In this document: positions 1-64,000 of the stretch, piece after piece
Layout of the letters: every line of letters begins with the position of its first letter
Numbering within the stretch: position 1 is the first letter of the stretch
NCBI RefSeq assembly: GCF_000186865.1
Contig: NW_008705583.1
Span: forward strand, 502,412 to 566,411
Length of the DNA stretch: 64,000 nt
DNA from: Aureococcus anophagefferens
Lineage: Eukaryota; Sar; Pelagophyceae; Pelagomonadales; Pelagomonadaceae
Direction: 5' to 3'
The notes under the pieces: generated by a model
Databases searched by the model: none
Told to the model about the DNA's origin: nothing
What the model saw: the letters and a program-made list of their open reading frames with translations, nothing else
Position numbers and translations under genes: made by a program

Positions 1-986
1 CAGAAGTCGGCGAAGCACAGAATCCACAGCTTCGGATGCATCGTGCCCTTCTCGAGGCGCGACCGCACGTGCTGCGACGCGCCGTCCTCGTAGAACTTCG
101 GGTGGACGATCGTGAAGGGGTTCGCCCGGCTGGCCGGGTGCACCGCCGGCGCGTACTTGGAGTGGTCGTACTCGTCGACGACGACGACCTTGCCCGGCGT
201 GTACACGCACGGCGACCCGCGCAACAGATGCGCCAGGAACTCGTAGTTGACGCCGTAGGACGTGAAGAGCGCCCGCTGGATCGACGGCGTGTGCCAGAGG
301 AGCTCCTCCGACGTCACGGTCTGCGCCTTGTAGGGCGCGTCGCGCGCGCCCTCCTGCGTGCGGATCTTCTCGTCGAGCTCGTTCATGATGAAGCCGTCGC
401 CGACGAAGACGCGCCGCGGCGGCGGATCCCGCGGCGGCGGCGCCGCCTTCGGGTCGACGCCCAGCGCGACCTTCAACGCGTGGCGCTCCTGTTCCTGCGC
501 CTCCAGAGCGAGTAAGCGGTCCCGCTCGAAGTTGCGCGCGACGGAGAGCTTGTCGCCGAGGTCCATCGCGCGCGCCATCGCGAGGTCCGCCTCGACGCTC
601 GGCGCGTCCTCCGCCGCGAGCTCCCGCGCGAGCGCCAGCGACCCATCGTCGCCGTCGGGCGTCACCTGCGCCGCGTGCAGCGACCGCGCGAACGCCTCGT
701 CCTGCTGCGTGACCAGCTCCGCGGCCGCGGCCGCCTGCTCGTCCTGCGCCGCGAGCTCCCGCGCGAGCGCAGCGTCGCCGCCGCCCTCGTCGTCGTCGAG
801 CTCGAACACGACCGCCGCGTCGCCGCCGTCGTCGTCGGAGTCGCACAGGTCGATCGCCTGTCGCTTTGAGACGCCCTGGTCGTCATCTAGCGCCTTGCGC
901 TTCGCGGGCCGCAGCGCCGCGCAAGCGGAGCACTGGAGAAAGGAGTCGCTCTCATTCAAAAGCGTGCACGTTCCGCAGACCCACAT
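1..986 (-). CDS. TDP1: TDP1-like tyrosyl-DNA phosphodiesterase with RanBP2 zinc finger and UIM-like helices (3' end cut by window)
   Basis: Partial gene, about 328 residues visible, starting at the ATG complementary to 984-986. Residues 1-27 form a RanBP2-type zinc finger (MWVCGTCTLLNESDSF then LQCSAC), which in other proteins binds ubiquitin or RNA. Residues about 70-135 hold three or four UIM-like helices (ALARELAAQDE, AFARSLHAAQ, LALARELAAED). The tail from about residue 190 resembles the first half of TDP1: a region ending NPFTIVHPKF and a GTMHPKLWIL stretch that matches the first catalytic HxK motif of this phospholipase-D-like enzyme. TDP1 removes stalled topoisomerase I from DNA 3' ends. 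The second HKD motif lies off the window. Inferred role: DNA-protein adduct repair targeted through ubiquitin. An alternative is a TDP1-like paralogue of unknown substrate. Confidence 0.78.
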   Translation of the reverse strand, partial: MWVCGTCTLLNESDSFLQCSACAALRPAKRKALDDDQGVSKRQAIDLCDSDDDGGDAAVVFELDDDEGGGDAALARELAAQDEQAAAAAELVTQQDEAFARSLHAAQVTPDGDDGSLALARELAAEDAPSVEADLAMARAMDLGDKLSVARNFERDRLLALEAQEQERHALKVALGVDPKAAPPPRDPPPRRVFVGDGFIMNELDEKIRTQEGARDAPYKAQTVTSEELLWHTPSIQRALFTSYGVNYEFLAHLLRGSPCVYTPGKVVVVDEYDHSKYAPAVHPASRANPFTIVHPKFYEDGASQHVRSRLEKGTMHPKLWILCFADF

Positions 987-1197
987 TGCGCGGCGAGGCG
1001 TCTGCGCGCGCGAGTGGTTTGATGTCGAGCCCTGCGGCGTTCGCGACGGCTGATTCTACTCAGTCGCGGGCCAGCGCGGCCGTGCGGGCTACAAGGAGCG
1101 CCGGCGCCCGGGATTGCTCCGCGGGAACCGCCTTCACCATCGCTTCACCGTCGCGGGACCGGCCAAAGTTTGTCAAAGATTGCCGGCTGGGCTGCCG

Positions 1198-2628
1198 ATG
1201 GCCGCGGCCGCCCGAGACGTCGACCATCACAAAGACGAGCTCTGGGCCTCGCTGGCGTCACCACCACCGGCCAAGGTCGAGTGCGGCCTGAGCGCCTGCT
1301 ACCAGCCCGACGACGCGACCGACAAGCCGAGGGACGGCCCTGGCTCGGTGATGCTCGGGCTGCCCGAAATGCTCCGGCGCGCGTCGAGCCGGTCGACGGC
1401 GCCGGACGAGAGCTACGAGCAGCCGCCGCCGCGGGCGCCGCCAACTTTGCGGACGCTCCACTCGCAGGGCGACGGCGACGGCGACGCGGGCGACGCGTTC
1501 GGCGAAAGCGACTCGACGGACACCGTCGAGTGCTGGCCGAGCGAGACGAGCTTCGAGGAGCGCGACCGGCGGGGCTTCTCCGAGGCCGGGCGCGCGCCGA
1601 CGCCGCCGCCGCCGCCGGCAGTGAAAGACGTCGACCTCCACGTGTCGCCGGCGTCGTCGACGCGCGACGAGCCGCCGGCGACGGTCGAGCACGACGTCGT
1701 CACCATCGTCGGCCGCGAGTCGCCCGTCGTCGGCCGCGAGTCGCCCGTCGTCGGCCGCGAGTCGCCCGTGTCCGCGGAGTACGTGCGGTCGAACAGCGAC
1801 GCGGGCGACCGACCCGCGGACCTGCCGACGCCCGCGGCGCGGCGCGCGCGGCCGCCGCCGGTCGAGACGCCCGCGGCGCCCGTCGAGGCGCCCGCGGCGC
1901 CGGTCGAGACGCCGGCCGTCGCCCTCGAGACGGGCGTCGAGGAGGCCAAGGAGAGCGCGACGCCGCGCGTCTTCGCGTGGTCGCGGAGCCTCGCGCGCGT
2001 CGTGTCCTTTGGCGCGCGGCGCCGGGGGCCGGACGCGCGGCTCCTGGCCGAATTCTTCGACGCGCCGTCCGCGGAGGACGCGCGGACGCTCGCGCTGCTG
2101 CGCGAGGGCATCGCGGTCATGCTCCACGCGCGCCTGCCGGGCACCGCGCGGCGCGTGTCGCTCGTGCACCGCGTGCTCCTGCTCCTCGAGGGCGACGACG
2201 GCGGGCGGTTGTGTTTGTGCGTTAGGGAGGGCCAGGCTTTGGTCGACGCGGACCACAACGGCTTCCGGTGCGGCGACGTCGACGCCGTCGGCCTGGGGCC
2301 CTGCACGGCGCAGCTCCACCTGTCGCTCGCGCGGCAGCACGGCGACCTGAGATGCGCCGACGCCGCGGACCACGGGAAGCGCGTCTTCTCCATCTTCGGC
2401 GAGGGCCGGTCCGTGGACCTGGAGATCGCGCTGCGGGGCAGCGCGCGGCGCGCCCAGGTCGTCACGGCCCAGGAGGCGGCCGTGGCCGTCGCGCGCGCGG
2501 TCCACAAGCGGTGCGCGCCGCGCGGCCTCGCGGCCGCGGTGTACCGCCGGCTCCTCGCGAGCGACGTCGAAACCCTCGCGGAGGACCACGAGGGCGCGTT
2601 CCTGCACCTCCACTACGCGCCCGGCTAA
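1198..2628 (+). CDS. Hypothetical protein with disordered N-terminus and PH-like C-terminal domain
   Basis: 476 residues. The ATG at 1198 (MAAAARDVDHHKDEL) is preferred because the frame upstream lacks protein-like composition. The first ~260 residues are acidic, Pro/Ser rich and probably disordered. They contain three exact VVGRESP copies and a P-A-A-P-V-E type repeat. From about residue 280 the sequence becomes globular: a helix around a LLREGIAVMLHARL stretch, then alternating beta-like segments (RRVSLVHRVLLLLEG, GGRLCLCVREG) and a final helix, as in pleckstrin-homology-like domains of signalling proteins. No catalytic motif is visible. The convergent minus-strand gene starts only 36 bp downstream. 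The open minus-strand frame over the same bases is Arg/Val/Ala rich and is treated as a shadow. Confidence 0.6.
   Translation: MAAAARDVDHHKDELWASLASPPPAKVECGLSACYQPDDATDKPRDGPGSVMLGLPEMLRRASSRSTAPDESYEQPPPRAPPTLRTLHSQGDGDGDAGDAFGESDSTDTVECWPSETSFEERDRRGFSEAGRAPTPPPPPAVKDVDLHVSPASSTRDEPPATVEHDVVTIVGRESPVVGRESPVVGRESPVSAEYVRSNSDAGDRPADLPTPAARRARPPPVETPAAPVEAPAAPVETPAVALETGVEEAKESATPRVFAWSRSLARVVSFGARRRGPDARLLAEFFDAPSAEDARTLALLREGIAVMLHARLPGTARRVSLVHRVLLLLEGDDGGRLCLCVREGQALVDADHNGFRCGDVDAVGLGPCTAQLHLSLARQHGDLRCADAADHGKRVFSIFGEGRSVDLEIALRGSARRAQVVTAQEAAVAVARAVHKRCAPRGLAAAVYRRLLASDVETLAEDHEGAFLHLHYAPG
1708..1770 (+). repeat. Three tandem 21-bp units coding VVGRESP
   Basis: Units at 1708-1728, 1729-1749 and 1750-1770 are identical apart from the last base, and lie in frame inside the PH-like protein gene. 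Identity at silent positions points to recent expansion. Confidence 0.9.
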
Positions 2629-2664
2629 CGCTGTTCCTAAAAATGGGGGGCCTCTCGAGAGCGC

Positions 2665-3651
2665 TCACGCCTTCGGCGGCGACGCCTTCGGCGACGCGGG
2701 CGGCTTCGGGCTCGCGTCGCCGGAAACGCCGTCGAGGCGCGTCGCCTGGTCGAGGAGCGCCGCCAGCAGCGCCTCCCGCGCCTGGAGCGCGTTGCACCGG
2801 TCCGTGGCCTCGTTGAGCGTGTCCGCGAGCTGCGCGGCGCGGACCTCCGCCTCCTTGGCGGCCGCGAGCTTCTTCGGGATGACCTTTTGGGTGGCGATGT
2901 AGCGCGCCTTGAGGGCCCAGAGGCCGCCGGCGTGGGCCGACGCGCCGCTGAGCGTCGTCGCCGCCGCGATCTGCGACGCGACGGCGCCCGCCGAGCTCGC
3001 GAACGTGCTCCGGTCGAACTGGTCGAGCTGCGCGCGGTCCACGTAGGCCGACGCGAGCACGCGGCCGCCGCCGCTGCAGGCCGTCTCGTCCGCCGGCGGC
3101 TTCTCCTTGGCGGGCAGGACCTTGTCCGCCGCGGACGCGACGGCGCGCCGCGCGCGGCCCAGGAGCTCGGAGCTCCGCCGCCGGAGCCGCGCGGCCCGGT
3201 CCTCCTCGGCGGGCGGCGGCAGGCCGTCGTCCATGGGCACGTAGGACCCGTGCTTGCTCGCCGCCGCGGGCTCTTTCTCCTTCGTCTCCTCCTTGGACGC
3301 GCGCGCGCGCTCGCGCGCCTTGCGGTCGTTCCGCTTCTCCAGCTTCCGCTCGACCTTCTCCTCGGCGCGCAGCTCGCGGTCGCCGCCGAGGTCCGCGTAG
3401 CCGTCGGGCGCGCCGAAGGCGTCCTTCGCCTCCTCGGCCGCGCGCTTCGCCGTGGTCGCGAGGCCGCCGAGGCTCGGGCCGGCCATGCCAGAGAGCTTGT
3501 CGCCGCTCAGGGACTGGCGCAGGCGCGCGATGCGCTCGCTGACGGAACCCCGCGTCTTATCCTCCTCGCTGCGCGTGTAGCCCTCCGAGCTCATGGCGCC
3601 GGTGGCGGTGCCGCCGCGGCCTCGTACGACCGAGGCGATGGCGTCTCGCAT
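2665..3651 (-). CDS. Hypothetical coiled-coil protein
   Basis: 328 residues from the ATG complementary to 3649-3651 (MRDAIASVVRGRGG); a second ATG at 3594 (MSSEGYTRSEED) is equally possible. The frame stays open upstream, but that sequence is Arg/Pro rich and looks noncoding. The protein is highly charged: a central Lys/Glu-rich helix (residues ~110-160), a Ser/Arg helix near 190-205, and a C-terminal coiled coil (AAAKEAEVRAAQLADTLNEA). It ends in an Ala/Ser/Pro/Lys tail with repeated PxASPK. A short hydrophobic stretch near residue 250 (AGAVASQIAAATTLSGA) is too polar for a clear membrane span. I do not recognise the family; it could be a vesicle or cytoskeletal adaptor. Confidence 0.6.
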   Translation of the reverse strand: MRDAIASVVRGRGGTATGAMSSEGYTRSEEDKTRGSVSERIARLRQSLSGDKLSGMAGPSLGGLATTAKRAAEEAKDAFGAPDGYADLGGDRELRAEEKVERKLEKRNDRKARERARASKEETKEKEPAAASKHGSYVPMDDGLPPPAEEDRAARLRRRSSELLGRARRAVASAADKVLPAKEKPPADETACSGGGRVLASAYVDRAQLDQFDRSTFASSAGAVASQIAAATTLSGASAHAGGLWALKARYIATQKVIPKKLAAAKEAEVRAAQLADTLNEATDRCNALQAREALLAALLDQATRLDGVSGDASPKPPASPKASPPKA

Positions 3652-3695
3652 GAGAAACTCGGCTCTGTGAGGTCGAAAACGCAAATCTGAGGCCA

Positions 3696-3706
3696 AAACG
3701 TTGAAG
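3696..3706 (-). promoter_or_regulatory. CTTCAACGTTT motif upstream of the coiled-coil gene
   Basis: On the minus strand this 11-mer lies about 45 bp upstream of the ATG at 3651. The identical 11-mer occurs upstream of the dynein gene at 6519-6529. Function is inferred only from position and recurrence. Confidence 0.25.
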
Positions 3707-3950
3707 CGACGTTGTAGTCCGGCGAGCGGCGTCAGTCGCTCGCTCGACGCGTACGCGACGTGGGGACACGCGTGAGCACCCCGAAGGCCACGCAGCTCTC
3801 CGGCCTCTCCGGAACTTCGAGCCGGCGGTCGCGCCGTCGAAGAGAGCGCGCGCGGCGAGCGCCCGCCCCGCGACACCGCGGCGCGCGGACCCGCGCGGCC
3901 GCGCGCCGGTCTTTCGACGACGCGCGCCGCGATGCATCGACACCACAGCG

Positions 3951-4307
3951 TTACTTCTCTAGCGAGCCGTCGTTGAGCGCGACGAAGAACGCGGAGAAGA
4001 GGAGGAAGCCCTGGCCGTGGAGCGTCTTCGCGAACAGGAAAGGGATGAGGCACGTGCAGATGAGCTCGTGGTTGTACTTTTGGACCGGCGCCTTGAGGTA
4101 GGGCAGCCAGAGCCACTTCCGCAGGTACCACCAGGTCGTGACGAGGATGACGAGCCACTTGACGAGCCAGAGGAAGAGCTCGCCGAGGTCCGCGGGTTCG
4201 ATCTCCTCCTCCTTGGGCTTCTCGGGCTCTTTCTCCGCGGCCGCCGGCGCCGGCGCCGCGCTTTCAGACTGCGCCGCCGCGGCCTTCATGCGCCGCGTCT
4301 CGACCAT
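3951..4307 (-). CDS. Small protein with two predicted membrane segments
   Basis: 118 residues from the ATG complementary to 4305-4307 (MVETRRMKAAAA); a second Met is at residue 7. The N-terminal third is Ala/Pro/Glu rich. Residues ~49-75 are strongly hydrophobic and Trp rich (LFLWLVKWLVILVTTWWYL), followed by a basic Arg-Lys-Trp turn, and a second hydrophobic segment spans ~85-110 (LICTCLIPFLFAKTL, FLLFSAFFVAL). This suggests a hairpin membrane protein with both ends on one side. The upstream in-frame extension is Arg rich and overlaps the divergent WW-domain gene, so the short start is preferred. Family unknown. Confidence 0.62.
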   Translation of the reverse strand: MVETRRMKAAAAQSESAAPAPAAAEKEPEKPKEEEIEPADLGELFLWLVKWLVILVTTWWYLRKWLWLPYLKAPVQKYNHELICTCLIPFLFAKTLHGQGFLLFSAFFVALNDGSLEK

Positions 4308-4433
4308 CGGACAGAAAGGGCTGGACCTCGTGTCGGGGCAGATCAGTGCTGGTTCAACAACCGAGCCGCTAATTAATAAACGGCGCTCGGACGATGCGCA
4401 CTCACCATCCCTAGATCGCTGCCCACATCGCCG

Positions 4434-5309
4434 ATGCCCAAGTCGCTGGCCGTCAACCAGCCGAAGACGCCGCGGACGGCGTCGAAAAAGCACGCCAACG
4501 GCGCCGACGACGCGGCGACGCGGGCGCGGCGGGAGGCGACGGCGGAGCGCGCGCGCGAGGCGCACCTGCGGAGCGAGCGGCGGGGCCGCGGCGCCGGCGA
4601 CGGCGAGCGGGCGGCGCTCCTGCGGCGCGTCGCGGCCGCGGAGGCCGAGGCCGCGGCGCTGCGCGCGGAGCGGGACGCGCGCGGCGGCGGCGCCGCGGCC
4701 GCGGCGTCCGCGGCGTCCGCGGCGCCGCGGCTGCTCGCGTCGCTCCTCGACGACGCGCGGGCCGCGGGCGCCGCGGACCCGCAGGCCGCCGCCGCCGAGG
4801 TCTTCGTGACGCTCCTGGAGCCGGACTGGCGCGCGTCGCTGCGCCGCGCGCTCGAGGGGCCCGCGCGGCGCGAGCGCGCGCCGTGGGAGCCCGCCGCGCC
4901 GGACGACCGCTGGGACGCGCGGCGCCCGCGTTCTTCGGGCGACGCGTCTGTGTCTCCGACGATGGACCGACAGGTCACGGGCGTCACGGGCATCTACGTC
5001 GACGACGAGTGGGTCCAATTCATGGACGACGAGACGCGGTGCTACTTCTACTACAGCACGCTCACGGGGCGCACGAAGTGGCAGCGGCCGGGCAACGCCG
5101 TCGCGTCGCCCCTGGAGCGCCGCGGCGGCGGCTCCGCGCTCGCGCGGGGCGCGCCGGCGCCGCCGCGGCCCTGGTCGCCGCCGGGATCGGCCGCGGGCCG
5201 GCCGCCGGCGCCCGCCGCGGCCGGGAACGGCCACATGCGCGCGACGCGGGGCGTCGTCCAGTGCGGCGCCCGGGACACGTCCTCCTTCGCGCCGGACAGC
5301 TTCCTCTAA
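4434..5309 (+). CDS. WW-domain protein
   Basis: 291 residues. The N-terminal ~120 residues are an Arg/Ala-rich helical region likely to form a coiled coil. A WW domain lies at residues ~183-215: DDEWVQFMDDETRCYFYYS followed by TLTGRTKWQRPGN shows the two signature tryptophans, the central aromatic block and the terminal Pro. WW domains bind proline-rich ligands. The tail is Pro/Gly rich and ends in SSFAPDSFL. It is divergent with the small membrane-protein gene (127 bp between ATGs). No catalytic domain is attached, so an adaptor role is likely. The frame is clean and the start ATG is the first in frame. Confidence 0.75.
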   Translation: MPKSLAVNQPKTPRTASKKHANGADDAATRARREATAERAREAHLRSERRGRGAGDGERAALLRRVAAAEAEAAALRAERDARGGGAAAAASAASAAPRLLASLLDDARAAGAADPQAAAAEVFVTLLEPDWRASLRRALEGPARRERAPWEPAAPDDRWDARRPRSSGDASVSPTMDRQVTGVTGIYVDDEWVQFMDDETRCYFYYSTLTGRTKWQRPGNAVASPLERRGGGSALARGAPAPPRPWSPPGSAAGRPPAPAAAGNGHMRATRGVVQCGARDTSSFAPDSFL

Positions 5310-5460
5310 TGGAACTTCTTAAGCCGGAGACGTTCAACATGGGCTGAACTTGCCCTGCAACCTCCTTTTACGCAACGATTGCTTCGGGCTGCTCCCTTGC
5401 GCTGGCGGTATGGGCGCGGCGGTGGCGGCGGTCCCCGCCGGCGTGCGCTGACCATACACG

Positions 5461-6468
5461 ATGCCGAAGCTCGTGCTCGAGCCAATAAAAGCGGAGAAGC
5501 CCAAAAAGAAGAAGAAGAAGCGCGAGGCGCCCGGCGAGAACCACTTCGCGGACCGCCAGGCGCGCATCGACGAGTACAACCGCATCCAGGCGCTGACGGA
5601 CGTCGAGGAGGCGGCCCTCAAGCGCGAGCTCCGGGAGAAGGAGGTCGCCGCGGTCGTCGAGAAGGAGACGCGGGAGAAGGAGGAGGCCAAGGCCGCGAAG
5701 CGGAACGCCGCGGACGCGGCGAAGCGGCACCGGCCGACGTTCGTGCGCACGCTCGACCTCAAGCACTACGCCGAGGTCAAGTGGCGGCGCATGTCCGTGC
5801 TCGCGGGCCTCGAGAAGGACGCCGGGAGCGGCAAGTCGAAGAAGCTCGGCTACGTCTACGACCAGGTGAGCCGCGGCAAGCTCTGCCTCGACAAGCACCA
5901 GACCATCCAGTTCTTCGAGAAGATCAACGGCGTCTCGCCGCCCGACGACGCCCTCGTCCACATCGGCGTCATCAAGCCCAACGGCAAGCTCAAGCACGGC
6001 CTCCCCCGGGACCAGCTCGACGACGTCGTCGCCAACTACAAGGAGTACATGGACAAGCGCAAGGACACGAAGAAGCGCCACAAGGCCTGGGTCGAGCAGT
6101 TCACGCTCTTCGACGTCGGCGAGAAGGGCTGGCTCGACGAGGCGGAGACGGAGAAGATGGTCTGCGCGGCGACAAAGACGCGGCGGCCCGACGAGTGGGC
6201 GCTCCGCAAGGCCTACAACCAGGTCGGCGGCAAGGCGCTCCGGTCGGGGGACGTCGAGGCCATGGAGGAGAAGGAACTCATCATGCAGTACGCGCCGGCC
6301 TTCCTCGACGCGTACGTGGAGATCATCGAGCCGGACAAGCTCCGCAAGCAGGAGAAGTTCGACCGCATCATGAACGTCCTGTCGTGCTGCTTCAAGCGCA
6401 AGAAGAAGAAAAAGGCCGCGGTCTACGCCGCCGACGGGCTGATGAACCCCGTAAAATTGAAGCACTAG
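5461..6468 (+). CDS. Charged EF-hand-like protein with Cys-Cys/polybasic tail
   Basis: 335 residues. It starts with a Lys-rich block (KPKKKKKKR) and a long charged helix (residues ~25-95). The middle (residues ~120-270) has helix-loop-helix units reminiscent of degenerate EF-hands: LGYVYDQVSRGKLCLDKHQT, and FTLFDVGEKGWLDEAETEKM, where FDVGEKGWLDEAE resembles a calcium loop missing some ligands. Near the C-terminus an LSCCFKRKKKKK stretch gives adjacent cysteines beside a polybasic run, a typical S-acylation and membrane-contact signal. I cannot name the family. A membrane-associated, possibly calcium-responsive role is inference. The dynein gene begins about 230 bp downstream on the same strand. 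Confidence 0.65.
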   Translation: MPKLVLEPIKAEKPKKKKKKREAPGENHFADRQARIDEYNRIQALTDVEEAALKRELREKEVAAVVEKETREKEEAKAAKRNAADAAKRHRPTFVRTLDLKHYAEVKWRRMSVLAGLEKDAGSGKSKKLGYVYDQVSRGKLCLDKHQTIQFFEKINGVSPPDDALVHIGVIKPNGKLKHGLPRDQLDDVVANYKEYMDKRKDTKKRHKAWVEQFTLFDVGEKGWLDEAETEKMVCAATKTRRPDEWALRKAYNQVGGKALRSGDVEAMEEKELIMQYAPAFLDAYVEIIEPDKLRKQEKFDRIMNVLSCCFKRKKKKKAAVYAADGLMNPVKLKH

Positions 6469-6518
6469 GACGATGGTCGGTTCCCCCCCAACGGCTCGAG
6501 GGACGGATTGCATATCCG

Positions 6519-6529
6519 CTTCAACGTTT
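6519..6529 (+). promoter_or_regulatory. CTTCAACGTTT motif upstream of the dynein gene
   Basis: An 11-mer identical to the one at 3696-3706, here about 170 bp before the preferred dynein ATG. Possibly a shared 5' element; position and identity are the only support. Confidence 0.25.
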
Positions 6530-6699
6530 CCTCTCGACGTTTCCCTCTCGGCTCGGCTCAGCGCTTGGGCTGTGTGCTGCCCGGCGCAGCCCTTCCGCGC
6601 GACGTGCTCGCGGGCGGCGCTCCGCACCCGAGGCCGCGCGGTTCCGGTTTCGCCGACGGACGGGCGCCGCCCGGAGCGGGTGGAGCCAGGCCCGGCGCC

Positions 6700-9600
6700 A
6701 TGACGTCGGGGGAGACGAGCGACTGGCCGCCGCCGCCGCCGGGCGGGGCGACGAGCCACCAGCGGGCCTACTTCAGCGAGCTCCTGAGCTATGGCCTCAA
6801 GCCCGAGGACGTCGTCTCCGAGAGCGTCTTCGAGATGGAGGACATGAAGACCCAGAAGCCGCCGCTCGCGGCCGCGTTCGCGGCCGACGGCGCGCTCGCG
6901 GACGTGCGGCCGACGAACGTGAGCGAGCTCGCCTTCGACAACCACGCCATCGAGCCCAAGGTCATCACGGCCTACAAGCCCAAGCCCGGCGGCATGCCGC
7001 GCAAGCTCGAGATCGAGCGGCGCAAGCGGCTCTACGCGGCGCAGGACATCGAGACGCTGCTCATGGCCAAGGGCATCGACTACAGCGTGCCCTACAGCTC
7101 CCAGCTGTTGGGCGGCAAGGGCGACGAGGGCGACGTGCCGCCGGGGTCGGCGCTGCCCCTGATCGTCTTCGACAACGGCGACTTCGAGGTCCACACGGCG
7201 GACGCGTGGCTCGCGATGGGCACGGACGACGCGGGCAACCAGCAGGGCCTGCCCTGCCGCGCGCTCCACATGCGCGACGAGGCGACGGAGCAGGGCGTCT
7301 GGCGCCGGGGCAAGGTCGTGTCCTACGACGCCGCCGCGGAGCGCTTCGGCGTCGCGTGGGACCCGGACGAGGGCGCGGCGCCGGAGACGGAGCCCGTCGA
7401 GCCGACGCCCGTGCACCGCATGCACATCTGCTTCGTCGCCGAGGACCCGTTTGTGTTCGTGGAGCGCGTCACGGACGCCCACGCGCGGCGCCGCGACGCC
7501 GAGGCCGTGCTGCTCCACAACCTGTACGTCGACTGCATGCCGACGGAGGGCACGAAGCCGCTGGACTCGGAGCTCTGCGGCCGCATCTTAGCCTTGGCCA
7601 TCAACACGAAGGCGCTGCGGCGCACGGCCCTCGAGACGTCGCGCGTCATCGCCGAGGTGAACACGGACTACACGCGGACGCTCAACAAGATCGTCTTCCG
7701 GGCGACGCACGCCGCGGAGGGCGACACGAACGAGCTCCTGCGGGCTATTGTATTGCCCCGCGAGGAGGCGAAGCCGCCGCCGCGGCGCCAGGGGACCATC
7801 GCGCTGCCGCCGGGCTACGACTTCGGCGTGGCCTACAAGGAGTTCCGCTTCCACTCGTGCCTCACGCGGCCCGAGATCATCAAGATCGTCGTCAACGTGA
7901 AGCAGGAGTGCCTGAAGGTCATGGCCCTGAGCTTCTTCAACTTCCTCACGAAGTCCGTGCGCGTCGAGGAGTTCGCGAACACGCAGCACGAGGCGACGCA
8001 GGCCGTCGCGGGCCGGCTCCGGGAAAGCTGGCCGTCGAACGTCTGCGGCCACGTGCGCCAGCAGCTCAAGGACGTCAAGAAGGGCTGGTTCAACCTCGAG
8101 GAGGCGAACAACGAGGTCTACGCCTTCTCCAAGCTGAAGAAGTTCCTGCAGTTCGTCAACTTCATGATGCAGGACTCGATGCGGTATTTAGTGGAAGACA
8201 GCATCCGCGCGTACGCGGCCTACCTCATCCGCGCCTGCGACTGCGACGTCGAGGTGCGCGGCTCCAACGACGTCACGACGACCTACCCGACGGCGGGCGT
8301 CGCGTCCAAGGCGAAGCGGCTGCCCCTGTTCCTCATCGACATCGTCATCGTCGGCGAGGGCGACGACAAAACCTTAGGCTACTCGTCGAACCTCGCGGCC
8401 TTCGAGGAGATCCCGTTGAAGCACTTCGACCAGGCCATCATCCAGACCCAGTCCATCGTCCAGGTCGAGCGCCGCGTGATGACGCGGCTCTTCTGGAGCC
8501 ACGACCCGATCATGACGTCCGTGCACCCCACGGAGCAGTGGGTCATCGACCTGCGGGCCGAGGTCGCGCAGACGCTGCGCGCGGCCGTCGCGCCGTTGGA
8601 GGCCTACCTGGCGACCTACGACGGGTTCCTCGAGTTCCTGCGGTTAGACGTCGACGCGTACATCGGCGACGCGGAGGCCAAGTGGGGCGGCCCGCCCCCG
8701 GGGCTGACGGAGGACGAGAAGAACGAGCTGGCGATCCCGCCCCTCGACGTGCCCGCGCTCAAGAGCCTCGCGGAGAAGCACCTCGGCGAGCAGAAGAAGG
8801 TCGAGGCGCTCATCCCGGAGACCGTCGCCGTGGGCCTCTTCGCCGTCTCGGGCAAGACCGTGGGCCGCATCCTCGCCGAGAAGCACGGCCGCATCGCGAA
8901 GATGCTGTTGGACCTCGTCGCCATCAAGACGAACCAGCACGCCGCGGACTCCACCGTGTCCTTCGGGGACATCATGCGCAAGTTGAACGCGAAGCCGACG
9001 AACATCGAGGAGCTCACGGAGCTCCGCGACTACATGGAGACGATCCCCGACGCGGTGTTTAAATTACAAAAGGTCATCGACACGTCCATGGAGAACTACG
9101 GCGTCCTCGAGGGCATCCTCTACAAGCTCGACCCGGGCGACTTCCGGCTCCGCTGGGAGGTCTTCGGCTGGCCGAAGAAGGTCGCGGACAAGTGCGAGGA
9201 GCTCGAGGAGCACTGTTTGAAACTCGAAAAGTCCTACGAGAACGACATGGAGGAGGCCCAGGGCGAGTTCCGCGAGCGCCTCCGGGGCTACATGGACGAG
9301 GTCGACAATTTAAGGACGTTCTACGACCTCAAGCTCGTGGACCAGGTCTCGGCGCACGTGCGGCGCATCAAGAAGGACCTGGCGTCCGCCGAGGACGAGG
9401 CGCGCCTCTTCAACTCGCGCGAGGCCCTCTTCAACAAGGAGGTGACGCAGTACGACCTCTTGCGCGACGTCGCGAAGAAGTTCGAGCCCTACGGCAACAT
9501 GTGGGAGCAGGTCGACCACTGGCTCCAGTACCACAAGAAGTGGATGAGCGACGACTTCCTGAAGCTCGACGCCGAGGGCATCGAGACGGACACGACGACG

Positions 9601-12600
9601 ATCTACCGCGTCCTGGTCAAGTGCGAGAAGACGTTCGAGGCGCAGAAGCTCGACGGCTGCCTCAACGTCTGCCGCACGATCCTGGGCCAGGTCAACGAGT
9701 TCCGGCCCCACGTGCCCCTCGTCATCGCCCTGCGCCAGCAGGGCATGCGCGACCGCCACTGGGAGAACCTGTCGCAGAAGATCAAGGTCGACGTGAAGCC
9801 CGACGAGTCGTACACGCTCGAGACGATCTTCGAGATGAAGCTCCAGGACCACGTCGACGTCATCACCAAGATCAGCGAGGTCGCGGGCAAGGAGTACGCC
9901 ATCGAGAACTCGCTCGACACCATGGAGAAGGCCTGGAGCGACGTCACGCTCCAGATCGAGCCCTACAAGGAGACGGGCACGTCGATCTTGCGCGGCATCG
10001 ACGAGTACATGGCCCTGCTGGACGAGCACATCACGACGACCCAGGCCATGACCTTCTCCGCCTTCAAGGGCCCCTTCGAGGAGCGCATCGAGAAGTGGAA
10101 CACGACGCTCCAGATCGTCTCGGAGCTCATCGACGAGTGGGTCGCGGTCCAGAAGAACTGGCTCTACCTCCAGCCCATCTTCGACTCGCCGGACATCAAC
10201 AAGCAGCTGCCCGTCGAGGGCAAGCGCTTCGCGACCGTGGACAAGCACTGGCGCCAGACGCTCAACAGCGCGGCGAGTGGCACGACGCTCGCGATCCTCT
10301 TCTGCAACGACCCCAAGCTTCTCGAGCGCTTCCGCGAGTCGAACAAGCTGCTGGACATGGTCCAGAAGGGCCTGAGCGACTACCTCGAGACGAAGCGCGC
10401 GGGCTTCTCCCGGTTTTATTTTCTCAGCGACGGCGACCTCCTCGAGATCCTGTCGGAGACGAAGGACCCGCGCATGGTCCAGCCCCACCTCCGCAAGTGC
10501 TTCGAGGCGCGTGCTTCCCGCGTTTCTTTTGGTTTCGTTCGCGGACCCGACACTCTTCCCCATAGGGCATCAAGTCCCTCGACTTCGAGGCGGACCTGAC
10601 GATCTCGCGCATGAACTCGAGCGAGAAGGAGATCGTCGACTTCGTCGCGCCCGTGAACCCCGTGAACAAGAACATCGAGGACTGGATGGTCGAGATCAAC
10701 GTCGCCATGTGCAAGGCCGTGCGCGACCACATGATCCGCGCCGTGCGCGCCTACCCGGAGACGAAGCGGACGCGGTGGATGATCGAGTGGCCGGGCCAGG
10801 TCGTGCTCAACGGGTCGCAGGTCCACTGGACGCAGGAGGTCGAGGAGATCATGGCGTCCAAGGGCAACGCGGGCATCTTCGAGTACTACGAGCAGTGCAA
10901 GTCCCAGCTCCAGGACATGGTCATCCTCATCCGCACGGACCTGTCCAAGGGCCAGCGGACGACCGTCGGCGCGCTCGCGGTCATCGACGTGCACGCGCGC
11001 GACGTCATGAAGGCCATGGCCGACGCGGGCGTGTCGTCCTGCACGGACTTCGACTGGCAGTCGCAGATGCGCTTCTACTGGGAGGGCGACGACGCGTCGG
11101 GCGACCTCTGGGTCAAGCAGGTCGAGTCGAAGCGCGCCTACGGCTACGAGTACCTGGGCAACTCCTTCCGCCTCGTCATCACGCCGCTCACGGACAAGTG
11201 CTACATCACGATCATGGGCGCGCTGCAGATGATCCTCGGCGGCGCGCCCGCGGGGCCCGCGGGCACGGGCAAGACGGAGACGACGAAGGACCTCGCGAAG
11301 GCCCTCGCGAAGCAGTGCGTCGTCTTTAATTGCGCGCGCGCCGCGTCCGCGGCGCTCGATGCCATTTTTGACGTTAGCTACTCCTAGGTTCCGACGGCCT
11401 GGACTACCGCGCGATGGGCAAGTTCTTCAAGGGCCTCGCGTCCGCGGGCGCGTGGGCGTGCTTCGACGAGTTCAACCGCATCAACATCGAGGTCCTCAGC
11501 GTCATCGCCCAGCAGATCATGACGCTCCAGGGCGCCGTCCAGCGCAACGAGGAGCGCATCATGTTCGAGGACACGGACATCAACGTGAACCCGGAGTTCG
11601 CCGTCTTCATCACGATGAACCCGGGCTACGCGGGCCGCTCCGAGCTCCCGGACAACCTCGAGGCCTTGTTTAGACCCGTGGCCATGATGGTCCCCGACTA
11701 CGCCCTCATCGGCGAGATCATGCTCTTCTCCTACGGCTACATGGAGAACCGCAAGTGCGCGAAGAAGATGGTCGCGACGTTCCGGCTGTGCTCCGAGCAG
11801 CTCAGCAGCCAGGACCACTACGACTACGGCATGCGCGCCGTCAAGACCGTCATCACGGCCGCGGGCAACCTGAAGCGCGCGGCGCCGGAGGAGAACGAGG
11901 AGGCGCTGCTGCTCCGCGCGCTGCAGGACGTGAACGTGCCCAAGTTCCTCGCGCACGACCTGCCGCTCTTCGACGGCATCCTGTCGGACCTCTTCCCGGG
12001 CATCACGCGGCCGCCCTTCGACTACGGGCCCCTCATCACGTGCCTCAAGGCCGCCATCAGCGAGAAGACGCTCCAGGCCGTGCCCATCTTCATCCGCAAG
12101 AACATCGAGCTCTACGAGATGATCTGCGTGCGCCACGGCCTCATGGTCGTCGGCCCGACGGGCGGCGGCAAGTCGTCGAACATCCGCACGCTCCAGCGCG
12201 CGCTGACCATGCTCAACGAGCAGAACTTCGAGGGCAACCGCTACGAGAAGGTCGACATCCACCACCTCAACCCCAAGTCCATCACCATGGGCCAGCTCTA
12301 CGGCATGTTCGACGCGAACACGCACGAGTGGCAGGACGGCATCTTGGCGTCCATCGTGCGCCTCTGCATCAAGAACACGAAGCCGGACCTCCAGTGGGTG
12401 CTCTTCGACGGCCCCGTCGACGCGATCTGGATCGAGAACATGAACACGGTGCTCGACGACAACAAGAAGCTCTGCCTGACGTCCGGCGAGATCATGTCCC
12501 TGTCGGACCAGATGACGATGATGTTCGAGCCCGAGGACCTGGCCGTCGCGTCGCCCGCGACGGTGAGCCGCTGCGGCATGATCTACATGGAGCCCAAGTC

Positions 12601-15600
12601 GCTCGGCGCGGACCCCATCGTCCAGTCGTGGCTCCAGAAGCTCCCGGAGTCCTTCGGGGCGCCGCACAAGACCGTGCTGCAGACGCTTTTTGATACCTAT
12701 TTCGGCCCCGCGGCCGCGCTGATCCGCCGGAACCTGAACGAGCCGTTCCCGACGGTCGACGGCGCGCTCCTGGACGCGCTGCTGAACCTGATGGACTGCG
12801 CCTTCGAGCCCTTCCACCCCAAGGAGGGCGTGGAGCCGAAGACGGCCGAGGACGTCGACCTCGTGGCGACGCAGATCGAGCCCATCTTCATCTTCGCGTT
12901 CATCTGGTCCGCGTGTTGTACGGTGGACACGCGGGGCCGCCAGGTCATGGACGCGTGGCTGCGCAACTTCATGTTCATGAACGACAGCAAGCGCCAGATC
13001 CCCGCGGGCGGCTTCATCTACGACTACCTCTTCGACATGGAGAAGAACGAGTGGGTGCCGTGGATGGACACGGTCGCCGGCTACGAGCACGACGCCGCGG
13101 CGAGCTTCGCGGAGCTCATCATCCCGACGCTCGACAGCGTGCGCTACACCTATCTGCTCGACACGCTGGTGACGAACGGCAAGCACGTGATGATGAGCGG
13201 CCCCACGGGCACGGGCAAGACGGTGAACATCTCGCGCCACTTGCAGGGCGGCTTCCCGGACTCGTACGTGCCCATCTGCATCACCTTCTCGGCGCAGACG
13301 TCGGCGAACCAGATCCAGGACCAGCTCGACGGCAAGTGCGAGAAGCGGCGCAAGGGCATCTTCGGCCCCGCGGCGGGCAAGAAGTACGTCATCTTCGTCG
13401 ACGACGTGAACATGCCCATGAAGGAGGAGTACGGCGCGCAGCCGCCCATCGAGATCCTGCGCCAGTGGTTCGACAACGAGGGCTGGTACGACCGCAAGGC
13501 GCTGACGTTCCGGCGCATCATCGACGTCATCTTCGTCTGCGCGTGCGGCCCGCCCGGCGGCGGGCGCAACTCGCTGTCCGCGCGGTTCCCGCGCCACTTC
13601 AACACCGTGGGCTACACGCCCATGGAGGACAAGTCCATGCAGCTCATCTTCCAGACCATCCTGTCCAACTTTCTGACGACGAACCGCTTCGCGGACGAGA
13701 TCCAGGCGCTCTGCGGCGGCGTCGTCGACGCGACGATCCTGATCTACAACACGATTTTGAGCGATTTAAGGCCGACGCCGGCGAAGAGCCACTACCAGTT
13801 CAATCTGCGGGACATCTCCAAGGTCTTCCAGGGCGTGCTGATGGTCACGGCGCGCAACGTGAAGACCGCGCGCGACTTCGTGCGCTTGTTTACGCACGAG
13901 AACCAGCGCATCTTCGGCGACCGGCTCATCAACGCGGAGGACCACGCGTGGTTCGACGAGCTCATCTTGGCCGCCGCGGGCAAGCACTGCGGCGAGGACC
14001 ACAAGGCGTCCATCGAGTACCCCATCATCTTCGGCGACTTCATGGTCCCGGGCGCGGACCCGCGGCTCTACGAGGAGGTCAAGGACATGGCGCAGCTCCA
14101 GCCGACGATCGAGGAGTACCTGACGGAGTACAACCAGGACTCGAAGCAGCCCATGCACCTCGTCATGTTCATGGACGCCATCTCCCACGTGGCCCGCATC
14201 ACGCGCGTCATGCGCCAGCCCAAGGGCAACGTGCTGCTCCTGGGCGTCGGCGGCTCGGGCCGCCAGTCGCTCACGCGGCTCGCGACGTTCATGTGCGACT
14301 ACAAGATCTCCCAGATCGAGATCACCAAGGGCTTCGGCATGTCGGAGTGGCGCGAGGCGCTGAAGGAGGTGCTGCTGCTCGCGGGCATCAAGGCGCAGCC
14401 CGTCGTCTTCCTCTTCTCGGACACGCAGATCGTCTTCGAGTCCATGCTCGAGGACATCAACAACGTGCTCAACACGGGCGACGTGCCCAACATCTACGCC
14501 GTCGAGGACATGGACAACATCATGACGACGTGCAAGCAGGACTGCGTCCGCAAGCGCATCCAGCCGACGAAGCTCAACATCTTCGCGCAGTTCATCCAGC
14601 GCGTCATGGCCAACATCCACCTCGTGCTCTGCATGTCGCCCCTCGGCGAGGCCTTCCGCACGCGCCTCCGCAAGTTCCCGTCCATCGTCAACTGTGGGCG
14701 AGCCGCGTCCCCTGGGCTCGCCCCCCGCCCCGCCCCGCCCCGTCTCCCCCGCTCGAAACCCCCGCGCGCGCCGCAGGCTGCACGATCGACTGGTTCGCGG
14801 AGTGGCCCGAGGAGGCGCTCCAGTCCGTCGCGACGCGGTCCATGACGGAGACGGACCTGAAATTGGAGGAGCACCTCCAGTCCGTCGTGACCTTCGTCAA
14901 GCACGCGCACATGTCCGTCGCGCGCAAGTCCGAGACGTTCCTCTCGGAGCTCGGCCGCCACAACTACGTGACGCCGACGTCCTACCTCGAGCTGCTCTCG
15001 ACCTACAACCAGGTCCTGGGCTTGAAGCGCGACGAGGTCGGCACGCTCAAGAACCGGCTCCAGGTCGGCCTCGACAAGCTCATCTCGACGGCGACGCAGG
15101 TCGAGGCGCTCCAGGTGCAGCTCACGGACATGGAGCCCAAGCTCATCAAGACCCAGGCCGAGGTCGAGCAGATGATCATCCACATCGACGCCGACAAGAA
15201 GGACGCGGCGGAGACGCAGAAGGTCGTCGCCGCGGAGGAGGCGTCCGCGCGCGAGAAGGAGGCGGAGACGCAGGCCATCGCCGACGACGCGCAGAAGGAC
15301 CTGGACGAGGCCCTGCCCGCCCTCGACGAGGCCGTCAAGTGCCTGAATTCGCTGAAGAAGAGCGACATCGACGAGGTCAAGACCATGGGCAAGCCGCCCT
15401 TTGGCGTGAAGCTGACGATGGAGGCGTGCTGCATCATGTTCGGTGTGAAGCCCGAGATGGAGAAGGACCCCGCGAACCCGGGCAAGAAGATCATGAACTA
15501 CTTCAAGGCGGCCCAGAAGGAGGTGCTGAGTCTAGGCGCCAAGCTCATCGACAAGATGAAGGCCTACGACAAGGACAACATCCCGACGAAGATCATCTCG

Positions 15601-18600
15601 CAGATCGCGCCGTACATCGCGATGGAGGAGTTCCAGCCCTCCGTCATCGAGAAGGCCTCCAAGGCCTGCACGGCCATGTGCATGTGGGTGCGCGCCATGC
15701 ACAAGTACCACGAGGTGTCCGTCATGGTCGAGCCGAAGAAGAAGCTTTTGGCGGAGGCGACGGAGTCGCTGAAGATCACGCAGGCGGCCCTCGCGGTGGC
15801 CCAGGGCACGCTGAGCGAGGTCATGCAGAAGATCGCGCGCCTCGAGTCGGAGTTCAACGACGCCAACGCGAAGAAGGAGCAGCTGAAGAAGGACGTCGAC
15901 GAGTGCCGCGCGCGCCTCGACCGCGCGCAGAAGCTCATCGGCGGTCTCGGCGGCGAGCGGAGCCGCTGGACCGAGTCCTGCGCCAAGCTCGAGCTCGACT
16001 ACACGTCCCTCATCGGCGACTCCCTCATCTCCTCGGCGACGATCGCCTACAGCGGCCCCTTCACGCCCGACTTCCGCAAGGAGCTCACGCGCGACTGGCA
16101 GGACACGCTCCGCGAGCTCCAGCTGCCCCACACGGAGGGCTGCGACATCCGCCAGACCCTCGCCGACGCCGTCGCCATCCGCACCTGGACCATCTGCGGC
16201 CTGCCCCAGGACGCGTCCTCCGTGGAGAACGGCATCATCATGTCGCGCGCGAGGCGTTTTCCCTTGCTCATCGACCCCCAGGGCCAGGCGAACCGCTTCA
16301 TCAAGAACATGGGCAAGGACCCCCACCTCGCGGAGAACGGCATCGAGACGACGAAGCTCACGGAGAAGAACTTCCTGCGGACCCTCGAGAACGCGGTGCG
16401 CTTCGGCCGCTGGGTGCTCCTCGAGAACGTCGGCGAGACGCTCGACGCCGCGCTCGAGCCGCTGCTCCTCCAGCAGAAGTTCCTCCAGGGCGGCACGGAG
16501 ATGATCAAGATCGGCGACTCCACGATCCCCTGGAACGACTCGTTCAAGTTCTTCATGACGACGAAGATGCCGAACCCGCACTACGCGCCCGAGGTCTGCG
16601 TCAAGGTGTCTTTGCTGAACTTCGCGATCACGCCCGTGGGCCTGGAGGACCAGCTCCTGGGCGTCGTCGTCGTCGAGGAGCGGCCGGACATGGAGGAGAA
16701 GAAGAACTCGCTCGTGGTGGCGAACGCGTCGATGAAGAAGGAGCTCAAGGAGATCGAGGACAAGATTTTGTACATGCTCTCGAACTCGACGGGCAACATC
16801 CTCGACGACCACGAGCTCATCGAGACGCTCGCGTCGTCGAAGAAGACGTCCCAGGAGATCACGGCCAAGGTCGCCGAGGCCGAGACGACGGAGCGCGAGA
16901 TCGACACGAGCCGCGAGCGCTACCGCCCCGTGGCCTACCGCGCGACGATCCTGTACTTCTCCGTCGTCGGCCTCGCCGTCGTCGACCCCATGTACCAGTA
17001 CTCGCTCCAGTGGTTCACGGCGCTCTTCGTGGCGGCGATCCGCCTCGCGGACGCGAACGACGACCTCGAGGCGCGCCTGGAGATTTTGAACGACTTCTTC
17101 ACGTACTACGTCTACGTCAACGTCTGCCGGTCGCTCTTCGAGAAGGACAAGCTCCTCCTGTCCTTCCTCATGACGATCAAGATCCTCGAGGGCGCGGGCG
17201 ACATCGACCCCGTCGAGTGGCGCTTCCTCATCTCGGGCAAGGCGCCGAACCCGAAGACCGCGGAGAACCCCGCGCCGGAGGGCGCGCCGAGCGGCTGGCT
17301 CGACGGCCGCATGTGGTCCGAGGTTTTGATGCTCGGGGGCATGGAGAAGTTCGCGGGCTTCGAGAAGGACTTCGGGACCTACATCGACGAGTGGCGCAAG
17401 TACTACGACCACATCGAGCCCCACAAGGTCGCGCTCCCGGCCAAGTGGGAGTTCACCCTGAACTCGTTCCAGAAGCTCATGGTGCTCCGCGCGCTCCGCG
17501 CGGACAAGATCCCCGACGGCGTCATGAACTACGTCATCGAGAAGCTCGGCCAGCGCTTCATCGAGCCGCCGCCCTTCAACCTGCCGGCCTGCTACAAGGA
17601 CTCGTCGAACCTGACGCCCTTGATCTTCGTGCTCACGAAGGGCAGCGACCCGACGAAGGCGTTCAATTTGTTCTGCGCGGAGATGCGCTTCGACAAGAAG
17701 GTGAAGAAGCTGTCCCTGGGCCAGGGCCAGGGCACGAAGGCGACGAAGATGATCGAGGAGGCGACGCAGAAGGGGTCCTGGGTCTACCTCCAGAACTGCC
17801 ACCTCTTCATCTCCTGGCTCACGGAGCTCGAGCGCCTCTGCGACGGGCTGAGCCCCGACGCGACGCACAAGGACTTTCGGCTCTGGCTCACGTCCATGCC
17901 CTGCGGCGACTTCCCCGTGTCCATCCTCCAGAACGGCGTCAAGATGACGAACGAGCCGCCCAAGGGCCTCAAGGCGAACTTGAAATCGGTCTTCTTCAAG
18001 CTCGACGACGCGAAGCTCTCCGTGACGTCCAAGCCCGAGGCCTACCGCAAGCTGCTCTTCGCCCTCGTCTTCTTCCACGCGTCCGCGCAGGAGCGGCGCA
18101 AGTTCGGGCCTTTAGGGTGGAACGTGCCCTACGAGTTCAACGAGACGGATCTGGACATCTCCCGGGGCCAGCTCGAGATGTTCCTCGACTCCTACGAGTA
18201 CATCCCCTACCGCGTCCTCTGCTTCCTGACGTCCTACATCAACTACGGCGGCCGCGTGACGGACTACATCGATTTAAGGACGATCGACGTCATCATGAAG
18301 TCGTTCTACAACGAGCGCATCTTCGAGAAGGACTTCTGCTTCGACCCGGAGAAGATCTATAAATCCATCGACCCGGACCCGGAGAGCCCCCACGCGTCCT
18401 ACATGGAGTACATCGAGTCGCTGCCGCTCACGGCGGGCCCGTCGATCTTCGGCATGCACGAGAACGCGAACATCTCCTGCGCCTTCAACGAGGCCTTCAA
18501 GATGTTCGACACGCTGCTCAGCCTCGCGTCGTCCGGCGGCGGCGGCGGCGGCGGCGGCGGCTCCGAGGAGCTCATTGCGCGCGAGGTCGACGACATCACG

Positions 18601-19449
18601 GCCAAGCTCGAGAAGCGCGGCTTGTTCGACGTCCAGGCGATCCAGATGCAGTACCCCGTCGTCTACGAGGAGTCCATGAACACGGTGCTGGCCCAGGAGT
18701 GCATCCGCTACAACAAGCTCATCACGGTCATGGAGCTCACGCTCCCGGAGCTCGCGAAGGCGCTCCAGGGCTTGGTCGTCATGTCGAACGAGCTCGAGTC
18801 CATGGGCAACAGCATCGCCGTCGCCGCCGTGCCGTCGGCCTGGGAGTCCAAGGCCTACCCGTCGCTCAAGCCGCTGACGCCCTGGGTCGACGACCTCATG
18901 CAGCGCCTCGACTTCGTGCACACGTGGATCGACGCGGGCATCCCCATCACGTTCTGGATCAGCGGCTTCTACTTCCCCCAGGCCTTCCTCACGGGGTCCA
19001 TGCAGAACTTCGCGCGGTCGAAGCAGCTGCCCATCGACACCATCTCCTTCGACTTCATCATGCTCGACACGTTCAGCCCCGAGAGCATCAAGGAGAAGCC
19101 CGCGGACGGCGTCTACATCCGCGGCCTCTTCCTCGAGGGCGCGCGCTGGGACCCGGACATCCGCTCCCTCAACGACTCGCGCCCGAAGCAGCTCTACTCG
19201 CCGGCGCCCATCATGCACCTCAGCCCCGTCAAGGACCGCGTCGACCCGACGGGCGGCATCTACCGGTGCCCGATCTACAAGGTCCTCTCGAGGCGCGGCG
19301 TGCTCTCGACGACGGGCCACAGTACGAACTTCGTCATGTGGATCGAGATCCCCTCGAACAGGGAAGACGGCAAGAACAACCTCGGGCAGGCCGACCAGCT
19401 CACCTGGGCCAAGGGCGGCGTCGGCGCGTTCTGCTCGCTCAAGTTCTAG
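6700..19449 (+). CDS. Axonemal dynein heavy chain (monomeric inner-arm type, DNAH3/7/12-like)
   Basis: Exons 6700-10506, 10566-11331, 11388-14693 and 14777-19449 sum to 12552 nt: 4183 codons plus stop, the usual length for single-headed axonemal dyneins. The axonemal N-terminal signature DYTRTLNKIVF is present. The motor has four P-loop positions: AAA1 GPAGTGKTET (~1497), AAA2 GPTGGGKSS (~1779), AAA3 GPTGTGKTVN (~2129) and AAA4 GVGGSGRQS (~2477). A stalk coiled coil follows (~2650-3010) and a conserved C-terminal domain ends GAFCSLKF. It should power inner-arm ATP-driven sliding in the flagellum. The ATG at 6700 (MTSGETSDWPPP) is preferred; the frame is open to 6508 with poor composition. A nine-glycine run (18535-18561) interrupts the AAA6/C-terminal region. 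Subfamily assignment is from overall motif order, not an alignment. Confidence 0.95.
10507..10565 (+). other. Dynein intron 1, GC-AG, 59 nt
   Basis: Starts GCGCGTGCTTCCCGCG and ends CCCCATAG. Removing it joins KCFE to GIKSLDFEADL in phase 0, as expected for dynein. No GT in this stretch gives the right phase. Confidence 0.88.
11332..11387 (+). other. Dynein intron 2, GC-AG, 56 nt
   Basis: Starts GCGCGCGCCGCGTCC and ends TACTCCTAG; phase 1. Splicing T to GTTCCGAC restores VVFNCSDGLDYRAMGKFF, the conserved AAA1 sequence. Read through, the frame stops at 11385-11387. Confidence 0.92.
14694..14776 (+). other. Dynein intron 3, GT-AG, 83 nt
   Basis: Starts GTGGGCGAGCCGCGTCC and ends CGCCGCAG; phase 1. 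It restores FPSIVNCCTIDWFAEWP, a strongly conserved dynein stretch. The interior is C rich. Confidence 0.9.
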
Positions 19450-19460
19450 GCGCGCGTAAT

Positions 19461-20204
19461 TTACCCGACGTCCACCGGGGAGGCCCGCTCGCCCGCCGAG
19501 GCGTGGGGCGCATTCGGCTCGAAGCCCGCGGCGAGCGTCGCCACGAGGAGGCTCGGCGTGAGCACGCGGACCTCGTCGTCCGCGGCGAGGGGCGCCGCGT
19601 CGACGTAGCCGCCGTGCGTCCAGCGGTGGAGCCGCCCGCGCCATTTGAGCCACGCGGAGTCGTCCGCGCTCCGTAGGACGAAGGCGCCGTCGGGCAGCGC
19701 CGCCGGCGCCGCGGCGGGCAGCCGGCGCGCGAGGCGCTCGTCGTGGAGCGCGGCGTCGATCGATCCCGCGGTCCACTGGCCGTTCGGATGCGCCGCGCGC
19801 CAGCACGCGAGGAAGCGCGTGAAATCGGCCCGCCGGCAGCACGCGCAGGGCCGATGTCCCGCCGCCATGCTCGTCGGCTCGTCCAGGAAGAAGAGCTCGG
19901 TGTAGCGCCGCGGCGCCATGAGCGTCCGCTTCCTCCCGTTGAAGGCGCGGTTGTCGTCGCGCTGCACCTTTCGCGTGCGATCGACGCGCAATCGGCACGA
20001 CAGCCACATCTTGCCGCGGTGCTGGCGCACGAGGTTGCGACGGTCGTCGTGGAGGACGCCTCGGTTCCCGAACATGGCCGTCGGATCCGGATAGCGCTCC
20101 GCAGTGCGCACGATGGCGCCATGCGGCGTGACTCGGTTCTGCAACGGGCGCGGCGGCGCGGTCCGCAGCGGTTGCTCTTCCTCGGGTGTGCGCGGCCTCT
20201 TCAT
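19461..20204 (-). CDS. Conserved bacterial-type protein with Ada-like Cys cluster
   Basis: 247 residues, intronless. The core has the pattern FGNRGVLHDD, a basic strand around KMWLSCRLR, MAPRRYTELFFLDEPTSMAAG and GHRPCACCRRADFTRFL. From memory this order matches an uncharacterised protein family of about 200 residues common in bacteria. The PCxxCR element looks like half of the metal-binding site of Ada-type DNA repair proteins, which is a hint and not an assignment. The second half (LPDGAFVL, WLKWRGRLHRWTHGGY, VRVLTPSLLVATLAAGF) is beta rich. It lies tail to tail with the dynein gene, 11 bp apart. Horizontal acquisition from bacteria is plausible. Substrate and role are unknown. Confidence 0.75.
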   Translation of the reverse strand: MKRPRTPEEEQPLRTAPPRPLQNRVTPHGAIVRTAERYPDPTAMFGNRGVLHDDRRNLVRQHRGKMWLSCRLRVDRTRKVQRDDNRAFNGRKRTLMAPRRYTELFFLDEPTSMAAGHRPCACCRRADFTRFLACWRAAHPNGQWTAGSIDAALHDERLARRLPAAAPAALPDGAFVLRSADDSAWLKWRGRLHRWTHGGYVDAAPLAADDEVRVLTPSLLVATLAAGFEPNAPHASAGERASPVDVG

Positions 20205-20320
20205 TACACCTTACGCAGAGCTACATCGTCAGGGCAGCTTGACAGTTTCAAGTTCAGCGACAACGTCGGCCAGACTCCCTCACAAGTGATGGTGTGATCG
20301 ACGGAATAGACTGGATGTAA

Positions 20321-21353
20321 ATGGCACCGCCGCGCTTGGTCGTCGCAACGCTCGCGGCGTCGGCGTCCGCGCTCGTCGCGTACGCGCTCGTGGCGCGGAA
20401 CCGGCGCCGCGCGCGCGAGCGTCAGCGCCGCAGCGGTGGTCTGTCGTTGGAAGACGCCTTCGGAGAGGTGATGACACTCTCGCCGAGCCGGACCTACCGG
20501 CTCCTCGATGGTGCCGGTGGCAGCACGCTCGTCGTGTGCGTGCACGGCCTCACCGGCGACTCGCGCCAGTTCTGCTACCTGGCGCCGCTCCTCGCTTCGG
20601 CCGAGGGCGTCGCGGCCGTCGCGTGCGTCGACCTGCCCGGCCACGGCGCGTCGTCGTGCGCCGACCCCTGGCGCGACGACGTCGGCGACGCCGCCGTCGA
20701 ATCCATCGCCGCCGTCGTCGCCGACGCCGCGACGCGGTCGCGCGCGGCGGACCTCGTCGTCGTCGGCTTCTCGATGGGCACGCTCCACGCGACGCGCTAC
20801 GCGGACGCCGTCCTCGGCGGCGCCGCTCGCGGGTCTCGCGCTCATCTGCCCCGTGCTCGACACGCTCGGGGACTCGTCTCTCGAGCGGGCCTTCGTCGCG
20901 TCGCCGCTCTTTCGGATCGGCTGGTCGGGCCTCGACCGCGGCGCGCCCTACGTCGTCGCATCGCAGGCCGGGGACTTCGAGAAGGCCCTGGCGGTCGGCG
21001 CCCACGGGGCCTACGCGCGGCAGGCCGAGCGCCACGTCGCGCAGCAGGTCCGCGGCAACGCCGGCTACGTGGACCGCGTCGGCGCGGAGATCCGCCACCT
21101 CCTGAGCGGCGAGCCCGGCGACGCGACGTTCCTCCAGGACGCGCTCGCGAGCGTGATCCGCCGGCCCGGGAGGCCCAAGCTCCTCCTCGTCTACGGCGCG
21201 GACGACACCGTCGTCGGCGGCGGGATCGTGTCGCACGACGAGGACGCGCTCCGGGCCGCGGCGGCCGTCGTCGTGCTCGACGGCGCGGGCCACAAGCCCA
21301 TCATGACGCACCCACAAGGGGTCCTCGACGCGCTGCGCGCGCACGTCTTGTAA
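20321..21353 (+). CDS. Membrane-anchored alpha/beta hydrolase with a +1 frame break
   Basis: A single N-terminal hydrophobic segment (ATLAASASALVAYALV) is followed by an Arg-rich stop-transfer, then an alpha/beta hydrolase fold like monoacylglycerol lipases. VVCVHGLTGDSRQF holds the oxyanion HG. GFSMGTLHATRY holds the nucleophile Ser. YGADDTVV gives the likely acid and DGAGHKPIM the catalytic His. The first part (20321 to ~20824) and the rest (~20825-21353) are in different frames. Conserved sequence runs straight through, DAVLGG then LAGLALICPVLDT, so one surplus base lies near 20822-20828 and no intron fits. The span is 1033 nt, one more than a multiple of three. Either an assembly or sequencing error, or a recent null allele. 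All catalytic residues remain recognisable. Confidence 0.75.
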
Positions 21354-21366
21354 GAGTCAGATGGTA

Positions 21367-22212
21367 TTAGTTCCCAGGCTGGCGGGACAGGATATATTTC
21401 CATTTGAGTCCGTCATGACATCCATCATCGAGGGCATTGATAATAAAGGCCGGCTGCCTGCGTACGACGAGTGGAGGACGTTTAGAGTCCCATCCAGGAG
21501 GACCGAACACATCATCCGCTTGAAAATCCTTCAAGCGCGGCTTCCGAAACAGAAGCGATCCCGATCGCAGCCTGTCCCTGTCGTTCCCTGTGTCCCAGTC
21601 GACAGCGCAGATATTTCCCTTTAGTTCGACGTAAATCTTCGCGTTCTCGTCGGGGAGCAGCAACCGCGCCGTCGAATTCCGCGGGATGCGAATTTTGTTC
21701 GACTTGATGTCGTTCTCTGTGATTCGTTGCGTTAACGACTTGTAGTCGTTCTCTGTGATTGGTTGCGTTAACGCGACATCGAGCTCATCGAAGTTCCGCT
21801 TGCGCGTTTCGTCCGGAGCCGCCGCGGCGGCCGGCCCGGGGAGCTCAGGTTCGTTGGCAGCCATGGGTTCATCGGGAACCGCGGGCTCGGCAGGCGCGGC
21901 GGTTTCGGCGGGAGCGGCGGGCTCGGGCGTGGTATTTCCCTCGAGCTCGGCGATGCGCGCCGCCTGTTCCTTGATGATCTCCTCCTTCTGCTCGAGTGTC
22001 TTCTGCAGCGCAGCCTTCTCCTCCTTGAGCGTGGCTATCTCATCCTTCTGCTTCTCGATGAAAGCGTGGGCGTACTTGCGCGCGTCCTCTTCGTCGAGCT
22101 TCTCCTCTTTGATCACGACGCGCTCTTGCTGCGCCTCGTCGAGGAGGCGGAGGCCGGCATTCAGAGGCGCGAGATCCTGCGGCCCGTCGGCTTCGATGTC
22201 TTGCAGAGCCAT
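21367..22212 (-). CDS. Coiled-coil protein with a novel C-terminal domain
   Basis: 281 residues from the ATG complementary to 22210-22212 (MALQDIEADGPQD). Residues ~25-85 are a charged coiled coil (KDEIATLKEEKAALQKTL), followed by an Ala/Pro/Glu-rich linker. Residues ~165-190 hold a duplicated 12-residue unit, LTQPITENDYKS and LTQRITENDIKS. The C-terminal ~95 residues are globular (IYVELKGNICAVDWD, RSGSLLFRKPRLKDF). The 3' half is clearly less GC rich than neighbouring genes, with A/T at third positions, which suggests a lineage-specific or acquired gene. It is divergent from the tyrosinase-like gene (ATGs 62 bp apart) and convergent with the hydrolase. Family unknown. Confidence 0.6.
   Translation of the reverse strand: MALQDIEADGPQDLAPLNAGLRLLDEAQQERVVIKEEKLDEEDARKYAHAFIEKQKDEIATLKEEKAALQKTLEQKEEIIKEQAARIAELEGNTTPEPAAPAETAAPAEPAVPDEPMAANEPELPGPAAAAAPDETRKRNFDELDVALTQPITENDYKSLTQRITENDIKSNKIRIPRNSTARLLLPDENAKIYVELKGNICAVDWDTGNDRDRLRSGSLLFRKPRLKDFQADDVFGPPGWDSKRPPLVVRRQPAFIINALDDGCHDGLKWKYILSRQPGN
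21701..21772. repeat. Tandem 36-bp duplication
   Basis: Units 21701-21736 and 21737-21772 differ at only a few bases and encode the duplicated 12-residue motif of the minus-strand coiled-coil protein. Confidence 0.85.
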
Positions 22213-22274
22213 TGTCGGGCTGCTTCCAAACTGACAAGTCAATGTTGCCGTAATCGGAGGACGCAGCCCGCGCG

Positions 22275-24239
22275 ATGGAGCCCCTGTCGCAGGACGAGGT
22301 CGCGCCGCTGTCTGGAGGCGAGCCTCGGCCACGTTCCGCGCGGTCCCGGCCGCGCAAGGTGCAGATGGTCGTCGTGGGCCTCGCGGTCTGCGCCGGCGCC
22401 GCCGCGGCCCTCGGCGTCGCGGCGCTCTACGAGACGGCGGCGGCGTCGAACCTCGCGGAGACGCCCGTGGAGCTGCGCGTGTCCAACGCGTACGAGCGCC
22501 GCCTGGGCGCGCCCATCGGCGACGGCTGGTACCCCTTCGAGCGCCTCGTCGAGGCGCACAAGGCCACGCGGCTCACGCTCGACAACGTCGCGTCGGACGA
22601 GGTCGTCGAGTGGACCGCGACGCACGAGGACGAGGCCGCGCCCATGTTCCGCGCCACGGGCGGCCAGGAGGTCGAGGTGACGTTCACGCGCGTCGGCGCG
22701 CACCGCGTCGAGGCGCGGCGCGTGGCCAAGGGCGCGCTCGCGGCGTTTAACGTCACGTGCCGCTACGTGCGCCGCGAGTTGCGCGACCTCACGGACTTCG
22801 ACCGCAACGCCTACTTCGACGCCATGGAGGTCGTCTACACGACGGAGCAGGAGCTCGGCGTGAAATTGTACGGCGAGAACTTCAAGTCCGCCGCGTGGCT
22901 CGTCCGGGAGCACCTCTACGGCGCCGCGGACCGCGAGTGCGACCACTGGCACGACGACGCGGGCTTTCTGAACCACCACGTGGGCATCACGCTCCAGTTC
23001 GAGAGCTCCCTGCGATCCGTGAACCCGGAGGTCTGCTCCCACTACTGGGACTACACCATCGACGCCGCGGAGAGCGGCGACCACTTCGACTACGTCGAAT
23101 CGCGGATTTTCCGCGACGAGTGGTTCGGGAGCGCGAACCCGAACCGCAGCGACCACGCCATCGCCCACGGCCGCTGGGCCTTCACGCACGTGATGAACGC
23201 GGCGACGTCCTTCAGCAACGTGACGAACCCCTACGGCCTGCTCCGGAGCCCCTGGAACACGAACCCGACGCCGTACGTCGCGCGGAGCCGCTACGTGCTC
23301 GGCGTCAAGGACGCCTTCTACACGCTGCCCAAGTGCGGCGCCTTCCAGGACTACCTGACGCCGACGGAGAGCGACGGCGCCATCAGCCTGGGCGAGGTCA
23401 TGAACGCTTTCAACGGCGAGCTCCACGGGCCCGTGCACATCATGACGGGCGGCCACTGGCACATCTCCGACGCCATCGACGCGAAGATGCACGCGGCGGC
23501 GGCGGCGGACAAGGAGTACTCGCCGGACCAGATGCTGCTCGGGTCCAAGTTCATGTGGCGCCAGGGCTACGTCCGCTGCCCGGCGACGTGCTCGACGGAC
23601 ACGCCCGAGTCCGAGTGCACCTGCTCCTGCCCCTCGTCGGTGATCGGCGAGCGGAATTCGCTGGACATCCTCAACGACGTGGGCTTCACGACGATCTACT
23701 CGCTCTACGACCAGCAGCTCATCGAGGGCGTCGGTTTGGACTACGACGAGATCCTCGACATGCTCTGCCACGTGGGCCACGCGGGCGAGATGTTCACGTC
23801 GGCCGCGCCCTACGACCCCCTCTTCTGGGTGCTCCACGGCGCGGCGGAGCGCTTCATCCAGCTCGTCCGCCTCATGAGCGCCAAGGGGCTCCTCACGCTC
23901 GACGACTCGTGGTCCTACGACCACTCGCAGAACATCCTGAGCGACACGCACACGGTCTGCGACTGGGCGGGCGTCGACGCGGAGGTCGGCATGCCGACCT
24001 GCACCAAGGGCGTCACCTGCCCGGGCCACAAGGCCGACGACCTCCTGCCCTTCGAGCGCGTCCTCGGCGCCAAGGGCGACGCCTACTTCACGAACGCGGA
24101 CTTCTGGGACGCGATCGAGCCGTCCTCGAACATCCTCCCCTACGTCTACGACAAGCTCACGACGTGGCCGGGCTGCGCCGGCGGCACGCTGCTCGACATC
24201 ACGGGCCACACCGACGACGGCAGCCACGACCGCGTCTAG
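22275..24239 (+). CDS. Tyrosinase-like binuclear copper protein, type II membrane anchor
   Basis: 654 residues. A short cytosolic tail with basic residues precedes a TM helix at ~30-52 (MVVVGLAVCAGAAAALGVAAL), so the bulk faces the ER lumen or exterior. Copper site A: DHWHDDAGFLNHHVGITL, with the FLNHH block equivalent to the FLPWHR of tyrosinases. Copper site B: LHGPVHIMTGGHWHI and DPLFWVLHGAAERFI, matching the H-N-x-V-H and D-P-x-F-W-x-x-H elements. A Cys-rich insert (CPATCSTDTPESECTCSC) lies between the B-site halves. Tyrosinases oxidise phenols to quinones; the physiological substrate here is unknown. Potential N-glycosylation sequons (NVT, NRS) agree with secretion. Single exon, clean start. 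Confidence 0.88.
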   Translation: MEPLSQDEVAPLSGGEPRPRSARSRPRKVQMVVVGLAVCAGAAAALGVAALYETAAASNLAETPVELRVSNAYERRLGAPIGDGWYPFERLVEAHKATRLTLDNVASDEVVEWTATHEDEAAPMFRATGGQEVEVTFTRVGAHRVEARRVAKGALAAFNVTCRYVRRELRDLTDFDRNAYFDAMEVVYTTEQELGVKLYGENFKSAAWLVREHLYGAADRECDHWHDDAGFLNHHVGITLQFESSLRSVNPEVCSHYWDYTIDAAESGDHFDYVESRIFRDEWFGSANPNRSDHAIAHGRWAFTHVMNAATSFSNVTNPYGLLRSPWNTNPTPYVARSRYVLGVKDAFYTLPKCGAFQDYLTPTESDGAISLGEVMNAFNGELHGPVHIMTGGHWHISDAIDAKMHAAAAADKEYSPDQMLLGSKFMWRQGYVRCPATCSTDTPESECTCSCPSSVIGERNSLDILNDVGFTTIYSLYDQQLIEGVGLDYDEILDMLCHVGHAGEMFTSAAPYDPLFWVLHGAAERFIQLVRLMSAKGLLTLDDSWSYDHSQNILSDTHTVCDWAGVDAEVGMPTCTKGVTCPGHKADDLLPFERVLGAKGDAYFTNADFWDAIEPSSNILPYVYDKLTTWPGCAGGTLLDITGHTDDGSHDRV

Positions 24240-24476
24240 GTTTCGCGTAAAACTGGCTACGTTGAAGTGCAAGCTCGCCGACTTGACTCTCCTGACGACG
24301 CGTTTCGAGCTGCTGTGTGCGACCGCTGCGAGCACTGCTGCGAGCCGCAACGCTGCCAGGGACCGCTGCGAGCACGGCTGCGAGCGCTGCCGCAGCACGG
24401 CTGCATCCTGCGAAACCGGTACTGCAAATACACTGCGCCCATTGGCTGCCAGGACGGCTGCGCGCACTGCACGAGC

Positions 24477-25187
24477 ATGTTGTTGTGCACGCTGCTCTTG
24501 CTCGTCAAGTCCGCATCCTCCCTGACGAGCGCTGCGCTGCGCGTCGAGCTCTCCGCGCTGCGGACGTCCATGGAGCGCGACGACGGCAAGACCGTCCACT
24601 CCGCCGCGGCGGCGCGCGGCGTCTCCGTGCGCGACCTCGTGCAGCGGTCCATCCTCGCGTCGCGCTACAAGCTCGCGCTCGACGCCTGCGGCATCGGCGC
24701 CAGCACCGTCTGCGCCGGCCGGGGCCTCTTCGCGCTCCGCGACGTCGAGGCGGGCGAGCTCCTCACGATCTACCCGGCCGACGCCTTGATCACCTTCGAT
24801 CCGGCGCGCACGAAGCGGGGCGTCATGTGGGCCGAGCACGTGCCGGAAAGCCTGCGCGACGCCGCCAAGCTCGCCGACGTCTGGGTCGAGTACGAATTGG
24901 CGCCGTACGAGAAGAGCGAGACGGGCTATCTCTACTCGATCATCGGCATCCCGGACCTCGACGGAGACGCGGCCTACGCGGGCCACTTCATCAACGACGG
25001 CGCGGCCCTCGTCGCCGAGGGCGCCGCCGCGCTGGACCGCTACCGCGCGGACTCGGCGAGCGCCGCGAACGCCGACTTCGAGGCCCTCGAGGAGCTCCAC
25101 TGCGGCGTCGTCGCCACGCGGCGCATCGCCGAGGGCGAAGAGATCCTCGCCAGCTACGGCGCCAACTACTGGGAGAGCCGCCTCTGA
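24477..25187 (+). CDS. SET-domain protein with N-terminal secretory-type leader
   Basis: 236 residues from the ATG at 24477 (MLLCTLLLLVKSASSLTS), which reads as a signal or plastid-entry leader. The frame continues upstream to 24267 through Cys-rich low-complexity sequence with no good ATG. SET-domain motifs: GRGLFALRDVEAGELL (~81), a central AYAGHFINDGA (the N-H region position, ~167) and GEEILASYGANYW (~220), the last with the catalytic-Tyr-type pattern. SET proteins methylate lysines, classically on histones but also on plastid proteins such as Rubisco. With the leader, a plastid or secretory substrate is more likely than chromatin (inference). The classic NHxC is reduced to FINDG, so activity should be tested. 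Confidence 0.72.
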   Translation: MLLCTLLLLVKSASSLTSAALRVELSALRTSMERDDGKTVHSAAAARGVSVRDLVQRSILASRYKLALDACGIGASTVCAGRGLFALRDVEAGELLTIYPADALITFDPARTKRGVMWAEHVPESLRDAAKLADVWVEYELAPYEKSETGYLYSIIGIPDLDGDAAYAGHFINDGAALVAEGAAALDRYRADSASAANADFEALEELHCGVVATRRIAEGEEILASYGANYWESRL

Positions 25188-25534
25188 TCATCGACATTGC
25201 CACACCGATCATCGACATCGCGACGCGACCGCGACCGCCACGACCGAACCCGAAACGACATCGACCGACACGCGACCATCGACATCGACATCGACACGCA
25301 CCCGGAACCGCCCGCCCTAATCGTTGACCCATCCTTGATGAGGGGAGTCCATCTGTCCCCTGTGCATGACGTTGCATGGCTCCTGTGGCGAAAACCGACT
25401 TGAAGAGCGAGCGGAGCCACTCACGCACGAGGCCTCGCAATCTCCTCGCACGGCTGGAAACTGTGAGAGCTTCTCTCGCCCTGTGGACCGCTCGGCGACG
25501 GTGGAGCTCCGGTGTACTCGGGGCACGAAGACGC
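25188..25534. repeat. Intergenic stretch with ATCGACAT-type simple repeat
   Basis: Bases ~25190-25300 are built from degenerate copies of atcgaca(t/c)cg and cgaccg. The remainder up to the next ATG has no recognisable element, although the downstream frame is open from 25376. Confidence 0.6.
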
Positions 25535-26332
25535 ATGGACGCCGAACTCTCGCAGACGGACTGGTTCGGGCCGCCGCCACCGGCCGTGGACCCCGCGCCG
25601 ACGCCCACGGGCGGCGTCCGCGGCCCAAACATCTACGGTAGAACATTAACACGGCGCAGACGCATCGTGCTCTACGACCGGACCCCGGAACGCGTGCAGT
25701 CGCGCTTCGTCAAATTCACGCATTCCGAGGAAGGAGCCCAAGTCTTTGACGGCTTCAAGACCTTCGCGCTCAACTGGACGCTTTCGTTGCTCGCGGACGT
25801 CGCCGCGGGCGTCGCGGACTGGGACGCGTTTTTGGCCGAGAAGGACCGCGCCTTCGACAAAGCCGTGCGCGCCTGCTTCCCGAATTGGCAGTTCCGGAGC
25901 CGCCTCCTCGTCGAGTGGTGCGCGACGGCGAGCGGCCCCTTCGCGCTCCTCGCGCGGCAGACGCGGTCACGGGCGCGCGCCGTCCTCGCGCGGCGGTCGA
26001 CGCGCCAGCGCGTCCTCGGCGCCGTGCTCCCCGTGTGCCCCGCCGTCGCCGTCGCGGACTTCCTCTGCGGCGACGCGCGGGTCATCGAGGTCCGCGTCTT
26101 CGCCGAGCACGTGTTGCTCGGCTCGTTCCTGCACCGAAAGCTCGCGGAGGCGCTCGGGCTTTTGGGCGCGCGCGTCATGCCGTTCTGCGCGGCGCTGAGT
26201 GCTTTCGCCGAGGGCTACGTCGCCGACCGGCCCCGCGTCGACTTCGACGGCATCCTCGCCAAGGACAAGACGACGCTGAGCAAGCGCGCGTGCCGCCGGA
26301 TCCTCCGCTGCGACGCGCGCCATCGCTACTAG
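25535..26332 (+). CDS. Hypothetical protein
   Basis: 265 residues from the ATG at 25535 (MDAELSQTDWFGPP); an ATG at 25376 would add 53 Arg/Ser-rich residues. Composition is balanced and codon use matches neighbours. It has a Pro-rich N-terminus, a basic strand (LTRRRRIVLYDRTPERV), helix-rich central sequence (GFKTFALNWTLSLLADVAAG), hydrophobic but amphipathic segments near 165-205 (RVLGAVLPVCPAVAVADFL) and a basic C-terminus with KRACRRILRCDARHRY. No catalytic or metal motif is obvious. It is convergent with the 7-TM gene, with stop codons only 3 bp apart. I do not recognise the family. Confidence 0.6.
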   Translation: MDAELSQTDWFGPPPPAVDPAPTPTGGVRGPNIYGRTLTRRRRIVLYDRTPERVQSRFVKFTHSEEGAQVFDGFKTFALNWTLSLLADVAAGVADWDAFLAEKDRAFDKAVRACFPNWQFRSRLLVEWCATASGPFALLARQTRSRARAVLARRSTRQRVLGAVLPVCPAVAVADFLCGDARVIEVRVFAEHVLLGSFLHRKLAEALGLLGARVMPFCAALSAFAEGYVADRPRVDFDGILAKDKTTLSKRACRRILRCDARHRY

Positions 26333-26335
26333 GAA

Positions 26336-27364
26336 TTACCACGGCCGTTGCTTCCGCCGCGTCGTCGGGCTGTCGAGCTCCTCCTCGACGTCCGGGGCGG
26401 GGTCGCTCCGGACGCGCCGCGGCGGCGTCGCCGGCGGCGTCGCGTCGACGGCGCTGTACGCGGACCGCGGCGCGGGCGCGGGCGGCCGCGGGCCGCCGAC
26501 GACCGCGAGGAGCCCCGTGTCGAGCGCGAGCACGAAGGGGCAGATCTCCGTGACGAGGAAGAGGCCGACGATGGCCACCGTGCCGACCTGGGGCGTGTCG
26601 CGGAGCACGTCCGCGAAGCCCTCCTCGAAGACGACGACGCCCACGGCGCCGCCCCACAAACACCGCCCCACGCCCCAGCAGACGAGGACGCGGCTCAGGT
26701 GGTCCCGGCGCGCGGCGCCCCGCGGCGCCATGGGGAAGCCCGCGAAGCGGAAGGAGAGGACCACGTAGACGACCGCGTGCGCGACCGGCAGCGCGACGGC
26801 GACGACCGCGAGCGCGAGGTAGAGCAGCCGCACGCCGTCGACGCGCCAGGAGTCGAAGAAGACCGCCGCGTAGAGCAGGGTCTGCGACCCGTAGAGGAGC
26901 ACGTTGAAGCAGAGGTAGACGACGCGCCAGTTGCGCCGGTAACTCCGCGGGTCGAGCCAGTGGCTCCGCGCCTCCAGGAAGCCCTCGAACCAGACCACGA
27001 GCAACAAGCCGTACGTCGACACGACGATGAAGTCCGGCAGGTCGAAGAGCAGCACGACGCTCTTCGCGTAGTACTCGAGGCCCGCGGCGCCCGACGGGCT
27101 CGAGGGCAGCTCCCGGTCGCCGCAGGCCCAGAGCGCGTAGAACCCGACGAAGCACGCGAGCCGCAGCGCCGCCGCCGTCGTCAGGCAGAGCACGAGCTGG
27201 AAGGGCGGGCTCATGACGCGGCCGCGCACGTGGCGCCCGAGCACCGTCGCCGCGTGGGCGACGAGGCAGGCGTAGAGCATGATGAGCACGCAGAGCGTGC
27301 CCTGGAAACTCGGCTGGTTCAGCACGAGCTGGAGCACCTCCGTCTCCGGGGACATACTGCCCAT
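26336..27364 (-). CDS. Seven-TM protein resembling the THH1/TOM1/TOM3-GPR137 group
   Basis: 342 residues; the first ATG is at 27364 and another three codons on. About seven hydrophobic segments are visible: FQGTLCVLIMLYACLVAHAA (~20-40), LVLCLTTAAALRLACFVGF (~57-76), VLLFDLPDFIVVSTYGLLLV (~104-123), VYLCFNVLLYGSQTLLYAAV, LLYLALAVVAVALPVAHAVV, VLVCWGVGRCLWGGAVGVVV and VGTVAIVGLFLVTEICPFVL. The cytosolic tail is Pro/Arg rich. Number and spacing of the spans, and the FDLPDF element in span 3, resemble the plant THH1/TOM1/TOM3 and animal GPR137 families of organelle membrane proteins. That link is from memory of architecture and is moderate. No ligand or enzymatic motif is seen. Confidence 0.65.
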   Translation of the reverse strand: MGSMSPETEVLQLVLNQPSFQGTLCVLIMLYACLVAHAATVLGRHVRGRVMSPPFQLVLCLTTAAALRLACFVGFYALWACGDRELPSSPSGAAGLEYYAKSVVLLFDLPDFIVVSTYGLLLVVWFEGFLEARSHWLDPRSYRRNWRVVYLCFNVLLYGSQTLLYAAVFFDSWRVDGVRLLYLALAVVAVALPVAHAVVYVVLSFRFAGFPMAPRGAARRDHLSRVLVCWGVGRCLWGGAVGVVVFEEGFADVLRDTPQVGTVAIVGLFLVTEICPFVLALDTGLLAVVGGPRPPAPAPRSAYSAVDATPPATPPRRVRSDPAPDVEEELDSPTTRRKQRPW

Positions 27365-27876
27365 CGCGTAAACTTGTTGCCTTGCCTCAAGACGAGGTCG
27401 GCGGCGTCGACTTCGGCGAGTTCACGACCTTCGTCGACCCGGCCTTCCACCGGCCCTTGCCCAAGTCCGTCGACTGCGGCCCGAAGCTCGACCTCGGCGC
27501 CGCGACGCCCGCGAAGTCGCCGCCGAAGCGCCACGACTCCCTCTTCGACGCGCTGCCGAGCATGGCCGGCCTCTTCCCGGGTTTGTATGTCGCGCACACC
27601 GGTCCAATTGCACGGGTCCCTAATTTACCGTCTCTCCGTCTTTCCTACCTCTTAATCCCGGTGGCGCCGGCCCATGAAGGCCGAGTGAGGCCGCGCGATG
27701 CTCCGTATGGCATAACATGGCTTTGGACTTTAACGCACGCGCGACGACGCTTCGAGGAGCGTCGAGGGAGCGTTTCACTGAGGAGCGGCAGGCGGCGAGC
27801 GGACGCTCGCGGCGGCGGCTGTTGCTTGGCGGCTGCAGGGCTTGGGCTGCGGCGGCGCGCGTCTGGCGCGGCTTCT
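27365..27876. other. 512-bp gap with a short open stretch of uncertain strand
   Basis: Between 27382 and ~27600 both strands are open and both read protein-like. On plus: DFGEFTTFVDPAFHRPLP, with no ATG start. On minus: an ATG-started 58-residue frame beginning MLGSASKRESWRFGGDF. Neither can be assigned. The rest (27600-27876) carries short GC-rich runs and no recognisable element. Confidence 0.35.
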
Positions 27877-28470
27877 TCACACGCCGTCGATGCCTTCGAA
27901 GATGTTGGCGGCGTTGTTGTGCTTGCCCATCTGGAGGAGGCGCGCTTCCACCTTCGAGCCGCCGGGGCCCATGATCGTGGCCAGGCCGTTGCGCTGCATG
28001 CGGTTGTGCGCCTTGAGCTGCATCTCCTTGGACGAGGCGCTGTAGAACTTCTGCGTCTGGTCGAAGTCCAACTCCGGTGGGACGTCGCGGTTCTCCTTCT
28101 GATTGGGGGAGTTGCCGAGGAAGTGGAAGACCGCGGCGCGGAAGTTCTCGAAGATTTCCTGCTGCTTGGCGAGTTCCGCGCGAAGCTCGCTCAGCGTGTC
28201 GTCGGTGTGCTTCTTGTCGTCGGCGCTCTTGCGGCGGAGGTCCTCGAGCTCGGCGCGCGTCGCGCGGCCGTCCCAGGCGCACCAGGCCGCCGCGAGGACG
28301 AGGCAGATGACGATCAGGCCGAGGATCGAGACGACGGCGTCCAGCGGGAGGCGGGATTCGCCGAGCGCGACGCCGGCGGCGGCGGCGGTGCAGGTGGGGA
28401 GCGCCTCCTGGGCGCCGCGCGCGGCCACGAAGAGCGCGGAGGCGACGAAGAGCACGGGGAGGAAGGCCAT
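27877..28470 (-). CDS. Single-pass membrane protein with lumenal segment and cytosolic coiled coil
   Basis: 197 residues from the ATG complementary to 28468-28470. It has a signal peptide (MAFLPVLFVASALFVAARG), a short segment with one Cys, then a TM helix at ~43-65 (AVVSILGLIVICLVLAAAW) ending in CAWDGR. A charged coiled coil follows (RAELEDLRRKSADDKKHTDD, ELAKQQEIFENFRAAVFHFL). The C-terminal third is soluble: FDQTQKFYSASSKEMQLKAHNRMQ and NAANIFEGIDGV. No enzyme motif. It is divergent from the SGF29-like gene with 102 bp between ATGs. That spacer contains a perfect TTGTTGAAGTTGG on the minus strand about 40 bp from this ATG. Function unknown; a receptor or tether is conceivable. Confidence 0.65.
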   Translation of the reverse strand: MAFLPVLFVASALFVAARGAQEALPTCTAAAAGVALGESRLPLDAVVSILGLIVICLVLAAAWCAWDGRATRAELEDLRRKSADDKKHTDDTLSELRAELAKQQEIFENFRAAVFHFLGNSPNQKENRDVPPELDFDQTQKFYSASSKEMQLKAHNRMQRNGLATIMGPGGSKVEARLLQMGKHNNAANIFEGIDGV

Positions 28471-28572
28471 AGCTGAATTTTTGAGGTTGTTTTTGCCACG
28501 AAATCCAACTTCAACAAAGCGCGCCAAGAAGTTGTTGCACCTCGGGATCGGTCTCGAGCCTGCGCCTTCGCA

Positions 28573-31099
28573 ATGTCTCTCTCTCCCCCGAACGAGCCTC
28601 AGCCATGCGCCGGGTGCGCGGCGAAGGACGCGAAGATCGCGCAGCTCACTCGCGCCTGCCACGAGCTGAAGAACCAGTACGAGAATGTTCATCAACTCGC
28701 CTCCGAGCTGAGCAATGAGAAAGACGAGCTCGAAGAGCAGCTCAAGAAAGCGAAATCGGAGGCCGCGGCCAAGATCGCGCAGCTCACCACGGATCTCGCG
28801 GTCGAGAAGGCACTCGCGAAGAAGGAGGAGAAGCGCAAGGCCGACGACAAGGCGAAGCGCGATGCCGCCAAGCAGGCCAAGGAGGCCGAGCGCCGCGACC
28901 CGTCGCCGCCGCCCCTTGCCGCGGCCGCGCCGGGCGCGCTGGGCCAGGGCGGCAAGGACCCCGAGCTCCTCGGCCTCGACGCGCGCGAGGACGCCGCGCT
29001 CGGCGCCGACGCGGCCGAGGCCGCGGCCGAGGCCAAGGCCGCGCGCGCGGATTCGCCGCCGCCCGTCGACGACGGGGCGCCGGCGGCGGAGAACCCCTTC
29101 GCCGTCGGCGACGCCGTCGAGGCGCGCCGGGCCGGCGGCCAAAAGTACTACGCCGGCCGCGTGCGCCGCTGCCCGAGCGCGGCGGCCTGCACGGTCCGCT
29201 ACGACGACGGCGCCGTCGAGCACGAGGTCCCCGTGGACCGGATGCGCGCGCTCGGCGACGCGGCGACGCCGCGCGGCAAGCGGCTCTTCGCCGAGCCGGA
29301 GGCGGAGCCGGGCGTCGACACGCCGCCGCCGTCGCCGGACGCCGGCGGCAAGACCGGCGCGGGCGGCGGCGCGTTGGACATGCTGCAGCAGGGCTACGCG
29401 TCGTCGCCGGAGGGCTTCGGCACGCCGCGCGGCGTCGAGGACGAGGACGAGGACATCGGCGTCGAGGAGACCAAGAACGACACGTTCCACGACGCGGCGG
29501 CGGCGCCGTCGCCCCCGTCGTCCTTCGTCTCGCCCAACGACAAGGACCAGGACGCGTCGCCGTCGAAGATCGCGCCGACGTCGGAGGTCGCCGCAAAGGT
29601 GCCCGACGAGGAGAACGGGTCCTGGCTCTGGATCCTCGCGCGCGTCGTGAACTACGACGCGGAGTCCGGCGTCTACACGGTGCGGGACGAGGAGAACTCG
29701 AAGATCATCGAGCTCCCGGAGTCCCGCGTCCGCCCCCTGGACCTGCCCGAGAGCGACCTCCGCGACCTCGCCCGGGGCGCGCGCGTCATCGCGATCTTCA
29801 CCAACACGACGTCGTTCTACCCCGCCGTCGTGTCCAAGGCGCCGAAGCGCGAGCCCGGCGGCCAGCCGCCCGGCGTGATCCGCCTCAACTTCGAGGACGA
29901 CCCGGACGCCACGGGCCGCCCGCGGGACCGCCGCGTGTTCCTGCGCTACGTGCTCCGCGACCTCGAGCCCGCGCCGCTCGAGAGCGGCGACGACGGCTCC
30001 GGCTCCGAGCGCGGCGCCGACGCCGGCGGCCGCGTCGTCGACGACGACGAGGACTGGGACGACGACGCCGCCGAGAGCGACGAGGAGGCGGACATGAAGG
30101 CGGAGCTCGCCGCGCTCCGCGCGAAGGTCGCGCGCGGCGCGGCCGCCGCCGCGGGCCGCGGCACCATCGTCGTCGCCGACGCCGGCGGCGGCAACGCGGA
30201 CCGCGGCGCCGCGGCGCCCCGCCGGCCCAAACAGCCGGGAGGCCAGCGCCGCGCGGTGGGCGCGCCGCTGAGCGACGGCGCTCTCAAATTGCTCCCCGTC
30301 CTGCGGGCGTCTCTCGTGCTCGTGCGCGACCGCGCCGCGCGCGGCGACTACGTCACGTCGGCGCCGAGCCGCCCGACGCTGGACCTCGACTTCGACGCGT
30401 GTCTCCAGGGCCTCCACTCGTCGGGCAACTACCTGGAGACCGTGCTCACCGGCGGCGCGAGCGCCGCGTCCGTGTTTTTCCGTCTTCGCGGGCGCGCGCG
30501 AGTCGACGCGTCGCGTCGCAGGTTTCTCGGCCGCGGCGTTCGTCGACTACGGCTTTTGGGTCGAGGCCCTGCTGCGCGCCGCCATCCAGAAGGGCAGCGC
30601 CAAGAAGGAGGGCGACCTCATCGACATCATCGCCGACTACGCGCCCTACGGCGCCAAGTACCGCGGCGTCGCGACGGGCAAGAACCGGGCCGAAAACAAC
30701 CGCGCGCACGTCCGCAAGTCGATCTGCGGCCTCCTGTTCATCAGCATCCTCAAGTGCCCGGCGCTCCAGGGCAAGATCACGGAGGAGAGCCTCGTCGTCG
30801 AGGGCGCGTGGAAAACCTTTTACTTCTCCGCGCTCGAGCCGGCCTGCGGCGACGACTCCGTCCCCGGCAAGCTCACGTTGCGCCTCCGCCACTACATCGC
30901 CTTTGACGAGCTCGGCCTCTCCAAGCTCGTCGAGCGCGACCCCTACCGCAGCCAGGACAAGATCGGCGCGCAGAAGAAGCGCAGGGGCCAATCATTCATC
31001 TACAGGCCGCGCGCCGCCGAGCCGCACGTCTTCTCGCTCGAGAAGAACCCCGTGCTCCTCTACACGCTGCTCAAGGAGATCTACCTCGCCGCCGGCTAG
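28573..31099 (+). CDS. SGF29: SGF29-like tandem-Tudor protein with extra Tudor-like and C-terminal domains
   Basis: Exons 28573-30454 and 30522-31099 give 2460 nt, 819 residues. Residues ~1-120 form a coiled coil after a Cys-x-x-Cys (CAGCAAKDAKIAQLTRACH). A Tudor/chromo-like module sits at ~175-225 (FAVGDAVEARRAGGQKYYAG). Residues ~350-470 match the SGF29 tandem Tudor: WILARVVNYDAESGVYTVRD, the acidic linker, VRPLDLPES and VIAIFTNTTSFYPAVVSKAP, with the TTxFYxA aromatic site that reads H3K4me3 in SAGA complexes. The C-terminal ~220 residues (FVDYGFWVEALLRAAIQKG, KSICGLLFISILKCPALQG) form an unrecognised helical domain not found in yeast SGF29. Real SGF29 proteins are about 260-290 residues, so this one is greatly enlarged. 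Confidence 0.8.
30455..30521 (+). other. SGF29-like intron, GC-AG, 67 nt
   Basis: Starts GCGCGAGCGCCGCGTCC and ends CGCGTCGCAG; phase 1. It joins LETVLTG to GFSAAAFVDYGFW. No GT donor in the segment has the needed phase. A GC two codons downstream (A|GCGCCG) is the only close alternative. Confidence 0.78.
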
Positions 31100-31566
31100 G
31101 AGGCGCGCCTCCCAAGCCTCCCAGCGCCGCGTCCTCCGCGCGAGGTGCACGCCTCGACGCAGCCGCAGCCGCTGCCTCGCTCTCCGGCTCGCGCCTCGCG
31201 CGCCGTCGGGGACGCTCGCCCGCGCCCTGCGCGCACCCATGTCTGTATAACCTGTATGCTCCGAGGCAACCGTCGACGATGCTAAGTGCGGAGATTCGCC
31301 GATGGCCGCGGCCGGGAGTCGGCCGGGAGCTTCAACTTGATGTCCACCTTCAACGTGCTGGCATCGACACACCAGATCGCTGTGTGGCGCCGTCTCGAGG
31401 CCGTGCTCGAGGGCTGCCCACGCGGCCCGCCGCTTTCGGCCTGCTGCTCGAGGGCTGCCCAGGCTGCCCGCCGCTTTCGGCCGTCGAACAACGCGCCGCT
31501 GCCCAGGCTCGTGCTCAACGCCGTCGGCTACGCGGACGACAAGTCGGCGTGCTGCGACTTCGCGGC
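31100..31566. repeat. Gap with a 38-bp direct repeat
   Basis: Two near-identical copies at 31404-31441 and 31445-31482 (core ctcgagggctgccca, ccgccgctttcggcc). A CTTCAACGT match lies at 31348-31356. No gene is convincing here. The downstream gene's frame is open from 31279, but the composition changes at its ATG. Confidence 0.6.
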
Positions 31567-32328
31567 ATGGCGGCCGTCTCCAACCCGATGCAGGTCGAGA
31601 AGCGCGACGGACACATCACGGAGCCGCTGGTCCAGTCCAAGGAGCGCCTGAACCCGTCGTACGGCTGGCGGCGCTACCACTCGAGCTTCTACCTCTTCGG
31701 CGGCGTGTCCTTCGGCTGCGCGAGCCCGCTCTTCTTCCCGGCGCTGGAGACGGCGGCGACGCTGACGGTCGCGGGCTACCTCTTCACCTTCGGCTCGCTG
31801 GCCTTCACGATCGCCGACGCGACGGAGTGGTGGTATTTCCGCGGCGGCTGCCTCTTCGACAGGCCCAACTGCGTCGACGCCGTCGACCGCCGCGGCGAGG
31901 GCGAGACCGTGGGCGACGGCGTCAACTTCGCGATCTCCACGGTCGGGAGCTTCACGTATTTCGTCGGCTCGTGCTTTTTCATACCCGCGATCGCGAACTA
32001 CACGCTCGGCTCGGACATCTTCGCGCTCGGCTCGCTCATCATCGTCGTCGCACAGGTCGCCAAGCTCGTGCGCGCGCACCGATCCGTCGGCCTCGACGCG
32101 GACCGCCCGGCGACGACCATCGACGCGCTCGCGGGCGTCGGCGGCCTCTTCTACTTCTGCGGCTCCTGGCCGGAGCCGACGGCGACGTACGCGACCTTCT
32201 TCACGCTCGGCGGCGTCGCCTATTTCGCGAGCGCCGTCGTCATGCAGTACCGCTACTTCGCGACCCTGCCGCTCCCCCCTCAGGGCGCGACGACGTCCCT
32301 GGGGCCCTTCCTCCCCGTCGCGGTATGA
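31567..32328 (+). CDS. Multi-TM protein with YrhK-like segments
   Basis: 253 residues from ATG 31567 (MAAVSNPMQVEKRDGH). Six hydrophobic segments are visible, most carrying a Gly-Ser near the middle: LFGGVSFGCASPLFF, TVAGYLFTFGSLAFTIADA, VGSFTYFVGSCFFIPAIA, IFALGSLIIVVAQVAKL, ALAGVGGLFYFCGSWP and FFTLGGVAYFASAVVM. The repeated F/Y-x-x-G-S-x-x-F pattern is reminiscent of the small YrhK-like membrane domain of bacteria and algae, here possibly in three tandem hairpins. The assignment is tentative. Soluble loops are short and carry no ligand residues I recognise. It is convergent with the CPPED1-like gene, stop to stop 4 bp. Confidence 0.6.
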   Translation: MAAVSNPMQVEKRDGHITEPLVQSKERLNPSYGWRRYHSSFYLFGGVSFGCASPLFFPALETAATLTVAGYLFTFGSLAFTIADATEWWYFRGGCLFDRPNCVDAVDRRGEGETVGDGVNFAISTVGSFTYFVGSCFFIPAIANYTLGSDIFALGSLIIVVAQVAKLVRAHRSVGLDADRPATTIDALAGVGGLFYFCGSWPEPTATYATFFTLGGVAYFASAVVMQYRYFATLPLPPQGATTSLGPFLPVAV

Positions 32329-32332
32329 CACG

Positions 32333-33490
32333 TTAGGTCCGCGGATGCGGCGGCAGCACGCACTCGCGGCTCCAGGAGGCCGGCGGCGTCGGCGGCGTCG
32401 GCGGCCGGTCCGGGCTGGCCCAGGACGTCGGCGTCGGCGCGAGGCCCGCCCAGGTCCGGCGCGCCTCCGCGAAGTCGATGGTCTCGGGCACGTCCTCGAG
32501 CGCGAAGAACTTGTGGAAGACCGCGTCGTCGGGCGCGTAGCAGACGACGCGGAGCCCCGAGTGCGCCGCGTCGCAGCGCCGCTTCGCCCAGTCCATGCCC
32601 GGGATGGAGAGGCGCTCCTCGCGCGTCGCGTCGTCGTTCCAGCCGAGCGCGCAGCCGACGGCGGACGTGACGACGACCTCCGCGTCGCCGCGCCAGCCGC
32701 CCGCGTTCCGGTGGAAGTGGCCGCAGAACCACTTGGTCTTCGGGTCGATCTTCGTGACGAGGTCGAGGATGGCCGCGCGCACCTCGGGCTCGTGGTTGAA
32801 GTAGCCCTTGGGCTCGTCGGGCGCCTCGACGAAGGGCGGCACGTGGCTGAAGAAGAGCGTCCGGCAGGGGAAGCGCGTGCCGAGCCACGCGTCCTGCTCG
32901 AGCGCCATGTCGCGCGCGGCCTCGACGTGCGGCTCCTCGCTCCAGAAGTCCTCCTTGGCGTTGAGCAGCTGGGAGTTCAGCACGATGCACCGCGTCCGGC
33001 CGCAGCGGAACTCGCCGTAGGACGGGCCGAACCGCTTCTCGAACTTCGTCACGGACGCGCGGCTCGGCACGTTGCCGACGTCGTGGTTCCCGCAGACGCA
33101 GACGAGCGCGATGCCCGCGTCGATGCGCGCCGTGATCCGCTGGTACTCGGCGTAGGCGCGCGCCTGCCTTTCGGGCTGGCCCTTCGGGCCTTCCGGGAAC
33201 GGGTGCACGAGGTCGCCGCAGACGATGGCGAACTGCGGCCGCGGCTTCAGCGCGTTGATCTTGTCCACGGCGAGGTTCAGCATCGCGACCTCCTGGGCCC
33301 AGTCGTCGGGGTCGTCGTCGCTGTTGAACATGCCCAGCTGCGAGTCGGCGAGCTGGACGAAGCACCAGTGCTCGCCGCCCTCGCCGGCGACGGACATGTG
33401 CCGCATGCTGTCCCAGAGGTCCATCTCCCGGGGCACGAAGCTCGGGAACGCCGCGGCGAAGGCTTCCAACGATTCGAAGAGGGCGCACAT
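32333..33490 (-). CDS. CPPED1: CPPED1-like calcineurin-type metallophosphatase
   Basis: 385 residues. Metallophosphoesterase motifs run in order: FVQLADSQLG (D-x-Q in place of D-x-H, as in CPPED1), FAIVCGDLVHPF (GD), CVCGNHDVGN (GNHD), FFSHVPPF and WFCGHFHRNAGG (GHxH). Metal-binding residues are all kept. The spacing and WAQEVAMLNLAVDKINALKP between blocks one and two match human CPPED1, a cytosolic Ser/Thr phosphatase reported to act on Akt. The N-terminus (MCALFESLEAFAAAFPSF) has no clear targeting signal and the C-terminus ends in a Pro-rich tail. The product hydrolyses phosphoesters with two metal ions. The physiological substrate here is unknown. Single exon. Confidence 0.88.
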   Translation of the reverse strand: MCALFESLEAFAAAFPSFVPREMDLWDSMRHMSVAGEGGEHWCFVQLADSQLGMFNSDDDPDDWAQEVAMLNLAVDKINALKPRPQFAIVCGDLVHPFPEGPKGQPERQARAYAEYQRITARIDAGIALVCVCGNHDVGNVPSRASVTKFEKRFGPSYGEFRCGRTRCIVLNSQLLNAKEDFWSEEPHVEAARDMALEQDAWLGTRFPCRTLFFSHVPPFVEAPDEPKGYFNHEPEVRAAILDLVTKIDPKTKWFCGHFHRNAGGWRGDAEVVVTSAVGCALGWNDDATREERLSIPGMDWAKRRCDAAHSGLRVVCYAPDDAVFHKFFALEDVPETIDFAEARRTWAGLAPTPTSWASPDRPPTPPTPPASWSRECVLPPHPRT

Positions 33491-33755
33491 GTTCTGAGAA
33501 GCTGCCTTGGTGCGGCGCAGCGGCGCGCGCGGCGGCGGCGGCGCGTCGGAGAGCGGGCGGTGTCGAGCTTGCCTCCGGTGCGGCGCGCGGCGGCGGCGCG
33601 TCGGAGAGCGGCGGCGCGGCGGAGAGCGGCGTGTGTGACGGCGCGGAGATGCTCAGGCCAAGCCTTGCCACAAGATGACGCTCGCTAAAGCCTTGTTGAG
33701 GTTGCTAGAAGACGTGCCATCCAACTCGTGCTCTATCGCCTCTCTGCACGCAAAG

Positions 33756-35180
33756 ATGCTCCGCCTCGTCGCCGTCGCTGCCGCCGCCGCGGCCCTCGCG
33801 CCGCTGCCGACGCGCCCGCACGTGGGCGCGCGCGCCGTCACCAAGAAGGCCATGTCCGTGAGCGGCGGCGAGGTGGCGAAGGCGCCGGAGGCGCCCTGGG
33901 CCGTCGCCGGCGCCTGCGCCGGCGCCGTGCTCTTCGGCTACCACCTCGGCGTCGTGAACACGCCGCTCGACGCCATGTCGCGCACGCTGGGCTTCGCCGG
34001 CGACGCCAAGGTCGCGGGCGCGGTCGTGTCGAGCACGCTCGTCGGCGCGACGGCCGGGTCGCTCCTCGGCGGCGCGGCCGCGGACAGGTGGGGCCGCCGC
34101 GGCGCCATGGTCCGCAACTCGTTCCTCCTCGCCGCCGCCGCCGCGGGCTGCGCGGCGGCGGGCACCGTGCCCCAGCTCCTCGCCGCGCGGCTCGCGGCCG
34201 GCGTCGGCATCGGCATCGTCTCTTCGATCACGCCGCTCTACATCAGCGAGGTGGCGCCGACGGCGCGGCGCGGCGCCTACGGCGCGCTGAACCAGGTCGC
34301 CATCTGCGTCGGCATCCTCCTGTCCATCGCGACGGGCCTCGGCGTCACGCCGACGAGCCCCGGGTCGCGGTGGCGGCCCATGTTCGCGTTCGCGCTCGTG
34401 CCGACGCTCCTCCACCTCGCGCTCGCCCTCAAGGCGCCCGAGTCGCCGCGCTGGGCCGGCAACGCGGACAAGCAGGCCAGCGCCGCGCGGCTCTGGGGCG
34501 CCGCCGCGGCCGCGGAGCTCGGCCCCGCGGCGGCGACGTCGTCCGACGGCGGCGGCTCGTGGGCCGCGATGGTGTCGCCGCGGCACCGCCGCGCGACGGC
34601 GACGGCCTTCCTCCTCTTCGTCCAGCAGCAGTTCGCGGGCATCAACGCCGTCGTCTACTTCTCGACGAAGGTCTTCCGCGAGGCCGGGTTGCAGTCCGCG
34701 GTGCTCGGGTCCGTCGCGGTCGCGCTCACGAACATCCTCGGCACGGTCTGCGTCGCGACGCCCCTCATCGACAAGTTCGGCCGCAAGGCCATGCTCTGCT
34801 CCTCCTACGCGGGCATGGCCGCGTCCATGGCCGTCATGGCCGCGGCGGCCGCGACGCCGGCGCTCGCGGGCACGCCCGCGCTCGCGGCGACGTCGTTCCT
34901 CGGCACCATCGCCTACATCTTCGCCTTCTCCTGCGGCTGCGGGCCCGTGCCGGGCCTCCTCACGCCGGAGCTCTTCCCCTCGAAGCTCCGCGCCAAGGGC
35001 GGCTCCATCGGCATGCTCTCCCACTGGGGCTGCAACACCGTCGTCGGCGCCGCGTTCCTCCCCCTCGTCGCCCAGCTCGGCCTCCCGGCGGTCTACGCGG
35101 GCTTCGCCGCCGTCGCCGCCGCCTCCGCGATCTTCGCCAAGGTCGCCATCGAGGAGACGTCGGGCGCCGCGCTCGAGTAA
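33756..35180 (+). CDS. Sugar-porter MFS transporter, probably plastid envelope (pGlcT-like)
   Basis: 474 residues from ATG 33756. The leader (MLRLVAVAAAAAALAPLP) plus a following basic Ser/Thr stretch (RPHVGARAVTKKAMS) looks like a bipartite heterokont plastid signal; an ATG at 33675 gives a weaker leader. About 12 TM helices carry sugar-porter signatures: ADRWGRRGAM after helix 2, ISEVAPTARRGAYGALNQ after helix 4, APESPRW after helix 6, FVQQQFAGINAVVYFSTKVF in helix 7, and LIDKFGRKAM after helix 8. The QQxxGIN block is the hexose-binding signature. A role in glucose or other hexose movement across the plastid envelope is inference from family plus leader. The terminal PETKG motif is replaced by IEETSG. 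Confidence 0.85.
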   Translation: MLRLVAVAAAAAALAPLPTRPHVGARAVTKKAMSVSGGEVAKAPEAPWAVAGACAGAVLFGYHLGVVNTPLDAMSRTLGFAGDAKVAGAVVSSTLVGATAGSLLGGAAADRWGRRGAMVRNSFLLAAAAAGCAAAGTVPQLLAARLAAGVGIGIVSSITPLYISEVAPTARRGAYGALNQVAICVGILLSIATGLGVTPTSPGSRWRPMFAFALVPTLLHLALALKAPESPRWAGNADKQASAARLWGAAAAAELGPAAATSSDGGGSWAAMVSPRHRRATATAFLLFVQQQFAGINAVVYFSTKVFREAGLQSAVLGSVAVALTNILGTVCVATPLIDKFGRKAMLCSSYAGMAASMAVMAAAAATPALAGTPALAATSFLGTIAYIFAFSCGCGPVPGLLTPELFPSKLRAKGGSIGMLSHWGCNTVVGAAFLPLVAQLGLPAVYAGFAAVAAASAIFAKVAIEETSGAALE

Positions 35181-35443
35181 GGCGTCCGACGCATGGTGAA
35201 CGGCACCTCCGCACTACTTTCCGCACTTACCTCCGCCTTCAAAGTTGCCTGGCCTGGAGTCGCTTACTGCTAGCCCGGGCCTAGCCGAGACCCACGGGGG
35301 AAGTTGCCGCTCGACGCTCGGCGCGTTCTCGCACGAGATGAGCAATTGGTGAGCACCGCGAGAAGTGACCTTCCAGTGCGCGCGCAGCGGCTCATCTTCG
35401 CAGCGCGACGCCCACCAGATACACCTGATACACCTCCGCAACG

Positions 35444-36889
35444 ATGACGGCGAACTGCGCGTCCTGCGCGGGCGACTGGGCCTTCGACCCGACGAAGCCC
35501 CGCAAGGAGCACAAGGACTGCGACTGGCTCCACGGCGCCGGCGCCGGCGCGGACGTGCCGCTGAACGACAGCGCGACGGCCTACCTCGCGTCCTGCGACG
35601 CGCTGCGCACGGAGAGCGACGCGGGCGTGCTCACGTGCCTGCTCACGCGCGACGACGTCCTGCGGCCGACGCGGAGCTTCGGCGACGGCGGCATGCTGCC
35701 GCTCGCGCGCGCGCTCGCGCGCGTGAGCCACGTGGTCGCGCTGGACCTGAGCGGCGTCAAGTCGCCGTCGGGCGCGAACTGGAAGCTGCTGGGCGTCGCG
35801 CTGCGCCAGATGGCGTCGACGGAGCGGCTCCTCCTCCGGCGGTGCGGCATGCGCGGCGTCGACCTCGAGAACGTGCTGAGCGGCGGCCTGCTCATGGCGC
35901 CGAAGAGCGCCGTCGCCGAGCTCGTGCTCAGCGACAACCCCCTGGGCCACGACGTCGCCGGGGGCTACTCGACGGGGAAGCTCGCGGCGCGCGAGCTCAC
36001 GCGGCTCTGCGGCGACGCGAAGCGGTTCGGCCCGCTGTCAAAGCTCGACGTGTCGCGGTGCCTGCTCCCGCCCGAGGCCGTCGTCGCCGTGCGCGCGGCG
36101 GCGGAGGCCGCCGGCGTGCGCCACCCCATCGGCGGCAACTGCCCCCGCGAGGAGCTGCTCAACGGGCTCACGCACGGCCTCGGCATCATCTTCGCGTTCT
36201 TCGGGGGGCTCATGATGATGCGGCGCGCGAACGCGACGAACGACATGGCGACGGTGCTGGGCTGCGGCGTCTTCTGCATCGCCATGAACGCGCTCTACCT
36301 CATCTCGACGCTCTACCACTCGCTCCACAAGTTCAACCGCGTCGGCTCCGTCTTCGCGGCGCTGGACCACGCGGCGATCTACGTGCTCATCGCGGGCACG
36401 TACACGCCCTTCGTGACCATCACGCTGCGGTCCTCGGCGACGGCCTTCTGGATCCTGGCGGCGGAGTGGGCCGCGACGTGCAACGGCGTCTACCTCTGCG
36501 TCTACACGCCGCTCTGGTCCGAGGCGAACCAGCGGCGCGTCAAGACCTTCGAGCTCGTCCTCTACGTGGCCATGGGCTGGCTCGTGACCATCGTCAAGGA
36601 CGACCTCGCCGCGGCGCTCGACCCGCGGGGCGTGCGGCTCGTCGTCTACGGCGGCCTCTTCTACACGGGCGGCATCGTCTTCTTCTCCACGGCGAACACG
36701 TGCGAGACGCGCTACGTGCTCCACGCGCTCTGGCACCTGTGCGTCCTGGCGGCGACGATCTGCCACTTCTTCGCCATCTTCTACTACGTGCTGCCCGAGG
36801 TGCCGCTGTCGCCCCACGTCGACTCGCTCGGCGTCCTCGTGGGGCCCGCGCCGTACGCGACGGCCGCGCGGCTCCCCGGCCAGGCCTAA
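35444..36889 (+). CDS. LRR-PAQR (hemolysin-III type) fusion membrane protein
   Basis: 481 residues. Residues 1-30 contain a Cys cluster (CASCAGDW, HKDCDWLHG) compatible with zinc binding. Residues ~85-215 look like leucine-rich repeats (VVALDLSGVKSP, AELVLSDNPLGHD, LSKLDVSRCLLPP). From ~235 comes a seven-TM PAQR/HlyIII domain: EELLNGLTHGLGIIFAF, LISTLYHSLHKF, ALDHAAIYVLIAGTYTPF and HALWHLCVLAATICHFF. The Ser/His of YHS, Asp of LDH and His pair of HALWH are the zinc-site residues of adiponectin-receptor-like proteins, which act as ceramidase-type or lipid-sensing receptors. The name HlyIII is historical and no toxin role is implied. The soluble LRR half could recruit a partner. A fusion of this kind is unusual. 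Confidence 0.85.
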   Translation: MTANCASCAGDWAFDPTKPRKEHKDCDWLHGAGAGADVPLNDSATAYLASCDALRTESDAGVLTCLLTRDDVLRPTRSFGDGGMLPLARALARVSHVVALDLSGVKSPSGANWKLLGVALRQMASTERLLLRRCGMRGVDLENVLSGGLLMAPKSAVAELVLSDNPLGHDVAGGYSTGKLAARELTRLCGDAKRFGPLSKLDVSRCLLPPEAVVAVRAAAEAAGVRHPIGGNCPREELLNGLTHGLGIIFAFFGGLMMMRRANATNDMATVLGCGVFCIAMNALYLISTLYHSLHKFNRVGSVFAALDHAAIYVLIAGTYTPFVTITLRSSATAFWILAAEWAATCNGVYLCVYTPLWSEANQRRVKTFELVLYVAMGWLVTIVKDDLAAALDPRGVRLVVYGGLFYTGGIVFFSTANTCETRYVLHALWHLCVLAATICHFFAIFYYVLPEVPLSPHVDSLGVLVGPAPYATAARLPGQA

Positions 36890-36895
36890 GCCACG

Positions 36896-37804
36896 TTAGT
36901 GCATCGTCGCCGCCTTGGCGACGAGGAACGCGCAGAAGGCCGACGTGATGCAGACGAGGGGGATCGCCTGGAGGCAGTCGGAGACGCGCTTGAAGAAGTT
37001 GAGGAACACCTGCGGGCGGTGGTGAAACGGACCCGGGCTACGGACGCCGGGCGAACGGACGCAAAACGCGACGATGACGCCCACGGCGGCCATGGAGCCG
37101 ATGAGCAGCGCGAAGAACCCGACGTCCGAGCCGACGAGGAGCGGCACGAAGAGCGTGAGGTCGTCGAGGGACCCGCAGCACGCGATGACCGCGAGCGTCT
37201 TCGTCGTGCCCGTGCGGTCCGCCTCGGCCTCGTCGGCCTTGAGCTCCGCCGTCGACGACGTCTCGTCGTCGTCGTCGCGCATCGTCGGCGCGACCTCGGG
37301 CAGCTCGACGCCGTCGTGCATCGTCGACGTGACCTCGGGCAGCTCGACGTCCGCGGCCGCGGGCCTCATCTCCGCCGCGGCGCCCTTCGGCCGAAGCCGC
37401 GACCGGCAGGCGCCCGCCAGGTCCTCGTAGGCCGCGCGCAGGCCGCCGCAGCAGCCGAGCTCCTCGCCGTAGCGCTCCGCGAGCTCCTCGCGGCCGAGCT
37501 TGAGCGAGAACAGGAAGAGCGCGCTCGCCGCGATGAGCGTGAGGATGCGCTCGCTCGAGAACCCGTCGGCGCCGCCGTGCGTCAGCTTGTCGATGGCCAT
37601 CTCGCCCGACGTCGCGATGACGAACGCGACGACGGTCTGCGTGCCGCAGACGACGCTGTAGACGACCATGTTCTTCGTGCGCTCGGCCCGGCTGATGTTC
37701 GGGGCCAGGAACACGGAAAACCACACGACGTCATCGATGCTCGACGCGATCTTCAGCGCGAAGGCCTCGCCGACGGACAGGAACCAGTTGAGGATGACCT
37801 GCAT
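36896..37804 (-). CDS. CadD/LysE-like membrane transporter with two Asp-Asp repeats
   Basis: 302 residues as read through, starting at ATG 37804. Two halves each begin with a DD-containing helix: ALKIASSIDDVVWFSVFL (~16) and VIACCGSLDDLTLFVPLL (~205). Hydrophobic segments follow (VVYSVVCGTQTVVAFVIA, ILTLIAASALFLFSLKL, FALLIGSMAAVGVIVAFCV). The pattern resembles cadmium/LysE-superfamily exporters, where paired acidic residues in the membrane bind cations. The cytosolic loop between halves is acidic and holds a duplicated VELPEV-TMxD. Codons 37010-37060 (17 residues) look like a retained 51-nt intron; without them the last helix pair is smoother. Metal specificity cannot be read from sequence. 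Confidence 0.65.
   Translation of the reverse strand: MQVILNWFLSVGEAFALKIASSIDDVVWFSVFLAPNISRAERTKNMVVYSVVCGTQTVVAFVIATSGEMAIDKLTHGGADGFSSERILTLIAASALFLFSLKLGREELAERYGEELGCCGGLRAAYEDLAGACRSRLRPKGAAAEMRPAAADVELPEVTSTMHDGVELPEVAPTMRDDDDETSSTAELKADEAEADRTGTTKTLAVIACCGSLDDLTLFVPLLVGSDVGFFALLIGSMAAVGVIVAFCVRSPGVRSPGPFHHRPQVFLNFFKRVSDCLQAIPLVCITSAFCAFLVAKAATMH
37010..37060 (-). other. Possible in-frame 51-nt GT-AG intron
   Basis: On the minus strand it begins GTCCGTTCGCCCGGCGTCC and ends ACCGCCCGCAG. Removing it gives VIVAFC joined to VFLNFFKRVSD in phase 0. Length divisible by three means the frame is open either way, so this is only a suggestion. Confidence 0.45.
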
Positions 37805-37950
37805 CCTGGTTCACGGGCTGCCCTCGTGCACAAATGCTCAGCTGCGGGCTCCCATGCGCGAATTCTGGCCATTCAACATGGAGGAAAGCGGGCTGCATCA
37901 TTGCCCCCATCAGTACTCGATGGGCTGCCCAGAAGCCGTTTGCCCGGGCA

Positions 37951-39129
37951 ATGAGTGACTTGATGGAACGCTTCGTGCGCACGGGCGAGGCGAGCGCCGC
38001 GCGGTCCGGGCAGCGGGTGCGGCTGCTGCGTTTGACGAACCGCGGCGACGTGGAGATGGAGTTCGAGGCGACGAGGGTTGATGAGCGGGTCCCGCGGCGT
38101 GCGCGCCGCACGCGCCGCGGTGCGCGCAAGCGTCGCACGGACGCGCGGGTCGAGCGGTCCAGCCGCCAGACGCGCGCGGCCATGTTGGTCACTGCCGTGG
38201 TGCGGCGGGCTGCGCAGCGGCTGGTGGACGCGCGGCGTCGCGAAGCGGACGAGGCGGACGAGGCACATCTGCGCACGGTGAACCTGGGCACGGCGAACGC
38301 GGTTATACCCAACCCTGCGACGCCCCAGAACAACTATGTTGAAGCCTCCATGGTAATCGCGGATCCCGACGTCGCTGTGGCCGAGGGCAATGTTTTGACG
38401 CCTCGGAGCGACGACTTTGATATTGATGCTCTCTTGACAGTCCAATCCACAACTGTCAAAGCCATCAAGGAACACAGAATGATGAAAATTGCCGAAAAGA
38501 AAAGAAGCGATTCGATTCAGGAGCAGAAAAGAAGAGATTCGATACAGGAGCGAGCAGCGCACGCCGAGTACGTTTTGAACATGTACTCCCAGAACTTGTC
38601 ACAACAGCGATCAAACCAGCAAACTGCGGCCGATGCCACAGGTGCAGGCCTCCAGGACGTGACTCGTATTGTATTGGATTCAAATGCAACTGCGAGAGAC
38701 CAGAACTCGACTCTGGCCAGCACTTTGGAAGCCAGCATCACAGCCCTGGGCCACGTCGCTACAGCCGAGAGCAATTGTTCGACGCCTCAGAGCGACGATT
38801 CTGTTATCGATGCTCTCTTGAAAGCCCAATCCACAACCGTCAAAGCCATCAAGGAACACAGAATGATGAAAATTGCCGAAAAGAAAAGAATCGATTCGAT
38901 TCAGGAGCGAGCAGCGCGCGCCGAGGATCTTACGAGTTTGTTCTCTCAAAATCTGGCGGCACTGCAATCTGAGCGGCAAGCTGTGGTTCCGCATATATTT
39001 GAAGCTCTCAATAACGTGCTGGCCCATTTGAATGCCGTTGGTGACCGAGCGAGAGAGAATTTACAAGCCAGCTTTGGAGTCATGTCCCAACTCATGCCCC
39101 CGCGCCCGCCTCCTCCGCCTTCGAACTAA
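37951..39129 (+). CDS. Low-GC repeat protein A (duplicated helical unit)
   Basis: 392 residues from ATG 37951 (MSDLMERFVRTGE). The N-terminal ~110 residues are Arg rich and basic (RRARRTRRGARKRR). From ~130 on, the protein is Gln/Ser/Asn-rich helical sequence, and local GC drops well below the neighbours. A unit with STTVKAIKEHRMMKIAEKKR occurs twice (~170 and ~295), followed by SIQERAAxAE and a SQNL block. The two DNA copies are almost identical. No recognised domain. It resembles the second repeat protein 3.5 kb downstream (42622-43824) in style: a GC-rich basic start, then AT-richer helical repeats. A lineage-specific family or domesticated element is possible. Confidence 0.6.
   Translation: MSDLMERFVRTGEASAARSGQRVRLLRLTNRGDVEMEFEATRVDERVPRRARRTRRGARKRRTDARVERSSRQTRAAMLVTAVVRRAAQRLVDARRREADEADEAHLRTVNLGTANAVIPNPATPQNNYVEASMVIADPDVAVAEGNVLTPRSDDFDIDALLTVQSTTVKAIKEHRMMKIAEKKRSDSIQEQKRRDSIQERAAHAEYVLNMYSQNLSQQRSNQQTAADATGAGLQDVTRIVLDSNATARDQNSTLASTLEASITALGHVATAESNCSTPQSDDSVIDALLKAQSTTVKAIKEHRMMKIAEKKRIDSIQERAARAEDLTSLFSQNLAALQSERQAVVPHIFEALNNVLAHLNAVGDRARENLQASFGVMSQLMPPRPPPPPSN
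38395..38910 (+). repeat. Duplicated ~129-bp unit inside repeat protein A
   Basis: Copies at about 38395-38523 and 38779-38907 are near identical, including silent positions, with a long exact stretch around aaagccatcaaggaacacag. This indicates a recent duplication with ~384-bp spacing. Confidence 0.85.
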
Positions 39130-39222
39130 ACGCGAAGATAGCGTGGGACGGGGTCCCGGTACCCGCCTTCTATGATTGGAAGGGTGGCGCTGCTTGTCCA
39201 CTCACTCGCGACACTCTAAAAC

Positions 39223-40578
39223 TTAGCACGTCCCGCACGACGAGGGACAGCTATCCTTCGCTTTGACCTTGTAGTCGTCCTTGAGCTTGCAGCGCTTCGA
39301 CTTCTTCGAGACGTAGTCGCAGTCCTTCTTCGTCTTCTTCTTGTACCACGAGGTGCTGTCCGCGCACGGGCACTCGCCGCAGGTCGCCGGGCACGCCACC
39401 TTCGCCTTGATCCCGCCGGCGTCGTCCCGCTTCTTGCAGTTCTTCGCCTTCTTGGACACGAAGGTCGCGCACGTCTTCGACTCCTTCTTGTAGTACCAGC
39501 TCACGCTGTCCGCGCACTCCTCCGAGGTGGGCGCGCAGGCCCCGTCGCCCGTCAAATACGTCCACGCGGACTCCGTCGTCGTGTCGGTGATCGCGTGGCC
39601 GACGCCGTCGTACACGCACAGCTGCCCGAGCGACGGGCAGCTGGCGTACACGTAGCACTCGCCGTCCTGGCTCGCCGCCTCCTCGGGGCAGCCCGCGGCG
39701 TCGCGGCTCGCCTCGAACTGCGCGAGGACGCCGTCAGCGCCGTCGATCTCGTCGAGGAACCAGTCCTCCGAGCCGACGGCGTTCCACTCGGGGCACTTCG
39801 AATACTTCGACTGGCACGTCGAGGGCCAGTCCGCCTCGGGATGGTAGTGGACGCCTAGGTGCGCGACCCAGAGGTCGTAGCTGTCGTGGCAGCCGAGGAG
39901 CTCCGACACGCCGGCCCCGTTCGAGAAGCCGAGCGCGATCACGGGCTTGTCCGCGTCGACGGCGTAGTCCGCCGCGACCTCCGCGACGACCGCGTGGATG
40001 AAGTCGACGTCGTTCACGCCGTCCGCGACGTCGACGTTCCAGTAAAAGCAGCACTCCGTTTCCGCCTCGTCCATGCGCCGCCTCTTCTCGTCGTCCCACG
40101 ACTTGTCGTCGTCCCACGACTTGTCGTCGCCCCACGACTTGTCGTCGCCTCCCTTGTCGTCCTCGTCGTCGTCGCCCGGGCTGCCGATGGGCACGACGCC
40201 GACGAAGCCGTACGCGTCGGCCATCTCGGCCACGCGGTACTCGTGCCTCACGTCGGCGCCGCCGCCCGCGCCGTGGAAGAAGAGCATCATGCCCGAGGGC
40301 TCCGCCGCGTCGGGCGCGTAGACCCAGTAATAGCGCGTCGCACCCCCGCTCTCGAGGCTCTCGACAGACCACGAGTCCTCGTCGGTGCCGCCGCTGCCGT
40401 CGCAGTCGCAACCGGTGCATGTGCAGCCCCAGTCTTGCTCCAGATCCGTGCAGGTCGTGCCCTTGCCGATCCACGCGTCGCACGTATCGTCGAAGCAGGT
40501 TGTTGGACAGTCGTCGGCGGCCACCAGGGTGAGAGCCGCGGCTACCAGCGCGTGGAGAGGCAGCCCGGAGCGCCCCAT
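39223..40578 (-). CDS. Secreted PHB-depolymerase/feruloyl-esterase-like hydrolase with two ShK-like domains
   Basis: 451 residues from the ATG complementary to 40576-40578. A signal peptide (GLPLHALVAAALTLVAADD) is followed by a Cys-rich segment. The catalytic domain is an LpqC/PHB-esterase-type alpha/beta hydrolase: YYWVYAPDAAEPSGMMLFFH, then FHGAGGG, the nucleophile elbow ALGFSNGAGVSELL (~214-227) and a likely catalytic His in YDGVGHAI. A DDKSWD hexapeptide repeat sits in a surface loop (~145-165). The C-terminus has two six-Cys modules (~354-405, ~408-451), each CADS-x-S-W-Y ... CPxxCGxC, like ShK domains that serve as protein or polysaccharide binding modules. Likely role: extracellular ester cleavage of polymers, with substrate unproven. 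Confidence 0.82.
   Translation of the reverse strand: MGRSGLPLHALVAAALTLVAADDCPTTCFDDTCDAWIGKGTTCTDLEQDWGCTCTGCDCDGSGGTDEDSWSVESLESGGATRYYWVYAPDAAEPSGMMLFFHGAGGGADVRHEYRVAEMADAYGFVGVVPIGSPGDDDEDDKGGDDKSWGDDKSWDDDKSWDDEKRRRMDEAETECCFYWNVDVADGVNDVDFIHAVVAEVAADYAVDADKPVIALGFSNGAGVSELLGCHDSYDLWVAHLGVHYHPEADWPSTCQSKYSKCPEWNAVGSEDWFLDEIDGADGVLAQFEASRDAAGCPEEAASQDGECYVYASCPSLGQLCVYDGVGHAITDTTTESAWTYLTGDGACAPTSEECADSVSWYYKKESKTCATFVSKKAKNCKKRDDAGGIKAKVACPATCGECPCADSTSWYKKKTKKDCDYVSKKSKRCKLKDDYKVKAKDSCPSSCGTC
40095..40148. repeat. Three 18-bp units coding DDKSWD-type repeats
   Basis: Units 40095-40112, 40113-40130 and 40131-40148 are nearly identical (cccacgacttgtcgtcgt) and lie inside the secreted esterase gene on the minus strand. 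Confidence 0.85.
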
Positions 40579-40720
40579 AACACACCTCAATCAAGTGGTG
40601 TGAACTTCATCATCTCTCACCTTGCAGCTCTCGAAGGACATGGCGACTGGACATCGCCTGCTGGCAGCAGCGCTGCGCCATCACTAGCAAACAGAGTCTT
40701 CTCAAAGTCGCTGCAGCGCA

Positions 40721-42577
40721 ATGACAAAAACGGTGCGCATCGGCGCCGGCGCGGGCTACCAGGGCGACCGCGTGCGGCCGGCGCTGGAGCTGCTCTGCGA
40801 GGTGCGGCTCGACTACATCGTGCTCGAATGCCTCGCGGAGCGCACGCTCGCCTTGGCGCACGCGCGCATGGCCGGCGGCGGTTCGGGCTACGATCCGCGG
40901 CTGCCGCAGTGGCTCGGCACGCTGCTGCCGGCCTGCGCGGCGCGCGGCACGAAATTAATTTGCAACCTGGGCGCGGCGGATCCGGCGGGCGGCGCGCGCG
41001 TCGCCGCGGCCGTCGCGGGCCAGCTCAACCTCGATCTCACGGTCGTCGGCGTCGGTGAGGCGCCAGCGGCGCAGGCGCGACCTAACGGTGCGGTCTACGC
41101 GTACCTCGGCGCGGACGCCGTCGCCCGCGCGCTGCGAGCGGGCGCGGACGTCGTCGTCGCCGGCCGCGTCGCGGACCCGTCGCTCTTCGTCGGCTGCGTC
41201 GCGCACGCGCTCGACTGGGACCTCGACGCGCCCGCGACGGTGGCCACCGCCGCGGCGACGTGCATGGGCCACCTGCTCGAGTGCGGCCTGCACGCGACGG
41301 GCGGCTACTTTTTCCACCCGCGGGGCCGCCAGCCGGAGCGCGGCGGCGGCGCGGAGCTCGCGGCGCTGGGCCTGCCCTATGCGGTGGCGACGGCGACCGG
41401 CCTCGCGGGCGGCGGCTTCGAGATCCGGAAGGCGCGCGGGCGGCCCGGCGAGCTCAGCCGCCGCACGCTCGCGCAGCAGCTGCTCTACGAGGTGTCGGAC
41501 CCCGCGGCGTACGTCACGCCCGACGTCGTTGCCGATTTCTCCGGCGCGCAGCTAGAGGAGCGCGGCGAGTCGGCCGTCGCCGTGAGCGGCGTCGCCGCGG
41601 CCGGCCCGCGGCCAGAGAAGCTGCTCCGCCTCGTCGCGAAGGACGGCGGCCGGAGGCAGGTCGGCGAGATCTCGTTCCTCGGCTCCGGCTGCCGGCAGCG
41701 CGCGGACTGGGCCGAGGAGGCCGTGCGCATCTGGATGGACCAGGAGTGCCCGGGAAGCTCGTCGCTCGTGCGCGCGTCGCGGCCGGGCTACGACGCGCTC
41801 CGGAAACGGCGCGACGACGACGTCGAGGACGACGGCGAGTGCCGGCTGCGATTCGAGGGGCGCTTCCCCGACGAAGCGGGGGCGCTCGCCCTGGCGCAGG
41901 CCCTGGCCGGGCTCGGCGTCGGCGGGCCCGCGGGCAGCTGCGGCGGCTTCCTGGGAGGCTCGCCCTTCGGCAGCCCCGTCGTCGACATCGGCAAGGAGCT
42001 CGTGGCGCGCGACGCCGTGACGACGCACCTGTGGACGCTCGGCCCGCGGCTCGCGCGCGCCGCGGGCGCCGCCGCCGCGATGCTCAAAGGCCCCGACGCG
42101 CGCCTCGTGGGATTCGCGGCGACGGCCGCCGCCGCGCTCGCCGCGACGGAGCCGGAGCCGGACGCGACGCCCGAGGGCGAGGCGCCCTTGCGCGCGGTCG
42201 TGCCCGAGGCGCCCGCGCCGCCGCCGCCGCTGCGGCCCGGCCAAGTCCTCCAGCTCTACGATTGTTGCCACGCGCGCGCCGGCGACAAGGGCCAGCTCGT
42301 GAACGTGAGCCTCGTGGCCTACGCGCCCTGGGCGCCCCACTTCGACGCGATCCTCGCGGCGCTGGAGCCGGCCCTCGCCGGCGTCTTCGAGGAGTTCCGC
42401 GACGCGGCCGCCTCCGACGCGCTCACCGTGCGCGTCTTCCGCATGGCGAATCTGGCCGCGGCGAACATCACCGTGGAGCCCGTCCTCGACGGCGGCGTGT
42501 CCGTGAGCCGACGCCTCGACCCCCACGGGAAGAGCTTCTCCGACGTGCTCCTGTCTACGACCGTGACGATGCCGTAA
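40721..42577 (+). CDS. AtuA-like (DUF1446) acyclic terpene utilisation family protein
   Basis: 618 residues, single exon. The N-terminal ~440 residues match the AtuA/DUF1446 family: RIGAGAGYQGDRVRPALELL, LDYIVLECLAERTLALAHAR, GTKLICNLGAADPAGGARVA, GADVVVAGRVADPSLFVG and the HLLECGLHATGGYFF block. The C-terminal ~110 residues match the small AtuA-associated ferredoxin-fold domain (CCHARAGDKGQLVNVSLVAY). In Pseudomonas, AtuA belongs to the citronellol/geraniol degradation cluster, though its chemistry is unsettled; fungi have fused forms. It is found here without other terpene genes. Codon use fits the host, so any transfer is old. The ATG at 40721 is the first in frame and directly precedes the conserved start. 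Confidence 0.88.
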   Translation: MTKTVRIGAGAGYQGDRVRPALELLCEVRLDYIVLECLAERTLALAHARMAGGGSGYDPRLPQWLGTLLPACAARGTKLICNLGAADPAGGARVAAAVAGQLNLDLTVVGVGEAPAAQARPNGAVYAYLGADAVARALRAGADVVVAGRVADPSLFVGCVAHALDWDLDAPATVATAAATCMGHLLECGLHATGGYFFHPRGRQPERGGGAELAALGLPYAVATATGLAGGGFEIRKARGRPGELSRRTLAQQLLYEVSDPAAYVTPDVVADFSGAQLEERGESAVAVSGVAAAGPRPEKLLRLVAKDGGRRQVGEISFLGSGCRQRADWAEEAVRIWMDQECPGSSSLVRASRPGYDALRKRRDDDVEDDGECRLRFEGRFPDEAGALALAQALAGLGVGGPAGSCGGFLGGSPFGSPVVDIGKELVARDAVTTHLWTLGPRLARAAGAAAAMLKGPDARLVGFAATAAAALAATEPEPDATPEGEAPLRAVVPEAPAPPPPLRPGQVLQLYDCCHARAGDKGQLVNVSLVAYAPWAPHFDAILAALEPALAGVFEEFRDAAASDALTVRVFRMANLAAANITVEPVLDGGVSVSRRLDPHGKSFSDVLLSTTVTMP

Positions 42578-42621
42578 ATTTTGGCTTTCTACATCGTGCT
42601 TCTTCTCGCGTCGCACTGGGC

Positions 42622-43824
42622 ATGCCGCTCGGAAGTCCGCTCGGCGGCTCGCGGTGCACTTTGGTAAAATTGAAGGATAAGTATCTGCTGCCGCAAGCGC
42701 GCCGAGGTGTACAAGCGTCTGTGCTCGCGACCAAGGTGTACAAGCGTCTCTGTGCCTTGCCAATGGACCCCGGCGGCGAAGTGAACGCTTTCATGGACGA
42801 AACACGACACTTGGTGGCTGAACTCAAGTGCAAGCCGAGCGACGCGACGACGATGCTCGAGGCGCTCAAGGTGAAGCTGGACGGCGGCTCGACGCGGATC
42901 GAGACATCCGTGGTCGAGTGGGCGCACGGCATGGAGGAACGCCGTCAGGCGCGCGAGCGCCTCTTCGGAGAGCTCGCGGCGTTCCATAAACGGCGCGCGC
43001 CCAACTCAGCTGACGCGCTCCTGGCCGGCAACGCGTCGCCGAGCCACATTTCCAAGCCTGAGTTTGCGGCGCCGGCGCCGAGCGCGCGGATCGAGTCGGA
43101 CGACGGGTCCGCGAATGACGCGCCCTCGTTGCCGCTGGTGACGGAGCAGCCGGAGCGGCCGCAGATCACGGAGCCCGTCGACCAAGTGCTTTCAAGGAAC
43201 CAAACTGTCTTTGCTATGTTCGAACTGACTCAAACATATACTTTTGAATTGCAGCAAGGCCTGCTCAAGGAATGGAATGATAGTTTCAAGACGGTTGCGC
43301 AAAGCTCCAACCACTGCTCGGACAATTTGACCGCCAATCTCAAATTAGCAATTGATTCAATCGCCGACACGTCAGCGCCGGCGCCGAGCGCGCGGATCGA
43401 GTCGGACGACGAGTCCGCGAATGACGCGCCCTCGTTGCCGCGGGTGACGGAGCAGCCGGAGCGGCCGCAGATCACGGAGCCCGTCGACCAACTATCGAGA
43501 AACCAGATGCGCATGAGGATGTACGAACTGGCTCAAAAATGTACTTTTGACGTGCAAAACGCCCTGCTCACGAAAGTAACGGATAGTCACAAAGGGTTCA
43601 TCAAAATGATGGCGCAAAGCTCTGACCACAGCTCGGACAATTTGCTCGCCAATCTCAAATGTGCCATTGATTCAATAGCCGACAAGTCAGCGCCGGCGCC
43701 GAGCGCGCGGATTGAAGCACCCGTCAAGCAATTGAGCGCCGCGAACGCAGTCCGCATGACGATGTTTGAAAGCGTTACCACGGCCATGTCACAGGGCCAC
43801 ACACGAACTTGTGCAACTGTGTAA
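42622..43824 (+). CDS. Low-GC repeat protein B (about 2.5 units)
   Basis: 400 residues from ATG 42622; ATG 42763 (MDPGGEVNAFMDE) is a good alternative. After a helical N-terminus come alternating modules: a GC-rich disordered piece (APAPSARIESDD, VTEQPERPQITEPVDQ) and an AT-rich helical piece (SDNLTANLKLAIDSIADTSA). The modules repeat with a period of 306 bp (102 residues). A third module starts (VKQLSAANAVRMTMFE) but the frame ends at 43822-43824, while matching sequence continues in another frame. Related in style to repeat protein A upstream. No known domain. It could be a scaffold or a decaying lineage-specific gene family member. Confidence 0.55.
   Translation: MPLGSPLGGSRCTLVKLKDKYLLPQARRGVQASVLATKVYKRLCALPMDPGGEVNAFMDETRHLVAELKCKPSDATTMLEALKVKLDGGSTRIETSVVEWAHGMEERRQARERLFGELAAFHKRRAPNSADALLAGNASPSHISKPEFAAPAPSARIESDDGSANDAPSLPLVTEQPERPQITEPVDQVLSRNQTVFAMFELTQTYTFELQQGLLKEWNDSFKTVAQSSNHCSDNLTANLKLAIDSIADTSAPAPSARIESDDESANDAPSLPRVTEQPERPQITEPVDQLSRNQMRMRMYELAQKCTFDVQNALLTKVTDSHKGFIKMMAQSSDHSSDNLLANLKCAIDSIADKSAPAPSARIEAPVKQLSAANAVRMTMFESVTTAMSQGHTRTCATV
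43068..43490 (+). repeat. Duplicated ~117-bp GC-rich module in repeat protein B
   Basis: Copies at about 43068-43187 and 43374-43490 are almost identical (core gcgccggcgccgagcgcg, gagcggccgcagatcacg). A shorter third copy starts near 43690. Confidence 0.88.
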
Positions 43825-43940
43825 ATGTGGGCCATACCAAAAATGCCGAGATGACACACGATGCGCGGTTACATTCTGACAAATGCCTTGAGGAATTGAG
43901 GGCCAGTTTCAAAGTGGTCATTGATTCTATCGAAGACTAG
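43805..43940 (+). pseudogene. Out-of-frame relic of a third helical repeat module
   Basis: In a different frame from the gene just upstream, this stretch reads HSDKCLEELRASFKVVIDSIED before TAG at 43938-43940. It parallels the HCSDNLTANLKLAIDSIADT module ends of repeat protein B. An indel in the third unit has therefore truncated the protein, or a short intron is missed. Confidence 0.6.
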
Positions 43941-44259
43941 TCTTTCATCCTTAAGTTCCCGCTCCCTCCATCCCGAGCGCTCCCGACGCCGCGCGCCCCA
44001 AAACGCCGCGATGTCCACATTTAAAAGGAGCCCACCGCGAACCCCCAAAAAACGAAAACCAACGCGGCGGAGATCCGGGATTAAAGGTGGCCGCGACGGC
44101 CGCGCGCGCCGGGTACGAGGCCGGGCGACGGCGGCGGCCGCGTAGGCGGCGGACGGGCGGCTCGGGAGAGCTGCCGGACTCCAAGATGCGGCAGCGGGGC
44201 CGCCCGGGGCTTCGTGGGCGAGAGGTCGGGCGCGGAGGAGGGACGGGGCAAAAGGGGCG
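43941..44259. other. Gap downstream of the glycosyltransferase gene
   Basis: GC-rich spacer with an AT-richer core (44020-44090, cccaaaaaacgaaaacc). The minus frame stays open through it as a low-complexity Arg/Ser tail. I see no gene or RNA. Confidence 0.5.
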
Positions 44260-47200
44260 CTAGAGGGCGGCCTTCGACGGCGCGTCCGCGTCGACCTCGG
44301 GCCCGTCGACCGCCGGCGGCGGCGCGGCCTTGGACCCGTCCGCGACGGCGCCCGTCGGCGGCGCGGGCGGGTCCGGCGGCGCGAGCTCGTAGGACCGCGT
44401 GCCGCGGATGCGCACGGGCTGCTTCGCGTCCTGGCCTTCGGGTCCGGCCGCGCGTCGGCCGTGAGCCAGACCGCGCCGAACTCGAGGTGGTCCCACTCCA
44501 AAATCTTCTCGCGCGCGCGGATGCGGTTCCAGCAGTCGCGGCGGCCCTCGCGGCCCTGGAGCACGTTGATCTCGCGCACGCCGCTCTTGTCCGCGTCCGT
44601 CGGGTTGATGCAGGACACGGCGTCGCAGACGCCGCAGCCGCCGCGGAGCGCGAGCCGCGGGTGCGGCTCCTCGTCGGGCGCGCGGACCTCGCCCTCGCCG
44701 CGCATGGTCCGCGCGACGATGGTCAGGAACCACCAGTCGGCGCCCCAGCCCTTGAGGTCCGGGTCGAAGTGGTCCAGGAAGTGGCCCAGCGCCTCCGAGG
44801 AGAAGAGCGGGCACGTCATCTCGATGAAGTTCGTCAGGCGGACGCGGTTCGCCGGCTGCACGGCCGTCATCGCGTGCGACACCTTGCCCCGCTGCTCGAA
44901 GGCCGGCTGTAAAGCGTGGAGCTTCGTCCGCTCGCGCACCTCGAAGAGGCGGTTGATGCGCGGCGCGTCGATGACGACGTCGTCGTCCAGCACCAAGACG
45001 CCGTCGTAGGACCGCAGCACCTCCGCGACGCCCGGCTCGCGGTAGAGCGCCTGCAGGTTCTCGAACTTGCCGCCGCGCCGGCGGCGGTAGACGTCCGCGC
45101 GGTCGCGCCACTTGTCCTCCTCGGACGTGCCGTAGTACGTCACCCAGAGGTCGTAGCCGCGGTTCCCGTTCTTCAGCCAGTTGGGCAGCACGGCGCGGTC
45201 GCCGCAGCACGAGTAGACGAGGTACTTCTTGTTCCGCACGGGCAGGCCGTCGACGTCGCCCGCGGGCGGCGCCTCGGCGCCCGACGACGCGGAGCTCGTG
45301 TCGCCCTTGGGCGTCCACGCGTAGACGGGCAGCTCCTCGAGGGCGCACTGCGTCGAGCCGTCGTTCGCGGCGCCGGACTGCTGGTCCGCGAGGGCGCGGA
45401 TGCGCACCTCGGACACCTCGCGCCACGCGCGGCCGTCGTAGACGCGCCACGGCGCGTCGGGCGCGATGAGCTCGGGCCGCTCCGCGCCGTCGTAGGCGAT
45501 CAGCGCCGCGGACCCGGAACCCGGGCGGCTGCCGATCATCCAGGCCGAGAAGGGCGCGTAGAAGTAGAGGTAGTGCGCGCCCTCCTCGTGGCGGTAGACG
45601 CGGAGCGACAGGCCCTTCTTCGCCCCCCCCGGCGCGGACTTGCCGCCCGAGCCGTCCTTCTTCGCGACCTTGTCGTGGGGCACGTAGACGCCCGCGCAGG
45701 CGTCGGCGGCGGCGCCGCAGGACGCCGGCAGGTCCACGATGACCGCGCCCGAGTCGCGGACCTCGAGCAGGTAGTTCTCGCGCTGCTGGCGCTTCGCGGC
45801 CGCGACGACCGCCCCCTCGGCCTGCTCCGCGGTCAGAAAATTGCCCAACGGCGACCCGCCGCCGGCCTTGGCGACCCAGCACTCGGCCTGGCCCGCCTCC
45901 AGCGCCGCGGCGTGGGACGCCGTCGCGTAGTCCGGCGCGCCGGGCCGGACGTCGAACTGGTCCGGCCGATACCGCGGCGGCGCGAGCATGAGCGCCCGCA
46001 GCGTGTCCACGTGCGTCTCGAGCACGGACGCGGCACACACTACGGCGAAGCGGTGGCCCGTCGCCGACACGACGTGCTGCTCCAGGCGCACGTGCGCGCT
46101 CGGCACCGTCGCCCAGCGCCGGCCGTCGAACGCGGACCACGGCGCGCGGACGTCCTGGGGCCGGAGCGCGAGGTCGTGGGCGACGAGCGCCGCCGTCGAC
46201 GAGTAGGGCGTCCGCCCGACCATCCAGGCCACGAAGGGCTTGGAGATGCGGTAGAGGTGGTGCGCGCCGCCCTGCTGCTGGTAGAGCGCGGAGCCGTCGT
46301 CGCCGCCGCGCCGCTGGAGCCGCACGTACGCGCCGCCGCAGTCCGCGCGGACGCAGCCCGGCGGCAGCGACACGAAGACGACGGGCGGGTGCTGGCCCAG
46401 GTCCGCCGCGTCGTAGCTCTCGGGCAGGCGGCTCGGGTCGCCCTTGAGCGGCGACGCCGCGTCGCTCAGCGCGCCCGGCGGCAGGAGCACGTGCTCGCCG
46501 TAGAGCGCGGCCGCGCGCTTCTCCGACGTCGCCTCCTCGTGGAGCACGCGGACGGACGCCGCCTCGAAGGCGCTCGGCTCCGCGCCGTTGAGCCTGTCCT
46601 CCAGCTGGAGATCCGCGGTCGACGTCGGCGACGCCTTGCCGCCGGACGACGACGACGTCGGCGTCTTGGGCTCCGCGGCCCGGGCGCCGTGGGCGCGCTT
46701 CCAGGCGTCGAAGTGGCAGTAGGGGAAGCTCAGGACGAAGGCGCGCGACGACACGAGGTCGCCGCCGCAGGCCGCGGGCTCGCCGCGCGCGGCGCGCCAC
46801 GCGTGGTTGCCCGCGGGCGCGAGCCCGGGCTCGCTGAGCCGCCCCGCGGACCGGCCCCGGCCGTGGCCCAGGAACACGGGCGCCGACGCCGCGCCGTGCT
46901 TCGCCGGCAGGCGCCGGAGCTGCGCGGCCGCGGGCACCAGGTCGTAGTACGCGCGGTCGTCCGCGGGGCTCACGGGCGCGCCGTCGACGTGGTCCGTGCG
47001 CCGCTTGAAGAGCGTCTCCCGGACGAAGAAGTTGTAGGCGCTGTCGTGGGCCGTCGCCGACCCCAGGGACGCGCGCTTCTGCACCTCCATGTTGTCGAAG
47101 CGCACGTTGAACGTCTGCTCGGGCCCCGCGTTCGTGTTCGCCGCGCCGCCGCGGCCGCGGCGCGCCTCGTCGAAGACGGAGCGCAGGGACCGGCCCGGGA

Positions 47201-48333
47201 GCACGTAGAGCAGCTCGTCCTCGGCGATGCGCAGGAGCCAGGACGCGCCCGCGAGCCGCGCGCGCGCGGCCGCGTCGACCGCGACCGCGTCGTCCGCGGT
47301 CCGCGTGTCGTCGCCCGGCGGCCGCGGCAGCACGACGACGGCCTTGCCGAGCCACCGGAACGTCGCCCGGAGCTCGCCGACGACGGCGTCGCCGTCCGGC
47401 GCGTCGACGTAGAGCACGACCCACCGGAAGCCGACGCGCAGGTGGAACCGGAGCCACCACTCGAGGCGCGCGCGCTGGTCCGGCCGCGCCGCCTCCCGGA
47501 GCACGCAGGCCACGGCCGCGCGGCAGTCGTCGCCGCCGGCCCAGGCCAGGTCGAGGCGCCCGTAGAAGCACGCGCCGAGCTCGGACGCCTGGCGGTGGCA
47601 CGACTCCACGTGGCCCTGGTGGATCGTCGACTCCTTGATCTCGTGGTCGAAGAGGGGCCGCGTGTGCGTGTAGGCGCCGGGGCCGTTGTACATGAGCACG
47701 TCGCTCACGAGCTGCACGTTCGCGGGGAGCCGGTACCGCGGCGACGAGTTCGGGCCCCGCGTGAACTCGTCGACGGCGCGCTGGCAGCCCCTGCGGTTGA
47801 TGAGGTAGGCGCCCGTGGACCAGTGGTTCTTGCGCCAGGGCACGAAGGACGACCCCAGGCCCAGCAGCGTCCGCAGCACGCGGACGTTGTTGATCGTCAG
47901 CTGCAGCACCTGCCAGTCCGGTGGCGCCTGGCTCACGATCTCCTTCACCGTCGTGCGCCAGGCGCCGTAGAAGGTCAGGTGGATGTCGTCCTCCATGACC
48001 ATGACGTAGTCGTCGTCGAGCTCCAGCGCCATCTCCGCCGCGCGCAGGTGGCTCAGCGAGCAGCCGATCTCGCCGCTCGACTGCTTCATCTCCGACGGCA
48101 GCTCGACCGTGGACGCGAGCAGCTTCGGGTCCCCGAAGAGCTTCTTCCCGTCGAAGGCCGGCACGCGCTTGAAATTGCTAATGCCCGCCTCCTCGAACTG
48201 CTTCTCCATGCGCACCTGCGAGGCGGCGGGGGGGGGGTCGGCGCGCGCGCGAGGCTCGCGCGTCGACGCGGCGGCGCGCCTTGCGGTCGACGCTCCGGTC
48301 GAGGTTGATGTAGAGGATCGCGACGTCGTCCAT
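44260..48333 (-). CDS. Giant multi-domain glycosyltransferase: GT25-like + GT92/GT2-like + DUF707-like
   Basis: Exons 48333-48280, 48215-44454 and 44430-44260 give 1328 residues. Domain 1 (1-~215): GT25 (AILYINLDRSVDRK, then EIGCSLSHLRAAEMAL and MVMEDDIHL, the DxD-type EDD). Domain 2 (~230-460): GT92/DUF23-like (WWLRFHLRVGFRWVVLYVD, SWLLRIAEDELLYVLPG, VRFDNMEVQKR). Two related ~110-residue beta-rich modules follow (~640 and ~860; GGAHHLYRISKPFVAWMVG and EGAHYLYFYAPFSAWMIG). Domain 3 (~1015-1240): DUF707-like glycosyltransferase (YDGVLVLDDDVVIDAP, KLHALQPAFEQ, WGADWWFLTIV). No signal peptide is visible. The last 57 codons depend on a 23-nt gap being removed. Such a protein could build a branched glycan in one chain (inference). 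Confidence 0.78.
44431..44453 (-). other. 23-nt gap: micro-intron or indel in the glycosyltransferase gene
   Basis: On the minus strand it begins GCGCGGCCGG and ends GGCCAG. Its removal joins WLTAD to DAKQPVRIRGTRSYEL in phase 0. The direct repeat GACGCG flanks it. Without removal the frame runs into a low-complexity tail ending at 43869. It may equally be a sequencing frameshift. Confidence 0.4.
48216..48279 (-). other. Glycosyltransferase intron 1, GC-AG, 64 nt
   Basis: Minus strand, starts GCGCGCCGCCGCGTCGACG and ends GCCTCGCAG; phase 0. It joins LDRSVDRK to VRMEKQFEEAGI, the expected GT25 sequence. A run of ten C lies inside. No GT in the right phase exists. Confidence 0.9.
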
Positions 48334-48668
48334 GGTCGCCGACGGCTCCGGGGCCCGACTGGCGACGCCCAACGCGCGCGCGCGCGCGGCCCGGCGAAGC
48401 GACCGAGACGCCGGGGCGCCCCGACGCCGCTCGACGACGGCGACGGCGCGAGCACCGCTCGCCGCCGGCCGCAGGCGGGACCGGGGCGCGGGGACCCTCC
48501 CCCGGCTACGCGACCGTCGCGTAGGCTGCCCACTGGAGGTCGTTGCTTACAAAACGCCGACACACAGCACACGGCTGGATTTGTTGGCACTGTAGTAGTT
48601 ATTGAGCTCCTTTATTGGAGCTCGTTGTACTGCATGTTGAAGTTCCGTACCAGCGATGGCCATGTTAG
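48334..48668. other. Gap upstream of the glycosyltransferase gene with a hairpin
   Basis: 335 bp, GC rich at first and AT-richer from 48535. A perfect inverted repeat GAGCTCC-tttatt-GGAGCTC lies at 48604-48623. No gene is supported; the spacer should carry the promoter of the minus-strand gene and the 3' end of the next one. Confidence 0.5.
48604..48623. repeat. 7-bp perfect inverted repeat with 6-nt loop
   Basis: GAGCTCC and GGAGCTC around an AT loop, 45 bp downstream of the stop of the flavoprotein gene. Possibly a 3' hairpin. Confidence 0.5.
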
Positions 48669-50435
48669 TCACGCCCCCTTCTTCCGCCCCCTCGAAGCCG
48701 CGGGCGCCGCTTCCCCCTGGACCTTCCGCCGCACGCTGCCCTTGGCCGCGTCGCCCGGCCGGCCGCGGACGACGACGGTGCCCTTCTTGGGCACGAAGTC
48801 GACGACGAGCTCCTCGAGGCGCCGCGCGCGGACGAGCTCCGCCGCGGCGGCGTCCGCCGCGGAGAGAGATCCGAGGCACCGCGCGCGGAGCGAGTCGCGG
48901 AAGACGGACGCGGCGCGGCACGACGACATGCGCGTGCCGGCAAGATTCAGCGCGTCGGGCCCGAGCGCGAGCGCCGCGGCGGCGCCGACGACGTAGACGG
49001 GCGTGTCCGCGTCCCAGCGCAGCGACGCGTGGAGCACGGGGTAGCCGCCGACGACGGCCACGGGCCGGTCCGCGAGGAGCCGCGCGAACAGCGGCGACGC
49101 GGCGACGCCCGGCGCGCCGCCCGTCGCGTACCAGACCTTGTCGAAGGGCCCGAGGCGGTCGCCCTCGGCCGTGTCGAGGTAGCGCGCGCCGCCGTCGACC
49201 TCGCCGTAGACGACGTCGACGTCGGCGACGACGGCCGTGCCGCCCCGGTCGAGGCCGCGCCGCGCCTCGGGCGACACGGACCCGCCGCGCCGCGCGGCCC
49301 GGAGCATGGCGAGGCGGTCCTCGGGCGCGGCCCGCTTCGACAGGAACCGCGCGATCTTCCCCGGCCGCGTGCGCCAGCCGAGCCACGCCAAATCCAGGTC
49401 GTACTGCGACACGCGCAGCGTCCGCCGCCGCGCGAGGAGCGTCGGTTTCGCGCCGCGGCGCTCGGCGACGAAGCAGAGGTGGGCCGACGTGAGGCCGCCG
49501 CCGACGACGGCGACGCGGTCCCCGGCCTCGACGACGGGTTCGCCCCGGGCCGCCGCGGCGACGACGTCCCACGCGTGCGCGCCGAGGCCCGGCGCGGCCC
49601 AGTCCGGCAGGCGCGCCGCCGCCGCCGGGCCGACGGCCAGCACGACCCGCCGCGCCACGAGCGTCTCGCCCGTCGCCAGGCGGACGCGCGCCAGATGCCC
49701 GTCGAGCCGGTCGACGCGGTCGACGACGCCCTCGGTCACGCAGCCGCGCACGCGCGGGTACTGGTCGATGAGGTGGTCCACGAAGTCGCGGAAGAGTTTT
49801 GTAGAAGGCAGGCGGAAGTTGCCCTTGAAGCCGCACCCCTTGCCCTTGGGCGCGTCGCAGTCGCAGCCGTCGTCGCCGCCGCTCTCCTGCGTCGTCCGCA
49901 CGGACGCGTCCAAATCGACGACGTCGCGCTCCCGGCCGTTCTTCACGACGAACTGCTGGAGCGCGAAGGAGTCGTAGGGGCAGGGGTGCTGGTCGTAGGT
50001 GGACCGTAGGTGCGGGATCTCGAGGGCCGCGAACTGCGCGTCCCAGGTCCCGAGCCACGCGCCGGAGCCGTCGACGACGCGGACGCGGTCCAGGATGCGC
50101 CTCGCGACGTCGTCGCCGCAGCGTCGCTTCTCGAGGTCGCTCCAGGACTTGCGCGAGCTCCGCGGCGCGCTGCCCAGGCCGACGAAGAAGTCGCCGGACT
50201 CGTCGGGCGCGTCGTCGAGGAGCCGCAGCAGCAGCGCCAGGGCGTGGGGCCCGGCGCCGACGATGACGAGCTCGAGCGGCTCGTCGGCGCCGTCGCTGCC
50301 GTCGTCGCTGGCTTCGTCGTGCGTTGTTGTTGCGGTCTCGGCGTCGTCGGTGGCTTCGTCCTGCGTCGTCGCGGCGGTCTCGGCGTCGCTGGCCTCGGTC
50401 AAACCGGAAGCACTAGCTGCAAGCAACTCGGCCAT
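48669..50435 (-). CDS. FAD/NAD(P)-binding monooxygenase-like protein (lysine/ornithine N-hydroxylase type)
   Basis: 588 residues from the ATG complementary to 50433-50435. An acidic Thr/Asp/Glu-repetitive leader (~5-45) precedes an FAD Rossmann motif LVIVGAGPHALALLLRLL. Downstream come a substrate-side segment (HLRSTYDQHPCPYDSFALQQ), the second dinucleotide fold DRVAVVGGGLTSAHLCFVAE (~285), and a C-terminal ATG-like VWYATGGAPG. The order and the GxGPHxL start fit the SidA/IucD/PvdA-like and related FAD-dependent oxidoreductases that use NADPH and O2. A C-rich insertion (CDCDAPKGKGCGF) is odd. The C-terminus is Lys/Arg rich (SRGRKKGA). The substrate cannot be read; no siderophore genes are nearby. 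Confidence 0.75.
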   Translation of the reverse strand: MAELLAASASGLTEASDAETAATTQDEATDDAETATTTHDEASDDGSDGADEPLELVIVGAGPHALALLLRLLDDAPDESGDFFVGLGSAPRSSRKSWSDLEKRRCGDDVARRILDRVRVVDGSGAWLGTWDAQFAALEIPHLRSTYDQHPCPYDSFALQQFVVKNGRERDVVDLDASVRTTQESGGDDGCDCDAPKGKGCGFKGNFRLPSTKLFRDFVDHLIDQYPRVRGCVTEGVVDRVDRLDGHLARVRLATGETLVARRVVLAVGPAAAARLPDWAAPGLGAHAWDVVAAAARGEPVVEAGDRVAVVGGGLTSAHLCFVAERRGAKPTLLARRRTLRVSQYDLDLAWLGWRTRPGKIARFLSKRAAPEDRLAMLRAARRGGSVSPEARRGLDRGGTAVVADVDVVYGEVDGGARYLDTAEGDRLGPFDKVWYATGGAPGVAASPLFARLLADRPVAVVGGYPVLHASLRWDADTPVYVVGAAAALALGPDALNLAGTRMSSCRAASVFRDSLRARCLGSLSAADAAAAELVRARRLEELVVDFVPKKGTVVVRGRPGDAAKGSVRRKVQGEAAPAASRGRKKGA

Positions 50436-50693
50436 GTTAGATGCCACATGTTATAGCCACGAAGGTCGACGATTGAGTTCAATGTTGAACTTCAACTTCA
50501 ACAAAAATAAATATTAATGTTGCCCTTCAAACCAGGACCTCAACGGCGGTGTCCGTTCCTGTCAGAGGCGCCGCCCATGCGTATAAACCAAGACCCCGGA
50601 TAAAAGAGAAATCCCGGAGGATCGCCTGTGTTTAAGAGGGCGGAGAGCGCGCGCCTCCCGCGCGGGCAGCGGCGGCGGCAGCGGCCGCGCCTT

Positions 50694-52349
50694 CTAGATG
50701 TCGATGTCGATGGTCCGCTGGTTGCAGACAAAGGACTTCTGGTACATCCAGATCTTGTTTGTATTCCTACATGAGACGAGTGAGATTCGTTTCGAGCGAA
50801 TTGAGCGCGCGCGCGCGAACCCTGCCCGGTCTCGGGGCCAACCGCGCGCGCCGAAGAAGCCCCCGCCCCGTCCACCCGCCACACCCCGCAAAAAGCGACG
50901 CCGGCAGCGCGCCAGCTCTTCTGGCCCGTCTCGGTGATGGCCGTGAGGCGGAGGAAGTAGCCCGTCTCCGCGACGCCCTCCTCGAACTCGATCTTCTCCT
51001 CGTCGACGATGTCCTTGGGCCCGCGCTTGACGAGGACCTTGCCCTTGGGCGCGGGCGCGTCGTCGGGCGTGATGGCCGCCTTGTCCGTCATCTCGACACC
51101 GGCCTCGACCTCGTCCTCGTCGTCGGACTCGACGTCCGTCTCGTCGTCGACGTCGATGTTGCCCATGTCGAGGCGCTTGTAGGACGGCGTGAGGACGCGG
51201 CCCGTGTTGCGCGCCTCCTTGAGGCCCGGGAAGTCGAGGTCCACGGGGAAGTTGACGTCCTCGGAGAACGTGGGCCCGCCCGCGCCCGCGTCGGCCTCGA
51301 CGAGCTCGATGACCTCGGGCCCCTGCTCGCCGTCCTCGTCGGGCTCGAGGCGCACGACCTTGTTCTTGAGCCAGCCGCTCTCGGAGAGCTTGGCCTTGGG
51401 CGGGAAGAGCACGTTCGTCCAGATCGCCGTGTCCATGGACTCCTGCTGGGACCACTCGACCTTGATGAGCTCGATCTTGACGAACTTGACGGGCGTCGCG
51501 AGCTTGCGGAAGCTCACGAGGCCGCTGAGCCGGCCCTCGACGTTGAAGCAGTTCGTCTTGTAGTCGAGGACGCACTCGCCGTTGAGGTCCGTGAGCGGGA
51601 GCACGTGCGGCGGCATGCCCAGCGCGTGGACGTTGGGCTTGCCGCGGCTCTCCTTGGGCGCCGCGCATATCTGCTGGAGGTGCACGGGGAGGCGCACCTC
51701 GCAGTCGTAGCCGAACCAGGGCCGCTTCGCCGTCGCCGCGACGTGCTGGCGGATGTAGTAGAGCGACCCCGTGTACGTCGGGCGCAGGCACCCGTGCGGG
51801 TAGACGTCCTTGAGGTCCAGCTCGAAGGGCAGCTCCACCGTGCCGGCGACGAGCAGCCCGTTCTCCGTGCCGGGGATGACGCACTCGCGGTACGCGAGCT
51901 GGTACCCGTCGACGGACCGCTGGAACTGCGCGAATTGCTCAACGTTGACGAGCACCTCCGTGATCCAGACCTGGGCGTCGGGCGGCGACGTGATGGACAC
52001 GACGCCCGTGATCTTGTCGTCGATCTTGTAGGTCGCGCACTCGCCGTACTCGCTGTAGGGCATGAGGTACGGGTCCTCGGGGTGGCGGATGACGTTGTCC
52101 GTGTCGAGGTGCATCTCCATCTCGACGACGTCGTGGAACCAGCCCGGCCCGCCGAAGTTGAACGTGCGCTGGAGCCTGCGCGGCGGACGGGTCGGACGGC
52201 GGGTGCGCGTGTCGCGCGGCCCCGCGCGGCGGCGGCCCCACAGCGCCCCCCACCTCTCCCATGGGCTGCCCCGCGTCCTACGCGCGCGGAACCGACGGGG
52301 ACGGCGCGACGCACCAGTTGCGTTCCTTGGGCTGGTTGATCTGCTCCAT
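50694..52349 (-). CDS. VPS26-like arrestin-fold retromer protein
   Basis: Exons 52349-52315, 52175-50913 and 50766-50694 total 1371 nt, 456 residues. N-terminal arrestin half: DKITGVVSITSPPDAQVWIT, VAGTVELPFELDLKDVYP and TYTGSLYYIRQHVAAT, the last matching VPS26's YTGxxxxLRYFL. C-terminal half: NCFNVEGRLSGLVSFRKLAT and VKFVKIELIKVEWSQQ, equivalent to VPS26's GKIYF-x-IKHMEI segment. It ends with FLRLTAITETG then KSWNTNKIWMYQKSF, like the conserved last strands. An acidic ~90-residue insert (VDDETDVESDDEDEVEAGVE) is not found in animal VPS26 (~330 residues). The expected role is endosomal cargo retrieval. The start exon (MEQINQPKERNW) was found by splicing. VPS26C/DSCR3 is an alternative. Confidence 0.82.
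50767..50912 (-). other. VPS26-like intron 2, GC-AG, 146 nt
   Basis: Minus strand, starts GCGCGCTGCCGGCGTCGC and ends CATGTAG; phase 2. It joins TETGQKSW to NTNKIWMYQKSF. The intron read-through is Gly/Arg junk. Confidence 0.87.
52176..52314 (-). other. VPS26-like intron 1, GT-AG, 139 nt
   Basis: Minus strand, starts GTGCGTCGCGCCGTCC and ends CCGCGCAG; phase 2. It joins a 12-codon first exon (MEQINQPKERNW) to LQRTFNFGGPGWFHD. In-frame stop codons lie inside. Confidence 0.8.
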
Positions 52350-52520
52350 GGTACCGTCGCGTGGAGGTGCCCCGTCGGCGCGCCGCGCTCTTCTCCTAAT
52401 GCACAGCCACCAGGCGTCGGTTGTCGAATCCAGGCGCTGTGGTGGAGCGAGGCTGTGGTGGAGCGAGGAGTTATGCAAACGTAAACGAGCTGTGGTTGCA
52501 GCCCACATAATCGCGTGAAC

Positions 52521-54710
52521 ATGGAGGGTGCGCTGGAAGCCGTGACAAAGCCCGAGCCCGAGGCTGCGCCGAAGCCGGAAGCGTCCATGCTTCCGCCGTG
52601 GCTCGAGCGCACCTTCCTCCGCGGCCTCGCGGCCGCCTGGGGCTGCGCGCTCGAGGCGGAGACGCTGCGCGTCGTGAAATGGGAAAACAGGACCGTGGAG
52701 CTCGCGGCCACGAAGGTGCGGTGGACGTCGCGGACGGGCCGCGACACGGCGTCCTGCGATGCCTGCGCCATCACCGTGAGCTACGCGTCCTTCTTCTTCC
52801 GCGTGCCGGCGTCCGTCAAGGTCGCCGTCGACGGCGACGTCGAGGGCGCGTGCGGCTGGGCGACGCTCGAGCGCTTCTCCCGCGACGGCCGGGGCGCCGG
52901 CGCGCCGCGGCTGGAGGTGGCCTGCGGCGGCGCGCGCGTCGCCGTCGGCGACGGGCCCGACGCCTGCGCCGTGCGCTGCCGCGGCGTCGCCGTCGAGGCC
53001 CGCGAGGAGGACGCGCGCGTGACGCTCGACGTCGCCTGCGTCGGGAGCCTCGACGGCGGGCACCACTACTGCGAGGTCCGCGACTTCGACTGCGCGTACC
53101 GGTCCGCGGAGACCGTCGCGGAGCGCGCGGCGCTGGACGCGACGGTCCGCGGCATGGCCAAGCCCGAGGTCGTCGCGACGTGCGGCGACGCCGGCGTCGT
53201 GTGCTCCGCGGCGGGCCTCGCGACGGCCGTCGCCGTGTCGGACCGCTTCTCGCGGGACGACGGCTACGGCGTCTTCAAGGCCGGGAGGCTCGCCGTCCGC
53301 GTCGACGGGAGCTGGGGCGCTTTGACGGAAGACGTCTCCTGCGACGGCGGCGTCGAGATCATGGCGCTCTCCGACGACGTCTGGCCCCGGTGGAAGCTCG
53401 AGGTCGCCGCGCCGTCGATCCGCACGGGCCGCGGCGACGAGAACCTCGACGTCGGCCTCACGGCGCGCGCGTCTTGGCTCAAGGCCCCGGGCTGGGCGCT
53501 CGCGAAGGCGCGGGGCCACGCGGGGCGGCTGCCCGGCGACGACATGTCGGACTCGACGGCGCGGCGGCCGGAGACGCCCGCGGGGTGGATCCACCCGAAC
53601 GCGGGGGCCCAGCCGATCGTCGACGGCGGCCCGTGCTTCCGGCTCGACGTCACGGTCTCCGGCGACCGCCTCGCGGCCGCGGCGCCGCTGGGTCTGCTCG
53701 ACCGCCTCTGGGACGCGGACCCGCTGCCCTGCCCGTCCTACGACGCGACGCTGCGCGTCGAGCGCCTCGACGCGGGCGGCGCGACCGCGGACATGGCGAC
53801 GGCGACGGCGCGGCGGTCGTCGACGGCGGGCCCCGCGGAGCTCGATTTGGTCGCGCTCGAGGCCGCGGCGGGCGACGGGTCCTGGGCCTTCCGGGAGCGC
53901 GGCGACCGGCCGGGGTTCGCCTTTCGCGCGTCGTCCAAGGCGCCGCGCGCCGCGGAGTGCCGCTGCGGCGCCGCGACGGTCCGGTGGCCCGACGTCGGCG
54001 CGCCGCCGGGGCTCGACGTCGTCCTCTCGCTCGCGCGGCTGACCCTCGAGGCGCCGGGCGGCCTGGTCGTCGATTTGGACGACTGCGGCGTCGACGCGCG
54101 CCGCGACGGCGCGGGCCAAATCGCCGCGGCCAAGGCCGCGGCGTCCGTCGGCGGCGCGCCCGTCGCGGCCGCGCGCGGGCTCGTGCTCGAGACGCAGACG
54201 CTCGCGGGCGGCGCCGTCGCCCGGAGCCGCGCGGCCGCCGACGGCGTCGACGTCGAGTGCGACGACGCCGCGGCCCTCGGCGCGGCCGCGGCCGCGGTCG
54301 CGGCGGCCGCGGCGGCCTACGCGCCCCCGCCGGAGCGGCGCGCGTCGGCGCTCCAGGCGCGGGCGAACGCGGCGACGCTCCGCTGCGGTGGCGCGGACGT
54401 GCTCCGGGGCGCGGGCCTATCGGCCGAGGTCAAGGCCGTCGACGGCAAGGTCGACGCGAGCCTCGTCGGCCTCTTCGCGGCGGCGACGGCCGCTTCGGCG
54501 TCGGCGGCCGTCGGCGCGCCGCCCGGCGGCCCGCCGCCGGAGGGGCCGACGACGCTCGCGACCCTGTCCGGCGGCGAGGCGACGCGCCACCCGGACCTCG
54601 CCGCGCTGCCCTGGGACGACGACGCCGCGCTCGCCGGCGCCTCGCGCCTCTTCGACGCCGCGCTCGGAGCCTTCGCGCGGCCCGCGGCGGCGTCGGTGCG
54701 CGGCGCGTGA
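52521..54710 (+). CDS. Hypothetical beta-rich protein
   Basis: 729 residues from ATG 52521. The N-terminal segment (LPPWLERTFLRGLAAAWGCA then LEAETLRVVKWENRTVELAA) faintly resembles the start of chorein/VPS13-ATG2-type lipid-transfer proteins, where a short helix is followed by long beta strands, but I cannot confirm it. The rest alternates short beta strands and Ala/Gly/Asp loops (VTLDVACVGSLDGGHHYCEV, WKLEVAAPSIRTG, PCFRLDVTVSGDRLAAAAPL). The last third is Ala rich with possible helices. No TM span, signal peptide or catalytic motif. Codon use is typical and the frame clean over 2.2 kb, so it is a real gene. It is divergent from the VPS26-like gene (171 bp between ATGs). Confidence 0.65.
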   Translation: MEGALEAVTKPEPEAAPKPEASMLPPWLERTFLRGLAAAWGCALEAETLRVVKWENRTVELAATKVRWTSRTGRDTASCDACAITVSYASFFFRVPASVKVAVDGDVEGACGWATLERFSRDGRGAGAPRLEVACGGARVAVGDGPDACAVRCRGVAVEAREEDARVTLDVACVGSLDGGHHYCEVRDFDCAYRSAETVAERAALDATVRGMAKPEVVATCGDAGVVCSAAGLATAVAVSDRFSRDDGYGVFKAGRLAVRVDGSWGALTEDVSCDGGVEIMALSDDVWPRWKLEVAAPSIRTGRGDENLDVGLTARASWLKAPGWALAKARGHAGRLPGDDMSDSTARRPETPAGWIHPNAGAQPIVDGGPCFRLDVTVSGDRLAAAAPLGLLDRLWDADPLPCPSYDATLRVERLDAGGATADMATATARRSSTAGPAELDLVALEAAAGDGSWAFRERGDRPGFAFRASSKAPRAAECRCGAATVRWPDVGAPPGLDVVLSLARLTLEAPGGLVVDLDDCGVDARRDGAGQIAAAKAAASVGGAPVAAARGLVLETQTLAGGAVARSRAAADGVDVECDDAAALGAAAAAVAAAAAAYAPPPERRASALQARANAATLRCGGADVLRGAGLSAEVKAVDGKVDASLVGLFAAATAASASAAVGAPPGGPPPEGPTTLATLSGGEATRHPDLAALPWDDDAALAGASRLFDAALGAFARPAAASVRGA

Positions 54711-54879
54711 GTTTGTTTGGGCGGGCGTAAGAGAGGTTGTTCGGCGCGCGTAGGGCGTCGGATTGAGGTCAATGTTCTCGCATGTTGCCACAGTGTCGTG
54801 CTCAGGTTGAGGGTCTGGGCCATCATTTTGGCCCGTCCCAGGCACCCGCCGGTCGTCCCCAGCAGTGTCCGTCCCAGCG

Positions 54880-55647
54880 ATGCTGCGACGTGCTCTTCTG
54901 TTGCTCGCGGCGCTCGCCGCGCCGGCGCACGGCCTGGCCAAGGGCGGCGGCTTCGCGACGAAGGCGAAGCCGAAGAAGGAGAAGAAGCCCAAGGCCGCCG
55001 CGCCGCCGCCGCCGCTGCCCGCGGGCATGGGCGACGTCGCCGTCGAGCGCACGTCCATCGTCGCCGACGGCGCGCCGGCGCCCCAGTTCGTCGGGAGCTT
55101 CCTCATGGCGGACGAGGACGTCGTCGACGGCGTCGTCGAGCTGTTCCGATCGCGGCCGCAGCTCCGGGGCCAGGTGAGCAGCGCGAGCGGCGGCGCGCCC
55201 GTCGTCGACACGAGCGTCAAGGACTCGCTGGAGATGAGCGTGCCCCCCAACGACCCGTCCGTCGCCTGGCGGCGCTACCTCCTCGCGCTGAAGCAGTGCG
55301 CGGCCATGTACGTCGAGGACTACCCCTACGCGGGCGCCTACGGCCCCTGGTCCCTGACGAGCCGGACGAACATCCAGCTCTACCCGCCGAGCGGCGGCTA
55401 CAAGACCTACCACACGGAGCGCACGGGCAAGGGCGAACCGGAGGGGTCGCGGCACCTCGTCTTCATGACGTACCTCAACGACGTCCACGACGCGGGCGGC
55501 ACGGAGTTCTTCCACCAGGACCTCATCGTCCAGCCGAAGAAGGGCCTCACGCTCATCTGGCCCTCGGACTGGACCTTCACGCACCGCGGCGTCGCGAGCC
55601 CCACGGAGGAGAAGATGATCACCACGGGCTGGTTCAACTTCCAATAG
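54880..55647 (+). CDS. Secreted or lumenal 2OG-Fe(II) dioxygenase (prolyl-hydroxylase-like)
   Basis: 255 residues from ATG 54880. A signal peptide (MLRRALLLLAALAAPAHG) is followed by a Lys/Pro linker. The fold signature runs through TNIQLYPPSGGYKTYHTERT (first iron ligand, H-x-E instead of the usual H-x-D), LVFMTYLNDVHDAGGTEFFH, and PKKGLTLIWPSDWTFTHRGV (second His), with Lys of EEKMITTGWFNF as the 2-oxoglutarate contact. Enzymes of this small prolyl-4-hydroxylase-like class also occur in marine cyanobacteria and their phages. The substrate is probably a protein prolyl residue in the secretory path (inference). ATG 54880 was preferred because an in-frame GTG 15 bases earlier adds nothing. Confidence 0.85.
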   Translation: MLRRALLLLAALAAPAHGLAKGGGFATKAKPKKEKKPKAAAPPPPLPAGMGDVAVERTSIVADGAPAPQFVGSFLMADEDVVDGVVELFRSRPQLRGQVSSASGGAPVVDTSVKDSLEMSVPPNDPSVAWRRYLLALKQCAAMYVEDYPYAGAYGPWSLTSRTNIQLYPPSGGYKTYHTERTGKGEPEGSRHLVFMTYLNDVHDAGGTEFFHQDLIVQPKKGLTLIWPSDWTFTHRGVASPTEEKMITTGWFNFQ

Positions 55648-55849
55648 GCGCGCGTCGTGTACCGGCTCCTCTTTCTCGGGGCGGGGGGGCGTCAACGTCC
55701 ATCGCAGGAAGCGGGGCGTGCGCACCTTGGAGGCGTCCTGGGAGCGAGTCGTGTGATCGGTTGTCGCGACGTCGCCACAGTTTCGCCACAGACAAGGGGG
55801 GCCCCCAAGTTTTTGAGCAGCTCGGCGGTTGCTCGAGCCGCGAGTCCAG

Positions 55850-57064
55850 ATGAGCCAGTCCGCGCCGAAGCACGGTGGTGACATCCGGAGCTACTTCCCA
55901 CCGAAGCCGAAGGATCAAACCCCAGAGAGCGCCACGAACATCACGGCCTCTCCGACCAAATCGCTCATGGCGACGTGGACCGTCGCTTTCGAGTTTCTGC
56001 CGTTTGAAGCCGTGGTCCGCATGAAGTGTGTGTCCAAGCAGTTTCGCAGTGCGGCGCGCCTCGTCCTCACCAAAGGGCGCTACGAGCCGGTGGCGCGGAG
56101 TCTCGCGCTCGTGAGCCGCCTGCGCGCCCTACCTCACTCGACTACGAGTGACGACCGCGAGTCTGCCTCTGCCTCCCTCACCGAGGGTGACAAGGCGAAT
56201 CTTCGCGCGGCGTGGTCGTTGGAGGCGTCGATCGTCGTCGACGCGGTTGCTCGGGCCGATTTAGATGGGGAATATAATATCGTGACTGCGCTGACTGTCA
56301 ATTTCCTCGAAATATTTGAACCCACTCTGGATGGCTTCGAGCGCATCGTGGCCGCGATGGAGCATAGCGATATTTATCAGATCTTCTTTGAGTGGGCGTT
56401 CTGGAATTGGATCGAAAAAGTGGATCCACGCGACTTGAACGAGACATTCGAGCAACAGGAATTACGCCTCTGGCGGGCCGTCGAAAGCTGGGATTCTCCG
56501 AGCCGTGCCTTCGACGCTCTCTACGCCGCAATTAACGAGGGCTTTGACGACTGGTTTATTTACGCGTCGCACGCGCGCGAGATGACGGCCGGCTGGGAAG
56601 ACCAGTCCAAACGCAAGGTCGTCATCGCGAAATTTCAAGCCGTCACGGACGAGATCGAGCTGAGGAATCATGAACAACACATGGCGGAAAACGGCTGGAA
56701 ATACTGCAAGCATGGAGACAAGCACTGGGACTGCCCGGAATGCTGCGACGCGTGGGCCGCGGGCTGCGAGGATACCGACGAGGAAGTTCAAGACGTGTGG
56801 GAGTTGCCGCCGGCCGTCGACTCCGCCGAGGCGACCATCCCCGTGGAAATCGCCGCGATCATCGACGGGTCGGAGGCCATCTCCGTCGCCGCCGTCGGCG
56901 TGTTCGAAGCGGCGGAGGCGCTGGCCGACGGCGCGGCCGCGGTCCCGGCGCCCATCGACGTCGAGCGCCTCACGCCCGTCCAGCTCGCCGAACTCATCGG
57001 CCGCGCGGCCTCGTCCCTCAACTCGAAGGCGCGCGCCTTCGCCGACGCCATCCAGGAAGACTAA
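55850..57064 (+). CDS. F-box-like protein with PIP-like N-terminus and Cys/His motif
   Basis: 404 residues from ATG 55850 (MSQSAPKHGGDIRSYFPPKP). The IRSYF near the start recalls PCNA-interacting or related short motifs of nuclear proteins, a weak match. Residues ~40-75 (MATWTVAFEFLPFEAVVRM, KCVSKQFRSAARLVL) fit an F-box: hydrophobic L-P, then V-x-x-C-K-x-F-R. The middle is helical with many Trp/Glu (IFFEWAFWNWIEKVDPRD), and KYCKHGDKHWDCPECC may bind zinc. The C-terminus is Ala rich. Local GC falls in the middle third compared with neighbours. Likely role: substrate adaptor of an SCF-type ubiquitin ligase, if the F-box is real. The acidic helical region has no recognised repeats. Confidence 0.6.
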   Translation: MSQSAPKHGGDIRSYFPPKPKDQTPESATNITASPTKSLMATWTVAFEFLPFEAVVRMKCVSKQFRSAARLVLTKGRYEPVARSLALVSRLRALPHSTTSDDRESASASLTEGDKANLRAAWSLEASIVVDAVARADLDGEYNIVTALTVNFLEIFEPTLDGFERIVAAMEHSDIYQIFFEWAFWNWIEKVDPRDLNETFEQQELRLWRAVESWDSPSRAFDALYAAINEGFDDWFIYASHAREMTAGWEDQSKRKVVIAKFQAVTDEIELRNHEQHMAENGWKYCKHGDKHWDCPECCDAWAAGCEDTDEEVQDVWELPPAVDSAEATIPVEIAAIIDGSEAISVAAVGVFEAAEALADGAAAVPAPIDVERLTPVQLAELIGRAASSLNSKARAFADAIQED

Positions 57065-57161
57065 GGGTGCGCTGCCCTAGACACGTATGTGTACATACTG
57101 CAATGAATCAAGACGCGTAGTCGGACCCCTACCCTCCCCGGGAAACCCCACCCTGTTAAAT

Positions 57162-59819
57162 TTACGCCCGCTCCTTGGCCTGCTGCTCCGCGACGGCGTC
57201 GACGACGGCGACCTGGACCTTGAAGAGGACCTGGGCGTACATGAAGAGGAGCATGTCGAGGCCGACGGCCGCGCGGACCGTCTCCATGGTGTCGTCGTCC
57301 TGCTTGGGCCGGGGCCTCGGCACGAGGGACTCGGGCGCGCAGGCCTCGACGGGCCGGTCGTTGAAGCGGTTCACCTTGCGGAAGCCCTTGGGGCACTTGG
57401 GCGCCGCGGAGCCGCCCTTGGTCGACGGCGGCCGGAGGAGGAACGTGTCCTCGATCCACGCGACGGGCGCGGCGACGCCCGTGATGGCGTGGAGCAGCAG
57501 CCGCATGGAGTCGCCGACCTTGCCCGACGTCGCGACGACGGCGAACCAGTCGCGGGACCGGTCGATGAAGACGCGCGCGTCCGCCTCGTTCGGCGCGCCC
57601 TCGCGCGCGAGCCGCGCGGCGATGGGGCTCGGCGCGCCCCCCGCGGGGTCCGCGTCGTAGTCGAAGTCCAACGCGCTCAGGGGCACGAGCTGCTGGAGCT
57701 GGACGTTGCCCTTGGCCTCGGCCCAGGCCGCGAGGCTCATGCCGCGCATCGCGTCCGCGCCGAGCGGCGACACGCACTCCTCGCGCGACGCGTCGAGCTC
57801 GTAGCGCTGCTTCGGCCGCTTCTTCTCGTCGAAGTAGCCGCCGCGGCAGGAGTACCACTCCGAGATCATGCGGTCCACGGGGTTGCGGATGAAGACGAAG
57901 TACGCGCACGGCCGCGCGTGGATGCCGAAGCCGCCGCCGCGGAGGCCGCAGGCCCCGAAGGCCAGGGGCCCCAGCAGGGGCGCCGGCACGGGCGGCGCCC
58001 CGCCGGGCGGCGTGCGCGTGCGGTCCGCGGCCGCGCCGCCCGCGCGGAGGCCGAGCTCCCACGCGTAGCGGCCGCCGCCGTCGAGCTTCCGCGCGACGTC
58101 CTGCGCGCGCCCCACGGCGGCCTTGACGTCCGCGCGGCCCCGGCGGTCGTCGCCGTCGAGGGCCGTCGCGTTGCCGCGGAAGGTGCAGGTCCGCCGGCCG
58201 CAGGCGACGCCCGGCGCGTCGTCGCCGACGAGCAGCCGGTAGAACCGCGTGACCATGAGCCGCGCGGTGCTCTCGAGGCTCATGTCCGGCAGCACGAGGG
58301 CGTGGTGCGCGCGCGTCTTCTGCGCCGCGGCGCTCGTCGCCGTCGCCCAGGGCCAGCGGCGCGCCGCGGACGCGTTGCCCGCCGCGGCCGCGCGGCGCGC
58401 GAGCGCGGTCCTCGCGATGGAGTCGCCGGGCCCCGTGGCCTCGCGGAGCGTGCCGTAGGGCACGGACGACTCGACGTAGTAGTTGGGCAGCGCGTTGGGC
58501 CACGTCGCGCGGAGCGACGACGCGTCGTGCGAGTGGAGCACGACGCAGCCCTTGCCGCCCTCGAGCGACTTCTGGAGGTAGTTCTCGTAGTCGTGGTAGC
58601 CGTCGCAGGAGATGCGCACGCTGTTCTTGCGCGCCGTGTCCCGGCCCCGGCAGTTGTAGGCCGCGTCGAGGTGGACGAAGCGCAGGCGGTCCCGCGTGAG
58701 GTGCAGCGCGGCCCGGAACGCGGGCTGGTCCATGAGCTGGCCCAGCTCGCTCAGCTTCACGTAGGCCGCCTCCCAGGCCTTGAGGAGCCAGCGCGTCGTC
58801 GGCGAGTCCGCCAGCGCGAGCACGCCCGTGTTCGCCTCCGCGGGCAGCAGCTCGCCGTTCGCGACGCCGAGCGCGGCGCGGACGACGGCGTCGCCGTGCG
58901 TCCGGTTGTTCGTCACGGGCACGAAGGCCACGTGGGCGCCGTCGCCGCCGACGGCGCACAACGCGGCTCGTAAATCTCTACAGACGATCGTGTCCACGTC
59001 CAGAAAGAGCGTGTACGCGAAGAGCCGCGCGCCGCGCACCAGGCTCCGGATCTTCGCGAGCCGCAGCGCCCGGAGCGCGCGGTTCGTCGCGTCCTCGCGG
59101 TTCGTCCACTCGGGCCGGTCCTTGCGCAGCACGTCCTTCTTGACGCCGTCGACGGACGTGACCTCGAAGGCCCGGAAGGCCTGGAACTGGGGCATGTCCG
59201 CGAAGGCCAGACCCTCGGACGCGTTCCCGACGGACACGACGGCGTCGAAGGGCGCCGCGCGCAGCACGGCCCAGGCCGGCGCCGCTTCGTCGTCGCCGCG
59301 GGCATGCCGGCGCGCCGCCGCGAGGGGGCCGAAGCGCTCGCGGCTCCAGGTCCGCGCGACGGCGACGCCCGCCTCGTCCGTTAGCAGCAGCGTCTGCACG
59401 TTCGGCGGCGTCGTCTCCCAGACCGTGCGCGCGGCCTTGGCCGCCTTGCTCTGGGCCTTGGCGCCGACGGCGAAGAGGATGACGCCCACGTCCGCCGACG
59501 TCGGCGCGCACGCGGCGCCGCGCGCCGCCGGCGCGCCGCGCGCCGCGCGCCGCGGCTCGACGGGCGGCGGCTCGAGCTCGAGCGCCGCCGCCGGCGCCTT
59601 GCTCGAGTTGCGCCGCCGCTGCCGCACCTGGGCGCTCGCCGCCTCGAGCACGTCCTCGACGCGCGGCGGCCTCGGCTTCGGCTTCGGCGCCGGCGCCGCG
59701 GCCGTCGCGCGCGGCTTCGGCGTCGGCGCCGGCCGCCGCGTCGACGCCGTCCGCAGCCAGACGACGGCGAGGCCCAGGAGGAGGGTCAGGAGCAGCCGCG
59801 TGCGCAGCGGCAGGAACAT
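57162..59819 (-). CDS. Type II membrane fusion: nucleotide-sugar glycosyltransferase + sulfotransferase-like domain
   Basis: 885 residues. A short N-terminus and TM anchor (LLLTLLLGLAVVWLRTAS, ~9-26) with a Pro/Ala/Lys stem is the classic Golgi layout. Domain 1 (~105-430): GT-A type glycosyltransferase with FAYTLFLDVDTIVCRDLRAA (DxD, ~273), FEVTSVDGVKKDVL and LGQLMDQPAFRAAL. Domain 2 (~500-830): sulfotransferase-like, with a CAYFVFIRNPVDRMISEWYS block (~637; the RNPxxRxxS 3'-phosphate-binding signature) and FIDRSRDWFAVVATSGKVGDSM. The usual 5'-phosphosulfate loop is not obvious. Such a pair could add a sugar and then sulfate it in the Golgi, fitting sulfated algal polysaccharides (inference). 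One exon, 2.7 kb. Confidence 0.82.
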   Translation of the reverse strand: MFLPLRTRLLLTLLLGLAVVWLRTASTRRPAPTPKPRATAAAPAPKPKPRPPRVEDVLEAASAQVRQRRRNSSKAPAAALELEPPPVEPRRAARGAPAARGAACAPTSADVGVILFAVGAKAQSKAAKAARTVWETTPPNVQTLLLTDEAGVAVARTWSRERFGPLAAARRHARGDDEAAPAWAVLRAAPFDAVVSVGNASEGLAFADMPQFQAFRAFEVTSVDGVKKDVLRKDRPEWTNREDATNRALRALRLAKIRSLVRGARLFAYTLFLDVDTIVCRDLRAALCAVGGDGAHVAFVPVTNNRTHGDAVVRAALGVANGELLPAEANTGVLALADSPTTRWLLKAWEAAYVKLSELGQLMDQPAFRAALHLTRDRLRFVHLDAAYNCRGRDTARKNSVRISCDGYHDYENYLQKSLEGGKGCVVLHSHDASSLRATWPNALPNYYVESSVPYGTLREATGPGDSIARTALARRAAAAGNASAARRWPWATATSAAAQKTRAHHALVLPDMSLESTARLMVTRFYRLLVGDDAPGVACGRRTCTFRGNATALDGDDRRGRADVKAAVGRAQDVARKLDGGGRYAWELGLRAGGAAADRTRTPPGGAPPVPAPLLGPLAFGACGLRGGGFGIHARPCAYFVFIRNPVDRMISEWYSCRGGYFDEKKRPKQRYELDASREECVSPLGADAMRGMSLAAWAEAKGNVQLQQLVPLSALDFDYDADPAGGAPSPIAARLAREGAPNEADARVFIDRSRDWFAVVATSGKVGDSMRLLLHAITGVAAPVAWIEDTFLLRPPSTKGGSAAPKCPKGFRKVNRFNDRPVEACAPESLVPRPRPKQDDDTMETVRAAVGLDMLLFMYAQVLFKVQVAVVDAVAEQQAKERA

Positions 59820-59980
59820 CGCGTCGGAACTCTAGCCACAGCCCCTCATAAGCATCGCATCGACGATCACGATCGTCGACGGCAAGAAAAGAAAGCTGCC
59901 GATAGTATCGGCGATACTTCGGCACGATCAGCCTAAAACGTTTGTGCGCTGCTCGTTGCTCGCGCGCTGGGCTGCCCGCC

Positions 59981-60934
59981 ATGGACGCCGCCGACCGGTT
60001 GGACCGGGCCCAGAACGCGAGCGAGGTCGCGCAGCAGCTCTGCGCCCTGGGTTCCTTCGAGCTCGCCTCCTTCCTCGAGGCCGCGGGCGTCACCTCCGGC
60101 GCCGAGCTGCTGTCGCGCCTGCGCGTGCCGAAGCGCGACGGCGTCGAGTCGCGGCGGAGCCGCCTCGAGGCGGCGCTGTCGAAGATCGACGGCAAGCTCG
60201 GCGCCCTGGCGGCGCAGAAGGACGAGCTCGAGGCCTTCGGCGGCGACGAGGCGCGCTACGAGGCCGTGCTCCTGGACGAGAAGGTCAAGGAGCTCCGCGC
60301 GCACGCGGGCCGGCTCCGGGACCTCCAGAAGGTGCTGCTGCTGCCCGGCGGCGGCGCGAGCCCCCACTTCAAGGCGACGAAGACGAGCGCCATCGACTTC
60401 TCGGCCGCGCGCGCGGTCACCGTCGCGCTGCCGTCGGCGGCGAAGCCCGCGCCGCTCCGGGGCTCCGCGTCGGCGTCGGCCGTGTCCTGGCGCGCGCCGG
60501 GTGCCGAGGAGGAGGCCGCGCCGCGGCCGAAGACGCTCCAGGCCGTCTACGACATGTTCTGCGGCTACTGGCGGCAGACGACGATGACGAACCTCGCGTT
60601 CGTCAAGTTCTGCCGCGACACGAAGCTCAACGACGCCAAGTTCGTCAAGGCCGGCATCGACCTCATCTGGACGCGCTGCGCGAAGAAGGAGAAGAAGGTC
60701 AAGTTCGAGGTCTTCCAGCTCATGCTCGACGAGATCGCGGCGACGAAGGGCACGTCGCGCGAGGTCCTCGACGACTACATCCTCCGCAACGCCAAGGTCG
60801 TCGTCCAGGGCACGCGCGGCTCGTCGAAATTCTACGACGACAAGTCGAACTGGACCGGCGTCGCCAAGAAGGGCGGGCCGTCGACGAACGACCCCAAGCT
60901 GAGCCTCGCGACCATGACGAACACGGGCCGATGA
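59981..60934 (+). CDS. p25-alpha/TPPP family microtubule-associated protein
   Basis: 317 residues from ATG 59981 (MDAADRLDRAQNASEV). The N-terminal ~130 residues are helical (RLEAALSKIDGKLGALAAQ) and unlike animal TPPP. The p25-alpha domain spans ~185-315: AVYDMFCGYWRQTTMTNLAF, VKFCRDTKLNDAKFVKAGID, LIWTRCAKKEKKVKFEVFQ and LMLDEIAATKG, followed by the C-terminal SSKFYDDKSNWTGVAKKGGP (the F-Y/T-D-D-x-S-x-W-T-G-x-H/A-K-x-G signature). TPPP proteins bundle and stabilise microtubules, and their orthologues are retained in flagellated organisms. It sits in the same window as axonemal dynein, though 40 kb away. No intron. Confidence 0.88.
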   Translation: MDAADRLDRAQNASEVAQQLCALGSFELASFLEAAGVTSGAELLSRLRVPKRDGVESRRSRLEAALSKIDGKLGALAAQKDELEAFGGDEARYEAVLLDEKVKELRAHAGRLRDLQKVLLLPGGGASPHFKATKTSAIDFSAARAVTVALPSAAKPAPLRGSASASAVSWRAPGAEEEAAPRPKTLQAVYDMFCGYWRQTTMTNLAFVKFCRDTKLNDAKFVKAGIDLIWTRCAKKEKKVKFEVFQLMLDEIAATKGTSREVLDDYILRNAKVVVQGTRGSSKFYDDKSNWTGVAKKGGPSTNDPKLSLATMTNTGR

Positions 60935-60991
60935 GTCCGCTGGGTTGCGCGGGCGCCCGTTCGAGTAAAACTCCCGTGTGGTACCAGGTGC

Positions 60992-62362
60992 TTATGCCGC
61001 CGCCTCGCGCGGGACCCGGGTCCAGAGCGCGACGCTCCCCGAGCGGCCCTGGGCCACGGCGACGGCGTCGTCGATGAGCACGAACTTGAAGAAGGGCAGG
61101 TCGCGGAAGGGGACGTCGTCGAAGGGCACGGGGTCCTCGAGGTCCTGCGCCGTCTCGAAGGGGCCGACCTTGAACGTCGCGACGTCGGGACGGAAGGCGC
61201 AAATCGCGCGCTTGCTCCAGCGGAACGGGCCGCGGACCGTCGTCTGAAAAACATCGCTCCCGAGCAACGAAAACACTCCGTTTTCGTTGTCGAGGTTCTC
61301 GTTGTCGAAGCGCTGAATCGCGGAGACGAAGGAGTCCACGTACGCGCCGTCGGCCCACGGCGCGAGCCGCCGCCACCAGGGGTTCTCGCCCTTTCGCGCC
61401 GCGACGACGGCGGCCTTGTCGGCGACGTACGCCAGCTGCCAGCGATTTCCCGGCGCGCCGCCGCCGCCGAGGGCCTCGAGCATGGCGTCAGGTGAAGGCC
61501 CGGCCCGGAGCCGCTGCGCGGCGACGATCGCTTCGAGGACCCTCCCCGGCGGCGGGCGGTCCTCGCCGGCGACGCGGCGCAGCGTCGCGATGGGGTCGCC
61601 GTAGCGCGCGGCGTCTCGCAGGCGCAGGCGTTCGACGGCGCGGAGGCGCCCGCGGAAGGGAGAAGGGACGTAGTCGCTCCGCGGACCGTCCCTCCGCTCG
61701 TCGATGCTCGGGAGGAGCAAGGGCGTGAGCGGGAACGTGGAGAACGCGAGCGCCAGGAACCGCCCCCACACAGCCCACGAGTCCTCTTCGGAGATCAGCG
61801 TGCCGCGCCGGATGTCGCGCGCGGCGAGCGACGCGCCGTCGCGGAAGAACTTGACGCTCTCCTCCGCGTCGCGGGGAGTGCCCTCGTCCGCGCGGAATTC
61901 GCTGCCGCCCGCGAGCCGGCGCATCGCGCCGCGCCGCGCCGCCGAGAAGGACGATGGCACGTAGGTGTCCTGCGCCGTGTCCTCCAGCGCTTCGTCGATG
62001 AGCGGCAGGAGGAGGGGCGTCCAGGGGAACGTCGCGGCCGCGAGCACCGCGAACCCGCCGGCCGCGCGCGCCTCGCGCAAGCGCCAGCGCTGGACGCGCG
62101 TCGCGTCGCGGGCCGTGGCGGCGGCGCCGTCCTGCCAAAATCGTGTCACGTCCTCCACCGTCTCGGGCGTGAGCTTTGACACGAACAGGTCGCCGGTGGC
62201 AGCGCCGAACTCGCCAAGCGCGCCGAGGCTCCGCTCGCTGGCGACGTTTTTTATGCTCGCGATGACGCGCGATTCGACGTCCGGTGCCGGCGCCAACGCG
62301 CGCACATTGGTCACTAGCAAGAGGCAGCACAGCAGCATCGCGGGTCGGGACCGGCGCCACAT
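60992..62362 (-). CDS. Plastid-type protein: two LETM1-like repeats plus fibrillin/PAP-like domain
   Basis: 456 residues from ATG 62362 (MWRRSRPAMLLCCLLLVTNV, then RALAPAPD, an ASAFAP-like heterokont plastid leader); an ATG at 62398 would add 12 residues. Residues ~74-150 and ~166-245 are tandem homologous units: FAVLAAATFPWTPLLLPLID with YVPSSF, and FLALAFSTFPLTPLLLPSID with YVPSPF. The F-P-x-T-P-L-L-L-P and P-S-x-F blocks resemble the LETM1 ribosome-binding region. The C-terminus (~300-450) is a PAP/fibrillin-like beta barrel (NRWQLAYVADKAAVVAARKG, FRWSKRAICAFRPD, FFKFVLIDDAVAVAQGR). Likely plastid thylakoid or plastoglobule role. The two-domain combination is unusual. Confidence 0.75.
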   Translation of the reverse strand: MWRRSRPAMLLCCLLLVTNVRALAPAPDVESRVIASIKNVASERSLGALGEFGAATGDLFVSKLTPETVEDVTRFWQDGAAATARDATRVQRWRLREARAAGGFAVLAAATFPWTPLLLPLIDEALEDTAQDTYVPSSFSAARRGAMRRLAGGSEFRADEGTPRDAEESVKFFRDGASLAARDIRRGTLISEEDSWAVWGRFLALAFSTFPLTPLLLPSIDERRDGPRSDYVPSPFRGRLRAVERLRLRDAARYGDPIATLRRVAGEDRPPPGRVLEAIVAAQRLRAGPSPDAMLEALGGGGAPGNRWQLAYVADKAAVVAARKGENPWWRRLAPWADGAYVDSFVSAIQRFDNENLDNENGVFSLLGSDVFQTTVRGPFRWSKRAICAFRPDVATFKVGPFETAQDLEDPVPFDDVPFRDLPFFKFVLIDDAVAVAQGRSGSVALWTRVPREAAA

Positions 62363-62398
62363 CACCAGCTCGATCGGTCCAGGCTTGCATGGCAACAT

Positions 62399-63335
62399 GC
62401 CTTTTTTTGTTGAAGTTGCAGTGCCGGCCTCGTCCGCCGCCTCGAAGCGGCGCACGAGGCCCCGGCCCGTCGCGTGCGCGGCCATCATGTGATGGCTGCC
62501 CCGGATGTCGACGACGAGCAAGACGAAATGGCCGCGTCGCCGCGCTCGTGGCGACGCTCGGCGCGGGCGGCGTCGCCGGCGATCATACGCGGTCCGTCGA
62601 GAATCCGTTATAAGCATTTGTTAAATTGAAGTTGACTTGAAGTGTGATGTGATGTTGAATTGAATGTGAGTTGAAGTTGACTTGAAGTGTGATGTGATGT
62701 TGAGTTGAATGTGAGTTGAAGTTGACTTGAAGTGTGATGTGATGTTGACCTTTTCTTAGTCATGAATTGTTATAAACCGAAGTGACCCCTGTAAGTACTT
62801 CTCCAATACATTCTTTGACATTCAGACAGATGTTATCCGATTGCCGGCCCCGCGCGGTCCGCGTCGCCCTCGGCGCGCTCTTTGCCGTCGAAGCGCCGGC
62901 GCCGTGGCGCCGGCGAGGGCGCGTCTCGGCGTCGTCGACGACGCCCTGGTCGCGCGAGAACGGCGTAGGCGGCTGCGTCGACCGCGACCGGCCGCGGCGA
63001 GCACCCCCGGCCGTGCCCTTGTTGCCCTTGTTGCCCTTGTTGCAGCGAGCGTCAGCGAGATTTCGTTCAACGTCTGGCCATCTGTTTGACCTTCCACGCT
63101 CACCGCACACTCGCACGCGTCATACTCACACCTCGTACCTCTCTCGTAGCCTCCCGGCGTCCCAACAAGTCCCCCCCCCCCCAAAAGCCCCGCTTTTTAC
63201 GACCCCTTTTCGCTCCGCCCACGCCATCCCAAAAAAAAACGTTCCCCACGACCGCGATCGCGCCCGTCCGCCCCCGGGGGGAGGCGTCACCCCCCGAAGC
63301 GCGGTCGTCGTCGCCCCGGGGGGCGGCGGTGGCCC
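62399..63335. other. Gene-poor stretch before the minisatellite
   Basis: It contains the 45-bp tandem repeat (62626-62748), an AT-rich spacer (62750-62830), a 9-bp triplet repeat around 63015-63042 (cccttgttg), a C-run near 63170-63182 and an A-run near 63231. Frames here are short and Arg rich, and no gene is supported. Confidence 0.6.
62626..62748 (+). repeat. 45-bp tandem repeat, about 2.7 copies
   Basis: Units at 62626-62670, 62671-62715 and 62716-62748 begin ttgaagttgacttgaagtgt and continue gatgtgatgttga. They are AT rich and nearly identical, with the third partial. Confidence 0.92.
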
Positions 63336-64000
63336 GCCGGCGGCGTGGTCCGCGTCGGGCACCTCGACGACGGCGAAGAGCGACTCGCTCTTGCGCGGCG
63401 CGGCCGGCGGCCGGCGCGCCGGGACCCGCTCCGCTACGTCTTCGAGTCCTCGGTGCACGCCAAGCGCATGGAAGCCCGGCCTCCCACCTCGCGGCCCGCC
63501 GGCGGCGTGGTCCGCGGCGGGCACCTCGACGACGGCGAAGAGCGACTCGCTCTTGCGCGGCGCGGCCGGCGGCCGGCGCGCCGGGACCCGCTCCGCTACG
63601 TCTTCGAGTCCTCGGTGCACGCCAAGCGCATGGAAGCCCGGCCTCCCACCTCGCGGCCCGCCGGCGGCGTGGTCCGCGGCGGGCACCTCGACGACGGCGA
63701 AGAGCGACTCGCTCTTGCGCGGCGCGGCCGGCGGCCGGCGCGCCGGGACCCGCTCCGCTACGTCTTCGAGTCCTCGGTGCACGCCAAGCGCATGGAAGCC
63801 CGGCCTCCCACCTCGCGGCCCGCCGGCGGCGTGGTCCGCGGCGGGCACCTCGACGACGGCGAAGAGCGACTCGCTCTTGCGCGGCGCGGCCGGCGGCAGG
63901 CGCGCCGGGACCCGCTCCGCTACGTCTTCGAGTCCTCGGTGCACGCCAAGCGCAGGAAGCCCGGCCTCCCACCTCGCGGCCCGCCGGCGGCGTGTCCGCG
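63336..64000. repeat. 162-bp minisatellite, four or more copies, open in both directions
   Basis: The anchor ggcggcgtgg occurs at 63339, 63501, 63663 and 63825 (exact 162-bp steps) and again at 63986 after a one-base loss. Units are almost identical, including a change cgg to cag near 63898. Since 162 is divisible by three, several frames stay open. On minus a unit includes PRKSESLFAVVEVPAADHAA; on plus it includes LRYVFESSVHAKRMEARPP. The array continues past the window. Confidence 0.92.

Follow-up and report, generated by a model that had tools for sequence, protein, structure and literature searches.

Five predicted introns in a 64-kb stretch of the Aureococcus anophagefferens genome are confirmed as GC-AG introns by their sequence and, in four of the five, by homologous proteins, exact removal of these four restoring the conserved protein. 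The stretch, hereafter the window, covers positions 502412-566411 of its contig and has a GC content of 69.5%; the genome comprises 49.05 Mb in 86 contigs. We consider it probable that these are U2-type introns handled by a spliceosome that takes either pyrimidine at donor position +2, that many introns of this species were born as introners, and that the GC-rich genome supplied their GC donors. Introners in a very GC-rich genome explain the GC-AG introns better than a changed splicing RNA does.

The abundance of GC-AG introns in this species is already known, and our main claim is not new in this respect, since Iwata and Gotoh reported in 2011 (PMC3033335) that 39.6% of EST-supported A. anophagefferens introns are GC-AG, a species-level figure rather than one for these particular introns. 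Among the 61 species compared in that study, A. anophagefferens has the highest GC-AG share and also the largest information deficit, which was left unexplained, and the origin of its abundant GC-AG introns was termed an enigma.

The preliminary description of the window had placed five GCGCG donors, followed by T, C, A, C, and C, in genes for a dynein heavy chain, an SGF29-like protein, a glycosyltransferase, and a VPS26-like protein, and had argued that a GC donor is needed at each to keep both protein and frame. All five donors are present at these sites, every intron ends in AG (Table 1), and the need for a GC donor held up for four introns against homologues and for the SGF29-like intron on frame and coding statistics. 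For the four, frame-keeping GT-AG, GC-AG, and AT-AC candidates near the noted sites were enumerated, and their products were scored against two homologous sequences per intron (one for the intron with its donor at 50912). The GC-AG junction scored highest among the candidates counted in Table 1 at all four sites. The glycosyltransferase junction was the least decisive (GC-AG, 239, versus GT-AG, 220, at equal product length), and the related protein P0007 is continuous across it. Both dynein GC-AG junctions were gapless in four PDB alignments, which were among the best 60 of 89 PDB matches. A homologue search for the SGF29-like gene found none covering the junction, and homologue scoring reached residues 1 to 200 only, short of it. 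The two GT-AG introns that had been described as equally firm proved to be so: the junction of dynein intron 3 was gapless in the one alignment inspected of 46 matches, and the intron at 52176-52314 is backed by frame and by the concordant public model P0002, with public model P0003 deviating there. Five GC donors among seven firm introns is a small sample, with a ratio above the published species-level share. None of the seven has a U12-type donor (ATATCC or GTATCC type), the U12-type AT-AC consensus being taken from Iwata and Gotoh (PMC3033335).

Table 1. Predicted introns and downstream motifs in the window (window positions; motif offsets counted from the first intron base)
Feature	Positions	Strand	Class, donor, and length	Evidence
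Dynein heavy chain intron 1	10507..10565	+	GC-AG, donor GCGCGT, 59 bases	Gapless dynein alignments; best of 16 junctions
Motif GCGTT at +14 (dynein intron 1)	10520..10524	+		
Dynein intron 2	11332..11387	+	GC-AG, donor GCGCGC, 56 bases	Gapless dynein alignments; best of 39
Motif GCGTC at +12 (dynein intron 2)	11343..11347	+		
Dynein intron 3	14694..14776	+	GT-AG, donor GTGGGC, 83 bases	Gapless, one dynein alignment
Motif GCGTC at +12 (dynein intron 3)	14705..14709	+		
Model-only intron, GCGTC at +12	25603..25659	+	GC-AG	Coding model
SGF29-like gene intron	30455..30521	+	GC-AG, donor GCGCGA, 67 bases	Frame and coding model only
Motif GCGTC at +12 (SGF29-like intron)	30466..30470	+		
Model-only intron, GCGTC at +14	37010..37060	-	GT-AG	Coding model
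Family-25 glycosyltransferase intron	48216..48279	-	GC-AG, donor GCGCGC, 64 bases	P0007 reads through; best of 58; Pfam
Motif GCGTC at +11 (glycosyltransferase intron)	48265..48269	-		
VPS26-like gene C-terminal intron	50767..50912	-	GC-AG, donor GCGCGC, 146 bases	P0004 reads through; best of 38
Motif GCGTC at +12 (50912 intron)	50897..50901	-		
VPS26-like gene first intron	52176..52314	-	GT-AG, donor GTGCGT, 139 bases	Frame and public model P0002
Motif CCGTC at +11 (52176-52314 intron)	52300..52304	-		

Two of the gene names were also sustained, since Pfam backs an SGF29 tudor domain in the SGF29-like protein and matches the glycosyltransferase to family 25. The VPS26-like name was not borne out: the related protein P0004 matched no Pfam family at an E value of ≤0.01 and no PDB entry at an E value of ≤10. 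The spliced product of this gene matches two A. anophagefferens proteins in NCBI, JL720_1161 and JL722_3298, at a listed identity of 87 to 88%. By eye, the window agrees with them wherever they are correctly read, and a part of JL720_1161 that is shifted in frame corresponds to another reading frame of the window; on this basis we assign the genome to A. anophagefferens or to a strain very close to it. Each of the two proteins carries spurious inserted residues at the junction of the 50912 intron, across which P0004 (76% identity) is continuous. Errors of reading, assembly, or frame could in principle mimic GC introns; we regard this as extremely improbable, as homologues are gapless across four junctions and other Aureococcus proteins in the databases either read through the 50912 intron or mis-splice it.

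Introners, as described by Gozashti et al. in 2022 (PMC9860276), carry target-site duplications, inverted repeats, and their own 3' splice site; their 5' splice site comes from the target-site duplication, and GC donors reach up to 50% in some families. We looked for young copies in a sample of 305.7 kb (61 sequences, the 64 kb of the window included). A gene-model-free scan for an exact 8-bp duplication, inverted repeats (12/16), and an AG end returned 20 rows representing 16 distinct elements of 195 to 211 bases and none in two resampled controls. Twelve of these elements can be read on a single strand, and the duplications of all 12 start with GC or GT; the remaining four can be read in either direction, one starting with GC on both strands and three starting with GC or GT on one. 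For these three, the GC- or GT-starting strand was taken, a choice with which the coding model described below, itself biased toward GC and GT, concurs. A second family, in which C(A/G)GCGTC follows the duplication and the end is GTAG, is represented by five copies of 65 to 89 bases, all starting with GC or GT. The scan that yielded it set no GC/GT condition and superseded an earlier one that did; 44 rows passed and 40 were listed, GTAG-ending rows first, and the count retains five of the six GTAG-ending rows, the other 38 rows being excluded as not family-like. The sixth (217 bases, starting with CG) showed no further family resemblance and was dropped. An initial duplication and inverted-repeat scan was discarded as too loose (2,087,076 raw hits forward and reversed), its reversed-sequence control being symmetric and uninformative. 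In total, all 21 recognized copies start with GC (10 copies) or GT (11 copies), and none lies within the window. These uniform duplication starts could reflect a target preference of the transposase rather than selection by splicing.

These counts bear on the further claim of the preliminary description that GC donors are frequent across the genome and preferred. The first part agrees with the share published in 2011, and the second is not supported. GC makes up 13.9% of the dinucleotides in the sample and GT makes up 4.9% (18.7% together), so that GC is 2.8 times commoner, and yet the young introners divide almost evenly between them. Because 10 GC and 11 GT donors are set against this background, GC is tolerated rather than preferred, and use per available site is about 3-fold higher for GT.

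According to the account we favor, the A. anophagefferens spliceosome would accept either pyrimidine at donor position +2, and introner transposons would insert with an 8-bp target-site duplication, creating many introns. The first copy of the duplication would form bases 1 to 8 of the intron, such that a target starting with GC or GT would yield a usable donor; GC donors would be frequent because the duplication supplies the donor and the genome is 70% GC. The copy inside the intron, free of coding constraint, would then drift toward G-Y-G-(C/G)-G. This consensus is found in 7 of 7 firm introns and in 1 of 21 young duplications (Fisher test, 6.8e-6), and among the GC starters GCGCG is found in 5 of 5 firm introns and in 1 of 10 young duplications (Fisher test, 0.002). 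The chance of GCG after GC in the window is 8.3%, corresponding to about 4e-6 for five of five. Because the two sets were selected in different ways, the contrast between firm and young introns is only suggestive of a consensus that arises after insertion.

We infer that the five GC-AG introns are decayed introners, that selection following insertion shaped their donor consensus, and that U1 remains unaltered. An introner origin of the window introns is argued indirectly, since they retain no clear duplication (1 to 5 of 8 bases match at the ends of the seven introns) and none of the 21 copies falls in the window. In favor of such an origin, and as expected of recent gain, the glycosyltransferase and 50912 introns are absent from relatives at 75 to 76% identity (P0007 and P0004), the only two comparable cases, if the deposited proteins are assumed to be unspliced open frames. 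The short introns also have a further element at +11 to +14, mostly GCGTC, which resembles the start of the young C(A/G)GCGTC...GTAG family, where C(A/G)GCGTC stands right after the duplication; an unsystematic look showed no wider similarity to this family.

We also trained a coding model on the 305.7 kb, with GC and GT set equal at the start. It predicted 204 introns, 127 with GC and 55 with GT donors, but these counts were not used as a genome estimate because the model invented intergenic introns and put three of the seven firm ones in the wrong place. Its donor was 18 bases off in the glycosyltransferase intron; it found the correct donor and missed the acceptor of the 50912 intron, and it put the donor of the 52176-52314 intron elsewhere. 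When position +2 was left open, 77 short AG-ending introns comprised 31 GC, 25 GT, 11 GG, 8 GA, and 2 other donors, and a model given no initial donor information produced no clear donor. Among six settings that restricted the donor, the likelihood was best for GC plus GT (-338960), followed by GC only (-339033) and A or G (-339088), and worst for GT only (-339201). The gaps in likelihood between the settings are small.

A pentamer fitting [GC]CGT[CT] starts at +11 to +14 in all seven firm introns, and in five of them it is GCGTC itself. Chance figures of 1e-9 and 3e-7 for these introns were computed after the motif had been noticed and serve only as guides. In short model introns outside the window, GCGTC occurs at +11 to +14 in 12 of 56 (GC and GT donors, six each), versus 2.6% by chance, although the donor matrix of the coding model extends to +12 and may favor motif-bearing introns. 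In the sample including the window, GCGCGH followed by GCGTCC was seen 20 times at the +12 spacing versus 3 to 14 times at the other 36 spacings listed. Genome-wide, the +12 spacing gives 1758 pairs and a single control spacing in the same phase gives 1464, but +12 is also the higher of the two in the backward control (780 versus 691), leaving a corrected excess of about 1 standard deviation; the genome-wide spacing count thus gives the motif weak backing. The donor profile published in 2011 spans positions -3 to +6 (PMC3033335) and could not show the motif, since this interval excludes +11 to +14. We found no report of a downstream donor motif in Aureococcus in the open-licence literature consulted.

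One possibility is that the donor has two parts, a loosely defined G-Y-G-(C/G)-G where the intron is cut and, 11 to 14 bases farther in, a displaced GCGTC, derived from an introner family and then kept, that would provide the recognition information absent from -3 to +6 and let GC work as well as GT. We put this forward tentatively and think it rather unlikely. That GCGTC is instead left over from a single introner family, or reflects chance or composition, and plays no role in splicing seems to us slightly the better bet. The young families beginning CAGGGCAG... and CTGTGTGG... do without the motif, and the shrinking of the genome-wide excess to about 1 standard deviation after the backward control points the same way, whereas its retention with GC and GT donors alike, in introns whose interiors can no longer be aligned, and its frequency in the model introns outside the window speak against a mere relic. 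It is also conceivable that the GT within the motif (GC|GTC) is the true donor, making the introns GT-AG and leaving about 12 extra bases in the mRNA. Every motif holds a GT, the young family has this GT exactly 12 bases from the start of the duplication with the frame kept, and a figure legend of Gozashti et al. (Fig. 2F; PMC9860276) describes an Aureococcus sp. introner that adds 12 bases to the mRNA, of which the introner supplies 4 and the duplication 8. The motif GT may be what these authors drew. It is nevertheless not the donor here, because, if the acceptor is kept, it breaks the frame in three of the five introns (those starting at 11332, 30455, and 50912, each with an offset of 13) and in the other two it adds residues that homologues lack; it would also leave the GC or GT start of the duplications unexplained. 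We therefore rate it as very improbable.

An altered or second U1 snRNA pairing with GCGCG could drive a genome-wide GC preference, and canonical U1 would be expected to pair poorly with GCGCG. A U1 gene was not located by the Rfam model, an exact 11-mer, or five looser patterns, while the same tool found the controls, U6 (94.6 bits, with a canonical ACAGAGA core) and U2 (149.8 bits, with a canonical GUAGUA core). The exact canonical U1 11-mer occurred twice, versus three times for its backward control, and neither occurrence was U1 according to cmscan at an E value of ≤10. Because 41 of the 370 first-look candidates were scored in the Rfam search, part of the pattern hits were scanned, and the loose patterns assume conserved loops, nothing is concluded from the failure to locate U1. 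One loose pattern had no hits; the others had 43, 78, 14, and 5, with no U1 among those scanned with Rfam. Of the 43 hits, 30 were fetched and 9 of them scanned, together with 6 of the other 13; of the 78, 30 were inspected as letters and 5 of them scanned, together with 2 of the other 48; 7 of the 14 were scanned, as was 1 of the 5, the remaining 4 being judged from their letters. The U1 gene may be missing through an assembly gap. Against an altered U1, Iwata and Gotoh (PMC3033335) reported a canonical U1 5' end for A. anophagefferens, AUACUUACCUG, GT introns coexist with GC introns, GC is not overused relative to its frequency, and the G residues at donor positions +3 and +5 weakly fit canonical U1. 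Taking these points together, we consider an altered U1 improbable, and we retain the account based on introners and a permissive +2 position.

Gene finders restricted to GT donors miss GC introns, as illustrated by the two public A. anophagefferens proteins that are wrong at the 50912 junction. If the downstream motif is functional, the information-deficit puzzle of 2011 becomes directly testable, and if the donor does have two parts, the end of a transposon would have become part of the host splicing code.

Abundant GC-AG introns like those of the window were described for both A. anophagefferens and Micromonas pusilla by Iwata and Gotoh (PMC3033335), whose discussion of GC-AG introns, unlike the present account, draws no link to introners. 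The introners of Gozashti et al. (PMC9860276) carry a duplication and inverted repeats, whereas the window introns show neither, and the Aureococcus example in that study adds 12 bp to the mRNA, whereas the exact junctions of the window introns add none. In yeasts, METTL16 and SNRNP27K have been tied to donor position +4 (PMC10581693). The copepod Eurytemora affinis has GA and GG donors in about 12% of its introns (PMC5714493); it resembles Aureococcus in its frequent non-GT donors, its conserved U1 5' end, and the gene models spoiled as a result, and differs in being an animal and in using GA and GG rather than GC.

The gene called VPS26-like in the preliminary description lacks support for that name: the relative P0004 matched neither a Pfam family (E<=0.01) nor a PDB entry (E<=10). 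In P0002 and P0003, two public A. anophagefferens proteins modelled from this one gene, spurious residues are present where its C-terminal intron was removed, at the 50912 junction; P0002 additionally contains a frame-shifted stretch, and P0003 additionally lacks conserved stretches.

The sampled loci listed in the table hold introner-like elements, 195-211 bases long, which combine inverted repeats with exact 8-bp duplications; two families, CAGGGCAG... and CTGTGTGG..., account for most of them.

The exact canonical U1 5' end occurs in only two copies, L001 (C22:598056) and L002 (C41:122977), both surrounded by AT-rich DNA. Neither is called U1 by cmscan; given a count of two, they may be chance occurrences. 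For U2 snRNA, the two L069 genes lie 5.85 kb apart near a contig end and have similar upstream DNA, an arrangement resembling a tandem repeat; contig C3 carries a third U2. The Sm-like site of the L006 U2 is AUUUUUAC, versus AUUUUUGG in the Rfam consensus.

Locations of the gene, U2 snRNA and introner-like features
Feature	Location	Strand
Gene called VPS26-like	50694-52339 (window)	-
U2 snRNA gene	L069:636-827 (G000:C47)	same for both L069 genes
U2 snRNA gene	L069:6487-6678 (G000:C47)	same for both L069 genes
U2 snRNA	L006:1501-1692	-
Introner-like elements	L009, L012, L013, L015, L021, L022, L028	
Introner-like elements, further loci	L034, L036, L040, L048, L062, L067	
Introner-like element	G000:C23 about 470.4 kb (L083)
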